NCBI GenBank assembly: GCA_003569165.1
Contig: BGOI01000010.1
Location: 1-60,316 of the forward strand
Origin: Opitutia bacterium
GTDB lineage: Bacteria > Verrucomicrobiota > Verrucomicrobiia > Opitutales > UBA953
Reading direction: 5' to 3'
DNA: 60,316 bases
Part shown: piece after piece, positions 1-60,316 of the stretch
Numbering within the stretch: the first letter of the stretch is position 1
Layout of the letters: each line of letters begins with the position of its first letter
Position numbers and translations under genes: made by a program
The notes under the pieces: generated by a model
Database searches by the model: none
The model's input: the letters and a program-made list of their open reading frames with translations, nothing else
What the model was told of the DNA's origin: nothing

Positions 1-1270
1 CTGAATTCGTCGGTCTCGCCGTAGATCTGGCCGCCCTTGGCGCCGCCGCCGGCCATCCACATGGAGAAGCAGCGCGGGTGGTGGTCGCGACCGTAGTTCT
101 CCTTAGTGAGTCCGCCCTGGCTGTAGATCGTGCGACCGAATTCTCCACCCCAGACGATGAGGGTGTCGTCGAACATCCGCGCTGCTTAAGGTCCTCGATG
201 AGGGCGTGGCACGGTTGGTCGATGTCCTTGCACTGGCTGGGCATGCGGCCGCTGACGTTGGAGTGTGGTCCCAGTTGTTGTGGTAGATCTGGACGAAGCG
301 CACGCCACGTTCGACGAGACGGACGGGCATCACACGCTGTTGGCGAAGCTGCCGCGCTTGCGGGCTTCCTCGCCGTAGAGCTTGAAGATATGTTCGGTTC
401 CTTGGCGAGGTCGGTCAGTTCGGGCACCGAGGCCTGCATGCGGAAGGCCATCTCGTATTGCTTGATGCGGTGTGGGTTTCGGGTCCCCACCGTCTCGTAG
501 TTGAGGCGGTTGAGTGATTAATGCCGTCGATGGTCTGCTTGCGCATGTCGTCGGGCACGCCGGGCGGGTTATTGATGAACAGGATGGGGTCGCCCTTGCT
601 GCGGAATGACACGCCGGCGTGTTCGCCCGGCAGGTAACCGCTGGACCAACAGGCGGCTGGAGATCGCCTGCTCCTGGTCGCGATTGGTCGGGGTCGCGAT
701 GAGCACCACGAAGTTCGGCAGGTTATTATTTCGGAGCCAGGCCATAGGAAGCCCAAGAGCCGAGGCAGGGACGGCCGGTGATCTGGTTGCCGGTCTGCAT
801 GGCGCAGATGGCGGGCTCGTGGTTAATCGCCTCGGTGTTGAGGGAGCGCATCCAGCAGATATCGTCCGCGTTCTTGCCGAGGTTCGGCAGGAGGTCCGAG
901 TTCAACACATCCCGCATTGGCCGAACGGGAGAAGTTATACTTCGACGGCGCGATAGGGAAGCGGGTCTGGCCGCTCGTCATCGTCGTGAGGCGCTGGCCG
1001 TTGCGGATGCTGGGGTGGCAGGTCCTTGTCGTACATCTCCTTCATCTGCGGCTTGTAGTCGAAGAGGTCCATCTGGGCGGGTCCGCCGACCATGTGGAGG
1101 TAGATGACGCGCTTGGCCTTGGGAGGTGCTGCGTGCTGATCGCGCCCGGCGCCGCATGGGCGGGGAGCGACCGAGCAGGCTGGTCAGCGCGGCGGCGCCG
1201 AGGGCGTTGGCGCCGTGCCGAGGAAGCGGCGCCGGGTTTGGAGGGAGTTCCACTCGTGGAGGATGGACAT
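1..1270 (-). CDS. DUF1501 family secreted protein, C-terminus beyond left edge, multiply frameshifted
   Basis: The ATG at 1270 opens [18 protein letters not shown], a twin-arginine-like leader usual for DUF1501 proteins. Going downstream in changing frames I see [18 protein letters not shown] (about 1100-1050), [19 protein letters not shown] and [13 protein letters not shown] (about 860-740), [16 protein letters not shown] (about 600-550), [15 protein letters not shown] (about 315-270), and [17 protein letters not shown] at the edge. These are the family landmarks in the right order. DUF1501 proteins belong to the alkaline phosphatase/sulfatase-like fold and usually accompany a PSD1 partner, here the gene ending just upstream. 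At least six frame changes in 1.27 kb mean no continuous reading frame. Sequencing error and true decay are both possible; I favour error because other genes in the window show homopolymer indels. Confidence 0.8.
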
Positions 1271-1275
1271 GGCTT

Positions 1276-4200
1276 TTATTGTTAAGGATTTCGTCGAGGT
1301 GAGGAGCTGGCTGCAGACATCGTCCAGGCGGCCAGTTCGGACTTGGGAGTTTCTCGTCGGACTTCGAATCGCCAACTCCGAGGAGCGCAGCGGCGTCGCG
1401 GGCTGGGCGACGTAATGCGCGCGCAGCTTGCCGAGGCTGTCCGTCAGGATCGCCGTCTCGGCCGGCTTCAGCGACGGCTGAGCAGACGGAGGGCGGCGGC
1501 GTTGAGGCGGGCGACGTCGTCGCCGCCAGCCTGCAGGGTGTGCTGGGCGAGGACGCGCGAGGCTTCGACGTACTGCGGGTCGTTGAGCATCACCAGGGCC
1601 TGTAGGGGCGTGTTGGTGCGGTCGCGGCGGACGCAGGAGACTTCACGCGAGGGCGCGTTGAAGAGTCGAGGCTCGCGGGCGGGGCCATGCGACGCCAATA
1701 GTTGTAGAGCGAGCGGCGGTAGAGGTTCTCGCCCGAGTCGGGCTTGTAGACCTGGATGCCCACGGCCGACGACTCCAGATATTTTCCGGTTGGTAGGGTT
1801 GGTGCCCGGGCCGCCCATGCGGGCGACAGCGTGCCGCTGCCGCGAGGGCCTGGTCGCGGAGCATCTCGGCATCCATGCGGAAGCGCGGGCCGCGGCTGAG
1901 GAGGGAGTTGTCGCGGTCCTTCTCGATCTTCTCCTTGGTGTTGATCGCGGCTTGGCGGTAGGTCGCGCTGGTCAGGAGCTGCTTGTAGAAACGTTTCACG
2001 TCCCAGCCGTGCGTGCGGAAGTCGATCGCCAGCCAGTCGAGGAGCTCAGGGTGGGAGGGCAGGCTGCCCATGATGCCGAAGTCCTCGGAGGTCTTGACGA
2101 GTCCGGTGCCGAAGAGTTCCTGCCACATGCGGTTGACGGTCACGCGTGTGGTCAGCGGATTGGCATCGCTGAGGATCCACTTGGCTAGCCCGAGGCGATT
2201 GCGCGGGGGCGTCGGCGGGGAGCTTGCCGAGGGCAGAGGGAATCTCGGCCCGACGGCGTCGCCCTTCTTGTCATAGGCGCCACGGATCAGGATGTTGGCC
2301 ATCGCCGGGCTATCCATCTTCTCTTCCTGCACGTGGGTCATCGGGCTGCGACCGCGGATCATGGTCTGCTCGGCGGTCAGTTTCGCGACGGCGTTCGAGG
2401 CGAGCTTGAACGGTTCGTGGCGGTTGAGGAGGAAATGTTCGCGTAGGGCTTCCTTCTGCTGGGCGTTGGGCTTGCCGGCCAGCGACTGACGCAGGGTGCC
2501 GAGCTTGGCGAGCGTCGTCACCTCGCTCGGGTCAAGCGCGCGGGCGTAGAGGAAGACGTCCTGGATTGCCCCGTGGAAGGGCTCGCTCTCGCTGCGCTGG
2601 CCGATGCGTGTCGGGGTGGCAGCTTTCGTGTCGGTCTTAAGCTTATCGACTTCGCCACGGTCTCGGCGAGGACTCCGTTGACGTAAATCTTCACGCCGGC
2701 GGCTTTGCCGCTGCCGTCGTAGGTCATGAGGACGTGCTGGTAGGCCGTGTTAACCACGTTACGCGTGGTCACTACCTTGAGGGCGTCGTCAGGCCACTTG
2801 CTGATGATATAGACGCCGAGGTTGCGGCCGGATTGGAAGAAGTTCCAGCCTTGGGCGCTCTTCGGGTCGTCCATCCGAGCGATGAATCGCACGGTGCCTT
2901 CGACCTTGTCGGCCTTGATCCAGGCGGCGGCGGAGAATGCTTGCTTGGTGCCGAAGTCGCCGGCGGCGCCGAGGACGAGATGCGAACCCTTCTTGAAGAC
3001 TGGCGCCGGACCGATCTTGCCGGCCTTGTTCCAAGTCACGGGCTCGCCTGCGGCGGTGGTGCCGGCCGGGATGCCAGTGCCTTCGTTGAGGGCGAGGCGG
3101 GAGATGAGTCCCTTGGACGGGATGTCTGCATCAAGGTCGGCGGGCTTGGCCGTCGTGAACCACTGTTCGAAGAGTGGCGTGCCGAGTTTGCGGGCCGCGG
3201 CGACCTGTTCGTTGCCCTTGGCGATCTCGGCGGGCAGGACGTTCCAGCGCGGACGGTCGGCGTCGGTCGGGAGGTAGAGCACGGGGCCCTTGCCGTCCTT
3301 CACGTTGCCATCGAGGCCGCCTTGGGTGGTGTTCCGGAAGAAGGCAGACATCGCGTAGAAGTCCTTCTGCGAGAACGGGTCGAATTTATGGTCGTGGCAC
3401 TGGGCGCAGTTGGTGGTCAGGCCGAGGTAGACCCAGCCCATGGTCTGCACGCGGTCGGCGGCGTAGTTGGCGAGGTTCTCTTCGACGATCGTGCCGCCTT
3501 CGTTGGTCGTCGGGTTGCAGCGTTGGAGACCGGTGGCGATACGCTGCTCTTCGGTCGGGTTAGGGAGGAGGTCGCCGGCGAGCTGCTCGAGCGTGAACTG
3601 GTCGAAGGGCTGGTTGCGGTTGAACGACTTCACGACCCAGTCGCGGTAGGGCCACATCTCGCGATAGGCGTCAAAGTGTAGGCCGTGCGAGTCGGCGTAG
3701 CGGGCGGCGTCGAGCCAGTAGCGGGCGCGGTGTTCGCCGTAGGCCGGCAAGGCCATCAGTTCGTCGATGAGCGCGGAGAGCTGCGCATCGCTGAGGCGGG
3801 CGCCGTCCTTGGGCAGGTGCTTGGCGAGGAGGGCGGGCGAAGGCGGTAGGCCGGTGACGTCGAGGCTGACGCGGCGGATGAGCGTGGCGGCGTCGGCTTC
3901 GGGCGCGGGCTTCAGGCCGGCGACGTCGAGTCGGGTGCGGACGAACTGGTCGATCGGGTTCTTGGCCCAGCTGTCATTGGAAGTCTTCGGCAGCGGTGCC
4001 TTCTGCGGAGCGACGAGGGACCAGTGCGGCTGCCAAGGGGCGCCTTGTTCGATCCAGCGGCGGACGAGGGCAATCTGGTCCGGCAGCAGTTTCTTATGCG
4101 TCTCGGGCGGAGGCATGATTTCGTCCTCGTCCTTGGAGAGCATGCGCTGGAAGAGGGTGCTCTTGTCTGGCTGGCCCTTGATGACGGTCGGCGGCTCTTC

Positions 4201-4410
4201 ATGCCCCTTCTTATCGATGCGTGGCGCGAAGAAGCCCGCTTCGGTGTCGAGGCGCAGGCCGACCTTACGGGTGCCAGGATCCGGGCCGTGGCAGTGGAAG
4301 CAGTTTTCGGCGACGATCGGGCGGATGTCGCGGTTGAACTCGACTTTCTCCTCGGCCGCAAAGGACGTGGTTACGAGGAAGGGCAGGAGCGCCAAGAGGG
4401 GATTACGCAT
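1276..4410 (-). CDS. PSD1-type protein (PSCyt-DUF1549-LamG-DUF1553), frameshifted in C-terminal half
   Basis: Starts [19 protein letters not shown], a clean signal peptide; a TTG at 4431 would extend it by seven residues. Domains in order: a cytochrome-like segment with heme motif CFHCH (about residues 37-41) and a GLRLDTEAG tail; DUF1549 (about 120-370, with [13 protein letters not shown] and a second CAQCH); a LamG/concanavalin-like insertion (about 450-620, ending near [12 protein letters not shown]); then DUF1553 ([37 protein letters not shown]). The frame is intact to about 2660, shifts once there, runs cleanly to about 1860, and is then broken several more times. The exact stop is unclear; the end is placed just before the downstream DUF1501 start. 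Family members are periplasmic proteins of PVC bacteria found with DUF1501 and sulfatase genes; the biochemical role is unproven. Confidence 0.83.
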
Positions 4411-4513
4411 GGGGAATGGTATCTTGAACAAAAGGGGTTAACGGGAAAGGGGAAGCCGGATTCGGCCTTTATCCATGTAAGAGTAGGGGCTAGGGCGGTT
4501 TGTTCCCCTCCTA

Positions 4514-4526
4514 GGTATTAAATACC
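4514..4526. promoter_or_regulatory. Perfect palindrome GGTATTAAATACC upstream of PSD1 gene
   Basis: A 13-bp perfect dyad lies in the 139-bp gap between the sulfatase stop at 4550 and the PSD1 start at 4410, about 104 bp upstream of that start. It is AT-rich in a GC-rich setting, so it could be an operator or part of a promoter. No other copy was noticed in the window. Confidence 0.3.
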
Positions 4527-4549
4527 ACCCGACTGACGGACGGATTAGC

Positions 4550-6499
4550 TCAGAATTCCCAGCGGCGGGGAGCGCCTTGGGCAGGGGTCAAGACGATGTC
4601 GTCGAGGTCGACCGCTGCTGAGCCGGCGGGCAGGTGGAGGCGTAGGATGCTCGTGGTCTGCTTGGCTTCAATGTCCACACTGATCGTCTGCCAGACGGCT
4701 TCACCGGAGGTCCGGTAGGGCACGGAGAGTATCTCGGCACCGCCCGCGGCGCCCAGGAGGGCGATGCGTCCTTCGCCGGCCTGCGGGGCGCGGAGCTTGA
4801 AGGTGAGCTTGGCCTTGCCGGCGGTCAGGCCGGCGCCGACGCCGAGGAAGGAGTCAGCCCCCTTGGACTCGATGTGCAGGGCGCCTTCGACGACCGAAGC
4901 CTTGCCGGCGCGGTTCTTCCAGCCGCCGGGGAGATCGTCCGGTGTGAGGGCCTTCTTCGGTGCGGCCGCCTTGGGCGCGGCCTTACCGAAGTTGGAATTC
5001 AATTTCGGGATAACCGCTTCGGTGTCCTTGAGGAAATCGGTGATGAGTCCGTTGAGTTCCTTCGCGAGCTCGGGCTTCTCCTTGGCGAGGTTACGGCGTT
5101 CGCCGAGGTCGTTCTTCAGGTCGTAGAGTTCGAGGTCGTCGGATCCGTCATCATTGCGCGCATAGAAGCGGAGGAGCTTCCAGTCGCCCTTGCGTACGTA
5201 GGTGCCGGCGTAGAAACCGTCCATGACGGAGTCACGCGTGGCGTTCCCGTGCGGGAAGTGGCAGAAGACACGGTCGCGGGGCGAATCGCCGCCGAGCAGG
5301 GCCTTCGACTGGTCGTGGCCGTCGAGCTTGATGCCATCATGTGGCTTCAGGCCTACGAACGAGAGCAGCGTCGGGTAGAAATCGACGGTTTGGAAAAGGA
5401 TGTCGCTGGTCGCGCCGGCCTTGGCCTTGCCAGGCCAGGCGAAGATGAACGGCTCACGGGTGCCGCCTTCGTAGAGCGAGGCCTTGCCGCTGCGGAGCGG
5501 GAGGTTGCTGGTCGCCGGGATGTCGGCGTAGCCTTCGGGGTCGGTCTTCTTGGGCGGGTAAGCGTAGCCACCGTTATCGGAATAGAACACGATGATCGTG
5601 TTGTCGGCGATGCCGGCGTCGTCGACGGCCTGCAGGATTCGGCCGATGCCGTCGTCGAGGGATTTCACCATCGCGGCGTAAAGGGCGTTGTGCTGCGGGT
5701 TCTTCGGGTCGGCCTTGGCCTTGAAGTGCTCGATGTAGTCCGGGCGGGCGTTCCACGGAGAATGGACCGAGAAGGCCCAGTAGTTCAGGTAGAATGGTTT
5801 ATCCTTATGGGCGGCGATATATTTCGCGGCTTCCTTGGACATACGGTCCTCGATGTTCACGCCGACATCGTCCGTGATCGTGGGGTCCTTGATGAATTTC
5901 CACGGAGCAAGGTAACCTCCGCCAGGGCCAGGCGCCTTGGGCGTGTGCGGCCAGTCCAGGTCGAAGCCTTGGTCTTTGGGTTCGTAACGCTCCTCTGGCT
6001 TCAGGTTGTGTCCAAGGTGCCACTTGCCGAAGTGTGCGGTCGAATAGCCGGCTTCTTTGAGCGCTTCGGCGAGGGTGAAATATTCCGTCTTCAGGCGGGA
6101 GACGCTGTTGGCGACGAGCACGCGGGACTTCGGGCCATCCTTGACGAGTTCCTTGTTCAGGAAGATCGGATTGATGTGGCAGACCGGCGCGGTGATACCA
6201 GTGCGCGCTGGGTATTGGCCGACGAGGATGCTCGAGCGCGTCGGCGAACAGAGCGGGCTGGCAGCGTAGGCCTGCGTGAAGCGGGTGCCGCGCTTGGCCA
6301 GACGGTCGATGTTCGGGGTCTCGTAGAATGTGCTGCCGAAGCAGCCGAGGTCATGGGCGCCAAGGTCGTCGGCGAGGATGAAGATCACGTTCGGCTTGTC
6401 GGCGGCGAGGGCCGCGAGCGGGGCGAGGAGGATGGACAAGAAGGTTGACCAGTTGACCAGTTGGCCGGTGGGCCAGAAGGAGCGTCGTAGGGGCAGCAT
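4550..6499 (-). CDS. Secreted sulfatase with C-terminal accessory domain
   Basis: 649-aa type I (formylglycine) sulfatase, predicted to hydrolyse sulfate esters on a glycan in the periplasm or outside the cell. After a hydrophobic leader the metal-binding strand KPNVIFILADDLG (residues 35-47) appears. The formylglycine motif is C84-S-P-T-R with the GQYPARTG turn after it. Later landmarks are GYSTAHFGKWHLGHN and the second metal site VFYSDNGGYAYPP. Residues from about 510 on (KAAAPKKALTPDDLPGGW onward) form an extra beta-rich tail resembling a carbohydrate-binding module. The ATG at 6499 gives a long n-region partly encoded by a GTTGACCA tandem repeat; a TTG at 6439 would give a more ordinary leader (MSILLAPLAALAA). 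First of a run of five sulfatase genes; 25 bp separate it from the next. Confidence 0.95.
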   Translation of the reverse strand: MLPLRRSFWPTGQLVNWSTFLSILLAPLAALAADKPNVIFILADDLGAHDLGCFGSTFYETPNIDRLAKRGTRFTQAYAASPLCSPTRSSILVGQYPARTGITAPVCHINPIFLNKELVKDGPKSRVLVANSVSRLKTEYFTLAEALKEAGYSTAHFGKWHLGHNLKPEERYEPKDQGFDLDWPHTPKAPGPGGGYLAPWKFIKDPTITDDVGVNIEDRMSKEAAKYIAAHKDKPFYLNYWAFSVHSPWNARPDYIEHFKAKADPKNPQHNALYAAMVKSLDDGIGRILQAVDDAGIADNTIIVFYSDNGGYAYPPKKTDPEGYADIPATSNLPLRSGKASLYEGGTREPFIFAWPGKAKAGATSDILFQTVDFYPTLLSFVGLKPHDGIKLDGHDQSKALLGGDSPRDRVFCHFPHGNATRDSVMDGFYAGTYVRKGDWKLLRFYARNDDGSDDLELYDLKNDLGERRNLAKEKPELAKELNGLITDFLKDTEAVIPKLNSNFGKAAPKAAAPKKALTPDDLPGGWKNRAGKASVVEGALHIESKGADSFLGVGAGLTAGKAKLTFKLRAPQAGEGRIALLGAAGGAEILSVPYRTSGEAVWQTISVDIEAKQTTSILRLHLPAGSAAVDLDDIVLTPAQGAPRRWEF

Positions 6500-6524
6500 G
6501 GAAGTAGGGGTAGAGGTAGGGCGA

Positions 6525-7880
6525 TCAGTGGGGGAGGCCTTTCAGGTCGGCGGGCATCACTTTGTCGTCCTTGGCGAGTTGAGCGTCGAGCAGGGTGAGC
6601 ATCTCCTTGAGCTTGTCGGGTCGAGTGGCGGCAAGGTCGGTCTTCTCGTAGGGGTCTTGGCCGAGATCGAAGAGCTGTGGGGCGCCCTTCTTCATGCGGA
6701 TGACCTTCCAGTCTCCGTGGAGCAGAGCCTGGCCTTGGGAGTGGGCGATGTAGATCGTACGGTCGGCCGGCTTGGCTTCGTCGCCGCGGATGACCTTCCA
6801 GCGGTCGAGTCCATCCCACTGCGGGTCTTTCTCCGGGAGGAAGCCGACGAGTCCGGCGAGGGTCGGCAGCCAGTCGCCGACGTAAAGCGGGGCGGAGACC
6901 TTGCCGGGCTTCAGCGTGCCGGGCTGGTTGGCGAACGCGCACACGCGGATGCCGCCCTCGAAGAGCGTGTTCTTCTGGCCGCGGAGCGGGTCGTTCTCGC
7001 TGTTGAAAGGCGAATCCGGGACCGTGCCGGCGTAGGCGTTCTGGAGGCCTTCGATGCCGCCGTTGTCGGAGGTGAAGACGATGAGGGTCTTCTCGCGCTG
7101 GCCAGTGCGCTCCAGCGCGGCGACGAACGCGCCGACCTTGGCGTCGAGCTGGGAGACCATCGCCGCCATGCGCAGCCGGGATTCATGCTTCACCGGGTCG
7201 TCGTGGAATTTCACGCCGTCGTAGGTCTTCTTGTGTTCGGCGGGCGCGTCGACGGGCGTGTGGACCGCGTGGAAGGGCACGTACATGAACCACGGCTGGT
7301 CCCCGCCTTGCGTGATCCGCTTCAAGGCTTCGGCGGCGACGAGTTCGGTGGCGTTGCCCTCTTCGTGGAAGAGCTTGCCGTCGCGATGCCAGGTGTCCTC
7401 GTAGGGATTGCCTTTGCGGTACTTGTGCGTCCAGGGATCGGCCGCGCCGGTGAGCGTGCCGTAGCTCGAGTCGAACCCGTAGGCATTCGGAATCCATTCG
7501 GGTCGGGCACCGAGGTGCCACTTGCCACTCAGATGGGTGCGATAACCGGCGGCCTTAAGCGCGGAGGCGAGGGAGAGGGTGCCGAGGGGCATCGCACGCA
7601 GGTTGCTCGGGCTGAGCGCCTGCGGGCCGAAGCGGCCGGGGCAACGTCCGCTCATGAGGGCCGTACGGGTCGGCGTGCAGACGGGCTGGACGTAATGACG
7701 ATCGAGTTCGCGGCCTTCGCGCACGAGCTTGTCCATGTGCGGGGTCTTGCCGAAGCCGCCATGCCAGCCGACGTCGGACCAGCCGAGGTCGTCGGCGACG
7801 ATGAGCAGGATGTTCGGGCGCTCCGCGGCGACGAGGGGCGACAGCGCGAGCAGGCAGGCGAGGAGGGCGCGAGCGATCAT
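6525..7880 (-). CDS. Secreted sulfatase
   Basis: 451-aa type I sulfatase with signal peptide MIARALLACLLALSPLVAA. The metal-binding strand is RPNILLIVADDLGW (21-34), the formylglycine motif C68-T-P-T-R followed by SGRCPGRFG, the substrate/metal region YRTHLSGKWHLGARPEW, and the second metal site VFTSDNGGIEG. The length is typical for a single-domain arylsulfatase-like enzyme with no accessory domain. No Shine-Dalgarno motif precedes the ATG; the sequence just upstream is ACCCC. It lies between two other sulfatases with gaps of 25 and 63 bp, so co-transcription is likely. Substrate cannot be assigned from the sequence. Confidence 0.95.
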   Translation of the reverse strand: MIARALLACLLALSPLVAAERPNILLIVADDLGWSDVGWHGGFGKTPHMDKLVREGRELDRHYVQPVCTPTRTALMSGRCPGRFGPQALSPSNLRAMPLGTLSLASALKAAGYRTHLSGKWHLGARPEWIPNAYGFDSSYGTLTGAADPWTHKYRKGNPYEDTWHRDGKLFHEEGNATELVAAEALKRITQGGDQPWFMYVPFHAVHTPVDAPAEHKKTYDGVKFHDDPVKHESRLRMAAMVSQLDAKVGAFVAALERTGQREKTLIVFTSDNGGIEGLQNAYAGTVPDSPFNSENDPLRGQKNTLFEGGIRVCAFANQPGTLKPGKVSAPLYVGDWLPTLAGLVGFLPEKDPQWDGLDRWKVIRGDEAKPADRTIYIAHSQGQALLHGDWKVIRMKKGAPQLFDLGQDPYEKTDLAATRPDKLKEMLTLLDAQLAKDDKVMPADLKGLPH

Positions 7881-7943
7881 GGGGTCAGGCGAAGTTAGTC
7901 GCCCGCCGTCGGGTGGACAGGCTTTTTTATGAGGATATGCGAA

Positions 7944-9743
7944 TCAGCGGCCGAAGTCCGCGACGTCGGCCGGCCCTTGGACGGGGCGGAGTTCGATCGA
8001 GCGGAGGCGCAGGCCATCGGCCTGGTCGCCGAGATGGAAGCGAACTTGGATGGCCTGGCCGTCGACGGGCAGGGGGATGTTCTGCTCGGAGGCGCCGGCG
8101 GGAATCACGAATCGCACGAGGTTGGCGGGCAGGAAGTCGGGCTGGTCCTTGGTGCGCCAGCTGAGCGAGCCGTTGGTTGCGACCTGGGCGTCGGCCTTGA
8201 TGAGCGCCGTCACGGGGCCTTTCAGCGCCAGGCCGGTCTTGGCGAGGAAAGGCTTGGCGTTCTTGGCGGCCTTGGGGTCGGCGGTGACCGACAGGGCTCC
8301 GTCCTTGGTCGCGATCGTGCCATTGCGGGCGAACCACCCTTGCGCGGCGCCGGCGGGCTCGTTCTTGCGCGGCGCGGCGGAGGAGGCGGTGATGACACCG
8401 TGTTCGGCGAACATGCCTTCATGATGCGGATCCAAGCTCGTGGGCAGGCCGGGCGGCGTGAGGGTGTCGCTCCAAGCCTTGAGCGCCGCGCGGAGGCGCG
8501 CCACGATCTCCGGCCGGGCCTTGGCCTGATCCTTGGCGAGGTTCTCTCCGTCGGCCGTCGTCACGTCGAACAGCATCTCCTCGCGGTCGCCGAGGCGGAC
8601 GAGTTTCCAGGGGTGCTCCAGCACCGCAGCCTGTGAGCCCCAGCGCCAGAAGAGACTTTCATGCGGCGCACCGGTATTCTGTCCGGCGGCGAAGGGCGCG
8701 AGATCCGTACCGTCGAGTTCCGGGGCTTTCGGCAGGCCCGCGGCGGCCACGGCCGTGGCGGCGACGTCGAGGCTGCTGACGGGCTGATCGTAGACTTTGC
8801 CGGAGGGGAGGCGGGCGGGCCAGGTGACCACGAAAGGCGTACGGATGCCGCCTTCGCTCAGCATGCCTTTCTGGCCGATGAGCGGCGTGTTGAGCGAGCC
8901 ATCCCAGGCTTTGCCGAGGGGTGCGCCGTTGTCGCCGATGAAGACGATGAGCGTGTTCTGATCCTGACCGGTCGCCTTGAGCTTAGCGCGCAGCTGGCCG
9001 ATGCCTTCGTCCATTGCCGCCATCATCGCCAAAGCCTGGCGACGTTCCTTGGGCAGATGGGCGGGCGTCTTGGAGAACCACGGTTCCGGGGACTCGAGCG
9101 GGACGTGCGGGGCGTAGTACGCGAGGTAGAGGAAGAACGGCTGCTCGGGCTTAGCGGTGCGGCGATCGAGGAAGGACAGGGCGGCTTCGGTCTGTACGAC
9201 GACGCGAAAGCGGGTGTCAGCGACGCCATGCGGAGCGTCCGCGAAGGGTTTGCCCTGGAGGTCGTGCGAGGCAAGGTATTGCTTCATTTCCCCCCGGAAG
9301 TACTCGTCGAAGCCCTGAGCGTGCGGCATGTGCTCCTTGGAGACGCGCAGGGCCTTGTCGCCTTTCTTTCCGCCGACCAGGTCGAGGTGCCACTTGCCGA
9401 CTTGTCCGGTGACGTAGCCGGCGGCCTTGAGGCGTTCGGCGATGGTCAACTGTTCAAGAGGGAGCGGGCCCTTGTTATTATCTTCGACGCCGAAGCGCTG
9501 TTGGTAACGTCCGGTGAGCACGCCGGCGCGCGAGGGGACGCATTGCGGCGCGCTGACGTAGCCGCGCGTGAAGCGCACGCCTTCGCGCGCCATCGCGTCG
9601 AGGTTCGGCGTGCGGATGTCCTTGTCCGAGCCTTGGACGCCAAGATCCGCCCAGCCGTGGTCATCCGAATAGATCAGGATGATGTTCGGCTTGTCCGCCG
9701 CGACGGCCGCGAGCGGGGCGAGGAGGCAGGCGAGGAGGCGCAT
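7944..9743 (-). CDS. Secreted sulfatase with C-terminal accessory domain
   Basis: 599-aa type I sulfatase. Signal peptide MRLLACLLAPLAAVAA is followed by KPNIILIYSDDHGWADLG, in which the usual ADD is replaced by SDD, as seen in several sulfatase subfamilies. The formylglycine site is C68-V-P-S-R with AGVLTGRYQQRFG; further landmarks are GYVTGQVGKWHLDLVGG and VFIGDNGAPLGKAWDG. The catalytic domain ends near residue 430. A tail of about 150 residues (APRKNEPAGAAQGWFARN to ELRPVQGPADVADFGR) is beta-rich and similar in kind to the tail of the 4550-6499 sulfatase, perhaps a carbohydrate-binding module. Third in the five-sulfatase run. Confidence 0.95.
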   Translation of the reverse strand: MRLLACLLAPLAAVAADKPNIILIYSDDHGWADLGVQGSDKDIRTPNLDAMAREGVRFTRGYVSAPQCVPSRAGVLTGRYQQRFGVEDNNKGPLPLEQLTIAERLKAAGYVTGQVGKWHLDLVGGKKGDKALRVSKEHMPHAQGFDEYFRGEMKQYLASHDLQGKPFADAPHGVADTRFRVVVQTEAALSFLDRRTAKPEQPFFLYLAYYAPHVPLESPEPWFSKTPAHLPKERRQALAMMAAMDEGIGQLRAKLKATGQDQNTLIVFIGDNGAPLGKAWDGSLNTPLIGQKGMLSEGGIRTPFVVTWPARLPSGKVYDQPVSSLDVAATAVAAAGLPKAPELDGTDLAPFAAGQNTGAPHESLFWRWGSQAAVLEHPWKLVRLGDREEMLFDVTTADGENLAKDQAKARPEIVARLRAALKAWSDTLTPPGLPTSLDPHHEGMFAEHGVITASSAAPRKNEPAGAAQGWFARNGTIATKDGALSVTADPKAAKNAKPFLAKTGLALKGPVTALIKADAQVATNGSLSWRTKDQPDFLPANLVRFVIPAGASEQNIPLPVDGQAIQVRFHLGDQADGLRLRSIELRPVQGPADVADFGR

Positions 9744-9798
9744 GGGACGGAAGAGGCGTGGGTGTTGAAATAGGCGAGGTCAACATCCGAGGATGACC

Positions 9799-11243
9799 TT
9801 ATTTCTTTTTCTTCTTCGGCTCGCTCTTCGTTTCGCCCTTCGCCGGGCGTCCTAGGTAGCCTTGGTATTCCCAGCGCAGTTTCCATTCCGCAAGGAAGGG
9901 CGCATACTGCGGGGTTTCGAACCAGCTTACCGAAGCCGGATCGGGCGGCGAGACCTTCCCTTCGGGGTAGTCGCGGCCCGCGAAGCTCGCATCCATGCTC
10001 GCGTTCCATTCCAGCAATTGTTTCCGCATGCCCGCGGCGATCTCCGGTTGCTCGGTGCTCAGGTCGCGCCGCTCGTTCGGGTCAGCCTGCAGGTCGTAGA
10101 GCTGGAAGCTGCCGGCACCGAGATTGTCGGTGAGTAGTTTGTAGCGGTCGTCCACTAGCGCCCGCTTGGTAGCGTAACGGAAACCGATGGGCTGACCGCG
10201 GGAGGTCAGCTCTTGTGTGAACAGCGGCTTGAGGCTGAGACCGTCCACGGGCTTTAACATTACGTTCGCGGGTAGTCCGAGGAGGTCGACGACCGTGGGA
10301 AACAGATCCATCACGCAGGCTGGGTAGTTCGTGATGCGTGGCTTGATGGTCGCTGGCCATTCGATGATACCTGGCACGCGGATACCCCCTTCGAACACGC
10401 TTCCCTTGAAGCCGCGGAGTCCGCCCACGGTGTCCGGCGCGATGTTGGGTAGGCCGCCGTTGTCGCTGCAGAAAACGAGCAGGGTATTCTGGGCCAGGCC
10501 GAGCTCCCGGAGCTTGGTGCGCAGGGTGCCGATGCTCCGGTCCATCGCCATCAGTTCGCCGTAGTGGTTCGCCGATGTGTCGTTGAGCTTACTGAACTCC
10601 GCCTTGTCCGCGGTCAGCGCTTTGGAAGGACTGTGCGGCGAGCCATACCAGACCACGGCGAACATCGGCTTCCCGCCCGCTTTGTGTTTCTCCAGGAAGC
10701 TTACCGCTTCGGCCACGGCGACTTCCGATGAGTCGCCTTTCATCTGCTCGAACTTACCCGCGCGGCTCATCAGCGGGTCGACGTCGTAGAAGTTCGAGAC
10801 GGATACCCATTCATCGAACCCAAAACGACTCGGCGCGTAAGGATCGTCCGCAAAGATGGGGACGCCTGGACCCTTGTGGCCGTTGAGATGCCACTTGCCG
10901 AAATGCCCGGTGACATAACCCGCGCCTCGGAGGGCCTGCGCGATGGTCTTTTCCTGCGTGCGTAGCGCATACCCGTGCGTAAGCACCCCGGCGCGTTCAT
11001 GCGAACGACCGGTCAGGACCGAGGCGCGGGTCGGCGAACAGACCGGGCCGCCGGCGTAGAAGCGCTCGAAGCGTAGCCCGTTCGCCGCCATCGCGTCGAG
11101 GTTCGGCGTCTTGAGTACGGGGTGGTTGCGGTAGCCGGTCTGACCCAGCCCATGTCGTCAGCCATGACGAAGATGATATTGGGCTGCTCGGCGCCGATGA
11201 GCGAGACGGCGTAGGCAAGTGCGATGATAGTGAGGAAGCGCAT
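9799..11243 (-). CDS. Secreted sulfatase, one frameshift near 11145
   Basis: The ATG at 11243 gives signal peptide MRFLTIIALAYAVSLIGA and the metal strand QPNIIFVMADDMGW, after which the frame breaks. Adding one C to the C-run at 11144-11146 restores WGQTGYRNHPVLKTPNLDA and joins the rest: formylglycine motif VCSPTRASVLTG, HFGKWHLNGHKGPG, and second metal site FCSDNGGLPNIAPD. The C-terminus ends in a run of lysines. Joined length is about 480 aa, normal for the family. The stop lies 55 bp before the next sulfatase, and the start is 14 bp from the upstream EF-hand sulfatase stop. A single homopolymer error is the simplest explanation; the protein is otherwise complete. Confidence 0.92.
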
Positions 11244-11257
11244 GGTCGGGATGAGTC

Positions 11258-12903
11258 TTAGTTGCCGGCGCGGACGAATTCCTCCTTCGAGAGACGTCCG
11301 TCCTTGTCCGTGTCGAAGCGAACGAAGCGGGCGGGGGCGTCGGCCTGATCGCCCATGTGGGGGATGAATTCGTCCTTCGCAAGGAAGCCGTCTTTATTCT
11401 TATCCCAGCCGTCGAAGATCTTCGGGCGGTCGTAGTTCTTTTTGGCCTTTGCCGGCGCTGGCTTAGCCGTGCCCTTGGTTTGTCCGTTCGCGATGAACTT
11501 ATCGCGGGCGGGGCTGGCGGGCAGGGCCTTATTCCAAGCGAGGGCTTTCGCGGTCAGCGTCTTGACGATTTCTGGGTGCTGCGCGGCGATGTCATGGTGT
11601 TCGCCAGGGTCCTTGGGGATGTCGAAGAGCTGGGCATTCTTGCCGGCATGGTCGACGAAGAGCTTCCAATCACCGTCGCGCACGCAGAGGGGCGGGGTTG
11701 GTAGCCGTCCTGCGCACCTTGGACGCCGGAGATCCATTCCCAGTACAGCGGGGCCTGACGGGGCGTGGCGGCTCCGCCCAGCCAGAGGGCCGAGCGGTCT
11801 TCGCCGTCGGCCGTAAGGTTGGCCGGGACTTTGACGCCGGCCAAGGCCGCGATAGTGGGGAGGAAGTCGACGCCACCGGTGACGGCGTTCTCTTCGACGC
11901 GTCCGGCGGGCACCTTGCCGGGCCAGCGAACGAGACCAAAGGTGCGGATACCGCCTTCGTGCATACTGCGCTTACGGGCGCGCAGCGGGCCGGCGCTGCC
12001 GACGCCGGCGTTGGCGGCGTTGCCGACGCGATAGTCCTCGGGCCCGTTGTCGCTGGAGAAGAAGATGAGGGTGTCGTTGGTGAGGCCGAGCTCGTCGAGC
12101 GAGTCGAGCAGTCTGCCAATCTGGGTGTCGAGATCGGTGAGCGAGGCGCAGAAGACCTGCATCTGCGAGCGGAGGTCCTTGGCGTTGGCGTAATACTTAC
12201 GGGTCCATTCGCCAAAGGCGGGATCGTCGGCCTTGGGCTGGAGTTCCGCGTAGACCGCGAGCTGTTCCGGCGTGGGCTTTAGCGCCGCGTGCGGGACGAG
12301 CGTCCAGAGGTTGACGTAGAAGGGCTTGTCCTTGTTGGCCTGGGCGAACTTGATCGTCTCGTCGACCATCAGCGCCGTGGAGCGGGCACGGAAGTAGGGT
12401 TCCTTGCCTTCGTTCCCTAGCGGCGTACCGGAAGAGTTCTGGGTCTTGGAGACGTCGATCCCGTAGGCTTCGGGCGCTGGCGCGCCGGCGCCGTGACCGA
12501 GGTGCCATTTGCCGAAGTGCGCGGTGGCGTAGCCGGCCTGCTTCAGGAGGTCGGGGAGGGTGGTGACCTCGGGGTCGAGCCAGTTCGGCATCGAACGGGC
12601 GGCGTTCTGGGCATGGTCGGCGAAATGCCCGTGGATGCCGAAACGGGCCGGGACTTGTCCGGTCATGAACGTGGCGCGGCTGGGTGAGCAGACGGTCGCG
12701 GCGACGTAGAATTGGCGGAACCAGGTGCCTTCCTTGACGAGCCGATCCAGGTTCGGGGTCTTCACGTAAGGATGCCCGGCGAACTTCGCATCGCCCCAGC
12801 CCTGGTCGTCGGTCAGGATGAAGATGACGTTGGGCTTACGCGGATTCTCTGCGCCGAACAAAGTGACTACGGCCAGCAGGCCAAGGGTGAGGAGCGTTTT
12901 CAT
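11258..12903 (-). CDS. Secreted sulfatase with C-terminal EF-hand pair, one frameshift near 11695
   Basis: Signal peptide MKTLLTLGLLAVVTLFGA, metal strand KPNVIFILTDDQGWGD, formylglycine motif C72-S-P-S-R, GYATAHFGKWHLGHGAG and FFSSDNGPEDY define a type I sulfatase. The frame changes near 11695, and the second frame resumes with PPLCVRDGDWKLFVDHAGK, the usual C-terminal sulfatase strand. A linker rich in Lys/Ala/Pro follows, then two calcium-binding EF loops: DKNKDGFLAKDEF and DTDKDGRLSKEEF. Joined length is about 548 aa. The start overlaps the stop of the upstream esterase gene (ATGA), so the two are probably translationally coupled. The EF-hand tail resembles that of the sulfatase at 48415-49968. 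Confidence 0.92.
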
Positions 12904-13783
12904 TTGGTCTTATCGAGGGAGAGCAGGGCTTCGGCGAAGCGTCGGCCGACTTCGAGCGTGCCGGAGGCGGTGAAGTGCGTGTGTGAGGGCGGCAAGGTCT
13001 CGGCGCCGGCGGTTGTCGACATAACGCGCCCGGGGCAGGGCGGCGGCGACTTCTTTCTGGGCTTCGACGACTTTGGGCATGAAGGCGTTCTTGCCGTTGC
13101 CGAACCGGGTGTTGACGCCGATAAGCAGGATCAGGTCGGGCGCGGCGAGTTCGGTGCGCAGGCTTTTCAGCATCGCCGAAAGATTGGCCGCGTAGGCGGC
13201 GGCGTCCTTCGCGTTGGCGTCGCTCTCGCCTTGCACCCAGACGAAGGCGCGCGGACGAAGCGTGACATCCTGGGACTTGGCGGCGGCGATCGCGGCCTTG
13301 GCTTCGTCGATCATCGCGCGGTAGCAGGCGTCGGCCTTGCCGGCAGGCCGACGTTCCAGTCGGCGGCGACGGACGTGCCGCTGAAGGCCGTCTTGATGAC
13401 CGCGAGCGGACGCGACTCCTTCGTCCTCAGCGTGCGGACCATCCCGATCTCGGGTCCGAAGCCGCCCTTGGACTTCAGGTTGAAGTTGCCGTATTGGCGG
13501 GCGAGCTTCTTGCCGTCGACGGCCGGCTTGGCGGGCGTGCGCGGTTGGAACTGCAGGGTCGTCCACTGGCGGGCGCTTGTGCCATCGAATTCGTCGGGGG
13601 CGGATCGCCCACGCGCCACCAGAACATCGTCGCGGCGTCTTTCGGGTCAGCCGATAACTCCTCGGCATACGCGTCGAAGCCGACCGCGTTGGACTGCCCG
13701 GCGACCAGGATCAGGTCGCGGGTTTCGGCGCTAGCCAGGTTGGCTGCCAGGAAGGCAAGGCACGGGGTAAGGAGGCGGAGCAT
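12900..13783 (-). CDS. SASA-type carbohydrate O-acylesterase, frameshifted
   Basis: The ATG at 13783 opens a signal peptide (MLRLLTPCLAFLAANLASA) followed by DLILVAGQSNAVGFDAYAEE, which carries the GQSN nucleophile motif of the SASA (sialate O-acetylesterase, SGNH-like) family. Later segments lie in other frames: GGFGPEIGMVRTL, PLAVIKTAFSGTSVAADWN, RAFVWVQGESDANAKDAAAY (the WxQGExD block), LILLIGVNTRFG, and a final RRFAEALLSLDKTK. About four frame changes are needed. The TGA overlaps the next ATG. An AAGGAG box sits five bases before the ATG, the only clear Shine-Dalgarno motif noticed in the window. Such enzymes remove acetyl groups from glycans; placement ahead of five sulfatases fits removal of several kinds of ester from one polymer. 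Confidence 0.82.
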
Positions 13784-13788
13784 GAGGT

Positions 13789-13794
13789 CTCCTT
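13789..13794 (-). promoter_or_regulatory. Shine-Dalgarno box AAGGAG
   Basis: On the minus strand AAGGAG ends five bases before the ATG at 13783. It supports that start for the esterase and stands out because nearly all other starts in the window follow a C-rich tract with no such motif. Confidence 0.6.
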
Positions 13795-13847
13795 AAGACA
13801 ACCCCATCGAGCGGGGGTAGTTCCACCCTTACCTGAGCAGAGGGGCT

Positions 13848-14600
13848 TTATTTTCCCTCTTTTAGCAAGAACTCGACCAGCTCCGGGCAGGCGAAGAACG
13901 ACGGGCCGACCTTATGGCCTTCGCCCGGGATGATCTTGACCGTGAATTTCCCGCCGAGGGCTTCGTAGCGTTCCTTGAGGAGGAGGGTGTTGTCCTTGTG
14001 GGGGACGACGACGTCGGTGTCGCCGTGGACGGCGAACATCGGGACCTTGGCGGCGGCGAGGCCGGCGAGATTATCGGGCGGATTGAACTCCTTGAGCCGG
14101 AAGGTGAGTTCTGACTCGGTCATCTCGAAATCCCCGAGCGTCTGCGCCTTCGAATTCTTCAGCGGCCAGCTGGCGAGGTTGCAGACCGGATAGATGCCGA
14201 TCCAGGCCTTCACCTTCTCGGGATTACGGAACGCCCAGGTGAGCGTCATCATCCCGCCGCGGCTCTGGCCGAGCAGGATGGGCTTGGGCGAGTAGCCCCG
14301 CTTCACCATCTCGTCGTAGAACTGCGTGAACTGCGCCGCGCTCTTGGGGGCGCCGCGGACTTCGCCGAGGTCATAGCCCGCGATGGCGATTCCCGCCTGC
14401 TGGCAGGCATCAGCGTAGAGCTTGTGCTGGACGATCGAGACGCCGCCATTGAGCGCGGGCGCATACCAGAGCCAGGGTTTGCCTTCCGCCGGCTTGGCCG
14501 CCGGGTGGATCACGGCCCTATGGCCATCAACCTTGAAGGTCTCAGCGGCGAAAAGTGTGGCCGAGGCGAGCAGAGTGGCGATGAAGGTGCGGAGTCTCAT
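13848..14600 (-). CDS. Secreted alpha/beta hydrolase (esterase/peptidase-like)
   Basis: 250 aa with signal peptide MRLRTFIATLLASATLFAA. The nucleophile elbow is LLGQSRGGMM (Ser of GQSRGG, about residue 110). An acid residue lies in AVHGDTDVVVPHKDN and the histidine in IPGEGHKVGPSFF, which completes a catalytic triad. The fold resembles the esterases and prolyl-oligopeptidase-like hydrolases often found next to polysaccharide-degrading genes. The start overlaps the upstream PSD1 stop (ATGA), implying coupling; 64 bp separate it from the esterase downstream. An acyl- or feruloyl-esterase role on the same glycan is an inference. Confidence 0.88.
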   Translation of the reverse strand: MRLRTFIATLLASATLFAAETFKVDGHRAVIHPAAKPAEGKPWLWYAPALNGGVSIVQHKLYADACQQAGIAIAGYDLGEVRGAPKSAAQFTQFYDEMVKRGYSPKPILLGQSRGGMMTLTWAFRNPEKVKAWIGIYPVCNLASWPLKNSKAQTLGDFEMTESELTFRLKEFNPPDNLAGLAAAKVPMFAVHGDTDVVVPHKDNTLLLKERYEALGGKFTVKIIPGEGHKVGPSFFACPELVEFLLKEGK

Positions 14601-17436
14601 TCGATGAAGATCAGGGCGTTGCTGTTGAGCAGGGCGCGGCAGAAGGCGGGCTTCCCGTGCAGGGCCAGGAGCTTCTCGGCGGCGGCGCGTTCGGTGGACG
14701 TGGGCGGGCGCTGTAGGGCGATGGAATAGGCCTGGGTGACCGGGTCGGGTCCGTCGAGGCGGGCGGCGAAGGCCTTGGCCATGTCGAGGGTGAAGCCGTT
14801 GTTGAGCAGGGTGAGGGCCTGCAGGGGCGAGGTCGTATTGGCACGCTTCGGCGCGGCGAAGGCGATGTCGGGCAGGTCGAAATCGTTCAGGATATCGACG
14901 ACGCTGGCGCGGGCATTTTGGTGGTAGACGGAGCGACGGTAGGTCTCCGGGCCGGGCGCATCGAGCGGGATGTAGGTCGAGACGTTGTTGGCCAGGTAGC
15001 GGTAGAGGCGGAAGCCGGGCCCGCCCATGGGCTCGAGCTTCAGCTGGCCGGCGGTCGCGAGCAGCGTGTCCCGGATCTCTTCGGCGCCCAGGCGGCGCGG
15101 CGGGAAGCGCCAGAGCAGGCGAGCATCCTTGTCGACGCGTGCGGCGGACTCGTCGAAGTCGGCCGACTGCAGATAGGTCTGCGAAAGGACGATCTCACGA
15201 TGAACGGCTTTGAGCTTCCATCCGTGCTTGACCAATCGCCGGGCGAGGAAGTTGAGGAGCTCCGGATGCGTGGGCTTGCTGCCCATGAACCCGAAGTCGC
15301 TCGGGGTATCCACGAGGCCGGTGCCGAAGTGGTAATGCCAGAGACGGTTCGCCAGCACGCGGGCGGTGATGGGGTTGTCCTGGGTGATCCAATTGGCCAG
15401 CGCTAAGCGGCGATCGCCTTCACCGGCGTCTGCCTTAAGGGCGTAGGGCTTGGTCACCAGGTCCAGCACGGCGAGGCTGGACGGGACGACCTGGCCGGCG
15501 GGTTTCGTAGGGTCGCCGCCTTTCTGCACGAAGGTGGGCTCGGGCTTGGCCTGGTGATTCCCGATCCAGGCCGACGGAAGCTTCGGGACGGCGGCGATGC
15601 GCCGGTCGACTTCGGCCAGCTGGCGAGACAGCAGGCCGAGCTGCTTGGCTTCATCAGGCGTGGTGACTTCCTTGCGGACGCGTTCGAAAGCGTGGGCCGG
15701 GGACCAGGCTTCGCGATCATAGGAGTCGGCGACCTTCTGCCATTCTTTGCCGTCGAGGGAGACGAACATCTCGTATTCGCAGGGGGTGGCGCCTTGCGAG
15801 TTGTCGCGGAGGACGCGTCCCTTGGCGGTACGGTACCCAAGCCGCCCGATTTTTTCGACGCGGGGCAGGGTGATGACAAGTTCGGCCGGGGTGCCGATAT
15901 ACCACTGCGCGCCTTCGTCGCCGTCGATGGTAAGGGCGGCGCTGTAGGCCATGGGGAAGTCTTCGGCGGTGATACCCTTCACGCCTTCGGCCTTGGAGCC
16001 GTGGGAGGCCAGCGCGACATTGCGGGGGGTGGCTTCGTCGGTCCAGATCTCAAACTCCGAAATACGTCCGCCGTCGCCGCTCTTGGGGTTCGCGGAGGTC
16101 GCGGACATGGTGAGCTTCACGAAGCGGGCCTCGGTCGGCTTGATGATCTCCTCGGTCAGCAGGGTATCCGCCTTCGGGCGAGGATACTTGCGGGTGGCCA
16201 GCACCGCCTTGGCTTTGGTTTCGATGGCCTTGGTCAGGGTCTCCTGCTCGGCGACGACTTGGGCGCGTTCCTTGTTCAGCGGGCCCATGGAGGCGTTGTA
16301 AGCCTGGGTCTGTTCCTTGGTCGCGAGCGGGCGTCGGCCGTGGACGACGCCTTCGAAGGCCGAGCGGATACGGTAATAGTCTTCGGTCGGGATGGGGTCG
16401 AACTTATGGTGGTGGCAGCGGGCGCAATTGATCGTCAGGCCGAGGAAGGCGCTGCCCGTCGCGGTGACCATGTCGTCGAGCGTGGCGGAGCGGATGACCT
16501 TCTTGGCGACCGCGTCCTGGTTGCCTACGTCGTCGTAAGGTCCGGCGACGAGGAAGGCGCTGCCGATCTCGACGGAGGGGTCGAACTTGCCGAGCACATC
16601 GCCGGCGAGGTGCTCGCGCATGAACTGGTCGAAGGGCTTGTCGTCGTTCAGCGAGCGGATGACGTAGTCGCGGAACGGGTAGAGGTCATCGATGACGAAG
16701 TTGCGTTCGAAGCCGTTGCTTTCGCCGAAGCGGACGACGTCGAGCCAGTGGCGGCCCCAGTGTTCGCCGTAGCGCGGTGAGGCCAGCAGGCGGTCGACAA
16801 GGGCTTCGGTCGCCTGGCGGGCGTCGGCCTGGTGGGCGGCGACGAAGGCGTCGACCTCGGGCTGCGACGGCGGGAGGCCGGTCAGATCGTAGGTGAGACG
16901 TCGGATCAGCGCCTGCGGCTTGGCGGGAGCTCTCCGGGCCAGTTTCTGCTCCGCCAGCCTGGCATCGATGAAGCCGTCGATGTCCGGGTACTTGAAATCC
17001 TTGGCCAGCGGCTGCAGGGACCACCAGGACTTGTCGGCGCGCTTCACCTCGACCGTCGCTTGGTCGCGCGGGTCGACGGCGCCGGCCTTGATCCAGGTAG
17101 CGAAGTCGGCGATGAGCGCGTCGGGCAGTTTCGGCTTCTTCGGCGGCATCTCCATGTCCGGCTCGAGGTGGCGGACGTAGCGAAGGAACAGCCCTTCGTC
17201 GGGCTTGCCCGGGACGATGACCGGGGTGCCCGAATCGCCGCCTTTCTGCCAGCCGGCCTTGGAGTCGAGGGTCAGCCCGCCCTTCAGTTTCTTGGCCTTG
17301 GCGCTATGGCATTCGTAGCAGTGCTCGACGAGCACCGGCCGGATCTTTGTTCGAAGAACGCGACGCTGCCGGGGTCGTCGGCCGCGAGGATGCGTGCCGA
17401 AGCGAGGAGGGCGAGGGTGAGGCTCATGCGGCTCAT
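14597..17436 (-). CDS. PSD1-type protein (PSCyt-DUF1549-F5/8C-like-DUF1553), one frameshift near 17347
   Basis: The ATG at 17436 overlaps the DUF1501 stop (ATGA) and gives leader MSRMSLTLALLASARILAA. After VAFFEQ the frame breaks; adding one T to the T-run at 17346-17348 restores KIRPVLVEHCYECHSAKAKK, so the gene is one base from intact. Domains: cytochrome-like segment with CYECH; DUF1549 (HWLDVVRFGESNGFERN; second motif CARCHHHKF); an insertion of about 180 residues resembling an F5/8 type C (discoidin) fold (ARFVKLTMSATS, ISEFEIWTDEATPRNVALAS, CEYEMFVSLDGKEWQKV) with a helical linker; then DUF1553 (NPITARVLANRLWHYHFG; TTSPLQALTLLNNGF). About 945 aa. Forms a DUF1501-PSD1 pair with its upstream neighbour. 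Confidence 0.93.
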
Positions 17437-18845
17437 GCGAGGACCGGCTTGATGACGTGGCCGTGGACGTCGGTGAAGCGGCGGTTCACGCCGTTGTGAT
17501 AATAGGTGAGCTTCTCGTGATCGAGGCCCAGGAGGTGCAGCACCGTCGCGTAGAAGTCGTAGCAGGTCGCGACGTCGGTGACGCTGCGCCGGCCGAAGTC
17601 GTCGGTCGCGCCGTAGGACACGCCGCCCTTCACGCCGGCGCCCATCATCCAGGTCGTGTAGGCATCGGGATTGTGGTCGCGGCCGGTCGTGCCGACCTGG
17701 TGGGTGGGCATGCGGCCGAACTCCGTGCACCAGATGATCAGCACGTCATCGAGCATCCCGCGCTGCTTCAGGTCCGAGAGGAGGGCGGCGGTGGGCTGGT
17801 CGAAGACCGGGCAGTGGCGGTCGTAGTCGGCCTTGAGCGTGCGGTGAGCGTCCCAGTTGAGCAGTCCGTCGACTCCGCTGGCGCGGGAGGCGCAGTAGAG
17901 GCTCACGTAGCGGACCCCTTGTTCGAGGAAGCGACGGGTCAGCAGGCAGTTCTTGGCGTAGGCGGCCTTGAGCGGGTTGGCGTCCTTCGTGCCATAGAGC
18001 GCATGGACGTGCTCCGGTTCGCGGGAGAGGTCGCTGACTTCCGGGGCGGCCAGCTGCATCTTCGCGGCGAGTTCATAGGCCGCGATGCGGGCGCGGAGCT
18101 CGTCGTTGCCCGTGTGGGCTTCCGCGTGTTCGAGGTTCGTGGCGCGGAGGAATTCGCGGGTGGCTTCGTCTTCGGCCGAAGAGATGCCCGCCGGGCGGTC
18201 GAGGTTACGTAGGGCCTGCTGGGCGGCCATGCTGACGCCTTGGTGACGGGCGGGGAGGAAACCGTTGCCCCAGTTGGCCTTGCCGTTCGGCGGTTCCCCG
18301 CGGACGTCCTGGACCGACACGTAGGTCGGGAGGTTCTGGTTGAGCGAGCCGAGGGCGTGGCTGATCCAGGCGCCGCCGCTCGGATAGCCTTCGCGGGTAA
18401 AGCAGGTGTTCATCGCGACGCACCCCGGGCCGTGGGTGTTGCTGCGCGACGTCATCGAGTGGATGAAGGCGATGTCGTCGACGTGCTGAGCCATGTGCGG
18501 CAGGTTGGAACTGATCATCTTGCCGCTCTTGCCCGCCGGCTTGAAGGCCCAGGGGGATTTCATCAGGTTGCCGTTCTTCCCTTGGAAGGTCACCTCGACC
18601 GGGCCGGGCAGGGGGGTGCCGTCGTATTTCTCCAGGAGCGGCTTATGGTCCCAGAGGTCGATGTGCGAAGCCGCGCCGGGGCAGAAGATCTGGAGCACCT
18701 GTTTGGCCTTCGGGGCGAAGTGGGCACCCGGAGGCATGGCCGCACCGAGGTCGCTCATGAGCAGACGCGACAACGCCAGCCCTGTCATGCCAGTGGTCAT
18801 CTGGCCGAGGAAGCGGCGGCGGGTCAGCTCGAGGGAATCGCTCAT
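17433..18845 (-). CDS. DUF1501 family protein with Tat-type leader
   Basis: 470 aa and uninterrupted. Starts MSDSLELTRRRFLGQMTTG, a twin-arginine leader, so export in folded form is likely. Family landmarks: QVLQIFCPGAASHIDLWDHK, MISSNLPHMAQHVDDIAFIH, a GCVAMNTCFT stretch, EQGVRYVSLYCASRASGVDG, DVLIIWCTEFGRMPTHQ, GRDHNPDAYTTWMMGAGVKG and the terminal LTDVHG-like RRFTDVHGHVIKPVLA. DUF1501 proteins share the alkaline phosphatase/sulfatase fold, but no enzymatic activity is established. It heads the 18-kb minus-strand unit; its ATG is only six bases from a TAGAAT hexamer, suggesting a leaderless or nearly leaderless transcript. Confidence 0.95.
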   Translation of the reverse strand: MSDSLELTRRRFLGQMTTGMTGLALSRLLMSDLGAAMPPGAHFAPKAKQVLQIFCPGAASHIDLWDHKPLLEKYDGTPLPGPVEVTFQGKNGNLMKSPWAFKPAGKSGKMISSNLPHMAQHVDDIAFIHSMTSRSNTHGPGCVAMNTCFTREGYPSGGAWISHALGSLNQNLPTYVSVQDVRGEPPNGKANWGNGFLPARHQGVSMAAQQALRNLDRPAGISSAEDEATREFLRATNLEHAEAHTGNDELRARIAAYELAAKMQLAAPEVSDLSREPEHVHALYGTKDANPLKAAYAKNCLLTRRFLEQGVRYVSLYCASRASGVDGLLNWDAHRTLKADYDRHCPVFDQPTAALLSDLKQRGMLDDVLIIWCTEFGRMPTHQVGTTGRDHNPDAYTTWMMGAGVKGGVSYGATDDFGRRSVTDVATCYDFYATVLHLLGLDHEKLTYYHNGVNRRFTDVHGHVIKPVLA

Positions 18846-18851
18846 GGGGAT

Positions 18852-18915
18852 ATTCTACTCTCCTTCTGACAGCTTACTACTCCCCTTGTTTCACGGGGTA
18901 GCACTATCGTCTCAC
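18852..18915 (-). promoter_or_regulatory. Candidate promoter and upstream motif for the sulfatase/PSD1 unit
   Basis: On the minus strand a -10-like TAGAAT (18852-18857) lies six bases before the DUF1501 ATG. Further upstream is TGAGACGATAGTGC (about 18902-18915), whose GACGATAGTGC core recurs in the divergent region at 41860. A clear -35 box is not evident. The 94-bp gap also holds GGGCCC-CTGTC-GGGCCC (about 18920-18936), a short hairpin that may end the DUF1592 transcript. Confidence 0.4.
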
Positions 18916-18939
18916 GCTGGGCCCCTGTCGGGCCCTTGC

Positions 18940-21459
18940 TCAGCGCGAACGGAAGACGTCGCTGGTCAGGCACTCGACGACGAGGCTGCGCAGGCCGAGG
19001 CCCTGCTGCTTGACCTTCTCGTGGATGCGGTCGACGGCGAATTCGTCGGCCGGCTCCATGAGGCGACCGGTACTATATGCGAGCAGCGAGCGGATGAGGT
19101 GGCGGGTGAACATCTCTTCGCGCTTGTCGTGGAGGATATCGCGGAAGCCGGCGAAGTCCTGATAGGTCTCGCCCGAGGCGAACTCGCCGGTGGTGTCGAT
19201 CTTCGGCGCTGCGCCCTTCTTGGGCTTCGGGTAGGTCACGCGCCAGCGGCCGACCGGATCGAAGGACTCGAGGCTGAAGCCGAGCGGGTCGATCTTGCGA
19301 TGGCACTCGGCGCAGGCGCGGTCGGTGCTGTGCTTGGCGAGGCGCTCGCGGATCGTGGTTGTGCCGCTGACGTCGGGTTCGATGGCGGGGACGACATCCG
19401 GCGGGGGTGGCGGCTTGATGCCGAGGATGTTCTCGCTGACCCAGGCGCCGCGGGTGACGGGCGAGGTTTCGACGCCGTTGGCGCTGACGGTCAGGACGGC
19501 CGCCATGCCGAGCAGGCCACCGCGATGTTTGTCGCCCTTGAGGCTGACCTTCCGGAAGCCGTCGGCCAGGCGCAGAGTCTTCTGCTCGGGCAGGTCGTAG
19601 AGTTGCGCTAGCTTCTTGTCGACGAAGGTGTAATCCGCATGCAGGAACTGGTTCACCGGACGGTTCTCCTTGAGCATATCGCGGAAGAACAGGCGCGCTT
19701 CGGTCTTCATCGAGGTCGGCAGATCCTCGGCGTAGTAGGCGCGATTCACCTCACGCGGGGGTGGCATACCGCCGAGTTCGCGCAGGCTCAGCCAGCTATC
19801 GAGGAATCCGTTGACGAATCCGTTGACGCGTTCATCGGCTAGCAGGCGGTCGATCTGCTTCTTCAATTCTGCATCCCCGGTGAGTTTGCCCGAGGCCCCC
19901 GCGGAGGCGGACAGGGTCTCGTCGGGTGGCGCAGCCGAAAGGGCGAAGGCGAGGCGGGTGGCGAGGTCATGCGGCTGGAGACGACGGTCAGCCTCCTGGG
20001 TGACTTCGCTCAGGTACAGGAAGGAAGGGGAGCAGAGGATGAGTTTGACTACGTCGAGTGCCGCCTGGCGCGGGCTGGCTTTTTCGGCGATTCGCTTCTC
20101 ATGCATCTTCCGGATCGACTCGCGGTCCGCGTCCTGGAGCGGGCGGCGGTAGGCTTTCGCCGCAAAGGCGAGCAGCTGGTCAAGCGCGCGGTCGGCCTGG
20201 AAGCCATCCTTGCCGAAAACCGCAATCTCTTCGGCGCCACCCACTGGCTCGCTCAACGGGCCTTGGACGACAATCTCGCTGATGCGGATATGCGGCAGCT
20301 TACCTTCCCGGAGGATGTGCGCACGACCGACGCCCGAAGAGCCGACCGGCGTCGAGAACTCTTTCGGGTAGCGCTTGTTGATCGTCACCACCGAGGCGCG
20401 CGATTCATAGGGACCATTTGGGAAAATGAAGCGCGGGGTCTGGCCTGCTTCGAGCCAGACGCGGAACTTAAGTCGGGTCGGTACGTTGTCGGGCACCACG
20501 CCGCTCGCCAGCAATGGCTCGATGGCTTGCGGGTAATGGATGTGACCTTTCGTGATGTCGCCGGGCACTACTCCAAGGATGAAGGGTTCCGAGAGGTCGA
20601 TGCCGAAGATGGCGGGGTCGTAATGGGTGTCGCGGTGCATCGCCGTTGCCTCGACCTCGATATCGTAGAGGCCAGAGATCGGCACGCCTTGCTTGAAGTC
20701 CTCGATGTGTCCGTAGCCGCCCTGGCGGGTATCGGTGTTCGGCTGTTCATAGATATTGAGGTAGCGGAAGTTGAAGGCGCTCATATGCGAGCCCGTCAGC
20801 TCCTCGTACTGGATGAAGTTCTTGTTGAAGCGCCAGGTCTGAGGGGCGGTGGCCGGCTTGCCCAGACGGGTCTCGACGAGACGGTTGGCGGACTGGAAGT
20901 ATTGGTCGACCAGGAAGCCGGAGGTCACCAGCGACTGGCCGATCGTATCCAGGTGTCGGGCGGTCTTTTCCTTGGGAAAGTCGGCGGTCAGCCCGAGGGT
21001 GTCGACACGGCGTCCGAACAAGGTCGCCAGCGTCTTCTCATATTCGCGGTTAGAGAGCCGGCGGAGGACCGTGCGCGAGCCAGTGCTCTGCAGGGTGGCC
21101 TGCGCCGCGGCGGTGCCGTCGCGCAGGGCGCGGATGACGGCGAGACGCTCCTCGTCGCTGGGCTGTTCGGCCTTCTTCGGCGGCATCTCGCGCAAAGTCA
21201 GCTGGTCGATGATATCGCGGGCCTCGATTACCGCGGGCAGCGACTTGAGAGGCAGCTTGAACTGGTCGAAAGCCCGGTCGCCCTTGTGGACGTCGGCGTC
21301 GTGGCATTCCAGGCAGTAGCGGCTCAGGAACTGTTCGACCTGCTTGGCGGGCGTCTCGGCGGCGGCCAAGGTGGCGGACGACAGGAGCGCGGACAGGGCC
21401 AGCATGGTCCGTCGGCGGGACGCCAAGGTTCGGAATACCGGAAGCAGGCTCACGACCAC
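18940..21459 (-). CDS. DUF1592/DUF1588/DUF1585 family cytochrome-like protein
   Basis: 839 aa from a GTG at 21459; an ATG at 21405 (MLALSALLSSATLAAA) gives a more typical signal peptide and is a good alternative. The N-terminus has heme motif CLECH in a PSCyt-like segment with KLPLKSLPAVIEA and LREMPPKKAEQPS. Central DUF1587/DUF1595/DUF1592 regions include LRRLSNREYEKTLATLFG, AFAAKAYRRPLQDADRE, SPSFLYLSEVTQEADRRL and NGFLDSWLSLRELGG; DUF1588 includes HRGGLLGMAAVLTVSANG; the C-terminal part has a second CAECHRKIDPLGFSLESFD, and DUF1585 runs to the end. This architecture is common in PVC bacteria and nearly always paired with a DUF1552 gene, here 12 bp upstream. Function unknown; two heme sites suggest redox work in the periplasm. 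Confidence 0.93.
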   Translation of the reverse strand: MVVSLLPVFRTLASRRRTMLALSALLSSATLAAAETPAKQVEQFLSRYCLECHDADVHKGDRAFDQFKLPLKSLPAVIEARDIIDQLTLREMPPKKAEQPSDEERLAVIRALRDGTAAAQATLQSTGSRTVLRRLSNREYEKTLATLFGRRVDTLGLTADFPKEKTARHLDTIGQSLVTSGFLVDQYFQSANRLVETRLGKPATAPQTWRFNKNFIQYEELTGSHMSAFNFRYLNIYEQPNTDTRQGGYGHIEDFKQGVPISGLYDIEVEATAMHRDTHYDPAIFGIDLSEPFILGVVPGDITKGHIHYPQAIEPLLASGVVPDNVPTRLKFRVWLEAGQTPRFIFPNGPYESRASVVTINKRYPKEFSTPVGSSGVGRAHILREGKLPHIRISEIVVQGPLSEPVGGAEEIAVFGKDGFQADRALDQLLAFAAKAYRRPLQDADRESIRKMHEKRIAEKASPRQAALDVVKLILCSPSFLYLSEVTQEADRRLQPHDLATRLAFALSAAPPDETLSASAGASGKLTGDAELKKQIDRLLADERVNGFVNGFLDSWLSLRELGGMPPPREVNRAYYAEDLPTSMKTEARLFFRDMLKENRPVNQFLHADYTFVDKKLAQLYDLPEQKTLRLADGFRKVSLKGDKHRGGLLGMAAVLTVSANGVETSPVTRGAWVSENILGIKPPPPPDVVPAIEPDVSGTTTIRERLAKHSTDRACAECHRKIDPLGFSLESFDPVGRWRVTYPKPKKGAAPKIDTTGEFASGETYQDFAGFRDILHDKREEMFTRHLIRSLLAYSTGRLMEPADEFAVDRIHEKVKQQGLGLRSLVVECLTSDVFRSR

Positions 21460-21471
21460 GGTTGCTTAGGC

Positions 21472-22743
21472 TTAGGCGAAACGCCCCGTGCTGCTGCCGA
21501 AGGCTTCCGTTTCGACGCCCATCTTCTGGGCGATGTCGACGAAGAGATTGCAGAGCGGCACCTTGTGCTTCACCTCGCGCGAGACTTCGCGGAAAGTGCC
21601 GTGCTTGGACCCGCCGCCGGCGAGGAAGATCGGGAGGTCGGAATTGCGGTGCGAGTTGGCGTCGCCCATGCCGCTGCCGAAAAGCACCGTGGTGGAGTCA
21701 AGCAGCGTGCCGCCGCCGTCCTTAATCTGCGCGAGGCGACCGACGAACTTGCCGTACTGCGCGATCTGGTAGCGCTCGAGGCTGATGAGGTGGGCGATCG
21801 ACTCCGGGTCGTTGCCGTGGTGCGAAAGGCCGTGGTAGTCCTTCTTGATGCCGAGATGCTGCGGCATGAAGTCGCCGCCGATCTCCAGGGTGGCGATGCG
21901 GGTGCTGTCGGTCTGCAGGGCGAGCGCGATCAGCTCATACATCAGCGGCAGGTCGTCGACCGGGTTGCGGTTGGCCGGCTTGCCGAAGGGCGCCGTCGGC
22001 TTGGGGAGATGGGTCCAGCGCTGACGCAGTTCGAGGCGCTTTTCTAAGTCGCGCACGGACGTGAAGTATTCTTCGAGCTTGGCCTTGTCCTCTTGGTTGA
22101 CTTGTCCCGAGAGGCGTTTCGCCTCCTCGCGCACGGAATCCAGGATCGAGGCCTGCACGTGGTTTTCCTGCTCGCGACGGACGCGTCGCTCCGCGGAGTC
22201 GCTGATAAAAAGCTTGTCGAACAGTTCGGCTGGATTGGTGATCGGCGGCACGCGTACGCCGGACTTCGTCCAAGCGAGCTGGCAGCCGCCGTGGATGCCG
22301 CCTTCGGAGCCGACGGTGAGCGAAGAGAAGCGGGTCTGGTGACCGATCTCCTCGGCGAGGAACTGGTCGAGCGAGACGTTGCCGGTCGGACGGTCCTGCG
22401 CTTCGGAGTTCAGCACGCCGGAAAGGAAGGAGTGCACCGCGAAGTGTCCGCCTTTGACGCCGTGGTCGAGGCCGCGGAAAACGGTCATCAGCTCGCGGTG
22501 TTCCCAGATCGGCTCCAGCAGCGTCGTCTTCTCGTAATCTCGTCCGGTGGACTTCGGGAAAAGTTGCTTGGTCTGGTAGCCGAGCAGGTTGCCGATCGCC
22601 ACGAAGCGGCGGGCGCCGATGCCGGCACCCTTGGACGTCTGCACGGTGGGGTTGCCGCTGAGGGCCTTCGCGCTGAGCGAGCACAGTCCCGGCAGGGCCA
22701 ACGTGGCTCCCAAAGAACGGAGGATAAAGCGGCGACGATTCAT
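21472..22743 (-). CDS. DUF1552 family protein with Tat-type leader
   Basis: 423 aa. The leader MNRRRFILRSLGATLALPG has a twin-arginine pattern. Typical DUF1552 blocks are present: GARRFVAIGNLLGYQTKQLF, LMTVFRGLDHGVKGGHFAVH, VGSEGGIHGGCQLAWTKSG, ALQTDSTRIATLEIGGDF, KKDYHGLSHHGNDPESI and TVLFGSGMGDANSHRNSDLP. Like DUF1501, the family is distantly related to the alkaline phosphatase fold, and its reaction is unknown. It is followed closely by the DUF1592 gene; the 172 bp upstream, toward katG, contains its likely promoter but I could not define the boxes. Confidence 0.93.
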   Translation of the reverse strand: MNRRRFILRSLGATLALPGLCSLSAKALSGNPTVQTSKGAGIGARRFVAIGNLLGYQTKQLFPKSTGRDYEKTTLLEPIWEHRELMTVFRGLDHGVKGGHFAVHSFLSGVLNSEAQDRPTGNVSLDQFLAEEIGHQTRFSSLTVGSEGGIHGGCQLAWTKSGVRVPPITNPAELFDKLFISDSAERRVRREQENHVQASILDSVREEAKRLSGQVNQEDKAKLEEYFTSVRDLEKRLELRQRWTHLPKPTAPFGKPANRNPVDDLPLMYELIALALQTDSTRIATLEIGGDFMPQHLGIKKDYHGLSHHGNDPESIAHLISLERYQIAQYGKFVGRLAQIKDGGGTLLDSTTVLFGSGMGDANSHRNSDLPIFLAGGGSKHGTFREVSREVKHKVPLCNLFVDIAQKMGVETEAFGSSTGRFA

Positions 22744-22915
22744 GTCAGAGGCGGACGAAGCGGGGTGAGGTGATATTTTGCGTCATGCCAGCTTCCCGAA
22801 GCGAGCCTTTCCTTGGATGGCAGGAATCGCTTTGTCGGGGGTGAGGCATGGGTTCTTACCTTCTTTGACAACCTGTTTCGAACGTTGTTCCAATGGGAGG
22901 CGATGACGGGATCGC

Positions 22916-25174
<2,259 letters not shown>

Positions 25175-25593
25175 TTAGCGCTTCTTCTGGCAGGCGGGGC
25201 AGGTGCCCCAGTAGATGACTTCGGCTTCGTCGATCTTGAAGCCGTGGTGCGAATGGGCCTTGAGGCAGGGGGCTTCACCGACGGCGCAGCAGACGTCTTC
25301 GGTCTTGCCGCAGGAACGGCAGACGAGGTGGTGATGGTTGTCCCCGATGCGGTCTTCGTAGCGCGCCGGGGAATCCGCCGGCTGGATGCGACGGATGATG
25401 CCCTTGTCCGTCAGCACATTCAGGACGTTGTAGACCGACTGCCGGGAGATCGTGCCCAGCTCGCCGCGCACGCTCTCGGTCAGGTCGTCGGCCGTAGCGT
25501 GGGGATGGCTGGAGACCGCGCGGAGGACGGCGATGCGCTGCGCCGTGACGGGCAGGTCGTGCTGGCGAAGGGTGGCTTCTGGGTCGTGCATCG
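25175..25593 (-). CDS. Fur/PerR-family metalloregulator
   Basis: 138 aa from the ATG at 25593 ([19 protein letters not shown]). A GTG/TTG start farther upstream would add about ten residues lacking family similarity and would run into the dyad described below. The winged-helix part contains [20 protein letters not shown] and [20 protein letters not shown]; the dimerisation part has [10 protein letters not shown] (91-94 CxxC) and a second CxxC at 131-134 (CPAC), giving a structural zinc site. The D84-N-HHH segment resembles the regulatory metal site of PerR. Adjacent katG makes peroxide-sensing (PerR-like) more likely than iron-sensing, but the residues alone do not settle it. Confidence 0.93.
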
Positions 25594-25615
25594 ACCACGA
25601 ACAAGACCGAGTTTT

Positions 25616-25646
25616 GGACTTTGTCAAAAAGAATGACAGGTAGTCC
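25616..25646. promoter_or_regulatory. Nested dyad, candidate Fur/PerR operator
   Basis: Twenty-nine bases upstream of the regulator ATG is TGTCAAAAAGAATGACA (25622-25638): arms TGTCA/TGACA around seven bases. It sits inside a second dyad, GGACT (25616-25620) and AGTCC (25642-25646). On the minus strand the TTGACA at 25622-25627 could be a -35 box, so a bound repressor would block the promoter. Autoregulation of a fur-katG operon is the obvious reading. The sequence is not a canonical Fur or PerR box. Confidence 0.5.
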
Positions 25647-25666
25647 TAATCGTCTGCCAGAAGGGG

Positions 25667-27283
25667 TTATTTGGCCTTCTTGGACTTTGCGGGGGCGGTC
25701 CACTCGACGGGCAGGTTGGCTTCCTTAAGTAGGTCGCGGACGCGGCCATAGGGCACGTCCTGGACTGCCAGGCTGTCGTGGACGGCGATGCCGGCCGCCA
25801 TCGCGGCGGCCTGACCGAGCTGCATGAAGACTGGCTCCATCCGAATCGAACCATGGGCGGCGTGGGTGGCCGACAAGCAGACCGGTACGAGTAGGTTGGC
25901 GCATTCTTCCTTCTTGGGGATCAGGCTGCGGTAAGAGACGCCGTAGGGGCGGGGCGGCACGTTCCAGATCACGCCATCGCGTTCGAGGAAACCCCGCTTC
26001 GTCACGAAGTAGCGCACTGCATGGGAATCGAGGCCGAAGCTGGCCAGCGCGACGGGTTCCGGCGGCGTGCGCTTCCCTTTGCAGTCGAGTTCGGTCATCA
26101 CGTAAGCGCCTTGGAGGCGTCGGGCTTCGCGGATGTAGATCATCGGCGAGAAGCCGCCGCGCGACGTGAACTCATCGGTGCAGAGTCCGTAGGCGGAGGC
26201 CTGCTTACGGATAGACTCGGGCACGCGCGGGTGGTTGGCCAGCGTCCAGAGGTGGCCGCGGATGTAGAGTTCATGCGCCTGCTCGATTTCGCGGCGCCGG
26301 GCGTAGCTCGCCTCCGGATATTCCCAGTTCGCGCCGACGTAATCCGTGCCGACTGCGTGCATCGAGTTCCAGTCGGTCTTGCCGTTGGGAAGCCTGTGCA
26401 GGAGCGAGGGGAAGCGGAGGTCGCCGGCCTCGAAGTTGCGCAGCAGCATCTCGTGGTCGAGTTCGCGGTAGCCGGCGGGCTTGGCGAACGGGATCCGGTT
26501 GGCCGGGTCAGTCGTCACGCAGAGACGGTAGTTGTAGGCCTGGATGCGGTGGTCGCCTTCGCCGACGCGCGGATCTTCGGCGAACACGAAGGGCAGCAGG
26601 CCGCTCGTCGGATCGCCAGGTTTGACGTAAGGGTCGACGTCCTTGATGAAGTGGTCCTTGTCTTTCTGGGTGTAGTGCGTGCGAGGCTTGTCGTCGCCGC
26701 GTTGCATGCCATTGAGCGTTTCGCCGAATTGGGCGTTAGGTTCGCGTCCCACGGCATAACTCACGCCCGCGGCGGCCATGAGATCGCCCACGTAGGAAGC
26801 GTCGATGAAGACCTTTGCCGCGTAGACCTTGCCCGAGAGGGTGCGGAAGGAGGTGATGCGGTCACCTTGCTTCGCGACGCCGCCCGGACCGCGGTCGAGT
26901 TGTTCGTCCATGACGACTTCCAGGCCGCTCTCTTTGACGAGTGCGTCAATCGCGGCCTGCGCCACGTGCGGTTCGAAGTAATCGACGTAGGCTTTACCGT
27001 AGTGCTGGCCGATGCGTCCGTAGATCTCGCGGGCCACGCCGCCGACCGCTTCGCGGTGGAAGATGTCGCTGGCCGAGAGTCCGCTACAGGTCATCCCGCC
27101 GAGGAACGTCGTGGTATTGACCAGCACGACGCTGGAACCCTGTCGTTTCGCCTGGAGGGCCGCGGCGACCGCGGCCGCCGAATCCCCGTAGACCACGATG
27201 TCGTAAGACTGGGCGACGGGGGCGTCGGTCGCGCAGCCGACGAAGAGCAACGCGACCAGACAGGCGAGCAGGGAGCGGGGCAT
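25667..27283 (-). CDS. FAD-dependent oxidoreductase, predicted lipoprotein
   Basis: 538 aa. The leader MPRSLLACLVALLFVGCAT has a lipobox (LFVGC, Cys17), so membrane anchoring is likely. The dinucleotide-binding strand is YDIVVYGDSAAAVAAALQA (about 27-45), with GDSAAA in place of the strict GxGxxG, followed by LVNTTTFLGGMTCSGLSASD. Downstream blocks include KVFIDASYVGDLMAAAGVSY, HAVGTDYVGANWEYPEA, REARRLQGAYVMTELDCKGK and CLSATHAAHGSIRMEPVFMQ. This matches the FAD-dependent oxidoreductase family PF12831, often near polysaccharide genes in PVC bacteria. Substrate unknown. It is separated from its neighbours by 73 and 136 bp. Confidence 0.9.
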   Translation of the reverse strand: MPRSLLACLVALLFVGCATDAPVAQSYDIVVYGDSAAAVAAALQAKRQGSSVVLVNTTTFLGGMTCSGLSASDIFHREAVGGVAREIYGRIGQHYGKAYVDYFEPHVAQAAIDALVKESGLEVVMDEQLDRGPGGVAKQGDRITSFRTLSGKVYAAKVFIDASYVGDLMAAAGVSYAVGREPNAQFGETLNGMQRGDDKPRTHYTQKDKDHFIKDVDPYVKPGDPTSGLLPFVFAEDPRVGEGDHRIQAYNYRLCVTTDPANRIPFAKPAGYRELDHEMLLRNFEAGDLRFPSLLHRLPNGKTDWNSMHAVGTDYVGANWEYPEASYARRREIEQAHELYIRGHLWTLANHPRVPESIRKQASAYGLCTDEFTSRGGFSPMIYIREARRLQGAYVMTELDCKGKRTPPEPVALASFGLDSHAVRYFVTKRGFLERDGVIWNVPPRPYGVSYRSLIPKKEECANLLVPVCLSATHAAHGSIRMEPVFMQLGQAAAMAAGIAVHDSLAVQDVPYGRVRDLLKEANLPVEWTAPAKSKKAK

Positions 27284-27419
27284 GCTGTTAAGAAACAGAC
27301 CCTATGGTCGCCAGCGACGCTATTCCGCCGGTCGTGACGCCCTCACGCCCGGGTCATGATTCCGTTTCCGGGTCATAGGCGGGTGGTGACGGCCCAAGGG
27401 GCGATTGGCCCCGCCGCTT

Positions 27420-28691
27420 TTACAGCCGCTTCACGCTGTCACCCGTGCAGTGGAAGATCTCGCTGTGGCGACCCCGCAGCTCGACCTTGATCGGGCCCTT
27501 CTCCAGAGGCACCTCCACGCGGGAGGTGGTGTCTTCGGCTTGCCATGGGTTGATGGCGAGGACGATCCATTCATCGGCGCTGACACGCAGCCGGCGGACG
27601 AGGGGACGCTTGGCCTTCCAGAGGACGTGCGCGGGCTCGTCGGGCATGAGCTTGGCCGAGGCGATCTTGGCGGACAGGTCGGAGATCCGTCCGAGGCTCT
27701 TCGTGAACACCGGGAGCGTGTGGTAATATTGTCCCTTGCGCTTAGGCTCGGAACCCCAGAGCGCCACGCCGCGGGCGCCGCAGAAGTAGGGCAGGACGGC
27801 CATGGCTTCGGCGAGCCAGGGGGCGACTTCTTGGTCGGCGAGTTTCTGGTTGGAACTATGGTAACGGAGCCACTCGTAGGCGTAGAGCGGCTTATTGCCG
27901 TAGCGGCGGGTGCGCTCGACGTTCTCCTCGACGTTGGCCGCCATGTAATAGACGGAGTCGGGCTTATCGTAGAAGACGTAGATGCTGGCGACGTAGTAAT
28001 CGACGAAGGGATCGATGTGCTGCCATAGCTCGGCGTCGCTCCGGTGCGTGCCGTCGATCTGCTGCGCGGACTTGCCGGCGATGCCGTAGTAGTCGCGGCG
28101 GAACGGCTGCGGGCCGTAGATGCCGATGGGCGTCCCCGGGAAGCGTTCCTTCGCCCATTGGCAGGGCAGCGTGAACCAAGTGGCCCATTCGCGCAGGTAG
28201 GCATCGGCGAATTGATCGCGGGACGTGACTTTCGACGCGGCGCGGACAGCCGGATCCGACCACGCCTTATCGATATCCTCCTCGAAGGAGAATTCGATGT
28301 CATGGACGAAGATGGCGTTCTGGTTGCCGCGTTGCTCGATGTTGCGGCGGATGATGCGTTCGAAGAAGTCCGGCTTCTGCCACGGGTTGTTCTTGTTGAT
28401 GTCGAGCGTCTTGCGGATGTTCTCCTTCTGCCGGCCGGGGTAGTCGGCATAGGTGTTCAGGAGGTCCACCATCTCGAAGCCGTGCGCGGCGGCCTCGCGA
28501 TAGTTGGTGGCATTGTCGCCGCCCGCCACGTTCCAGAAAACCCGCAGGCCGCCGCTCATCGGCACTGGGCGGATCTGCTCCCAAGAAGGCGGCGACGTCG
28601 TGCCGTCGTCCTGGGTCGGGGGTTTCTCCTGAGCGTTCAGGAGGGCTCCGGAGGAGGACAGTAATGCGGCGAGCAGGACGCGAACGGACAT
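27420..28691 (-). CDS. Secreted protein of unknown function, putative barrel-fold hydrolase
   Basis: 423 aa with signal peptide MSVRVLLAALLSSSGALLNA. I do not recognise the family firmly. The alternating strand/helix pattern (GLRVFWNVAGGDNATNYREA, AIFVHDIEFSFEEDIDKAW, GTPIGIYGPQPFRRDYYG, VDYYVASIYVFYDKPDSVYY, KPLYAYEWLRYHSS, YFCGARGVALWGSEP) looks like a TIM barrel with acidic residues at strand ends, as in glycoside hydrolases. The tail (LRVSADEWIVLAINPWQ) looks like a small beta domain. It follows the NagB-like gene by 66 bp in the same direction and is probably the last gene of the 34649-27420 unit. Confidence 0.75.
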   Translation of the reverse strand: MSVRVLLAALLSSSGALLNAQEKPPTQDDGTTSPPSWEQIRPVPMSGGLRVFWNVAGGDNATNYREAAAHGFEMVDLLNTYADYPGRQKENIRKTLDINKNNPWQKPDFFERIIRRNIEQRGNQNAIFVHDIEFSFEEDIDKAWSDPAVRAASKVTSRDQFADAYLREWATWFTLPCQWAKERFPGTPIGIYGPQPFRRDYYGIAGKSAQQIDGTHRSDAELWQHIDPFVDYYVASIYVFYDKPDSVYYMAANVEENVERTRRYGNKPLYAYEWLRYHSSNQKLADQEVAPWLAEAMAVLPYFCGARGVALWGSEPKRKGQYYHTLPVFTKSLGRISDLSAKIASAKLMPDEPAHVLWKAKRPLVRRLRVSADEWIVLAINPWQAEDTTSRVEVPLEKGPIKVELRGRHSEIFHCTGDSVKRL

Positions 28692-28757
28692 GGATGCGGT
28701 CGGGCGGGTCAGGATTCCCGGCTTGGTCTGACGTGGTTTTTCGGCGGCGCCCTGTGC

Positions 28758-29695
28758 TCAGTGCATCTCGACCGCGCAGGACCCCAGACCGCCTCGGAAG
28801 TAGTTGAACTGCACGTTCGGATGGTCGGCGAGGAGGGACATCGGCACGGCGGCGTCCGCGAGGCGTTTCGAGATCATCAGGGCGGTCAGGCGCTGCCCCA
28901 GCGGATTGTCGTGGGCGCCGGCGTGCCAGATGGAGACCTTGTCGGCCAACCAGGTCTCCTGGGTCCGACGGTGATGGCCATCTTGGGAACCATGGTGATA
29001 TTGCCGCCGCCGGAGGTGCGGGCGTTCTGGCTGAGGGTGACCGGGTGGAGTTCGACGATGCGGGTGCCGAGCTTACGGTATTCGGCGGGAGTGGGCGGGG
29101 TGTCCTTATGTTTGCCGACGCGCTTCAGCGGGTCGTTGAAGGCCCAATGCTTGATGTCGCCTTGGCCGCCCTGCATGACCGCGCAGCGGACGCCGGCGTG
29201 CCATGTCTTCACGTACTCGGCGATCTTGGCCTTGGGGAAGTGCAGGTTGGCTTCGGGCATCGCCAGTTTCTTCTGGATGCGGTTGAAGCAGAGTTCGCGG
29301 TCGGCACGTTCAAAGGACAGCGCGTGCGTCACCGGCACTTCCTTCTTCGTCTTGTCGTCATACCATTCGTCCATGCCCCAGAAGTGGGCGTGCTTCAGGT
29401 TGAGACCGAGTTCGTTGACCAAGCGGGCGACGAGCGGGAGCTGTTCGGTCGGGCCGATTGGCCCGCAGATGCCGACCGGGTTGTCGGCCGTGGCCTGCTT
29501 CCAGGCCGCGATGTATTCCAAGGCCTCGGCGAGGTAGAAGTCCTCGAGGGTATCATACATTACCACCTTGAAGCCCGGACGCGACAGCTGGCGCAGGTCG
29601 CGCTCGGTCAGCTTCGCCGCATCGTTGATGAGCGATGAGTCGAGCGTCGTGTAATCCCACCAGTCGGGGGCGATGTGGCTGAGGGGGCGGGGCAT
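28758..29695 (-). CDS. NagB-like glucosamine-6-phosphate isomerase/deaminase family protein, one frameshift near 28960
   Basis: About 312 aa after joining two frames. The first frame (to about 28965) carries [90 protein letters not shown] and [11 protein letters not shown]. The second frame resumes at [19 protein letters not shown] and ends [20 protein letters not shown]. This is the NagB/RpiA-fold sugar isomerase family: MDEW parallels the NagB D-E catalytic region and the late segment matches the lid. It probably acts on a phosphorylated (amino)sugar, although clades of this family in PVC bacteria lack a proven substrate. It lies 45 bp after the MFS permease. Confidence 0.86.
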
Positions 29696-29740
29696 ATGTT
29701 CGAGGACTGGAGGGCGGGAGGACGAGAGGGCCTGAGGGAA

Positions 29741-30940
29741 TTAGGCGCGGGTGTCTTCGGCGGACTTTTCGTGGAAGAGGGCGAGGAAGATCGGGATGAG
29801 GACGGCGCTCATGATGGCCGGTACGAGCCAGATGGACTTCCAGTCGTGGACGTTGTCCGTCGTATAATACTGTGCGACGACGCCGGAGAGCCAAGAGCCG
29901 ACGAACATGCCGGCCCCGAGGGTGAAGACGGCGTGGAGGCCCTGCGCCGAGGCGCGGAGGCTGTCGCCGGCGGCCTTGTCGACATACATGCGACCCATCA
30001 CGAAGATGAAGTCGTAGCACATGCCGTGCAGGAGGATGCCGCCGAGGACCATCCAGGTTGCCGTGGGCTGCTCGTGGAAATAGGCGAAGAGCGCGAAGCG
30101 GACAGCCCAGGCGGCCATACCGAGGATCATGATGCGCTTGGCGCCGAGGAACGGCAGGAGCACCGGGAGCAGGAGCAGGAAGCCGACTTCGGAGACCTGG
30201 CCGAGGGTCATCTTGGAGGCGTAGTCGGCGACATTCATTTCGCTCAGGAACGCGCCGGTCCAGGTGAAGTAGAAGCTGAGCGGGATGCAGATCAGGAAGG
30301 AACAGAACATGAACACCGCGAAGGAGCGGTCCTTGAAGAGCTTCAGGGCGTCGAGGCCGAGGAGCTTGCTGGCCGAGACCGGGCCGGCGTCTCCCTTGGG
30401 CGGGGTATTCGGGAGGGTGAAGGAGTAGAGGGCGATGGCGACGGCGACACCGCAGGCGAGGGTGAACATCCCATTGTTATCCGTGAGCTTGGCGAAGTTG
30501 ACCACGTTGGCGGCGGCGATCCAGCCGGCGGAGGCGGCGGCCATGACGATCGGGAACCACTTGGCCGGATTCGGCGCGGTGGGTGAGGGTGATCGTGTTG
30601 ATGAGCCCGTGGCCAGCCATGTAGGTCAGGGTGTAGACGATCAGCGAAGGGTAGAAGAGGCCGAAGGTCGTCTGCTGCGAGATCCACCAGAGCACGCGGC
30701 GCCGAGGAGGTGCAGGACGCCGAGGAGGCGCTGGGCAGGGACGTAGCGGTCGGCGATGACGCCGATCAGGAAGGGCGAGACGAGCGCGCCGATGGCCGTG
30801 GTGCCGTAGGCGAGGCCGATCTGTCCACCCGTGAAGTTAAGCTTCAGCAGATAGACCGACAAGGTGTTGTACCAGCAGCTCCAGACGAAGTAATGGAGGA
30901 AGACCATCAGGGCCAGACGGAGGTATAGGGTAGGGGTCAT
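29741..30940 (-). CDS. MFS permease of the nucleoside:H+ symporter type, frameshifted near 30690 and 30590
   Basis: The start [20 protein letters not shown] is typical of the Nuc_H_symport family (PF03825), with [40 protein letters not shown] and [20 protein letters not shown]. Two frame changes follow; the second frame contains [20 protein letters not shown] and the third runs from about 30560 to the stop with clear membrane helices ([39 protein letters not shown]). About 400 aa and 12 helices in total. In PVC and Bacteroidota such permeases accompany sugar oxidoreductases and isomerases, so sugar or glycoside uptake is more likely than nucleoside uptake. The upstream leader is a run of C-rich AACCCC words on the minus strand. 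Confidence 0.87.
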
Positions 30941-30996
30941 GGGGTGGGGGAAGGGTTAGGGGTGGGGGTAGGGGTAGGGAAGGAAATAAAGGGTGC

Positions 30997-31860
30997 TTAG
31001 GCCTGGCGGCGGATGGCTTCGCGGTAGGCGAGGGGTGGGAGTTCTTGGTGACGCTGGAACTGGCGGTGGAAATAGGCCGCGGTCGGGTAGCCGCACTGGT
31101 GCGCGATCTGTTTCACGGATTCGTCGGTCTCGGCGAGCAGGCGGGCGGCGCGGGCGATCCGGAGTTCGTTGAGATACTGGGGGACCGACCGGCCGGTGCA
31201 CTTCTTGAACAGCCGGCTGAAGGCGCTTTCGCTCAGGCCGGCGAGGGCGGCGAGCTCGGGGACGTAGAGCGGCTTGCCGAGGTTGGCCTTGATGTGGGCG
31301 ACGACGTTGCCGATACGGTCCGAGGTATGCGCGTCGGTGGTGGCGTGGAAGCCAGGCGAGGCGATTTCCTTCAGGTCGACGGAACCGGCGGCGAGCTCGA
31401 GGAACTCGATCAGCAGCGCCAGGCGACGAAGTCCATGGGCCTTGGGCATCTTATGCAGGAGGGCTGCGGCCTGCTTGCGGGTCGCCCCTTTGAATTCGAG
31501 GCCGAGGCGGGCGCGCTCGAGCAAGCGGCGGATGGCTGACACCGAAGAATGCTGCGTCCATTCCTCGCCGAAGAGGTTCGGGCGGAATTGCACGAGTATC
31601 CATTCCACGCCGGCTTGGCGGCCCTTGCGGTCATTACGGAAGTCGTGAGGGAGGTCGGAGCCGAGGAGCAGAATCTCGCCAGCCTTGAGCGGCGCCATCT
31701 TGTCGCCAATCCAGCGCTCGGTGCCGCCGCGCAGCAGGAAGAAAATCTCATGCTCGGGGTGGTGATGCCAGACGCACCCGAAGTCGCGTTGGCTCAGGTG
31801 CTCACACGCGACCAGCTCGTTGGCCGATACGGGAGATTGCTGTTCCTTGATGAGCCGCAC
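30997..31860 (-). CDS. AraC-family regulator with cupin sensor domain
   Basis: 287 aa from a GTG at 31860, two bases after the upstream phosphoesterase stop; no ATG fits better. The N-terminal cupin has CVWHHHPEHEIFFLLRGG and AGEILLLGSDLPHDF. The C-terminal part has two helix-turn-helix motifs: LYVPELAALAGLSESAFSRL and ESVKQIAHQCGYPTAAYFHR. Position inside a sugar operon suggests it activates that operon in response to the sugar. A pair of 15-bp direct repeats 21 bp apart (34713-34748), just upstream of the operon's first gene, is the right geometry for an AraC-type site. Confidence 0.93.
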   Translation of the reverse strand: MRLIKEQQSPVSANELVACEHLSQRDFGCVWHHHPEHEIFFLLRGGTERWIGDKMAPLKAGEILLLGSDLPHDFRNDRKGRQAGVEWILVQFRPNLFGEEWTQHSSVSAIRRLLERARLGLEFKGATRKQAAALLHKMPKAHGLRRLALLIEFLELAAGSVDLKEIASPGFHATTDAHTSDRIGNVVAHIKANLGKPLYVPELAALAGLSESAFSRLFKKCTGRSVPQYLNELRIARAARLLAETDESVKQIAHQCGYPTAAYFHRQFQRHQELPPLAYREAIRRQA

Positions 31861-31862
31861 GT

Positions 31863-32810
31863 TTATTTCTTTTTCGGCGCGGCGGTCTTCTTGGGCGCGG
31901 GCTGGCGTCCAAAGAACCACTTGGCCTCGCCGTTCCAGGCGTGGTCGGTCTCGAGGGTGTTGAGCTTGAGCTGGAAACCGTGGGCGTTGAAACGGGCGGA
32001 GGTCCAGCCGGTGGCGTTGGTGTTCGCATTGAACACATAGGCACAGGCGATGGTGCTGATGATGTGGATGCCGTTCTCCAAGGCCTGCGTCCATTCATGG
32101 GTGTGACCGTGGATGTACGCCTTCACCTGTGGGCGCTTGGCGATCTCCGGCCAGAAGTCTGCCGTGTCGGCGATACCGCCCTTATAGTGGCTCGTGTCGC
32201 CGCCGACCTGTGGGTTGTGGTGGCCGACGAGCACGACCTGCTTGGTCGGGACTTCGTCGATCTTCGCGAGAATCCAAGCGATCTGCTCCGCGCCGAGCTT
32301 GCCGCCCGGGCCGGGGGTCTGTCGAGGGTGTCGAGCAGGATGAGGCGCGTGGACGGTAGGTCGATGAGGCTGTTATGGCGGTGTTCCTTGAGTGCCGAGG
32401 CGCTCTTCATCTCCGGGAAGGCGGCCATGAAGATGTCGCGGACATCGTGATTGCCGAGCGTGAGGTGAACCGGGATGCCGGCGTCGCGTAACGAGCGATT
32501 GAGTTCCCGGACGACGGCGTAATCGGCGGCTGGTGCCGATCGCGAGGGCAAGATCGCCGTTGATGATGACCGCGGCGGGTTCTTCGCGAGGGCGAGAATC
32601 TGTTTCACCGCCGTGCGCAGGTGGTCGTCATCGTCCTTGGCGTTCGCGGGGATCTTTTCTTCGGGGATGCCAGTCAGGTGGATGTCATTGATGATGACGA
32701 TTTCGTCGCCGCCCGAGGTATCGAGCGCCGCCCAGCCCGCGCAGCGGGAAGGCGAGGGTGGCGAGACCAGCGAGCTGGAAGAACCGGCAGCGGGAGAGCG
32801 AGGCGGTCAT
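31863..32810 (-). CDS. Calcineurin-like metallophosphoesterase, frameshifted
   Basis: The ATG at 32810 gives leader MTASLSRCRFFQLAGLATLA. In successive frames the family motifs appear in order: DEIVIINDIHLTG (metal site), HLTLGNHDVRDIFMAAFP (GNHD), RLILLDTL, VLVGHHNPQVGGDTSH (GHH) and AYIHGHTHEWTQALENG (GHTH). At least three frame changes lie between 32750 and 32230; the final 124 residues are clean and end in a lysine-rich tail. It probably hydrolyses a phosphomonoester or diester outside the cytoplasm. The start overlaps the end of the PIG-L gene, and the stop lies two bases before the AraC GTG. Confidence 0.85.
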
Positions 32811-33605
32811 GGGAGGGCTGCTCGAGGGCGGCTTCGTAGACGGCGTCGACGACGCAGTCAGAACCAAGGGCGGAGCGGAGCGGGTCGATCTCGGAAGCGC
32901 TGTAACCGAGGTGGTGATGGCGGCACCAACCTTGGGCCAGCTGGTATTTACCTGAGAGAGCGCCGACGGCGGCGGACATCTTATCCAGCGTGTGCAGGTA
33001 GGAGTCCATGCCTGACTCTTGTCCAACCAGTCCTTCTGCGAGGCGTGGGCGGCGAGCGCCTTCCGGGCCTGGTCCTGGACCGGGCCGACGTCGACGTAGA
33101 GGCCGGCGCGGACTTTCTGGCGTAGCGGCGTGCGCAGCCCGTGCGGCATCGCATGGTAGATCGTCACGTCATGAGCGTAGGTCGGGGCCGGCGGTACCGT
33201 GTCGTAGTTGGGCATCCCGTGCGTGAAGGCCGCAGAGGTCGCGAGACGGGCGCAGGCCATGTGATCTTCCATGTAGTCGGACAGCGCGTGCGTGAGCACG
33301 ATGTCGGCGCGGCTCTGCCGGATGACCGAAGCCACCTTGCGCATGACCTCGATATCGAAGGTCAGCGTCATGTCATTCACGACCGGCGGATAGAACTTCG
33401 CCCCGAGGATGCGCGCGGCCTCCTGGGCTTCGGCGAGCCGCACGGTGGCGGTCGTCGGGCCGTCCATCTGGACCGAACCGCCGTTGCCGGCGCAGAGGTC
33501 GAAGTAGTGCAAGTCCCAGCCGCGCTTCGCGAGCTGGAGCATCGTCCCGGCGGCGAAGTATTCGACGTCGTCGGGATGCGCGAAGATGGCGAGGCAGGAG
33601 GGCAT
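32807..33605 (-). CDS. PIG-L/LmbE family zinc deacetylase, frameshifted near 33010
   Basis: Starts MPSCLAIFAHPDDVEYFAAG, with the zinc-binding AHPDD motif (residues 9-13). Further on are LHYFDLCAGNGGSVQMDGPT, RLAEAQEAARILGAKFYPPV and ADIVLTHALSDYMEDHMACA, which has the third metal histidine. The frame shifts after ASQKDWLDK and resumes with GMDSYLHTLDKMSAAVG and WCRHHHLGYSASEIDPLRSA. The end is set at a TGA overlapping the next ATG, which needs one more small frame change. PIG-L enzymes remove N-acetyl groups from GlcNAc-type sugars. Next to a NagB-like gene this points to amino-sugar catabolism, though PVC homologues are very diverse. Confidence 0.88.
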
Positions 33606-33608
33606 GGG

Positions 33609-34649
33609 TCAGGCGACCTTGACTGGCTGGCCGCCGTTGGCTGCGCTCTGGTCGGCAGCGAAGATCACCTTGAAGGTGCGGAGGGCGTCGCGGAAGCTCG
33701 TGAGCGGCATGTCCTGGCCCTTGTCGAGCGCATCGAAGAAGGCCTGGAACTGGGCTTGGTAGGGGTGGTCGCTGACGTCGCCGGAATCCAGCATCTTCAT
33801 CGAGAGCCCGCTCCACTGGGCCTTGTTGGTCTTCAGCTTGGCGGAGTGGAACTTGTTATCGAGGACGCTGCCATGGCTACCCACGAGGTGGGTGTGGAAG
33901 TAGTAAGGCTGGAGGCAATCGACGATCGCGGCGCATTTGCCGACGGCCCCGTTCTTGAACTTCAGGATCGTGACGGCGGAGGTATCGTATTCGTAGGGCG
34001 TGAAGTACTCGCTCTTCGACTTCGTGCTAAAGCTCGTGACCGAGTCGACTTCGCCGGGCATGCACATCAGGAGGGTCGTCGAGGTGCGTGGCAACCGGCG
34101 GTGAGGAGGGCATCTGCCACCATCCTTCTTGCCGATGTTCCAGCGGTACTGGCCATACCACGGGCCGATGCCGTGTGGTAGTAGTCGACTTCGCCGTAAT
34201 GGATCTCGCCGATGAGGCCTTGGTCGATGACGGCCTTGTGGCTTCCATCTGGCTGGAGAAGCGGCACTCGAAGCAGACGCAGCCCTTCACGCCGTTCTTT
34301 TCGGCGGCTTCGAAAATCTGGATTACCTCAGGCATCGAGTTGGCCATCGGCTTCTCGAGGATGATGTGCTTTTTCGCTTTCCGCGGCGGCGACGGCTTGG
34401 GCGCAGAGTGTTGGCTCGGGTAGCTGGTGATATCGACCACGTGGATCTCAGGATCGGCGAGCAGGGCTTCGACAGTATCGTAGGCCTTGATCTTGCCGCC
34501 GTGCTTGGCGCTGAGTGTCGCGGAGTCGAGCGGACGGAGGAGTAGATCGCCGTGACTTGCGCCTGGCTGCTTGCGTTGATGGCATCGATGTGGGCCGTAG
34601 CGGCCCAGCCGTAACCGATGATACCGACGTTGTATTTCTTGGTGCTCAT
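33609..34649 (-). CDS. Gfo/Idh/MocA family oxidoreductase, frameshifted in N-terminal half
   Basis: Starts MSTKKYNVGIIGYGWAATAH, a Rossmann NAD(P) motif (GIIGYGWAA). Pieces in other frames continue with KAYDTVEALLADPEIHVVDI, HIILEKPMANSMPEVIQIFE (the EKP catalytic lysine motif), VKGCVCFECRFSSQMEA and DQGLIGEIHYGEVDYYHTA. The last 160 residues are clean (GEVDSVTSFSTKSKSEYFTP to the stop). At least four frame changes lie in 34560-34100. Such enzymes oxidise or reduce sugar hydroxyls and in PVC bacteria often act on glycosides via keto intermediates. It is the first gene of the 34649-27420 unit, with a candidate AraC site 64 bp upstream. Confidence 0.87.
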
Positions 34650-34712
34650 GGGGGTGCGTCAGGGGGGTGACCTGCAGCATGCTTCAAGGCCCCAAAGAAG
34701 GAAACCCAATCG

Positions 34713-34748
34713 GGTGTCTTTTTACGCTCGAATGGTGTCTTTTAACGC
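34713..34748. promoter_or_regulatory. Two 15-bp direct repeats, 21-bp period: candidate AraC operator
   Basis: GGTGTCTTTTTACGC (34713-34727) and GGTGTCTTTTAACGC (34734-34748) match at 14 of 15 positions and start exactly 21 bp apart, two helical turns. They lie 64-99 bp upstream of the Gfo/Idh start. AraC-family activators typically bind such tandem half-sites, and an AraC gene is in the same operon. Confidence 0.6.
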
Positions 34749-34765
34749 GACGCAGAGCGTCGCGT
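34745..34765. repeat. Perfect 9-bp stem hairpin beside the AraC-type repeats
   Basis: ACGCGACGC (34745-34753), loop AGA, GCGTCGCGT (34757-34765). It shares its first bases with the second direct repeat. It has the stem and loop size of the REP-like units but lacks the GGTAGGG tag. Confidence 0.5.
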
Positions 34766-34806
34766 GGGGATCTGCTGGCAGGGTGAACGGCTGCGAAGCA
34801 AAACAA

Positions 34807-34936
34807 GGTAGGGTCGGGACCGCGTCACGACAGTGCCATCTCGAGGTAGGGCCGAGCATCCCTGCTCGGCCGCGGCCAACCAAGGATGGTTGGCCCTACC
34901 CAATCCAGGCGGATGCGATGTCATCGCATCCCTACC
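34807..34936. repeat. REP-like cluster: one single unit, one 56-bp inverted pair (REPIN), one reverse unit
   Basis: This is part of the 386-bp gene-free stretch 34650-35035. Unit 1 (34807-34831, plus) is GGTAGGG with an imperfect hairpin GTCGGGAC-CGC-GTCACGAC; identical 25-bp copies lie at 46268-46292 (reverse) and 57219-57243. The REPIN at 34845-34900 starts GGTAGGG and ends CCCTACC, holding hairpins GCCGAGCA-TCCC-TGCTCGGC and GGCCAACCA-AGGA-TGGTTGGCC joined by CGC. A reverse unit at 34911-34936 has stem GGATGCGAT-GTC-ATCGCATCC then CCCTACC. Arms are perfect except for one mismatch in unit 1. Confidence 0.85.
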
Positions 34937-34958
34937 CCCGCCACCTGAAACTTGCATC

Positions 34959-35007
34959 CACTTTTGCACCTTTGCACAGGCCGCAGGCCGGTTTGCACTT
35001 TTGCACC
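34959..35007. repeat. TGCAAA-type repeat (reverse orientation)
   Basis: CACTTTTGCACCTTTGCAC (34959-34977) and TTTGCACTTTTGCACC (34992-35007) flank a short GGCC-GCA-GGCC hairpin. They are the reverse complement of the array found upstream of the two propeller genes at 57071-57115 and 58371-58415. Confidence 0.65.
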
Positions 35008-35009
35008 TA

Positions 35010-35035
35010 GGACAGCACGTGGTGCTGTCCCTACC
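35010..35035. repeat. REP-like unit directly after the PfkB stop codon
   Basis: Reverse unit: stem GGACAGCAC-GTG-GTGCTGTCC then CTACC, abutting the stop codon of the kinase gene (35036). Read on the minus strand it is identical over 26 bp to the unit at 46133-46158. Its position right after a stop suggests use as a transcript end or 3'-stabilising hairpin, although no T-tract follows. Confidence 0.85.
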
Positions 35036-36046
35036 TCAAAACTCCCCGAAGCCGAACTGCTCGGCCAAGGCGAGACAGTCTTTCACCGGGCGCAGGCCTT
35101 TGGAGGGCGTGGGATCGGCGAGGCAGGCGGCGGCGCAGCAGACGGCGAGCTTGAGGCGTTCCTGGACTTCGAGGCCTTCGTGCAGGCCGTAAAGCATGCC
35201 GGCGGCGAACGCATCGCCTGCGCCAGTCGCACCCTTGCTGTAACCAGCGGGAAGTTTGAGCGAGGCTTGCTTGAGGCGAAGGCCTTCGGCGGTCGCGCAG
35301 ACCGAACCGAACTCGGTGTGGATCGTGACCGTCTTCTTCACGCCGAGGGAGAGCAGCTGCTCGGCGGTGCGGATCAGCCAGCCGGCGTTCTTGGGGTCGA
35401 TGACTTCGCCGACGACGAGCCCGGCCTCGATCTCGTTGATGACGAGGTGGTCGGTGAGGGGCAGGGCGCTGAGGGCGATCTCGCGGAACTGCGGGTGCGA
35501 GGCGCTGACCATGTCGACCGAGGTCTCGAGGCCGGCGGAGCGGGCGTTGAAGAGCAGCTTGGCCGCGATGGTCTGGCCGCCTTCGAAGGTGTCCATGCGG
35601 TCGAGCAGCATGAGGTAGCCGAGGTGCAGGATGCGGGCGTTGGTCTTGCTGAAGGAGCAGTGCTTGAGGTCGAAGTGTGCATTAGCGCCACGGCAATGGA
35701 AGAAGGTGCGGCGTCCAGTGGACTGCACGGTCATCGCGTCGGTGTAGGAGGTCGGGTGGTCCTTGCTGAGGTGCAGCATGCCCACGTCGATTCGGTGGTT
35801 CTGGCAGTCACGCTTGATCCACTGGCCGTTGGTGTCGTCGCCGACGAGCCCGCAGGCGGAGAGAGGGAATTCGACCTTCATCGCCGCGAGGTCCTTGAGG
35901 ACGTTGTAAGGGCCGCCGCCGTTGGAGCGCGATTCGCTCAGGATGCTCGCAAGCATGTCCTGGACGGGGTAGCCATCGATAATCTTGACGTAATCGACGA
36001 TGAAATTGCCGGCGGCAAGAATGCCTTGGCGAGGAGTTTTTGGCAT
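35036..36046 (-). CDS. PfkB-family carbohydrate kinase
   Basis: 336 aa from the ATG at 36046 (MPKTPRQGILAAGNFIVDYV). Ribokinase-family signatures: substrate-binding SESRSNGGGPYNVLKDLAAM and the ATP/anion-hole motif KGATGAGDAFAAGMLYGLHE, whose Asp is the catalytic base. A central FFHCRGANAHFDLKHC stretch is characteristic but I cannot link it to a known substrate. It phosphorylates a sugar or ketose using ATP in the cytoplasm. Last gene of the 41798-35036 operon, seven bases after the Gfo/Idh stop and followed at once by a REP hairpin. With an isomerase and an aldolase in the operon, a ketose-1-phosphate product is plausible (inference). Confidence 0.9.
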   Translation of the reverse strand: MPKTPRQGILAAGNFIVDYVKIIDGYPVQDMLASILSESRSNGGGPYNVLKDLAAMKVEFPLSACGLVGDDTNGQWIKRDCQNHRIDVGMLHLSKDHPTSYTDAMTVQSTGRRTFFHCRGANAHFDLKHCSFSKTNARILHLGYLMLLDRMDTFEGGQTIAAKLLFNARSAGLETSVDMVSASHPQFREIALSALPLTDHLVINEIEAGLVVGEVIDPKNAGWLIRTAEQLLSLGVKKTVTIHTEFGSVCATAEGLRLKQASLKLPAGYSKGATGAGDAFAAGMLYGLHEGLEVQERLKLAVCCAAACLADPTPSKGLRPVKDCLALAEQFGFGEF

Positions 36047-36053
36047 GAGAAAT

Positions 36054-37175
36054 TTAGAGCGAGACGACCGTGCCTTGGGCCTGCGACTGCAGGGCGGCGG
36101 CGAAGATCTCGTGGGTGGCGACGGCTTCGTCGGGCGTAGCGCAACCGAAACGGCCGTTGAGCAGGCCGGCGCGTTCCATGAGGTAGGCGGCCCACATCTG
36201 CTGGATGACGTCGGTGAAACCGGGTTCAAAGATGCCGCCGGTGACGGTCTTGAACGGCGTGCTGAAGCCGAGGTCGGTGCGCTTCCAGAACTGTTCCTTG
36301 CCGCGTTCGAAGAGCCAGAGGGCCTTGGTGTCCGAGGTGCTGTAGCGGACGCCGCCATCGGTACCGAGAATTTCGATAAACCAGGTATTGGTCGCACCAG
36401 GCATGAGGCGCTTCATCTCGAGGCGCATGGGGACTTCGTGCTCACCGACTTTGATCCAAGTGTTGAGGAGTGCGTTATCCCAGGTGTCGCAGTTCGTCAC
36501 GCCGCCCTTGCCGTCGGGGCGCTGCGGGTAGCCCTTCTGGAGTTGGGCGAAGACGCGGGAGGGCTTCCAGCCAAGGCGCAGAGGGATATGGCACGCATGC
36601 ATGCCGAGGTCGTTGAGGGCGCCACCTTCGCCGCACATGGCGTTGAGGCGCTTCCAGTTTGCGGCCTTGGTCGGGTCGAGGTCGCTGCTGTGGTGGAAGC
36701 CAGAGACGACTTCCAGGATGCGGCCGATCGAACCACTTCGAGCCACTTCGAAGGCGCGCTGGGCGCCAGGGAAGAAGGGCATCTCAGAGCTGCAGCGCAC
36801 GAAGCGACCGCTGGCCTTGGCGGCGGCGTGGATGCGACGGGCGGAAGCGAGGTCGATGCCGAAGGGCTTCTCGGCGAAGAGGTCTTTGCCGGCAGCGAGG
36901 ACGTCGCAATACAGCTTCTCGTGCAGGTTATGTGGCACGGCCACGTAGACCACGTCGACGTCGGGGTTCGCGAGGAGCGCCTTGTAGTCGGTGGTCTTCT
37001 GCGTGCAGGAGGGGATGCAATCGAACCACGAGAGTGTGGCGGGATTGAGGTCGGCCACGGCCGTAAGGACCGGGCGGACGGAGACGTCGGTAAGCGCGCA
37101 CCAGCGGGCGAATGCGCTGGCCATTTCTCGACCCATGAGGCCGCCGCCGATGATGCCGATGTTTACGGGAGACAT
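36054..37175 (-). CDS. Gfo/Idh/MocA family oxidoreductase
   Basis: 373 aa. The Rossmann motif is NIGIIGGGLMGREMASAFAR (residues 5-24); the catalytic lysine motif is LFAEKPFGIDLASARRIHAA; and a conserved GGALNDLGMHACHIPLRLGW block has the aspartate/histidine of the active site. Intact and of normal length. It oxidises a sugar or polyol hydroxyl with NAD(P). It sits between the GlcF-like gene (48-bp gap) and the PfkB gene (7 bp). It is not closely similar by eye to the other Gfo/Idh protein at 33609-34649, so the two likely serve different pathways. Confidence 0.93.
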   Translation of the reverse strand: MSPVNIGIIGGGLMGREMASAFARWCALTDVSVRPVLTAVADLNPATLSWFDCIPSCTQKTTDYKALLANPDVDVVYVAVPHNLHEKLYCDVLAAGKDLFAEKPFGIDLASARRIHAAAKASGRFVRCSSEMPFFPGAQRAFEVARSGSIGRILEVVSGFHHSSDLDPTKAANWKRLNAMCGEGGALNDLGMHACHIPLRLGWKPSRVFAQLQKGYPQRPDGKGGVTNCDTWDNALLNTWIKVGEHEVPMRLEMKRLMPGATNTWFIEILGTDGGVRYSTSDTKALWLFERGKEQFWKRTDLGFSTPFKTVTGGIFEPGFTDVIQQMWAAYLMERAGLLNGRFGCATPDEAVATHEIFAAALQSQAQGTVVSL

Positions 37176-37182
37176 GAGGGGA

Positions 37183-37210
37183 AGTTGATGAGTTGAATCG
37201 TTGAATGGTT
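37183..37210. repeat. GTTGAATG-type tandem repeat in the glcF/oxidoreductase gap
   Basis: Three to four imperfect copies of an 8-9 bp word (GTTGATGA, GTTGAATC, GTTGAATG) upstream of the Gfo/Idh start. A related array (GTTGACCA) at 6443-6465 falls in the annotated 5' end of a sulfatase gene. Confidence 0.55.
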
Positions 37211-37223
37211 GGCCAGAGGGATT

Positions 37224-38513
37224 TCAGCGCTCTGCGCGGTAAGCTCGGGCCAGTAATGTCACGGGTTGGAGGAGGGAGATGGGTGAGCCGGCTTGGCGGA
37301 GGCCACGGGCGATCTGAAGGTGGCACCCGGGGTTGGCGGTGGCGAGGACCGATGCGCCGGTGCCGATGACGTGCCCGACCTTGCGGACGAGGAGCTGTTC
37401 GGACTGCTCGGGCTGGGTGATGTTGTAGATGCCGGCGCTGCCGCAGCACCAGTTGGCCTCAGGAAGTTCGACGAGCTTGAGCCCGGGGATGAGCTTCAGG
37501 AGGTCGCGGGGCTGCTTGGTGACCTTCTGGCCGTGGGTCAGGTGACAGGAATCGTGGTAGGTGACGGTGAGGTCGCCCAAGCCCGCCTGCGGGGCGCGAC
37601 AACCATGCTCCATCATCCATTCGTGGATGTCGCGGAGCTTGGAATCCCAGAGTTTCGCTAACGGTGCGTAGACGGCGTCATCGGCGAGCAGAGCGCTATA
37701 GTGGCGGAGATGATTCCCGCAGCCGCCGGAGTTCGTGATGATGGCGTCGAACTGCGACGGCGGAAAGAGGTCGATCATCCGCTTGGCTAAGGTCTTGGCC
37801 GCGTTGGCTTCGCCGTTGTGCGCGTGCAGCGAGCCACAGCAGGGCTGGACGGGCGGCGTATGGACCTCGCAGCCGTTGGCCAGGAGGACATCGGCCGTGT
37901 CGCGATTGATGTCCGCGAACACCAAATCCTGGACGCAGCCGGTGAGCAGGGCGACCCGATGGTTTTTCTTGGCCGGGGACTCGACCGGACGGATGAGTTG
38001 CGGCGAGAACTTCGTCGCGATGGTCGGGCACTGGGGCTCGAGGCGACGAAGGTCTTTCGGCAGAAGCTTGGTCAGGCCAATCTTCCGGAAGGCGGTCTGC
38101 AGTCCGAGGCGTTGGTAAAGCCAGAGGAGCCGGCCGACGAAGCGGAGCAGGCGCGGACGCATGAACAGGCCGCGAATCGTCACCGTGCGCCAGAAGCGGC
38201 TGGTAAAGGTCTGGTTGAGGCCGGCGGACTGGACTTCGGCGCGGGCGGTCTCGAGTAGGTTGGAATAATCCACGCCGGCGGGACAGGCGGTCTGGCAGGC
38301 CAGGCAGCCGAGGCAGTAGCTCATCTCGTCGGCGAAGGCCGGCGACAACTTCAGTTCGCCGTCGGCGACGGCGCGCATGAGCGAGATACGCCCGCGGGGG
38401 CTATGACGTTCCTTATTGGTGGCGACGTAAGTCGGGCAAGCCGGGAGGCACATCCCGCAATGCATGCACTGCTGGAGGATCGAGTAATCGAGGAGCTTGA
38501 GCGAAGGCTTCAT
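37224..38513 (-). CDS. glcF: GlcF-like glycolate/lactate oxidase iron-sulfur subunit
   Basis: 429 aa. Two [4Fe-4S] ferredoxin motifs: C16-x2-C19-x2-C22-x3-C26 (QCMHCGMCLPACP) and CLGCLACQTACP near residue 70. Two CCG domains follow (GCEVHTPPVQPCCGSLHAHN; LVELPEANWCCGSAGIYNI). It forms a complex with the FAD subunit encoded three bases upstream and passes electrons from glycolate or lactate oxidation to the respiratory chain. No GlcE subunit gene is present. Substrate (glycolate, D-lactate or another 2-hydroxy acid) cannot be decided from sequence. Confidence 0.92.
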   Translation of the reverse strand: MKPSLKLLDYSILQQCMHCGMCLPACPTYVATNKERHSPRGRISLMRAVADGELKLSPAFADEMSYCLGCLACQTACPAGVDYSNLLETARAEVQSAGLNQTFTSRFWRTVTIRGLFMRPRLLRFVGRLLWLYQRLGLQTAFRKIGLTKLLPKDLRRLEPQCPTIATKFSPQLIRPVESPAKKNHRVALLTGCVQDLVFADINRDTADVLLANGCEVHTPPVQPCCGSLHAHNGEANAAKTLAKRMIDLFPPSQFDAIITNSGGCGNHLRHYSALLADDAVYAPLAKLWDSKLRDIHEWMMEHGCRAPQAGLGDLTVTYHDSCHLTHGQKVTKQPRDLLKLIPGLKLVELPEANWCCGSAGIYNITQPEQSEQLLVRKVGHVIGTGASVLATANPGCHLQIARGLRQAGSPISLLQPVTLLARAYRAER

Positions 38514-38516
38514 CCC

Positions 38517-39902
38517 TCAGTCGAAGATCTTGCCGGGGTTGAGCAGATTCTGCGGATCCCAGGCGCGCTTAATCTCGCGCATGAGGTCGTGGCTATTCTC
38601 GCCGACCTGACGTCGAAGCCAGGCTTTCTTCGCGAGTCCTACGCCGTGTTCGCCGGTGATCGTGCCGCCGAGGGCGAGGGTCTTGGTCACGATATCTTCC
38701 AGGGCTTCGTGGACACGGGCCATCTCCTCGCTGTTACGCTCGTCGGTCAAGAAAGTCGGGTGCAGGTTGCCGTCGCCCATGTGGCCGAACGTGCCGACCA
38801 ACAGCTTATGTTTCTTGGCGACTTCGGCGACGAAGGCGACCATCTCGGCGAGCTTGTCGCGCGGGACGGTGACGTCCTCGAGGATCGTGGTGGGGCGGAC
38901 GCGGGCGAGGGCGGAGAAGGCGGAGCGACGGGCGGAGGCGAGCTGCAGGGCTTCGGCGTCGTCGCGGGCCACGCGGACGTCCCGGGCGCCCCGGGCGCGG
39001 GCCAGGGTCAGCATCTGCTCGGCTTCTTCGGCGACCGCGGCCGGATGCCCGTCGGTCTCCATCAGCAGGAGCGCCTCGCAATCGCGGGGCAGGCCGATCT
39101 TGGCGTAATCCTCGACGCAACCGATGGTCATGCGGTCGAGGAACTCCAAGGTGCAGGGGATGATCTTCGCCGCGATGATGTCGGAGACCGTCTGGGCGGC
39201 GTCTTCCATGCGGTCATAGCTCGCCAGCATCGTGCGGCGGGCGGCGGGGCGGGGGACGACCTTGAGCAGGACTTCGGTGATGATGCCGAGCGTGCCTTCG
39301 GAGCCGATGAAGAGGTCCTTCATCGAATACCCGGCGACATCCTTCACGCAGGCGTTGCCGAAGTGGGCGATGCGACCGTCGGGCAGCACGACCTCGAGGC
39401 CCATCACGTAATCACGGGTGACTCCGTATTTCAGGCCACGTAGGCCGCCGGAATTCTCGGCCACGTTGCCGCCGATGGTGCTGATCTTCATCGAACCCGG
39501 GTCGGGCGGATAGAAGAGACCGTGCTTGTTGGCCGCGGCGTCGATGGCGGCCGTGATCGCGCCGCATTGGGCCCGGACGGTGAGGTTGGCTGCGTCGACC
39601 GAGAGGATCTTATCCAGGCGAGTCAGACACAGGACAATGCAGCCCGCAGAGGGTACGCTGCCGCCGCTGAGTCCGGTGCCGGAGCCGCGGGTGACGATCG
39701 CGAGGCCGCGAGCGGCCGCGAGCTTCACCACCTCGGAGATTTCTTGAGTCGATCCGGGCAGCACGACGACGCCGACTGGGCCCTTGAGGGCGGCCGTGCC
39801 GTCGAAGCCGTAGGGGATGGTGTCTTCCGGCGACGTCAGCACGTTCTCGACGCCGACGATGGCACGTAGGCGGGCGAGGACAGCTGGGTCAGGGGAGGAC
39901 AC
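38517..39902 (-). CDS. glcD: GlcD-like FAD-linked 2-hydroxy-acid oxidase subunit
   Basis: 461 aa from a GTG at 39902, five bases after the aldolase stop. FAD-binding type 4 domain: AIVTRGSGTGLSGGSVPSAG and ISTIGGNVAENSGGLRGLKY. C-terminal cap with VGTFGHMGDGNLHPTFLTD and GGTITGEHGVGLAKKAWLR, the active-site histidines of the family. It oxidises glycolate to glyoxylate, or D-lactate to pyruvate, with GlcF. Its place between an aldolase gene and glcF suggests the oxidised acid derives from the aldehyde released by that aldolase; an aldehyde dehydrogenase is not in the window. Confidence 0.94.
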   Translation of the reverse strand: MSSPDPAVLARLRAIVGVENVLTSPEDTIPYGFDGTAALKGPVGVVVLPGSTQEISEVVKLAAARGLAIVTRGSGTGLSGGSVPSAGCIVLCLTRLDKILSVDAANLTVRAQCGAITAAIDAAANKHGLFYPPDPGSMKISTIGGNVAENSGGLRGLKYGVTRDYVMGLEVVLPDGRIAHFGNACVKDVAGYSMKDLFIGSEGTLGIITEVLLKVVPRPAARRTMLASYDRMEDAAQTVSDIIAAKIIPCTLEFLDRMTIGCVEDYAKIGLPRDCEALLLMETDGHPAAVAEEAEQMLTLARARGARDVRVARDDAEALQLASARRSAFSALARVRPTTILEDVTVPRDKLAEMVAFVAEVAKKHKLLVGTFGHMGDGNLHPTFLTDERNSEEMARVHEALEDIVTKTLALGGTITGEHGVGLAKKAWLRRQVGENSHDLMREIKRAWDPQNLLNPGKIFD

Positions 39903-39907
39903 GGGGC

Positions 39908-40735
39908 TCAGATGAGCTTCAGGGCTTCGTCGACCGACGCGTTGCGGTGCACCATCGCCATGAGCGCCTGCGTGATGCCACGCGGGTTCGGGTGCTGGAT
40001 GACGTTGCGACCGTAGACGATGCCCGAGGCGCCCTGCTTGAGGAGGCCTTCGGTGCGGACGAGAATTTCCTTGTCGCTCACGCGACCGCCGCCACGGACG
40101 AGGACCGGGATGCCGGAAGCCGTCTCAATGACCTTGTGGTATTGCGAGACGTCGTCGGTCGGGTCGGCCTTGATCACGTCGGCGCCGAGTTCGACCGCCT
40201 GGCGGACCAGGTGGAGGATCTTCGTGAGGTCACCGTCGACCATGTAGCCGCCGGCGATGGCGTTGGGCTGGAAGACGAGCGGTTCGACCATCATCGGCAT
40301 GCCGTAGTAATCGGCCTGCGGCTTGAGCTTGATGATGTTCTCGATGCACTGCGCGGTCACGTCGGGCGCGCCGGGGATCTGGAAGAGGTTCACGCAGACG
40401 CACGCGGCGTCGAGGCGGACGGCCTGCAACATCGTCTCCTCGATCATCAGGCTGAACGCCGTGGCCGGGAGTTCCTTGCCGTAGACGTTGGCGGTGTCGG
40501 TGCGCAGGACGAGGGCCGGCTTCTGCTTGCCCGGGATGGACTGCAGGTGGCGGGCCTGACCGACCGTTAGTTGGATGGCGTCGGGACCGGCGTCGACGAG
40601 CGTGGCGACGACTTGGCGCATGTCTTCGATACCCTGCAGGAAGCCGGGCTGGTTGAAGAAGCCGTGGTCGACGGCGACGTCGAAGCAGCGCTTGGACGAG
40701 GCGTTGAAGAGGCGGTTGAGGCGATACTGCTTCAT
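39908..40735 (-). CDS. Class I aldolase of the DhnA/DeoC-LacD superfamily
   Basis: 275 aa. The N-terminus MKQYRLNRLFNASSKRCFDV is followed by AVDHGFFNQPGFLQGIEDM. Barrel strands include PDAIQLTVGQARHLQSIPGK, DAACVCVNLFQIPGAPD, YYGMPMMVEPLVFQPNAIAG, ELGADVIKADPTDDVSQYHK (the Lys of VIKADP is the expected Schiff-base residue) and IPVLVRGGGRVSDKEILVRT with the phosphate-binding glycines. The family includes archaeal-type fructose-bisphosphate aldolase, LsrF and YihT. It most likely cleaves a phosphorylated ketose to a triose phosphate and an aldehyde. Twenty bp after the isomerase gene and five before glcD. Confidence 0.9.
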   Translation of the reverse strand: MKQYRLNRLFNASSKRCFDVAVDHGFFNQPGFLQGIEDMRQVVATLVDAGPDAIQLTVGQARHLQSIPGKQKPALVLRTDTANVYGKELPATAFSLMIEETMLQAVRLDAACVCVNLFQIPGAPDVTAQCIENIIKLKPQADYYGMPMMVEPLVFQPNAIAGGYMVDGDLTKILHLVRQAVELGADVIKADPTDDVSQYHKVIETASGIPVLVRGGGRVSDKEILVRTEGLLKQGASGIVYGRNVIQHPNPRGITQALMAMVHRNASVDEALKLI

Positions 40736-40754
40736 GAGGGAGAGGGGGCGGGAC

Positions 40755-41798
40755 TTACTTCAGTCCCATGATGTGCTTGAGGATGTAGAGCTCGAGCGCT
40801 TCGTAGTCGCGGGCGTCGCGGTACTGCTGGACGAGCTTCTGGTCTACCGTGCGGACCTTCTGGACGAGCGCAAGGAACAGCTCGCGGCTATTCTTGAGGT
40901 GGTCGGTGACCGGGCTGCCGCGCTGGGTGCGGATGGCCTTGACGTCCAGGCCGATGAATTCGCCGCGGTTACCGTAGCCGGATTCCTCGAGGACGCGGAC
41001 CTGGTTGAAGGCCGCGCGGAGGTTGGCGCCGCCGAAGTTCTTGTCCTGGTCGTATTTCAGGCCGTTCTGGTCGTTGAGGTGGACGCTCGCCAGCTTGTCG
41101 TGGGCGAGGGCGAAGGCCATCTCGTCGCTGGCGTCGAGGCCAGCGAGCATGGCGTGGGCGGACTCGATGAGGCCCTTGACGCGCTTATGGTCCTTCGAGG
41201 CGTAGGAGAGGGTGAGGGCGTGGCCGATGGTCGGCACATAGGCCTGGTCGGTCGGTTCATTCGGCTTCGGCTCGATCCAGATTTCGATGTTCTTGTCGTA
41301 GTCGAGCATCGCGTTGACCGTCTCGAGCAGGCGCTGGTAGGCCAGCTTAGCGTCCTTGGCTTCGCGGATGTAGGTGCCTTCGCGGGCGAGCCAGAGCACG
41401 ATGGCCTTGGAGCCGACGGCGTTGGCGATGTCGATGCACTTCTTGGTGCGATCCCAAGCATAGGCGCGGTCGGACGCGCTGTTAGAAGTGTAGGCGCCGT
41501 CGACGGTCTGGTCGGCGAACCACAGGCGCGGGGCGACGAACTCCGGGGTGAGGCCTTGGTTGGCGAGCATCGCCTTCACCTCGGTGGCCTTCTTGAGGAT
41601 TTGGTCAGGCTTGAGGTCGTCCATGCCTGGGACGACGTCGTCGTCATGGAACTGTACGCCCTCGAAGCCGAGGGGCCGGTAGAGGGCGAACTTCTCCTCG
41701 TGGGGGAAGACCTTGCGGACGTCGCCGCCGAAGGGGTCGCCGCCCTCGCTGATGTTCCAAGGGCCGAAAGAGAATCGATACGTGACGGGGGTGCTCAT
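40755..41798 (-). CDS. Xylose isomerase-like sugar isomerase
   Basis: 347 aa TIM-barrel protein. Motifs parallel XylA: YRFSFGPWNISEGGDPFGGD at the start; FEGVQFHDDDVVPG; KAIVLWLAREGTYIREAKDA; IEIWIEPKPNEPTDQAYVPT (metal-ligand Glu); and ASVHLNDQNGLKYDQDKNFG (metal ligands, compare LNGQxxxxYDQD in XylA). It converts an aldose to a ketose using two divalent metals. The length is shorter than class II XylA and closer to the class I/actinobacterial type, and substrate could be xylose, rhamnose or fucose. First gene of the six-gene operon; a TAGAAT box lies 12 bases before the ATG. Confidence 0.88.
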   Translation of the reverse strand: MSTPVTYRFSFGPWNISEGGDPFGGDVRKVFPHEEKFALYRPLGFEGVQFHDDDVVPGMDDLKPDQILKKATEVKAMLANQGLTPEFVAPRLWFADQTVDGAYTSNSASDRAYAWDRTKKCIDIANAVGSKAIVLWLAREGTYIREAKDAKLAYQRLLETVNAMLDYDKNIEIWIEPKPNEPTDQAYVPTIGHALTLSYASKDHKRVKGLIESAHAMLAGLDASDEMAFALAHDKLASVHLNDQNGLKYDQDKNFGGANLRAAFNQVRVLEESGYGNRGEFIGLDVKAIRTQRGSPVTDHLKNSRELFLALVQKVRTVDQKLVQQYRDARDYEALELYILKHIMGLK

Positions 41799-41810
41799 GG
41801 GGAAAGCGCT

Positions 41811-41816
41811 ATTCTA
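41811..41816 (-). promoter_or_regulatory. Candidate -10 box TAGAAT for the isomerase operon
   Basis: On the minus strand TAGAAT ends 12 bases before the isomerase ATG, which would place the transcript start about five bases upstream of the codon. The same hexamer is found six bases before the DUF1501 ATG at 18845. No strong -35 box is evident. Confidence 0.45.
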
Positions 41817-41825
41817 ACAAAAAAT

Positions 41826-41879
41826 GCCGTTTGGGCTACTCTCAGAGTCTCTCCAGGTGGCACTATCGTCCCAAACGGC
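41826..41879. promoter_or_regulatory. Perfect 10-bp inverted repeat in the divergent intergenic region
   Basis: GCCGTTTGGG (41826-41835) and CCCAAACGGC (41870-41879) flank 34 bp between the divergent isomerase operon and the plus-strand sulfatase. The spacer holds CTCAGAGTCTCTC and the GCACTATCGTC motif also seen upstream of the DUF1501 gene. It is a good candidate for an operator controlling both directions; the AraC gene at 43441 is a possible binder. Confidence 0.5.
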
Positions 41880-41925
41880 TTGTGCTGAAACCTTACCTCG
41901 CCTCAGGTGTATTAACAGACCGACC

Positions 41926-43311
41926 ATGAAGTTCCCCTTCGCCCTGCTTATCGCGGCTTTCTTTGCTTCGCTCCACGCCGTCGATAAGCCCAACATCATC
42001 TTCATCCTGGTCGACGACGCGGGCATCGGGGATTTTTCGCCCTATGGCTGCAAATATGGCTCCACGCCCAACATCGATCGCCTGGCTAAGGAAGGCATGA
42101 AGTTCACCCGTGCCTATAGTGGCAGCGCCGTCTGCGCTCCTTCGCGGTGCGTGCTGATGACCGGCCAGCATACCGGGCACGCCCTGCGCCGGGCCAACCA
42201 AAGCAACATCGGGCTTCTGTCCCTCCCGACAGATCAAAAGACCGTGGCGAGCCTGCTGCATGGTGCTGGTTACGCCACTGGCGGCTTCGGCAAGTGGGCT
42301 CTCGGCAATCCTGGCTCGACTGGCGCGGCGGAGAAACAAGGCTTCGACGTGTTCTTCGGCTACTACGACCAGAAACACGCGCACGACTACTACACCGACC
42401 ATCTGGTCAAAAACGGTGTCGACGTGCCACAGCCGCAGTCAGGCATGCACACCTGGGAAGATTATTCTCATACCCGCATCGCCGATGAGACGCTGAAGTT
42501 CATCGAGCAGAACAAGGATCGGTCCTTCTTTTGCTATGCTGCGTGGACTCCTCCGCACGGAGACTTCGTCATCCCGGAGAATCCGGTCTTTGGGCAGAAA
42601 GCGTGGACGGAGGAAGTCCGGAATTACGCCGCGATGGTCGCGCTCGTCGACAAGGATGTCGGCCGCGTGATGCAGAAGCTGAAGGACCTTGGCATCGACG
42701 ATAAGACACTGGTGGTTTTCAGTTCCGACAATGGCGCGAACCTCGAATTCATCGAGTCGCTCGGCAGTACGGGCGGGCTCCGTGGCTACAAGCGGATGCT
42801 TTACGAAGGTGGTATGCGCACACCTTTCATCGCCCGCTGGCCTGGCAAGATTCAGCCTAGCACGACCAGCGATCTGCTGACCTCGTCCGTGGATTTCCTG
42901 CCGACGGCGGCAGAGCTCAGCGGAGTTCCCGGACCTAAAGGTCTGGATGGTCATTCGATCGTGCCGACCTTGCTCGGAAAAGGTCAGCAAGTGGTCCACG
43001 AATCGCTCTATTTTGAGATTTACGAACCCTACTTCCAGCAGGCCGTGCGCATGGGTGATTGGAAAGGCTACCGGCTCGGTACCAAGGCCCCGCTCGAACT
43101 CTACGATCTCAAGTCCGACCCGGCCGAAAAGCAGAACCTCGCCGCCGCCCACCCGGACATCGTCAAGCGGATCGAAGCCATCATGACCGCCGAGCACGTT
43201 CCATCGCCTCACTACGATGCGCCCGAGCAAGGCAAAGCGACGGTATCTAAAGGTAAGAAGAAAGCGTCACTCCCTGAGCTCTTGAACGAGGAGACGAAAA
43301 AAACCAAGTAA
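41926..43311 (+). CDS. Secreted sulfatase
   Basis: 461 aa from the ATG at 41926 (MKFPFALLIAAFFASLHA, signal peptide). The metal strand is KPNIIFILVDDAGIGDFSPY, the formylglycine motif C70-A-P-S-R with GQHTGHALRRANQ, then GYATGGFGKWALGNPGST (Trp-Ala in place of the common Trp-His-Leu) and VFSSDNGANLEFIESLGSTG. The C-terminus ends in a Lys-rich tail. No Shine-Dalgarno box; a TATTAA hexamer sits ten bases before the ATG. Divergent from the sugar-isomerase operon, with which it may share regulation. Confidence 0.95.
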   Translation: MKFPFALLIAAFFASLHAVDKPNIIFILVDDAGIGDFSPYGCKYGSTPNIDRLAKEGMKFTRAYSGSAVCAPSRCVLMTGQHTGHALRRANQSNIGLLSLPTDQKTVASLLHGAGYATGGFGKWALGNPGSTGAAEKQGFDVFFGYYDQKHAHDYYTDHLVKNGVDVPQPQSGMHTWEDYSHTRIADETLKFIEQNKDRSFFCYAAWTPPHGDFVIPENPVFGQKAWTEEVRNYAAMVALVDKDVGRVMQKLKDLGIDDKTLVVFSSDNGANLEFIESLGSTGGLRGYKRMLYEGGMRTPFIARWPGKIQPSTTSDLLTSSVDFLPTAAELSGVPGPKGLDGHSIVPTLLGKGQQVVHESLYFEIYEPYFQQAVRMGDWKGYRLGTKAPLELYDLKSDPAEKQNLAAAHPDIVKRIEAIMTAEHVPSPHYDAPEQGKATVSKGKKKASLPELLNEETKKTK

Positions 43312-43330
43312 GGCGGGTGCTGCGTTCGTC

Positions 43331-43370
43331 CCTGCAGGAGCCGCGTTGCTTGGGCGCTCGCGCCCGCAGG
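43331..43370 (+). terminator. Hairpin after the sulfatase gene
   Basis: GGGCGC-TC-GCGCCC (43352-43365) sits inside outer arms CCTGC (43331-43335) and GCAGG (43366-43370), starting 20 bases after the stop. The strong stem lacks a T-tract but is followed by GGTAGGAG, so it may instead be a decayed REP-type unit. Confidence 0.35.
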
Positions 43371-43405
43371 GTAGGAGTGGGTGGCACTTTTGTCTCAATT
43401 CTCCC

Positions 43406-43433
43406 TTGCGAGCGGGGGTGCTAATGATACGAA
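43406..43433 (+). promoter_or_regulatory. Candidate promoter of the AraC gene
   Basis: TTGCGA (43406-43411), 16-bp spacer, TACGAA (43428-43433), seven bases before the ATG at 43441. The start point would fall at or next to the start codon, a leaderless arrangement like that proposed for the genes at 18845 and 41798. Confidence 0.4.
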
Positions 43434-43440
43434 TGACCCT

Positions 43441-44343
43441 ATGAAAGCCATCCGCGAGAAGGTCGAGCTGCCCGAAGGGCACTCCTTCCGCGTCTTGCGT
43501 TGGGCGAAGTCCCTCCGGGACGTCGAATGCATCTTGGAACCGGGTCGGACGCAGCCCGTGCAAGGGGAAGGGAATCACTGGCACTTCCATAAGGAGATGG
43601 AGCTAACCTTGTTCACGGCGGGGGAGGGGACGCGCTTCGTCGGCGACGCCATCGGCGCGTTCGCGGAGGGCGACCTGGTGCTGCTCGGCGAACGTCTCCC
43701 GCACCACTGGCATACCTCCGGCGCGTCAGGCGGTCTGTCGATCCAGTGGCACTTCCCCGAGAGCCATCCCGTCTGGGCGTTCCCGGAGAACCTCGAGCTG
43801 CGCGATCTCTTCAGGCGGGCGGAACGCGGCCTGCACCTGCGCGGGCGGACCGCGGCGACCATCGCCGCGCTCATGCAGGATGTCGCCCGCAGCAAGGGCG
43901 CCGGTCAGCTGGCGGCGCTCCTGCGTCTGCTGGCCGAGGTCGCCGACGCACCGGAGTCCGATCTCGCGCTGCTGTCGTCGCGCAGTTTCACGCTCAGCGC
44001 CGAATCGCATTACCAGAAAGCCATCTCGAAGTCCGTCCAGCACCTCGTGGCCAACTTCCGCGACGAGATCCGGCTGGAAGACCTCCTGAAGATCTCCGGC
44101 CTCAGTCGGCCGACCTTTGCCCGTCAGTTCAAGCAGCACTCCGGTCACAACTTCAGCGCTTTCGTGAACGTGCTCCGCCTGCAGGCCGCCCGTCGGGAGC
44201 TGCGGGACGGCGAGCGGAGTGTCCTGGATATCGCTCTGGCCTGCGGCTTCCGGCAGGTGACCTTCTTTAACCGTCTATTTAAGCGGGAGATGAAGTGCAC
44301 CCCGGTGGAGTATCGGCGGAAGCAGAGGAGGAAGGGGAGGTAG
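43441..44343 (+). CDS. AraC-family regulator with cupin sensor domain
   Basis: 300 aa from the ATG at 43441 (MKAIREKVELPEGHSFRVLR); an in-frame GTG 60 bases upstream is less likely. The cupin half has GNHWHFHKEMELTLFTAGEG and VLLGERLPHHWHTSGAS. The DNA-binding half has IRLEDLLKISGLSRPTFARQ and RSVLDIALACGFRQVTFFNR, two helix-turn-helix motifs. It likely senses a sugar and controls the neighbouring sulfatase and possibly the divergent isomerase operon. No gene follows within 390 bp on the same strand. Confidence 0.93.
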   Translation: MKAIREKVELPEGHSFRVLRWAKSLRDVECILEPGRTQPVQGEGNHWHFHKEMELTLFTAGEGTRFVGDAIGAFAEGDLVLLGERLPHHWHTSGASGGLSIQWHFPESHPVWAFPENLELRDLFRRAERGLHLRGRTAATIAALMQDVARSKGAGQLAALLRLLAEVADAPESDLALLSSRSFTLSAESHYQKAISKSVQHLVANFRDEIRLEDLLKISGLSRPTFARQFKQHSGHNFSAFVNVLRLQAARRELRDGERSVLDIALACGFRQVTFFNRLFKREMKCTPVEYRRKQRRKGR

Positions 44344-44346
44344 AGT

Positions 44347-44401
44347 GGAGGACTGAATGGAGAGCTGAATAGAGGACTGAATTGATAACAGAGGACTGAA
44401 T
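44347..44401. repeat. 12-bp tandem repeat (GGAGGACTGAAT type)
   Basis: Three adjacent 12-bp units (44347-44358, 44359-44370, 44371-44382) and a fourth after an 8-base spacer (44390-44401), with one to three mismatches each. It lies in the 391-bp gene-free stretch 44344-44734, directly after the AraC gene. Confidence 0.7.
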
Positions 44402-44426
44402 CGATGACAGAGGACGGATGGCAGAG

Positions 44427-44495
44427 TACCTGAACCTGTACCTGTACCTGAGCAGCCGAACCTGAGACCCGACGGCCGAGACCTGGGACCTGAAA
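44427..44495. repeat. ACCTG-type repeat block, copy 1
   Basis: A run of ACCTGT/ACCTGA words that ends with GACCTGGGACCTGAAA (44480-44495). The last 16 bases recur exactly at 57413-57428, and the roughly 60 bases before them align with 57361-57412 with small indels. It marks a second dispersed intergenic family besides the REP units. Confidence 0.7.
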
Positions 44496-44523
44496 GAAAT
44501 GCCCCCGGCCAACTATCCGTTCT

Positions 44524-44539
44524 CCGGTTTACCTTTGAG
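44524..44539. repeat. CCGGTYTMCCTTTGAG box, copy 1
   Basis: CCGGTTTACCTTTGAG, 18 bases before a REPIN. Copies matching 14 of 16 bases occur at 58704-58719 and 59901-59916, each 21-26 bases after a REPIN. Confidence 0.6.
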
Positions 44540-44557
44540 CTAATAGCCGTTGTCTCG

Positions 44558-44613
44558 GGTAGGGTTGAGCGCCCTCGCTCAACCGCGGCTGACCAAGGGT
44601 GGTCAGCCCTACC
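44558..44613. repeat. REPIN-like 56-bp inverted pair, covarying with 34845-34900
   Basis: GGTAGGG at 44558 and CCCTACC ending at 44613 enclose hairpins GTTGAGCG-CCCT-CGCTCAAC and GGCTGACCA-AGGG-TGGTCAGCC, separated by CGC. Length and layout equal those of 34845-34900. Five stem pairs differ and both bases change in each; the other differences are in the loops. Confidence 0.88.
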
Positions 44614-44734
44614 ATGGTTACCTCCGCCAGCGCTGGAAGGGGCGATAAGGGATAGTCCTCAGACGGAAGCTGGGGCAGGGACGCTTATTAATATCGGAAA
44701 GCTCCTTCCGGTAACCATGATTTACCCCAACCCC

Positions 44735-46129
44735 ATGAAACTCCCCGCTCTCCTCCTGCTGGCCGCTGCTTCCATCTCCTTCGCCGCCGACCCGGCGCTC
44801 ACGATCTACAACGGCGGCTATGCCGTGGTGCGTGAGACTCTGCCGATCGAACTCAAGTCCGGCGTCAACCAGGTCTCCTTCGCCGGCGTCACGGCGCAGG
44901 TTGAGGCCGACTCCGTCATCCTCCGCGACATCAAGGGCAAGGCTGAGTTCCAGGTCCTCGAGCAGTCCTATCGCAATGACCCCGTCACGCAAGCGATGCT
45001 GCTGTCGCTCTTCGAAGGTAAGACCCTCGATTTCAATCGCCGCGAGACCAACAAGCCCGATCGCGTCGTCGTCGGCAAAGTGGTGCGTAGCGGCTTCGTC
45101 CCTGGTGGCAACTTCGTCGAACCCATTATCGAGGTCGACGGCAAGTTGCAGTTCTCCCTTCCGGGTGAGCCGATCTTCCCGTCGCTCGGCAATGACAATG
45201 TCCTGAAGCCTACCCTGAACTGGAAGCTCAACTCCGCCTCGTCCGGCAAGATCGCCGCCGAGGTCGCTTACCTCAGCCGCGGTTTCACCTGGGAGGCCAG
45301 CTACAACCTCGTCGCCACCGAGAAGAGCGATGTCTTGGACGTGGTAGGTTGGGTCACGATGAACAACCAGAGCGGCATGACTTTTAATGAAGCCAAGATC
45401 AAGCTCATGGCTGGTGACGTGAATCGCGTTGAACCGGAATATCAACACATGGCTCGCGCTGCGGCTTTGAGTGTCGCTTCCATGGATGCCGTCAAGGTCG
45501 TCACCGAAAAGTCCTTCGACGAGTTCCATCTCTATACGTTGGGCAACCCCGCAACCTTGCGCGACAAGGAGACCAAGCAGGTCGAATTCGTCCGGGCTAC
45601 GGGCGTGAAGGCTGAGCGCATCTACGTCTTCGAAGGCGCCCATCATTATAACCGCCGCGGGGTCTCCTCGACTGGCAAGGTCCAGGTCTATCGCGAGTTC
45701 AAGAACTCCGAGGCCAACAAACTCGGCATCGCCCTACCGAAGGGCAAGGTGCGCTTTTACTCCCAGGACGGCGATCGCCAGCTCGAGTTCGTGGGCGAGA
45801 ACCAGATCGATCATACGCCCAAGGATGAAACCATCCGCGTGCTGACCGGTAATAGCTTCGATCTCGTCGGCGAGCATCGCATGACGAACAAGACCGAGGA
45901 CGGATCCAATCGCGTCGCCACGCAGACTTTCGAGATCAAAGTGCGCAATCGCAAGAAGGAGCCCGTCGAGATCCGCGTCGTCGAGCATGCGACACGTGGC
46001 GGTAACTGGACGCTCACCGCCCAGAGCCAGCCACATGAGAAGAAGGACGCCACCACCCTCGAATTCCGCGTTCCGCTCAAGCCCGACGAAGAGAAGACGG
46101 TGACGTATACGATTCGGTATACGTGGTAA
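44735..46129 (+). CDS. DUF4139 domain protein, secreted
   Basis: 464 aa from the ATG at 44735 (MKLPALLLLAAASISFA, signal peptide); an in-frame ATG at 44717 adds six residues. The protein has the usual order of the family: an N-terminal segment (ALTIYNGGYAVVRETLPIEL), then a mixed beta domain with YLSRGFTWEASYNLVATEKS, GWVTMNNQSGMTFNEAKIKL, and a C-terminal beta-rich part (NRKKEPVEIRVVEHATRGGN, KPDEEKTVTYTIRYTW). Function unknown; such proteins are exported and may be surface or envelope proteins. The last codons contain a perfect 8-bp dyad (ACGTATAC/GTATACGT, 46103-46124), and a REP unit starts three bases after the stop codon. Confidence 0.88.
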   Translation: MKLPALLLLAAASISFAADPALTIYNGGYAVVRETLPIELKSGVNQVSFAGVTAQVEADSVILRDIKGKAEFQVLEQSYRNDPVTQAMLLSLFEGKTLDFNRRETNKPDRVVVGKVVRSGFVPGGNFVEPIIEVDGKLQFSLPGEPIFPSLGNDNVLKPTLNWKLNSASSGKIAAEVAYLSRGFTWEASYNLVATEKSDVLDVVGWVTMNNQSGMTFNEAKIKLMAGDVNRVEPEYQHMARAAALSVASMDAVKVVTEKSFDEFHLYTLGNPATLRDKETKQVEFVRATGVKAERIYVFEGAHHYNRRGVSSTGKVQVYREFKNSEANKLGIALPKGKVRFYSQDGDRQLEFVGENQIDHTPKDETIRVLTGNSFDLVGEHRMTNKTEDGSNRVATQTFEIKVRNRKKEPVEIRVVEHATRGGNWTLTAQSQPHEKKDATTLEFRVPLKPDEEKTVTYTIRYTW

Positions 46130-46132
46130 TGA

Positions 46133-46292
46133 GGTAGGGACAGCACCACGTGCTGTCCTCGTTCGCCGTAGGGCGAACTATCTTAGGGGCGTGGCTACGC
46201 TGCGCCCGGTCACGACGTAGTCGTGACCCTACCTTAGGCCGCCCTGCGGCGGCCATCACGCACCTATGTCGTGACGCGGTCCCGACCCTACC
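46133..46292. repeat. Dense REP-like cluster (three clear and up to three degenerate units)
   Basis: Part of the 360-bp gene-free stretch 46130-46489. Clear units: 46133-46158 (plus; stem GGACAGCAC-CAC-GTGCTGTCC), 46208-46233 (reverse; GGTCACGAC-GTA-GTCGTGACC then CCCTACC), and 46268-46292 (reverse; the same 25-bp unit as 34807 and 57219). Degenerate hairpins between them: GTTCGCC-GTAG-GGCGAAC (46161-46178), GGGCGTGGC-TAC-GCTGCGCCC (about 46187-46207, with wobble pairs) and GGCCGCC-CTGC-GGCGGCC (46237-46254). Nothing else is recognised in 46293-46489 except an AT-rich patch (46408-46420) that may belong to a promoter for the next gene. Confidence 0.85.
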
Positions 46293-46489
46293 TCGCGAGC
46301 ACGTGAAACTTCGCGAGCTCCTCCGCGGTTTTCCCATCAATTACCCTTATGGGTGGAAGACCTTAGGCGGCTAGGCGCTGCACCAGGGTTTCGAGAAAGT
46401 TGCGACTAATTCATTAAAAAGCGTCAGTTCGCATCTCAACTTGATTGTCGGCCCCTTTCATCGTGAGAATCATAAATACTCAAAACCGT

Positions 46490-48373
46490 ATGAAGCCGAC
46501 ATCCCCTTCTGGCTATGCCCGCATCCTTAGCCTGTTGGCCCTAATCGGCGTCAGCTGCCTCGGTTCGGTGCAAGCTGCGCCGCCGCCCGGCGCCTTCGGT
46601 GTGTGGGACCGTGGTTCCTCTTTTGACCCGAAGGATTATCCCTTCCTGAAAGGTCTGGCCTTCAATCAGAAATGGGCGGACCTGGAAAAGAAGCCGGGTG
46701 TTTATGACTGGAGTGCTTTGGACGACGCCATGGATGCGGCGGCCAAGAGGGGCCAGTACATCTACCTTTCCTTGGGCGTCGGGCCGGATGCGCCCGATTG
46801 GATTTATGGCCAGGGAGTTCCGCGCGTGCTGTGCAAAGACCAGAAGGTCGACTCTTGGCCTGTTTACCCCTTTTATCCTTCGAAGGAGTATAAGGCTCTC
46901 TTGGAGAGGCTGGTCGCCGCCTTCGGTAAGCGCATCCGCAGCTATTCTCCGGAGAAGCAGGCGCGCATCGCGTTCATCCAGGTCAAGACCGGGTGCACGG
47001 GCGACGAATGCGCTTATAAGGGCGACGCGATCGAGAAGAAGTACGATTTGCAGACGAAATCCTCCGCGTGGCGGGAGTTCCGCTTATGGCAGTTCGGTTT
47101 GTTCACGAAGACCTTTCAGGGTGTGCCTAACCAGCCTCGGATCGCCCTCATGTTCAATAACGTGACCTCGGACGACGACGAGAGTGGTGGCAAAGGATAT
47201 GATGAAGAGTGGAAGTGGGTGACGGATAACGTCACCGGGGGCATCGCCATCAAGCTTGCCGGTAGCGCCCGCGGGCATCACCTGAGCGGTGAGCGGACCA
47301 TGATCGAAGCATGGCAACATCGATTGATCGCCTCGGAGGCCGCACCTTTGTTCGCTCGGTCGGAAATGGACCAGACCTGGCAGCGTGCCATGTTCGCCAA
47401 GAATCTACCGATGAGCTTCTACTGGGGTGCCCTCACTGGCCTGCAGAACGGACAGAGCGTCTGGGATATCACCTCCGGGGCGCTGGAGTCCTGCAAGGAG
47501 ATGGGGTTCGACTACTCCTTTTATTTCTTCAACCGCTACGCCGGCCAGATTGACCCCCGGACGGCCACGGGCGCCTTTTGCGCCCTCCACAAGGGCTTAG
47601 ATGCCGCCGATACCAAGGCCTATCCCGAAGCGAAGTTCGGCAAGGCCTCGCACAAAAACACCGAGCGCATGGAGAAGATCGTCGCCCCCTATGCCAAGTA
47701 TGGCGCGGCCGTAGATGATAAGAACGGGCTGACGCTGGGGCAGGTGCGGCAACGCGACACGCAGACCGGATTGAACGACGTAGGCTGGGACATCTGGCCG
47801 GACAACTACGGCCGATTCCTTTATCAGATCGATGCGGATGCTACTTCGATTCCGCTCTGGCGCGTAGGCGGCCCGATCACCAACAAGTCTCCCATCTATT
47901 CCCGGTTCGCTCGCGGCTTCGAGCATGCCACCGGCAAGAACGCCCTTTACTTCAAACTGCACGACGGCTTTTCCCAGGGCTCCGCCGCGAAGGTCATGAC
48001 GGTGACCGTCGTCTGGTATGATGCGAAGGCAGGTTCGACTTGGAAGCTGGATTACGATGCGGGTAAGTCATCCATGAAGACGGCGCTGACGGTGACGGGT
48101 AAGGGTGACAAGCAGTGGCACCATGAGACCGTCACGGTAACGGACGCGGTGCTGCGTCAGGGTGGTGCCAAAGGGTCGGATTTCGCCCTCGTGAACACGG
48201 ATGCCCAGGATGATATCTTCAGCCTTATCGAGGTTCACCGGGGCAAGTTGGAAAAGCCGGCGATGCTGCCACCGACCGATTTCAAGGTGTTCGACAAGGC
48301 GCCGAAGCCCCCCAAGGCGGACAAGCCAGACAAGGGTGAGACTGCCAAGGAGAGGAAGAAGGACAAGAAGTGA
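46490..48373 (+). CDS. Secreted glycosidase-like protein of unknown family
   Basis: 627 aa from the ATG at 46490 (MKPTSPSGYARILSLLALIG...), with a signal peptide ending near SVQAAPPPG. The first 350 residues read like a clan GH-A barrel: LKGLAFNQKWADLEKKPGVY, AAAKRGQYIYLSLGVGPDAP, RIAFIQVKTGCTGDECAYKG, GVPNQPRIALMFNNVT, HLSGERTMIEAWQHRLIASE. A C-terminal jelly-roll-like region (TVTVVWYDAKAGSTWKLDYD; HHETVTVTDAVLRQGG) follows, then a Lys/Pro-rich tail. The catalytic acids cannot be placed with certainty, so glycosidase activity is an inference. It converges on the sulfatase operon, with 41 bp between stops. Confidence 0.78.
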   Translation: MKPTSPSGYARILSLLALIGVSCLGSVQAAPPPGAFGVWDRGSSFDPKDYPFLKGLAFNQKWADLEKKPGVYDWSALDDAMDAAAKRGQYIYLSLGVGPDAPDWIYGQGVPRVLCKDQKVDSWPVYPFYPSKEYKALLERLVAAFGKRIRSYSPEKQARIAFIQVKTGCTGDECAYKGDAIEKKYDLQTKSSAWREFRLWQFGLFTKTFQGVPNQPRIALMFNNVTSDDDESGGKGYDEEWKWVTDNVTGGIAIKLAGSARGHHLSGERTMIEAWQHRLIASEAAPLFARSEMDQTWQRAMFAKNLPMSFYWGALTGLQNGQSVWDITSGALESCKEMGFDYSFYFFNRYAGQIDPRTATGAFCALHKGLDAADTKAYPEAKFGKASHKNTERMEKIVAPYAKYGAAVDDKNGLTLGQVRQRDTQTGLNDVGWDIWPDNYGRFLYQIDADATSIPLWRVGGPITNKSPIYSRFARGFEHATGKNALYFKLHDGFSQGSAAKVMTVTVVWYDAKAGSTWKLDYDAGKSSMKTALTVTGKGDKQWHHETVTVTDAVLRQGGAKGSDFALVNTDAQDDIFSLIEVHRGKLEKPAMLPPTDFKVFDKAPKPPKADKPDKGETAKERKKDKK

Positions 48374-48414
48374 TCAGTCCGGCTGACCCGAGTTTCCGCT
48401 GTCCAGTACGCGCC

Positions 48415-49968
48415 TTACTTCGCCGCTGGAAGCGTGGCTAAGAACTCCTCGAGGCTTAGGCTGCCGTCCTTGTTTAGGTCGCGGGATTCGAAGCGCTCCT
48501 TGGCGACCTTCTTGTCGGCCATGCTGGCTTGGAACTCCGCGTAGGTGATCTTGCCGTCGTGGTCGGCGTCACGCTCCTTGAAGCGGGCGCCGCGGGGGTC
48601 GGCTTCCGTCTTCGGTGCGGCGGCCTTGCCTTTCTTGCCGTCGGGGTCGGAGCCGAGCTTTTTGCGGTAGTCATTGAAGGACTCGGACTGCTTCAGGAAA
48701 TAGTCGTCGCGCGGCCCTTGGTTGGCAGTGAGCACGGCTTGGAGCTTCGTGCGGGCGGCTTTGGCTTCGGCGGAAAGTTCCGCGTCCTTCAGCGGCGTCT
48801 TCTCGCGGTCATCGGCGACGGTGTCGAAGAATCGTCCGTCGGCGTACAGTTTGAAATGAGCGTCGTGCGCGAATTCGTATTCGGCGTTGGGTCCGCCGGA
48901 AGGGTTATACCAGACGTAGAGGGCGTCCTTCGGATTGCCCTTTTCGCCGCGGAGCTGGGGGAGGAAGCTGCGGCCATCGAGCTTGAGGTCGGCCGGAACC
49001 GGCACCTGAGCGGCCTCGCAGATTGTCGGGAGCATGTCGGCGGACTCAATCATGTCGGCACAGACCTTGCCGGAGGCCAGCTGGCCAGGCCAGTTAGCGA
49101 TGCCAGGCACGTGCGTGCCCCAGATGAGGCTGCTGCCCTTGCCGCCGGTGACATCACGTCCTTTGAAACGAGAGGGGGTACCACCGCCCGTGCCGTTGTC
49201 GCCCATAATGACAACGAGCGTATTTTCGCGGAGCTTCAGCTCTTCGAGCTTGGCGATAACCTTGCCGATGAGCTTATCCGTGTACGCCACCATGTCGGGG
49301 AAGTGGCCGATCTTCTTCGTGCCTTCCTCGGACTTGGCCTTCAGGTAGTCGGGGCTGTCCGGCGTCGCGTCATAAGGCGAGTGCGTCAGCATCATCGGAT
49401 AATAAAGGAAGAACGGCTGGTCCTTCTGGCGCGTGATGAAGTCGAGGGCGTATTCGTTGACGATGTCGGGCCCGTACTCGTTCTGCTTGAAGTCGACTTC
49501 CTTGCCGTTGATTTCCAGGCCCGGGTTACGGTAGCGGCCGGGACGTCGGTTCAGCTGCCAGAGGCAGTTCTCCTGGAAGCCGAAGAGGGCGGGGCCTTCC
49601 AGTTCGTTGCCCAGCTGCCATTTTCCGACCACGCAGGTGGCGTATCCGGCATCCTTGAAGAAGTGTCCGAAGGTGCGTTGCTTGGGGTCGAGGTGGCCGA
49701 AGCGGGTGTAGTTGCGCTTGTTGTTGAGGCCGGTCATCAGGGCCACGCGGGTCGGCGTGCAGAGCGGCTGGGCGTGGACCTGGTCAAGGCGGACGCCCGT
49801 CGCGGCGAGCCTGTCCATCACCGGGGTGCGGTAACTCTCGCCGCCGTTGGCCGTGACGCATTCGTAGCCGAAGTCGTCGATTAGGATGAAGACGACGTTG
49901 GTCTTCGTCGGCGCGGCGCCCGCGAGGGAGCAGACGCAGGATAGGGCGAGGAGTCGGAGCAGGTGCAT
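48415..49968 (-). CDS. Secreted sulfatase with C-terminal EF-hand pair
   Basis: 517 aa. Signal peptide MHLLRLLALSCVCSLAGA; metal strand KTNVVFILIDDFGYECVTAN; formylglycine motif C70-T-P-T-R; GYATCVVGKWQLGNELEGPA (Gln in place of the usual His after Lys-Trp); VVIMGDNGTGGGTPSRFKGR. The last 90 residues hold two EF loops, DADHDGKITYAEF and DLNKDGSLSLEEF, after a Lys/Ala linker, as in the sulfatase at 11258-12903. Calcium binding there may stabilise the enzyme or attach it to surfaces. Last gene of the 57056-48415 unit, eight bases after the GH123-like gene. Confidence 0.95.
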   Translation of the reverse strand: MHLLRLLALSCVCSLAGAAPTKTNVVFILIDDFGYECVTANGGESYRTPVMDRLAATGVRLDQVHAQPLCTPTRVALMTGLNNKRNYTRFGHLDPKQRTFGHFFKDAGYATCVVGKWQLGNELEGPALFGFQENCLWQLNRRPGRYRNPGLEINGKEVDFKQNEYGPDIVNEYALDFITRQKDQPFFLYYPMMLTHSPYDATPDSPDYLKAKSEEGTKKIGHFPDMVAYTDKLIGKVIAKLEELKLRENTLVVIMGDNGTGGGTPSRFKGRDVTGGKGSSLIWGTHVPGIANWPGQLASGKVCADMIESADMLPTICEAAQVPVPADLKLDGRSFLPQLRGEKGNPKDALYVWYNPSGGPNAEYEFAHDAHFKLYADGRFFDTVADDREKTPLKDAELSAEAKAARTKLQAVLTANQGPRDDYFLKQSESFNDYRKKLGSDPDGKKGKAAAPKTEADPRGARFKERDADHDGKITYAEFQASMADKKVAKERFESRDLNKDGSLSLEEFLATLPAAK

Positions 49969-49976
49969 GGGCTAGG

Positions 49977-52337
49977 TCAGAGGGAAGCAGGGGGCGGCAG
50001 GGCGGTGATCGGCTGGATGAGGCCGGGATCCTGGGCGCGGGGGCGAGGGTCATGCGTACGCGCGCGAGGGGCCGGGGCTTGGGTGTTGAGCCAGGTGCCG
50101 AGGCGCAGGCGTAGCTCGGCCACGGAACGGGCGGCGCCGTCGCCGAACTTCGAGCTGCCGGCGTCGTCGGCGTAGGTCTTGACGGTCCCAGCGCGCAGGC
50201 CGGGCAGGTCGAGGACGGCCGCTCCGACGGCGTCACGGTCCTCGCCGGAGGTGGCGGCGTAGAGGGCCAGGTATTCGGCGAGCTGCTGGCCGGCGCGGAA
50301 GGCCTTCATGCGCAGGCTGGGCAGGGGGCCGTCCGGTCCGGGATAGAAGACCGCCAGGTCGTCGGCCTTGGTCAGCGCGTCTTTCTTGCCGATCGTCTGC
50401 CAAGGCACGACGCCGTCGGCGCCGAGGGCCCAGGTTTCGGCGCACCAGGCGGCGTTGATGATGAGCGGCTGCCCGAGTTTGCTCACGGACCCGTACATGT
50501 AGGTGAGCTTGCCGTCCCGACGATTACGGCCGAGCACGCGGCGGGGGTAGTCGCGGAGCGTGCCGGAGACCACGTCGACGTTGCTTACTCCGTCGAGCAG
50601 GTCGCGTTGCCATTCGGGACGGGACACGTCGAGACGGAAGGCCGTCCGGACCTCCGGATAGGGGGCGACGGCTTTCCAGAACTCCGCTCCGAAGCGACGG
50701 AGAGCCCAGAAGTCCTGGGTGTGCTGCGGTTCGTCGAAGATCCAAGGCGCCGAGCAGACGTTCCAGCTGCCGGGCTTCCCGTTCTTGCCGTTCTTGAAGT
50801 AGACCTTGTTGTTGAGGTAGAACTCGAAAGTCGTCTCGTGCCAGCGCTTCTCGGCGAAGTGTCGGGCGAAACCTTCCGCGGCAGACCTGAATTCCTGCCA
50901 GTAGTCCGCGGCGTAAGCCTGCTCGATCCAATAGCCGCCTTTGAAATGCTGCTCATGGTTCATCGGCCAGTTCTCGTTCAGCGGCAGGTAGAACGCCTCC
51001 GTGGGTACCTGGCCGCGAGGCAGGTCGGCGAAGGCCGAGCCGTCCAGGAGCGGACCGAAGCGTTCGTCCCAGGCTTGCCAGTCGAACGTCCCGTCGGCCT
51101 TGGGCTTCGGGGCGGCGGAGACGCGGCCCGTCCAGCCGTAGGGGAGGATGTTGAGGGTCAGCCGGTGCTCATGGGCCAGGCGGAACCAATCTTTCGAAGT
51201 ATCGTTCATGCCGTAGCCGTTCATCTGCGCGATGAACGATAGGCGGTCTGGCAGGGTGAAGTTCCAGACCGTGACCGAGAACGGCACGTCCTGGCCCTCG
51301 AGGCGCAAGGTGCCGCGGTGTTCGCCCGGCTTGGCATCCTTGGGAATCTGGAATTCCAGCAAACGTCCGTGAGGCGAGATGACCAGCGGATCGACATGGT
51401 CTCCGACCTTAGGGAGTTCGTAGCGGCGGACAGGCAGGTCGATCTGCACCGTCTGCGGCGCCCGCACCAGCAGCATGGTCACGGCTTCGCCTTTGGCGGC
51501 GAAGAGGCGCAGGCCGGGAATCGGCAGGCCGGCGGCATCGGTGGCCTTCACCGCGGAGGGGCCGTCGGCGAGCTTCGGGATGGCAGGAAGTGTCGCCGCC
51601 TTGACGGGCTTGAGGGTGGGGTCGGGCGTAAAGGCGACCGTCGGTCCGGGGCCGTCCTCCAGCCAAAGGGTGAAATAAGGGGCCGTGGATTTCTTGCCTT
51701 CGCGGCTGGCGACGAAGCGGTTGGGGAAAGAGCGATAGGTGAACTGGTCGCCGTCGCGTTGGTACTCGCTGCCGACGTCATCCATCACCAGGAAGCCGAA
51801 GCTCCGTCCGTCGAGGCGAGCCTGGACGACGGCAGGGTCGATCGGGATCGCTTGCCAGCCCTTCGCGTCGGGCGGGGTCGGGTCGCCGAAGCCCCAGGCC
51901 GAGCCGCCGAGTCCGAGGGAAACGGCGGTGATATTCCTGCCGTCGTGGCCCCAGGCCAGTTCGCCGTTACGCGCCCAACGGAAGCTGCTCGCGCCGGGTT
52001 CCTTGGCGTACCCGTTGCCTTTGCCTTCGACCCATTCCTGGGCGACGGTCGAAACCGTCGTGCGACCGAGGACGTAGGGTGACTCCAGGTGAAGGTGGAG
52101 CGTCGCCCGCACGACGCGTTTTCCCCGGAACTTGGCCGGATCGAAATCGATGAGGAAGCATTCCTGCGTGCCTTTGAGCTTCAGCTTCGGCGCGCCCCCG
52201 TTGTTGCCTTCCTGTTCGGAAGAGTAGGAAGAGATCCAGAGGTCACGCGAAGTCTCCACGCGGAGAGGTTCCGCGGTGAGGACGGTGACCGCGAACAGGG
52301 CCAACAAGGAGGCTCCGGAGATGCCAGGGGTGGGCAT
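49977..52337 (-). CDS. GH123-like/DUF4091 glycoside hydrolase with N-terminal beta domain
   Basis: 786 aa. A hydrophobic leader (SGASLLALFAVTVLTA) is followed by a DNRLRE-like beta-sandwich (LWISSYSSEQEGNNGGAPKL, FDPAKFRGKRVVRATLHLHL, GWQAIPIDPAVVQARLDG), a linker domain (RRYELPKVGDHVDPLVISPH, GTLRLEGQDVPFSVTVWNFT), then a barrel of about 350 residues (FIAQMNGYGMNDTSKDWFRL, EFYLNNKVYFKNGKNGKPGS, VCSAPWIFDEPQHTQDFWAL) with the DUF4091 end (LIINAAWCAETWALGADGVV; FRAGQQLAEYLALYA). GH123 enzymes are beta-N-acetylgalactosaminidases; if the relation holds, the locus targets a sulfated amino-sugar glycan. The C-terminal 40 residues are Pro/Arg-rich and disordered. Confidence 0.82.
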   Translation of the reverse strand: MPTPGISGASLLALFAVTVLTAEPLRVETSRDLWISSYSSEQEGNNGGAPKLKLKGTQECFLIDFDPAKFRGKRVVRATLHLHLESPYVLGRTTVSTVAQEWVEGKGNGYAKEPGASSFRWARNGELAWGHDGRNITAVSLGLGGSAWGFGDPTPPDAKGWQAIPIDPAVVQARLDGRSFGFLVMDDVGSEYQRDGDQFTYRSFPNRFVASREGKKSTAPYFTLWLEDGPGPTVAFTPDPTLKPVKAATLPAIPKLADGPSAVKATDAAGLPIPGLRLFAAKGEAVTMLLVRAPQTVQIDLPVRRYELPKVGDHVDPLVISPHGRLLEFQIPKDAKPGEHRGTLRLEGQDVPFSVTVWNFTLPDRLSFIAQMNGYGMNDTSKDWFRLAHEHRLTLNILPYGWTGRVSAAPKPKADGTFDWQAWDERFGPLLDGSAFADLPRGQVPTEAFYLPLNENWPMNHEQHFKGGYWIEQAYAADYWQEFRSAAEGFARHFAEKRWHETTFEFYLNNKVYFKNGKNGKPGSWNVCSAPWIFDEPQHTQDFWALRRFGAEFWKAVAPYPEVRTAFRLDVSRPEWQRDLLDGVSNVDVVSGTLRDYPRRVLGRNRRDGKLTYMYGSVSKLGQPLIINAAWCAETWALGADGVVPWQTIGKKDALTKADDLAVFYPGPDGPLPSLRMKAFRAGQQLAEYLALYAATSGEDRDAVGAAVLDLPGLRAGTVKTYADDAGSSKFGDGAARSVAELRLRLGTWLNTQAPAPRARTHDPRPRAQDPGLIQPITALPPPASL

Positions 52338-52384
52338 GCCTTCAGTGAACCCACGCCGAGGGGGCTTTCCACCCCAATCCGCCG

Positions 52385-53839
52385 TTACTTGACCGGCACG
52401 AAACCGGCCGGGCGGCGTTCGGTGCCCTGGATACCGGTCAGCTTGTCGCCCAGGGCGCGTCGCATGGGATCGGCCAGGGCGGAGAGCCGTGCGACGATGT
52501 CGGGGTGCTGCGCGGAAAGGTCACGGGACTCGCCCGGGTCGGTGGTCAGGTCATAGAGGGCGAGGGGTTGCGCGGCGACCTTCTGGCCGTGGCGGCTGGC
52601 GATGGCGTTCATTGACGAGTCCGTGATCGGGAGCGGCGCATATTCGCCGTAAGCCGAGGGCTTCCCGCCTTTGCCAGGGTTCCCGATGTTGGTGAGATAG
52701 GGGTGGGCGAAGTGGAGCTTCCACTGGCCCGAGCGTACGGCGTGGAGTTCCTCGCCGGCGTAATAGAACAAGGCTTCATGCGTGGCGGCTTCGTCGGTTC
52801 CTCGGAGGAGCGGCAGGGCGGACCGTCCATCAATCTTCAGCGTGGGCGCTTTGCCGCCGACCGCCTCCACGAACGTGGGCAGCAGATCAATTGACATAAA
52901 GGGCGTCGCGTTGACGCGGCCCGCGGGAACCTGGCCGGGCCAGCGCACGATGAGTGGTGAACGCATGCCGCCTTCGAAGCAGGTCAGTTTGCCTTCGCGG
53001 AAAGGTCGGTTGGAGCCTGCGTGTTCGCCGTAGCTCATCCAGGCGCCGTTGTCGGAGAAGAATAACACAATCGTGTTCTGCTCCAGGCCCGTGTCGCGGA
53101 GCTTGGCGAGCAACGTACCAATCGCGTCGTCGAGTTCCTCCACGACATCTCCGTAGAGTCCGCGGGAGGAGCGCCCTTTAAACTTCGCCGAGGCGAAGAT
53201 CGGCACGTGCGGCATCACGTGGGGCAGGTACAGAAAGAATGGGCGCTCTTTATGGCGTTCGATGAAGTCGACGCCTTTGGCCGTGAAGCGAGCGGTGAAG
53301 GTCGACTGATCGGGGTCGAGCTCGGCGACCTTCTCGCCGTCGAGCAGAGGCAGCGGCGGCATCTCGGAGGCGAGGGATGGGTGGTATTTTGAGTTATCGT
53401 TCGAGTAGGGCAGTCCGAAGAACTCATCAAAACCTTGGCGGGGAGCGGAGAGCTCCGGCACCGTGCCGAGGTGCCATTTGCCGAAGCAGGCGGTCGCGTA
53501 GCCGCGCTCCTTTAGCATCTTCGGGAGCGTCCATTCGGCGGGGTTGAGTCCGAAGCGACTCGTGTGGTTGAGGGCGCCCTGCATCCCGACGCGGTTGGGG
53601 TAGCAGCCGGTGAGGAGGGCGGCGCGGCTGGCCGTGCAGACCGCCTGGGCGACGGTGAAGTCCGTGAAGCGGGTGCCTTGCCTGGCCAAGGCGTCGAGGT
53701 TCGGCGTGCGGATGTCCCTCGCGCCGAAGCAGCCCACGTCGCCGTAGCCGAGGTCATCGACCAGGATCAGGACGATGTTGGGCGGGCGTTCGGCGCCGAG
53801 GGCGGCGGAGGCGAGGAGGAGCAGGAGAAAGCGATACAT
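52385..53839 (-). CDS. Secreted sulfatase (C-T-A-S-R active site)
   Basis: 484 aa. Signal peptide MYRFLLLLLASAALGA; metal strand PPNIVLILVDDLGYGDVGCF; formylglycine motif C68-T-A-S-R, with Ala in place of the more common Pro, an accepted variant of C-x-P/A-x-R. Further blocks: GYATACFGKWHLGTVPELSA, FFLYLPHVMPHVPIFASAKF and LFFSDNGAWMSYGEHAGSNR. Its ATG overlaps the TGA of the upstream propeller gene by one base (TGATG), so translation is probably coupled. A 47-bp gap precedes the GH123-like gene. Confidence 0.95.
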   Translation of the reverse strand: MYRFLLLLLASAALGAERPPNIVLILVDDLGYGDVGCFGARDIRTPNLDALARQGTRFTDFTVAQAVCTASRAALLTGCYPNRVGMQGALNHTSRFGLNPAEWTLPKMLKERGYATACFGKWHLGTVPELSAPRQGFDEFFGLPYSNDNSKYHPSLASEMPPLPLLDGEKVAELDPDQSTFTARFTAKGVDFIERHKERPFFLYLPHVMPHVPIFASAKFKGRSSRGLYGDVVEELDDAIGTLLAKLRDTGLEQNTIVLFFSDNGAWMSYGEHAGSNRPFREGKLTCFEGGMRSPLIVRWPGQVPAGRVNATPFMSIDLLPTFVEAVGGKAPTLKIDGRSALPLLRGTDEAATHEALFYYAGEELHAVRSGQWKLHFAHPYLTNIGNPGKGGKPSAYGEYAPLPITDSSMNAIASRHGQKVAAQPLALYDLTTDPGESRDLSAQHPDIVARLSALADPMRRALGDKLTGIQGTERRPAGFVPVK

Positions 53840-54888
53840 CAGATTCGTTCGAGCTTGAGCGGGTAGGTCTTGCCGGAGGCGAACTGCGCCACGATCAGCG
53901 ACCCGTCGGGGTTCGCGAGCACGTCGTGGGGATGCAGGAACACGTCGGCGGTGTGCTTCATCGGAAGGAGCTTGCCGGCGGCATCGTAGACGGGCGCCGA
54001 GCCGGCGATGTTCGACACCACGCGGAGGTTCGCATCGAGGATGGAGAGGAAGCCGCGGCTATTGCGGTCCTTGGGCCAGTTGTCGGCCAAGTGGGCCACG
54101 ACGTAGTGCTGGCCGAAGCGGCGGATCTGCCGAGGGTTGCCGCCGGGGAGGTCGGTCTGGGCGAGCTTCTTGCCGTCGAGATCGAGGCGCAGGAGGTATT
54201 GCTGGTCGCTCATTGCGATGAGCATGGTCTCGGCGCTGTCGGCCTCGGGCCGGGGGTCGGTGTCGATCATGCCGCCGTGCGGTCCCCAGTGGACGATCCC
54301 GCCTTCCGGTCCGCCGAGGAGGCGCTTGAACGAGCCGTCGGCCGCGTAGTGCAGGATGTAGTCCTTTCCATAGCCATCGAGGACGTAGAACTCGCCGTCG
54401 GCCCGGTGAAGCGTCCAGGAGGGGCGGTAGTCGGATTCCTTGGCATATTTGCTGGTGTTGGCCGGCAGTCGCCATTCGCCCAGTTGTTCGCCGGAGAGCG
54501 CGAACCGGGTCACGGTGTGCAGGTTAAGGTCGGTGACAAAGAGCGCGGCTTTGTTGCGATAGGGCGCGAGCGAGAGCCCGTGCGCGCCAGGGAACTTCGG
54601 CCCGGTCCATTTGTGCGCCAGCTTCCCGGCGTCGTCGTAGAAGATGACGTTGTTCGCGACGTGGTTGGTGAGGAGCACGATCTGTCCGTCGGCCGTGCGG
54701 GCGAGTCCGTGGCAATCGTTGACCGGCGTCTTTTCGTCGAGCACGCCCCAGCCCGGAACCACGCGATACTTGAAGTCGCCTTGGCCAAGGACCTCGGGCG
54801 ACGAAGCCTGCGCGAAGGAGCGGCCGACGGCTCCATACCAAGCTCCGGCGAGGAGGGCGTGCTTGAGGAAGGTTCGTCGACGCATCAT
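53839..54888 (-). CDS. Secreted six-bladed beta-propeller protein (NHL-like), Tat leader
   Basis: 349 aa. The leader MMRRRTFLKHALLAGAWYGA has a twin-arginine pattern. Repeated propeller strands include DCHGLARTADGQIVLLTNHV, GAHGLSLAPYRNKAALFVTD, WTLHRADGEFYVLDGYGKDY, WGPHGGMIDTDPRPEADSAE and FLHPHDVLANPDGSLIVAQF; the HG/HD positions at the start of each blade are typical of NHL and peptidylglycine-lyase-like propellers. No catalytic assignment can be made; sugar binding or lactone/lyase chemistry are options. The start overlaps the upstream barrel gene (ATGA) and the stop overlaps the sulfatase start. Confidence 0.85.
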   Translation of the reverse strand: MMRRRTFLKHALLAGAWYGAVGRSFAQASSPEVLGQGDFKYRVVPGWGVLDEKTPVNDCHGLARTADGQIVLLTNHVANNVIFYDDAGKLAHKWTGPKFPGAHGLSLAPYRNKAALFVTDLNLHTVTRFALSGEQLGEWRLPANTSKYAKESDYRPSWTLHRADGEFYVLDGYGKDYILHYAADGSFKRLLGGPEGGIVHWGPHGGMIDTDPRPEADSAETMLIAMSDQQYLLRLDLDGKKLAQTDLPGGNPRQIRRFGQHYVVAHLADNWPKDRNSRGFLSILDANLRVVSNIAGSAPVYDAAGKLLPMKHTADVFLHPHDVLANPDGSLIVAQFASGKTYPLKLERI

Positions 54889-55985
54889 GACCGGGTCGAA
54901 CGATAAGCATTTCCGATGGCTTCGACCTTAGGCCATTCTTTCGCGATACCGCTCCAAGCGAACGTCATGACGCCCGTGGCAGGCGCTTTCAGGCCGTGGC
55001 GGATGACCTCCGCGATCTCGTTCACCGGCACCCGCTCGCCCCAGTCTGAGGATTGTACGATGGGCCAGATCAACTTCTTTTCGCCGGGTTCGCCGCGGAG
55101 GCCCAGGAGTTCGCCGAGCTGGGCGGTCTGGCGCGAAATCCAGGCCGGATCGCCGGCGTGGCCGAACCGGGCATGATACGGCATGATGCTGAAGACATCG
55201 AGGTGAGGCGCCTGCGCACGCAGGTCGATGGCGAGCTTATGGCGGATTGCGCCCTCGCGTTCGCCCTCGCCCCAGGGGCAATGGAAGGTCCCGAGCAGCG
55301 ACTTGGGCCGGACTTCTTTTTGAATCGCGCGGTATTCCCGGATCCAATCGGTGAAGACGCCGCATCGGTATTCCGTCCAGCGGTCGCGATGAATTCCAAG
55401 CAAGCGCGCCGCGGCGGCCGGGATGTCGGCCGGCAGGGGGATGCCGGTCGTATCGGTGAATCCCCGCAAGGCCGCCGGACAGAAGTCGGTGTCGGGTAGT
55501 TCGGGTTCAGCTTGCTCCCAGGCGGCATGGGAGTGGTGGTAATCGAGCCAGATGCCGTCGATTTCGAAGGTCTCCAGGACCCGCCGAAACTCCTGCATCC
55601 GGTCGCGCCGGTAGCCCGCGTGGTGGGCGCTCACGCCTTGCCACCCCGAGGGGGCGGGACAGGGACGTCCGTCGGTACCGACCGGGGCCGCGTCCGGATG
55701 ATCCCGGAGGAACGCCGCCTGGTGCATCGAGTTGAATTCCGCGTAGACCTTGAGTCCGAGCTCGCGGTGCCGCGCGATTTCATCCGTCCGGAGAGCACCA
55801 GACCCGACCCAGACGGCGTCGATGCCATAGTCGGCCGGTTTTTCGCCGCGCTCAAGGATCTGCCGGAGAAAGCCGCCGTAGATCCCGGTCGTCATCGGTC
55901 GCCGCCGTGTCGGGGCGACGCAGCCCGAGAAGAAACCGGCCGCGGCGAGACCTGAGGCGGACAGGAAGGCGCGACGGGTGGTCAT
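54885..55985 (-). CDS. Tat-exported barrel protein, putative glycosidase
   Basis: 366 aa. The leader MTTRRAFLSASGLAAAGFFS runs into GC (lipobox FFSGC, Cys22), so it is Tat-exported and probably lipid-anchored. The rest reads as a TIM barrel: YGIDAVWVGSGALRTDEIAR, ELGLKVYAEFNSMHQAAFLR, TFEIDGIWLDYHHSHAAWEQ (an Asp at a strand end, a candidate nucleophile or acid), KSLLGTFHCPWGEGEREGAI, HLDVFSIMPYHARFGHAGDP and KLIWPIVQSSDWGERVP. The pattern is like the hydrolase-like GHL families, with no sure substrate. It lies three bases after the NHL gene and overlaps the propeller gene downstream. Confidence 0.82.
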   Translation of the reverse strand: MTTRRAFLSASGLAAAGFFSGCVAPTRRRPMTTGIYGGFLRQILERGEKPADYGIDAVWVGSGALRTDEIARHRELGLKVYAEFNSMHQAAFLRDHPDAAPVGTDGRPCPAPSGWQGVSAHHAGYRRDRMQEFRRVLETFEIDGIWLDYHHSHAAWEQAEPELPDTDFCPAALRGFTDTTGIPLPADIPAAAARLLGIHRDRWTEYRCGVFTDWIREYRAIQKEVRPKSLLGTFHCPWGEGEREGAIRHKLAIDLRAQAPHLDVFSIMPYHARFGHAGDPAWISRQTAQLGELLGLRGEPGEKKLIWPIVQSSDWGERVPVNEIAEVIRHGLKAPATGVMTFAWSGIAKEWPKVEAIGNAYRSTRS

Positions 55986-55988
55986 CGT

Positions 55989-57056
55989 TCAGGGACGTAG
56001 GACGCGGACGCGGTGATTCTCGGAGTCGCCGACGAAGACGCTGCCGTCCTGGTCGACCCAGATGCCATGCGGACGGGCGAGCCCGCACTTCAGCGGATCG
56101 CCGTCGGGGCCGTCATGCTTGGCGCCGGTGCCGATCATCAGCTCGAGGTTGCCGGTCTTGGCGTCGACCATGCGGATCGAATGGGATTCGGTGTCGACCA
56201 GCCAGGCGTTGCCCTGGGCGTCGACGGCGACGCCCTTGGGCCCGCTGAGCGTGGCGAGCTTGGCCGGTCCGCCGTTGCCGGTGAAGCCCTTCTTGCCGCT
56301 GCCGGCGACATGGGTGATCTTGTCGGCCTTGAGGTCGAGCTTGAAGACCTGGTTGCCTTCGCGGGTGCAGACCCAGAGGTTGCCGGCGGCGTCGAAGTCG
56401 ATGGAGCGAGGGCCCTTGAGCGGAGTGCCCTTAACCGGAGCGCCGTCAGGGGTTTCGCCCGCCTTGCCGGTGCCGGCGATGGTGCTGATGCGCTTGGTCT
56501 TCATGTCGACCTTGCGGATGACGTTGTTGCCGATGTCGCAGATGAAGAGGTCGCCGTTCGCGTCGAACTGGATGCTGTGCGGCTGCTTCAGCTGGGCCTG
56601 GTCGGCGGGGCCGCCGTCGCCGGAGTAGCCGGGCTTGCCGGTGCCGACGACCGTCGTGATGATGCCGGTCTTCGCGTCGATCTTGCGGACCGCGTGGTTC
56701 TGCATGTCGACGACGAAGAGGTTGCCGCGCTTCGGGCCGAAGCGGAGCTCGTGGGGGAGGTTGAAGGTAGCCACCGTGGCGGGGCCGCCATCGCCGGTGT
56801 AGCCGGCCTTGCCCGTGCCGGCGATCAGCGTGATCTTGCCGTCCTGACCGACGCGGCGGATGCGCTGGCCCGTGTATTCGCAATACCAGATGGCGCCGTC
56901 GGGGCCGCGGACCACGCCGAAGGGATTATCCATCCTGGCGGCCATGGCGGGACCGCCGTCGCCGGAGTAGCCCTTCTCACCGGTGCCGGCGAAGGTCGAG
57001 ACGGACGCGGCGGAAAGCGAAGCCGCGGCCAGGAGGGGGAGGAGGCGGAGGAGCAT
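55989..57056 (-). CDS. Secreted NHL-repeat protein
   Basis: 355 aa from the ATG at 57056 (MLLRLLPLLAAASLSAASV, signal peptide). The frame stays open upstream into the TGCAAA repeat but those residues are repeat-derived. NHL repeats are very regular: GTGEKGYSGDGGPA, GTGKAGYTGDGGPA, GTGKPGYSGDGGPA, GSGKKGFTGNGGPA, each followed by a strand such as PFGVVRGPDGAIWYCEYTGQ, LPHELRFGPKRGNLFVVDMQ, QPHSIQFDANGDLFICDIGN, GPKGVAVDAQGNAWLVDTES and RPHGIWVDQDGSVFVGDSEN. It forms a six-bladed propeller, most likely for binding. First gene of the 57056-48415 unit. Confidence 0.9.
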   Translation of the reverse strand: MLLRLLPLLAAASLSAASVSTFAGTGEKGYSGDGGPAMAARMDNPFGVVRGPDGAIWYCEYTGQRIRRVGQDGKITLIAGTGKAGYTGDGGPATVATFNLPHELRFGPKRGNLFVVDMQNHAVRKIDAKTGIITTVVGTGKPGYSGDGGPADQAQLKQPHSIQFDANGDLFICDIGNNVIRKVDMKTKRISTIAGTGKAGETPDGAPVKGTPLKGPRSIDFDAAGNLWVCTREGNQVFKLDLKADKITHVAGSGKKGFTGNGGPAKLATLSGPKGVAVDAQGNAWLVDTESHSIRMVDAKTGNLELMIGTGAKHDGPDGDPLKCGLARPHGIWVDQDGSVFVGDSENHRVRVLRP

Positions 57057-57070
57057 TGGGTTTAGGGAGA

Positions 57071-57115
57071 GGGGTAGGGGTTGAATAGGTGCAAAGGTGC
57101 AAAAGTGCAAAGGTG
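57071..57115. repeat. 45-bp leader repeat, copy 1 (upstream of NHL gene)
   Basis: GGGGTAGGGGTTGAATAGGT followed by GTGCAAA-type words. It matches 58371-58415 at 44 of 45 positions. Both copies end 15-28 bases from the ATG of a beta-propeller gene on the minus strand. Confidence 0.85.
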
Positions 57116-57218
57116 AACGCGTGCGGAGCACGCGAGGGGACACGGGGGCATGGTGACAAGTGGACGCGGGGAGAGACAGGGCACATGGGGAGGCCGAAAT
57201 CCCCTCGGATGCGCATAG

Positions 57219-57243
57219 GGTAGGGTCGGGACCGCGTCACGAC
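57219..57243. repeat. REP-like single unit
   Basis: Plus-oriented 25-bp unit identical to 34807-34831 and, reversed, 46268-46292: GGTAGGG then GTCGGGAC-CGC-GTCACGAC. It lies in the 394-bp gene-free stretch 57057-57450. Confidence 0.85.
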
Positions 57244-57292
57244 ATAGCCGTATCGGCGCGCTTCAGGTGGCTGGTGGCGGTAAATATTTTCG

Positions 57293-57428
57293 GGTCTCGG
57301 GTCTCGGCCGTCTGGTCCCGGGTTCAGGTCTTCAGGTGCAGGTTCAGGTTCGGGACCTATGCCTGTACCTGTACCCGAACCCGATAAACCGAACCTGATA
57401 CCCGATGGCCGCGACCTGGGACCTGAAA
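57293..57428. repeat. ACCTG-type repeat block, copy 2, with an inverted half
   Basis: The left half (57293-57352) is made of CAGGT/CGGGT words and the right half (57355-57428) of ACCTG/ACCCG words, so the block is a loose inverted repeat. The right half aligns with 44436-44495 and ends in the same GACCTGGGACCTGAAA. Confidence 0.65.
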
Positions 57429-57450
57429 TATATTTCGGCCCTGTTTCGCC

Positions 57451-58343
57451 TTACTTCCCAAAACCTTCGCCGGGGGTCTTGGACTTGACCAGGTAGGCGC
57501 CGGTGCGGGCGGTGACGAAGAGGGTCGTGCCATCGATGCCGCCGAACTTCATGTTGGACGGGCTTTCGGGGAACGGAATCAGGCCGATCTGGTTGGCGTC
57601 GGCGTCATGCACGGCGAGGCCTTCCTTGGCGGTGGTGTAGAGACGGCCACGCGCGTCGACGGCGAGACCGTCGCTGCCGACCTTGGCGGCGACCTTCGGG
57701 TCGGAGAGGGTGCCGTCCGCGTTGATCTTGGCGGTCTTGCACACCGTGCCGTCGGTCCACCAGATCTGCTTGCCGCCGGAAGTACCGACGACGCCGTTGG
57801 GGGCTTCGACGCCCACGGCCTTGCCGACGTTCGTCACCGACTTACCGTCGGCGGAATGCGGCAGAGCGTGCCGTTGAGGACGTTCTCCGGGATGGCATCT
57901 TTCTTGGCCTTGGAGGGGCGGAGCTTGGGGAGTGTGAAGTAGATATCGCCGTTCGGGGCGAGCCAGAGGTCGTTCGGCGCGTTGAGTTTCTGGCCGTCGC
58001 AGCTCTCGGCCAGGATGGTCTCGGTGCCGTCCTTGTCGCGACGCACGATGGCGCGCTTGTCGATCTCGCAGAAGATCAGGCGTCCCTGCGGATCGACGAC
58101 GATGCCGTTCGAGCGAGACTTGCGGTCGACGAAGAGCTTGCTGCCGCCTTCGGCGGTCCAGCGCTGGATGTTGTTGCTCGGGATGTCTGAGAAATAGAAC
58201 GCCTTCTCCTGCGGGTGCCAGGCGGGACCTTCGGTGAACTTGTAACCCTCGCCGACCTTCTGGGCGGGGCCGTAGGTGAAGACTTCGGCGGCGGAGGCCA
58301 ACGAGGCGGAGAGCAGTCCGGCGATCAGGAGGAGGGAGCGCAT
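57451..58343 (-). CDS. SMP-30/gluconolactonase-type beta-propeller, one frameshift near 57855
   Basis: About 297 aa after joining. Signal peptide MRSLLLIAGLLSASLASA, then family blocks GYKFTEGPAWHPQEKAFYFS (metal-ligand Glu in TEGPAW), RSNGIVVDPQGRLIFCEIDK, KLNAPNDLWLAPNGDIYFTL (metal-ligand Asn). The frame breaks after GTLCRI; adding one A to the A-run at 57855-57856 gives SADGKSVTNVGKAV and continues through VEAPNGVVGTSGGKQIWWTD, GSDGLAVDARGRLYTTAKEG (Asp ligand) and SPSNMKFGGIDGTTLFVTAR to the stop. Family members are metal-dependent lactonases, and an exported sugar lactonase is the best guess. Confidence 0.9.
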
Positions 58344-58370
58344 GGTTGATTAGGGATAGGGGTAGGGGTC

Positions 58371-58415
58371 GGGGTAGGGGTTGAATAGGTGCAAAGGTGC
58401 CAAAGTGCAAAGGTG
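58371..58415. repeat. 45-bp leader repeat, copy 2 (upstream of SMP-30-type gene)
   Basis: Same 45 bp as 57071-57115 with one substitution (58401). It begins 28 bases upstream of the ATG at 58343 within the 425-bp gene-free stretch 58344-58768. Confidence 0.85.
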
Positions 58416-58420
58416 GTTTT

Positions 58421-58453
58421 TAGGGCTAGGGCTGGGGCTGGGGCTAGGGCTGG
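58421..58453. repeat. Hexamer array TAGGGC/TGGGGC
   Basis: Five and a half tandem hexamers. A reverse-complement-like array (CTAGCC/CTAACC/CTGTCC) occupies 58730-58763, so the two arrays flank the REPIN of this gap as an inverted pair about 280 bp apart. Confidence 0.7.
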
Positions 58454-58570
58454 TGATATGTGGAATTATGGAATGGCCGCTCAAGGGGGGCGGAGACCGG
58501 ATGATTAAGGGTTAGTCGTTCTTGGTTCCTTGTTCTTCGTTCGGGCAAAGGACACTCAGAGGTGGCCGGT

Positions 58571-58677
58571 GGTAGGGCGGGCTCTCCGAGCCCGCCGTTG
58601 AACGATGAGAGAATAGGACGTCGACCAAGGTGCGTAGCTCCTTCGGCGAACGGACGGCTCGGAGAGCCGTCCCTACC
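58571..58677. repeat. REPIN-like inverted pair, 107 bp
   Basis: Left unit GGTAGGG with stem GGCGGGCTC-TCC-GAGCCCGCC (58576-58596); right unit with stem GGACGGCTC-GGA-GAGCCGTCC (58652-58672) then CCCTACC (58671-58677). The reverse complement of the right unit matches the left unit closely. The 55-bp centre has no obvious structure. The apical loops TCC and GGA are complementary. Confidence 0.85.
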
Positions 58678-58703
58678 CAATGCCCCAGATGACTTCCCGG
58701 TTT

Positions 58704-58719
58704 CCGGTCTCCCTTTGAG
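58704..58719. repeat. CCGGTYTMCCTTTGAG box, copy 2
   Basis: CCGGTCTCCCTTTGAG, 26 bases after the REPIN; identical to 59901-59916. Confidence 0.6.
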
Positions 58720-58729
58720 CCTTGTGCTT

Positions 58730-58763
58730 CTAGCCCTAACCCAAGCCCTGTCCCTAGCCCTAG
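58730..58763. repeat. Hexamer array CTAGCC type
   Basis: CTAGCC, CTAACC, CAAGCC, CTGTCC, CTAGCC, CTAG: the inverted partner of the array at 58421-58453. It ends five bases before the ThuA stop codon. Confidence 0.65.
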
Positions 58764-58768
58764 ATTGT

Positions 58769-59649
58769 TTACCTCCCCACCGCCCATCGCACCGCATTCT
58801 CCACGACTTTGATATTCTCGGGCTGCTTGAAGATGGGGTAGGTCTCGTGGCCGGGGCGGTAGTAGAAGACTCTGCCTTGTCCGACCTGCCAGGTGATGCC
58901 GCTGCGGAAATATTCTCCTTTGTCCCAGCGTTCCTCGAAGATGACTTCATCCGGCGCCGGATGTGGAAGGGTTCGCCATACATTTTCGGTCTGCGGGATG
59001 TTCCCACTTGGGCCGGCAGGCCGGCGCGATCGGGTGGGCAGGCTTGACGGTGGTCACGTGTCCCGGGCGCCGTCGTTGCGGTAGACCGGGAAGACGCACT
59101 GCGGCAGGGTCAGTGTGTAGGTGTCGCCTGCCGCGCTTCACGGAGGGCGTCAGCGGAGCGCCGGCCTTCACGCCCTTGTAATAGGGGGCTTCGTTGACGA
59201 ACACCCACTTGGCGGCGGCTTGCTCGGCGGGTGTCAGCGGTTTTGAGCGCATCCGCCTTCGCCCGCTCCTGCATGAGTCGCACGAACGGCTTGGCCCAGT
59301 GGGCGGAGTGCAGGCGATGAAGCCGAGCTTACCGGCCTGCACGCGCTTCACGACAGCTTCGACGCGGGCGTCGTCCTGTTCCTTCACCTTGCGATGGCCC
59401 CAGAAGACCAGCACGTCGGCCTGATCGAGGGCGGCGTCCGAGAGCCCTTGATCGGCGGTCCAGCGAGGCGGGCGGTCTTGACGACGAGGTCCTGGTTCTT
59501 GGCGAGCTCAGTCGCCAAGGTCTCGCCGAGGAACTTTTCACCGTAGCCTTGGGATTGCTGTGGCTGCTGCTCATCCCAGACGAGCACGCGGATGGGCTTA
59601 GGCTCGGCCGCGAGGGCGAAGAAGGCAGGAGGGCGAGGAGGAGGCGCAT
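58769..59649 (-). CDS. ThuA-like protein, secreted, multiply frameshifted
   Basis: The ATG at 59649 opens a short leader (MRLLLALL...), then in other frames PIRVLVWDEQQPQQSQGYGE, KFLGETLATELAKNQDLVVK, LDQADVLVFWGHRKVKEQDD, VVKRVQAGKLGFIACT, SAHWAKPFVRLMQERAKAD, VNEAPYYKGVKAGAPLTP, and finally GQGRVFYYRPGHETYPIFKQ and NAVRWAVGR at the stop. This is the ThuA (trehalose-utilisation-like) family with its class I glutamine-amidotransferase-like fold; PVC genomes have many, usually near Gfo/Idh and PSD genes. At least five frame changes are needed, and no single frame covers more than a third of the gene. Confidence 0.82.
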
Positions 59650-59762
59650 GGGGCTTAGTTGAGATGGCATATGACGGAGGGCAGATGGCAGATTAAGGAT
59701 GAGGGACGGATGATGCTTTGAAAGAAAAGATAAATGACGGGGGATGAGTGAGGCGGGCATGA

Positions 59763-59879
59763 GGTAGGGACGTGATTGCCATCACGTCCGTGGGCGGACG
59801 GAAGTCGTTGGTTCGGTGGCCTTGCCCGGCTCGACGCGCGCGCGATGCGAACGGCGGTCATAGCAATGACCGCCCTACC
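59763..59879. repeat. REPIN-like inverted pair, 117 bp
   Basis: Left unit GGTAGGG with stem GGACGTGAT-TGCC-ATCACGTCC (59768-59789); right unit stem GGCGGTCAT-AGCA-ATGACCGCC (59853-59874) then CCCTACC to 59879. All stem pairs are perfect. It fills the centre of the 300-bp gene-free stretch 59650-59949, whose left part holds GGCAGAT/GACGG words and whose right part holds the CCGGTCTCCCTTTGAG box. Confidence 0.85.
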
Positions 59880-59900
59880 TAAAGCCCTCCCAGCAAACAT

Positions 59901-59916
59901 CCGGTCTCCCTTTGAG
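59901..59916. repeat. CCGGTYTMCCTTTGAG box, copy 3
   Basis: CCGGTCTCCCTTTGAG, 21 bases after the REPIN and identical to 58704-58719. Confidence 0.6.
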
Positions 59917-59949
59917 TGGCAATGCCTCCGTGCCAGTGTCCCCTCGCGC

Positions 59950-60316
59950 TTACGCGACGATTTCCTTTCACGACGCTTCCATGGACATCAGTAAGCCTGA
60001 AGTCGCGTCCACCGAAGCGATAGGTGAGCTTTTCGTGGTCGATGCCGAGCTGGTGGAGGATGGTGGCCCAGAAATCGTAGACGGTGAGCGGCTTATCGAC
60101 GGCGTAGTAGCCGAGTTCATCGGTGGCGCCGAAGACGGTGCCGGGCTTGAAGCCGCCGCCGGCCACCCAGAGGCTGAAGCCGTAGGGGTTGTGGTCGCGT
60201 CCGTCGCTGCCCTGGGAGAAGGGCGTGCGTCCGAATTCGCCGGAGAAAATGACGATGGTATGCTCGAGGAGTCCGCGTTGCTTGAGGTCCTTGAGGAGCG
60301 CGGCGATGGGCTGGTC
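59950..60316 (-). CDS. DUF1501 family protein, C-terminal part (start beyond right edge), one frameshift
   Basis: From the right edge on the minus strand: [100 protein letters not shown] and [16 protein letters not shown]. Removing one T from the run at 59966-59968 gives VVKEIVA and a stop at 59950, the usual C-terminus for the family (compare the TDVHG end of the protein at 17433). A third DUF1501 gene in 60 kb. Its PSD1 partner, if any, would lie outside the window, upstream. Confidence 0.88.

Follow-up and report, generated by a model that had tools for sequence, protein, structure and literature searches.

We identified hairpins in the window (the whole 60,316-nt stretch of DNA analysed here, from Opitutales, UBA953) that are very probably REP/REPIN elements of the GTAG type, i.e., non-autonomous mobile DNA copied by RAYTs and belonging to at least 11 RAYT-REP families that co-reside in this Opitutales genus of lake bacteria (Verrucomicrobiota). 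The units are as follows.

34807..34832, plus strand: REP unit, family E, imperfect stem GGTCGGGAC/cgc/GTCACGACA; a matching imperfect hairpin borders RAYTs L137 and L138
34845..34871, plus strand: REP unit, family B2, GGCCGAGCA/tccc, left half of a head-to-head REPIN; stem also at the own-genome C1 RAYT (L098) and at L223
34874..34900, minus strand: REP unit, family B2, GGCCAACCA/tcct, right half of REPIN 34845-34900; stem also at own RAYT, L098
34911..34936, minus strand: REP unit, family F, GGATGCGATG/a; stem also at RAYTs L155 and L120
35010..35035, minus strand: REP unit, family A, GGACAGCAC/cac; stem also at own RAYT G000:C3:76273-76716
44558..44584, plus strand: REP unit, family B1, GGTTGAGCG/ccct, left REPIN half; stem also at RAYTs L067, L068 and L209
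44587..44613, minus strand: REP unit, family B1, GGCTGACCA/ccct, right half of REPIN 44558-44613
46133..46158, plus strand: REP unit, family A; sequence identical to 35010..35035 (minus)
46208..46233, minus strand: REP unit, class E2, GGTCACGAC/tac; 2 units in the own-genome sample
46267..46292 (46268r in an earlier list), minus strand: REP unit, family E, imperfect
57219..57244, plus strand: REP unit, family E, imperfect
58571..58596, plus strand: REP unit, family D, GGCGGGCTC/tcc, left half of a spaced pair; stem also at RAYTs L224 and L122
58652..58677, minus strand: REP unit, family D, GGACGGCTC/tcc, right half, 55-bp spacer; stem also near RAYT L122
59763..59789, plus strand: REP unit, family C1, GGACGTGAT/tgcc, left half of a spaced REPIN; stem also at RAYT L152
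59853..59879, minus strand: REP unit, family C1, GGCGGTCAT/tgct, right half of the spaced REPIN

All 15 units were located between called genes; 12 had perfect stems and three had fixed mismatches. A sequence-only reading of the window had listed these units as having clean stems of 8-9 bp. Each of them exists and is intergenic, but in units 34807, 46268r and 57219 the stem was interrupted by a G.A mismatch both internally and at the foot. The halves of REPIN 34845-34900 were 2 bp apart, and the family F stem had 20 copies in its own genome (at most one mismatch). Stem classes of the window occurred at RAYT flanks somewhere in the genus with the single exception of 46208r (class E2), as no RAYT with the stem GGTCACGAC/tac was seen among the genus RAYT flanks. 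RAYTs L152 and L147 carried GGCGGCCAT/tgcc, which is one stem pair off the C1 unit at 59853..59879 (minus). An uncalled minus-strand frame of 187 aa (58444-59007), which had no Pfam match, overlaps the pair at 58571.

The GGTAGGG motif occurred 27 times in the window, compared to 5.0 +/- 2.3 in shuffled sequence, and 15 of the 27 headed a hairpin. The other 12 were not units and some were found in G-rich tracts, as might be expected if the pattern were an artefact of chance or of the composition of a GC-rich genome. This explanation, whose probability we consider negligible, was refuted by control searches. In C1:1-400000 plus the window, GTAG followed by 8 bp or more of perfect stem was detected 43 times, versus 0-8 perfect-stem hairpins after each of nine control tags, and reversed patterns had no matches in 55 genus genomes. 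With stems of at least 9 bp and one mismatch allowed, there were 65 GTAG hairpins in the same DNA (0-28 for control tags). The typical unit consisted of GTAG, a 9-10 bp stem and a loop of mostly 1-4 nt, the imperfect family E being the exception; the base before GTAG was G in 67 of 70 units, which gives the tag GGTAG.

Placement of the units was also biased. Non-coding sequence made up approximately 12.5% of C1:1-400000 plus the window, and 42 of the 43 perfect-stem hairpins, as well as 61 of the 65 in the relaxed search, were intergenic. Together with the excess of tagged hairpins and the RAYTs with matching hairpins described below, this bears out the REP/REPIN-like identity proposed in the sequence-only reading. 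Genes were called with our own codon-model script and not with a standard annotator (87-88% coding); an earlier gene caller was dropped as under-calling (only 52-57% coding). Units were present in 5 of 8 gaps longer than 300 bp in the window and in 10 of 35 in C1:1-400000, so the earlier view that they account for nearly all such gaps was too strong.

When units were compared with the number expected from gap length, they were strongly favored in convergent gaps (33 vs 7.3 expected), avoided in divergent gaps (1 vs 26.3) and close to expectation in tandem gaps (34 vs 34.4). Counted by gap, occupancy was 12 of 32 for the convergent type, 13 of 147 for the tandem type and 1 of 53 for the divergent type. 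Such a distribution would also fit units that are mainly RNA elements at transcript 3' ends, such as terminators or stabilisers of mRNA ends, whose spread is secondary, and similar roles are discussed for other REPs (PMC3733652). However, purging of insertions near promoters gives the same gap bias, and many units are inverted pairs or RAYT flanks. In addition, the T run that follows the hairpin of an intrinsic terminator was mostly absent from the listed units; post-stem tails were usually tag, gcgg, gtggg or gttcg, and one unit, C1:246600, was noted with six T. The window also had no Rfam match at gathering scores. We therefore consider a primary RNA role unlikely, and favor mobile REP elements.

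Further copies were detected by a model search of the kind proposed in the sequence-only reading. The first model, trained on six window units with 4-nt loops, identified 64 units in 463 kb (the six training units counted), and at least 168 matches were found in the own genome (E <= 1; 150 of 1823 first-look candidates scored). These elements thus resemble GTAG-type REPs in having more than 100 copies per genome, a palindrome of 20-40 nt with an unpaired GTAG end, and a mainly extragenic location. A MAFFT alignment of 12 window units was set aside because the loop gap fell inside the stem. In total, 211 units were classed in 648 kb of the own genome, a sample partly picked for REP-rich regions, and at least 11 families had recurring stems. 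Covariation was strong over seven stem pairs, with 99.0% of cells paired versus 63.5% after column shuffling and 28-49% after sliding, in an alignment that was fitted to the structure and hence favors high pairing. Two families carried shared deviations: a G.A mismatch was common to 14 of 16 family E units and a G.T at pair 3 to at least 13 of 18 family C2 units. The same mismatch in many copies points to copying. Families A, A2 and A3 differed by one compensated stem pair and loop changes.

The own genome contained four RAYTs, on C1, C3 (two) and C32. All are outside the window, in agreement with the earlier statement that it holds no RAYT gene. They were detected with a profile of short RAYTs; the PF01797 (Y1_Tnp) profile detected only one, indicating that the Pfam count is too low. 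Each was an open frame flanked by its own stem type, and the four represented four different families. No duplicated RAYT copy, as would mark a self-mobile insertion sequence of the IS200/IS605 type, was seen in this assembly (86.6% complete), in which no RAYT was found for 7 of the 11 families. The closest solved structure by sequence was E. coli TnpArep (4er8; E = 3.5e-17, 22-144 of 149 profile positions). Invariant features included MPDHxH, Y123 and NPxR, the first two of which we take to be the HUH motif and catalytic Tyr, and PF01797 matched in the one RAYT tested. The NCBIfam REP transposase family NF047646 was the top family for all four tested RAYTs (86.1, 79.8, 71.6 and 69.5 bits), one of which passed the cut-off of 80.

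Inspection of RAYT flanks for GGTAGGG hairpins, as suggested earlier, gave a positive result in the own genome and its relatives. Of 82 RAYTs with 250 bp on either side, 75 were flanked by GTAG hairpins, 68 of them doubly, compared to 7 of 130 control windows. In 52 of the 68 doubly flanked RAYTs, the two sides had the same 8-nt arm. RAYT distance was correlated with stem distance (r = 0.54, n = 89; r = 0.72, n = 34 for genus loci), and none of 2000 permutations was as high. The main stem families of the genus corresponded to RAYT clades; outside these clades, stem labels scattered on the RAYT tree (20 changes, 13 labels). Presence of the RAYT was accompanied by higher copy number for B1 (median 16 vs 1, P = 0.0002) and F (median 21 vs 2, P = 0.02, with only 2 RAYT genomes), and gave no clear prediction for A3 (median 5 vs 2, P = 0.12).

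These data bear on the view, advanced in the sequence-only reading, that a single REP family keeps its hairpin shape and not its stem sequence, which would mean selection for shape only, a RAYT blind to the stem, and stems drifting by compensatory change. GGTAG, or a close variant of it, was indeed common to all units, as were a stem foot of two G-C pairs and a short loop; the covariation noted above would suit this view, and families B, C and D included mixed pairs of two unlike stems. However, instead of one family with a kept fold we found at least 11 families, each observed beside its own RAYT, with discrete stems that recur within and between species; copies share mismatches, RAYTs are flanked by their own stem, and stem and RAYT distances are correlated, all of which make selection for shape only very improbable.

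In the RAYT-REP model that we prefer, the stem would fold in single-stranded DNA, the RAYT (a small Y1 HUH transposase, TnpA-REP) would bind tag and hairpin, and its tyrosine would cleave, with subsequent strand transfer. Copies would inherit the stem of the master, mismatches included. The variety of stems is then accounted for by many families, each of which changed its stem along with its RAYT, and each RAYT-hairpin pair presumably acts separately. RAYT genes are bordered by one stem type, and the same type is scattered in gaps, mostly downstream of genes. Weighing against this model are the unclear A3 result, the seven families for which no RAYT was found, the single NF047646 score above the cut-off, the scatter of stem labels outside the main RAYT clades and, as described below, the lack of a precise empty site, published cleavage data that suit family E badly, and same-direction close neighbors as numerous as head-to-head ones. 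A more tentative possibility, which we hold to be less likely than not, is that stem pairs 3-9 and the loop serve as an address for each RAYT. There would then be about a dozen mutually orthogonal RAYT/hairpin pairs in one genus, families such as A, A2 and A3 being set apart by the differences given above, and family E having fixed a G.A mismatch in a clade whose stems are mostly perfect. If true, single-strand nucleases that depend on the fold and are sequence-specific would here follow a natural code.

The three stems searched for (at most one mismatch) recurred among the 55 genus genomes, F in 34, A3 in 36 and B1 in 31; genome size in the genus is about 1-3 Mb. We further compared orthologous gaps at 20 loci, including the own one, of which nine yielded gap 44344-44716. 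The B1 REPIN 44558-44613 was present in the own genome and four relatives and absent in four. One of the absent loci (L238, 69 bp) lacked almost the entire gap, and no precise empty site was seen among the nine, the relatives being too diverged. A second gap was found in the own genome only. Across the phylum, model R2, applied with stricter filters (E <= 0.001) and with 53 candidates scored in each listed genome, matched 7 of 145 genomes, including the own and one of the same genus. RAYTs accompanied by other GTAG hairpins were spread more widely in the phylum than R2 matches.

Close neighbors in the own-genome sample were head-to-head (58), same-direction (58) or tail-to-tail (7), and many units were singlets or formed same-direction runs. 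Some spacings recurred: 29 B2 pairs were spaced 2 or 4 bp, and 9 of 10 C-type pairs 63-65 bp, with conservation of the spacer mainly at its ends. The B1 doublet recurred in many genomes with 94-100% identity over about 56-75 bp.

The sequence-only reading had known of no such family in this phylum. However, Opitutus terrae (Verrucomicrobia) has been described as highly enriched in GTAG repeats of several families (Di Nocera et al. 2013, PMC3733652). The GTAG superfamily of that study resembles our elements in the terminal GTAG, stems that are mostly 6-9 bp long with short loops, heterodimers as well as head-to-head dimers, complementary stem subtypes, repeat-specific REPtrons and placement downstream of genes. 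O. terrae belongs to another genus and its GTAG-20 repeats mostly have GTGG, whereas the tag here is GGTAG; it also had more intragenic GTAG repeats than any other species of that study, while our units are nearly all intergenic. Pseudomonas fluorescens SBW25 REPINs are likewise described as inverted REP doublets with preferred spacing, with three REP groups, each beside its own RAYT, and a suggested co-evolution (Bertels and Rainey 2011, PMC3116915). In contrast to that account, here there are about a dozen families in one genus, several without a RAYT found in the same genome, and many units are singlets or run in one direction. Group 3 TnpA-REP systems of S. maltophilia and Marinomonas (Corneloup et al. 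2021, PMC8266576), as outlined there, share a short perfect stem after GTAG (followed in S. maltophilia by a 3-nt loop), cognate pairs and enzyme/REP co-evolution. They differ in phylum and in that family E here has G.A in a RAYT clade of mostly perfect stems. For one S. maltophilia RAYT, the experiments described show a modest effect of stem sequence on cleavage, which was nearly abolished by a mid-stem mismatch (PMC8266576). The G.A mismatch of family E sits poorly with these cleavage data. E. coli REPs are characterized as longer imperfect palindromes with a bulge (PMC8266576, PMC6006769), whereas most stems here are perfect.

Publications thus already cover REPs in this phylum, RAYTs specific to one repeat, and the co-evolution of RAYTs with REPs, and the present families are not a new kind of element; they add members to a known kind, and unusually clean ones. 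Their value is as a natural set of enzyme/hairpin pairs, many in one genus, in which close RAYTs have flanking hairpins a few compensated changes apart, and which includes copies of families with no RAYT left in a given assembly. With this set, it becomes directly testable whether a RAYT reads the tag, the loop, the stem or the mismatch. REP units were also clustered in islands, which bear on the mode of spread.

The source assembly comprises 2.03 Mb in 37 contigs (86.6% complete), the window being its contig C10 (60,316 bp). GGTAGGG occurred 27 times in the window, versus 5.0 expected. All 15 hairpin units listed by the sequence-only reading were present, each headed by GGTAGGG. Twelve had perfect stems of 9-10 bp, beginning with GG and ending with CC, and three (34807, 57219 and, on the reverse strand, 46268r) shared one imperfect stem. 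In the window and positions 1-400000 of contig C1 together, GTAG at the head of a perfect stem (≥8 bp) gave 43 matches, compared with 0-8 for each of nine control tags; when one mismatch was tolerated, there were 65 (61 intergenic) versus 0-28. A G directly preceded GTAG in 67 of 70 units. GGTAGGG was also found without a hairpin inside G-rich GGGTAGGGG tracts (30928-30979 and 58361-58379 of the window), which are not REP units, and short GTGCAAA(A)G repeats adjoined REP units in several gaps (34950-35010, 57087-57115 and 58385-58420).

The claim that units lie only between genes held for 42 of the 43 perfect-stem matches, with one exception. That they fill nearly all gaps over 300 bp was too strong, as they occupied 5 of 8 such gaps in the window and 10 of 35 in C1. 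Units avoided divergent gaps (1 seen versus 26.3 expected by length) and favoured convergent ones (33 versus 7.3); a similar bias is described for other REPs (PMC3733652). REP units sit in islands: in C1:1-400000 plus the window, occupied gaps fell in 11 bins of 20 kb, versus 16.1 ± 1.5 for random gaps of the same class, and a fraction of 0.0002 of 5000 random trials was as low. In G063, a near-complete relative, 14 of 23 matches fell within ~26 kb of its contig C3 (12-38 kb), all 14 on one strand.

The covariance-model search proposed by the earlier reading, with a model built from six window units, recovered 64 units in 463 kb, the six training units included. A refined model gave at least 168 matches at E ≤ 1 in the source genome after scoring of 150 of the 1823 first-look candidates. 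Stem pairs 1 and 2 were invariably G-C, and the remaining seven covaried. The units had been described as one family that keeps its shape and not its stem; instead, stem variation was discrete, and 211 of 212 units in 648 kb, a sample partly picked for REP-rich regions, differed by at most two changes from a stem belonging to one of 12 classes drawn by eye (one fell outside). Within the examined sequence, 7,500 bases of locus L015 (G000:C1:260001-280000) were N. Some classes were near-uniform (identical units: A, 25/33; F, 10/13; E, 12/16) and others mixed (B2, 24 forms; C2 and G, 8 each). A G.A pair was common to 14 of 16 E units in this sample and a G.T pair to at least 13 of 18 C2 units, which points to inheritance of stem mismatches from copy to copy. 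Among the 55 genomes of the genus, the source genome included, units with ≤1 mismatch occurred in 34 (F), 36 (A3) and 31 (B1), and reversed-pattern controls for these three classes gave 0 matches.

A PF01797 search, also proposed earlier, found one RAYT in the source genome, versus four with a profile built on 12 short RAYTs (the genus supplied 11, the order one); this profile detected at least one in 28 of the 55 genomes. All four were open frames.

RAYT genes of the source genome and their bordering hairpins
C3:76273, RAYT bordered by A hairpins
C3:71714, RAYT bordered by A2 hairpins
C32:11545, RAYT bordered by A3 hairpins
C1:465321, RAYT bordered by B2 hairpins

Stems of classes B1, C1, C2, D, E, F, G and H bordered RAYTs in other genomes of the genus; for E2 (2 units in the source-genome sample, one being 46208r), no RAYT with a matching stem was found among the genus RAYT loci. 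Inspection of flanks, likewise suggested by the sequence-only reading, revealed that 75 of 82 RAYTs with sufficient flank have a GTAG hairpin on one side or both, 68 of them on both, versus 7 of 130 control windows. The closest solved protein was E. coli TnpArep, and each of the four RAYTs tested matched the NCBIfam REP transposase model best, one of them above its cut-off. Judged by named records that carry related RAYTs, the genus falls among Opitutae/Opitutales MAGs of Verrucomicrobiota, source-genome records possibly being excluded; many such records bear lake names in their titles.

Protein distance correlated with stem distance (r = 0.54 for 89 RAYTs; r = 0.72 for 34 genus loci). In a tree of 60 RAYTs from within and outside the genus, classes A, A2, A3, B1, B2, E, F, G and H formed supported clades, as did core pairs of C1, C2 and D. 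Exceptions were three genus loci (L117, L124 and L125), whose own distinct stems had been assigned to the nearest class and which fell elsewhere, and L134 and L141, which bear the label of a neighbour class. RAYTs from outside the genus were scattered. Stem labels required 20 changes for 13 labels, a figure without a shuffled control. Family E also kept its G.A mismatch at the flanks of its RAYTs (L137, L138), and the neighbouring RAYT clades belong to families with mostly perfect stems.

The commonest families in the sample, B2 (73/211) and A (33/211), both have a RAYT in the source genome; A2 (9/211) and A3 (6/211) do too and are uncommon. Across the 55 genomes, with kinship ignored and RAYT absence scored in drafts (weak evidence), copies were higher with the cognate RAYT for B1 (P = 0.0002, 6 RAYT genomes) and F (P = 0.02, 2), with no clear rise for A3 (P = 0.12, 4); the 28 genomes with any RAYT had more F, A3 and B1 copies together (P = 1e-5, kinship again ignored). 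In the gap at 44344-44716, the source genome and four relatives have a B1 REPIN (a head-to-head REP pair) and four lack it (9 of 20 loci usable); in the orthologous gap at L230, its left half is decayed. Upstream of this REPIN (region 44371-44540) lies a 19-bp minisatellite (AGAGGACTGAATCGATAAC, 44371-44415), and sequences resembling the stretch that follows it recur at many sites across the genus.

The window's units are new members of an already described REP/RAYT kind, because GTAG families, REPtrons and RAYT-REP co-evolution have been published. Di Nocera et al. 2013 (PMC3733652) report complementary stem changes and heterodimers in GTAG families, along with repeat-specific REPtrons, and term Opitutus terrae highly enriched in GTAG families, whereas the sequence-only reading was aware of no such family in the phylum. 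RAYT-REPIN co-evolution is suggested by Bertels and Rainey 2011 (PMC3116915), and Corneloup et al. 2021 (PMC8266576) conclude that enzymes of two groups and their REPs evolved together; in S. maltophilia, according to the same paper, the tag and one loop base had a strong effect, a perfect stem a considerable one and stem sequence a smaller one. Two points merit pursuit here: how many enzyme-hairpin pairs a single genus holds and how clean they are, and family E, which retains its mismatch.

The genus also encodes Y1 proteins of greater length (open frames of 175-325 aa; L059-L063, L065, L070, L071). A GTAG hairpin was not found at 6 of these 8 loci; the single hairpin at L062 was imperfect and of a different type, and that at L071 was distant. 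Two CALQLO records titled Akkermansia muciniphila (L146, L149) carry the RAYTs of this genus, and their title is probably wrong.
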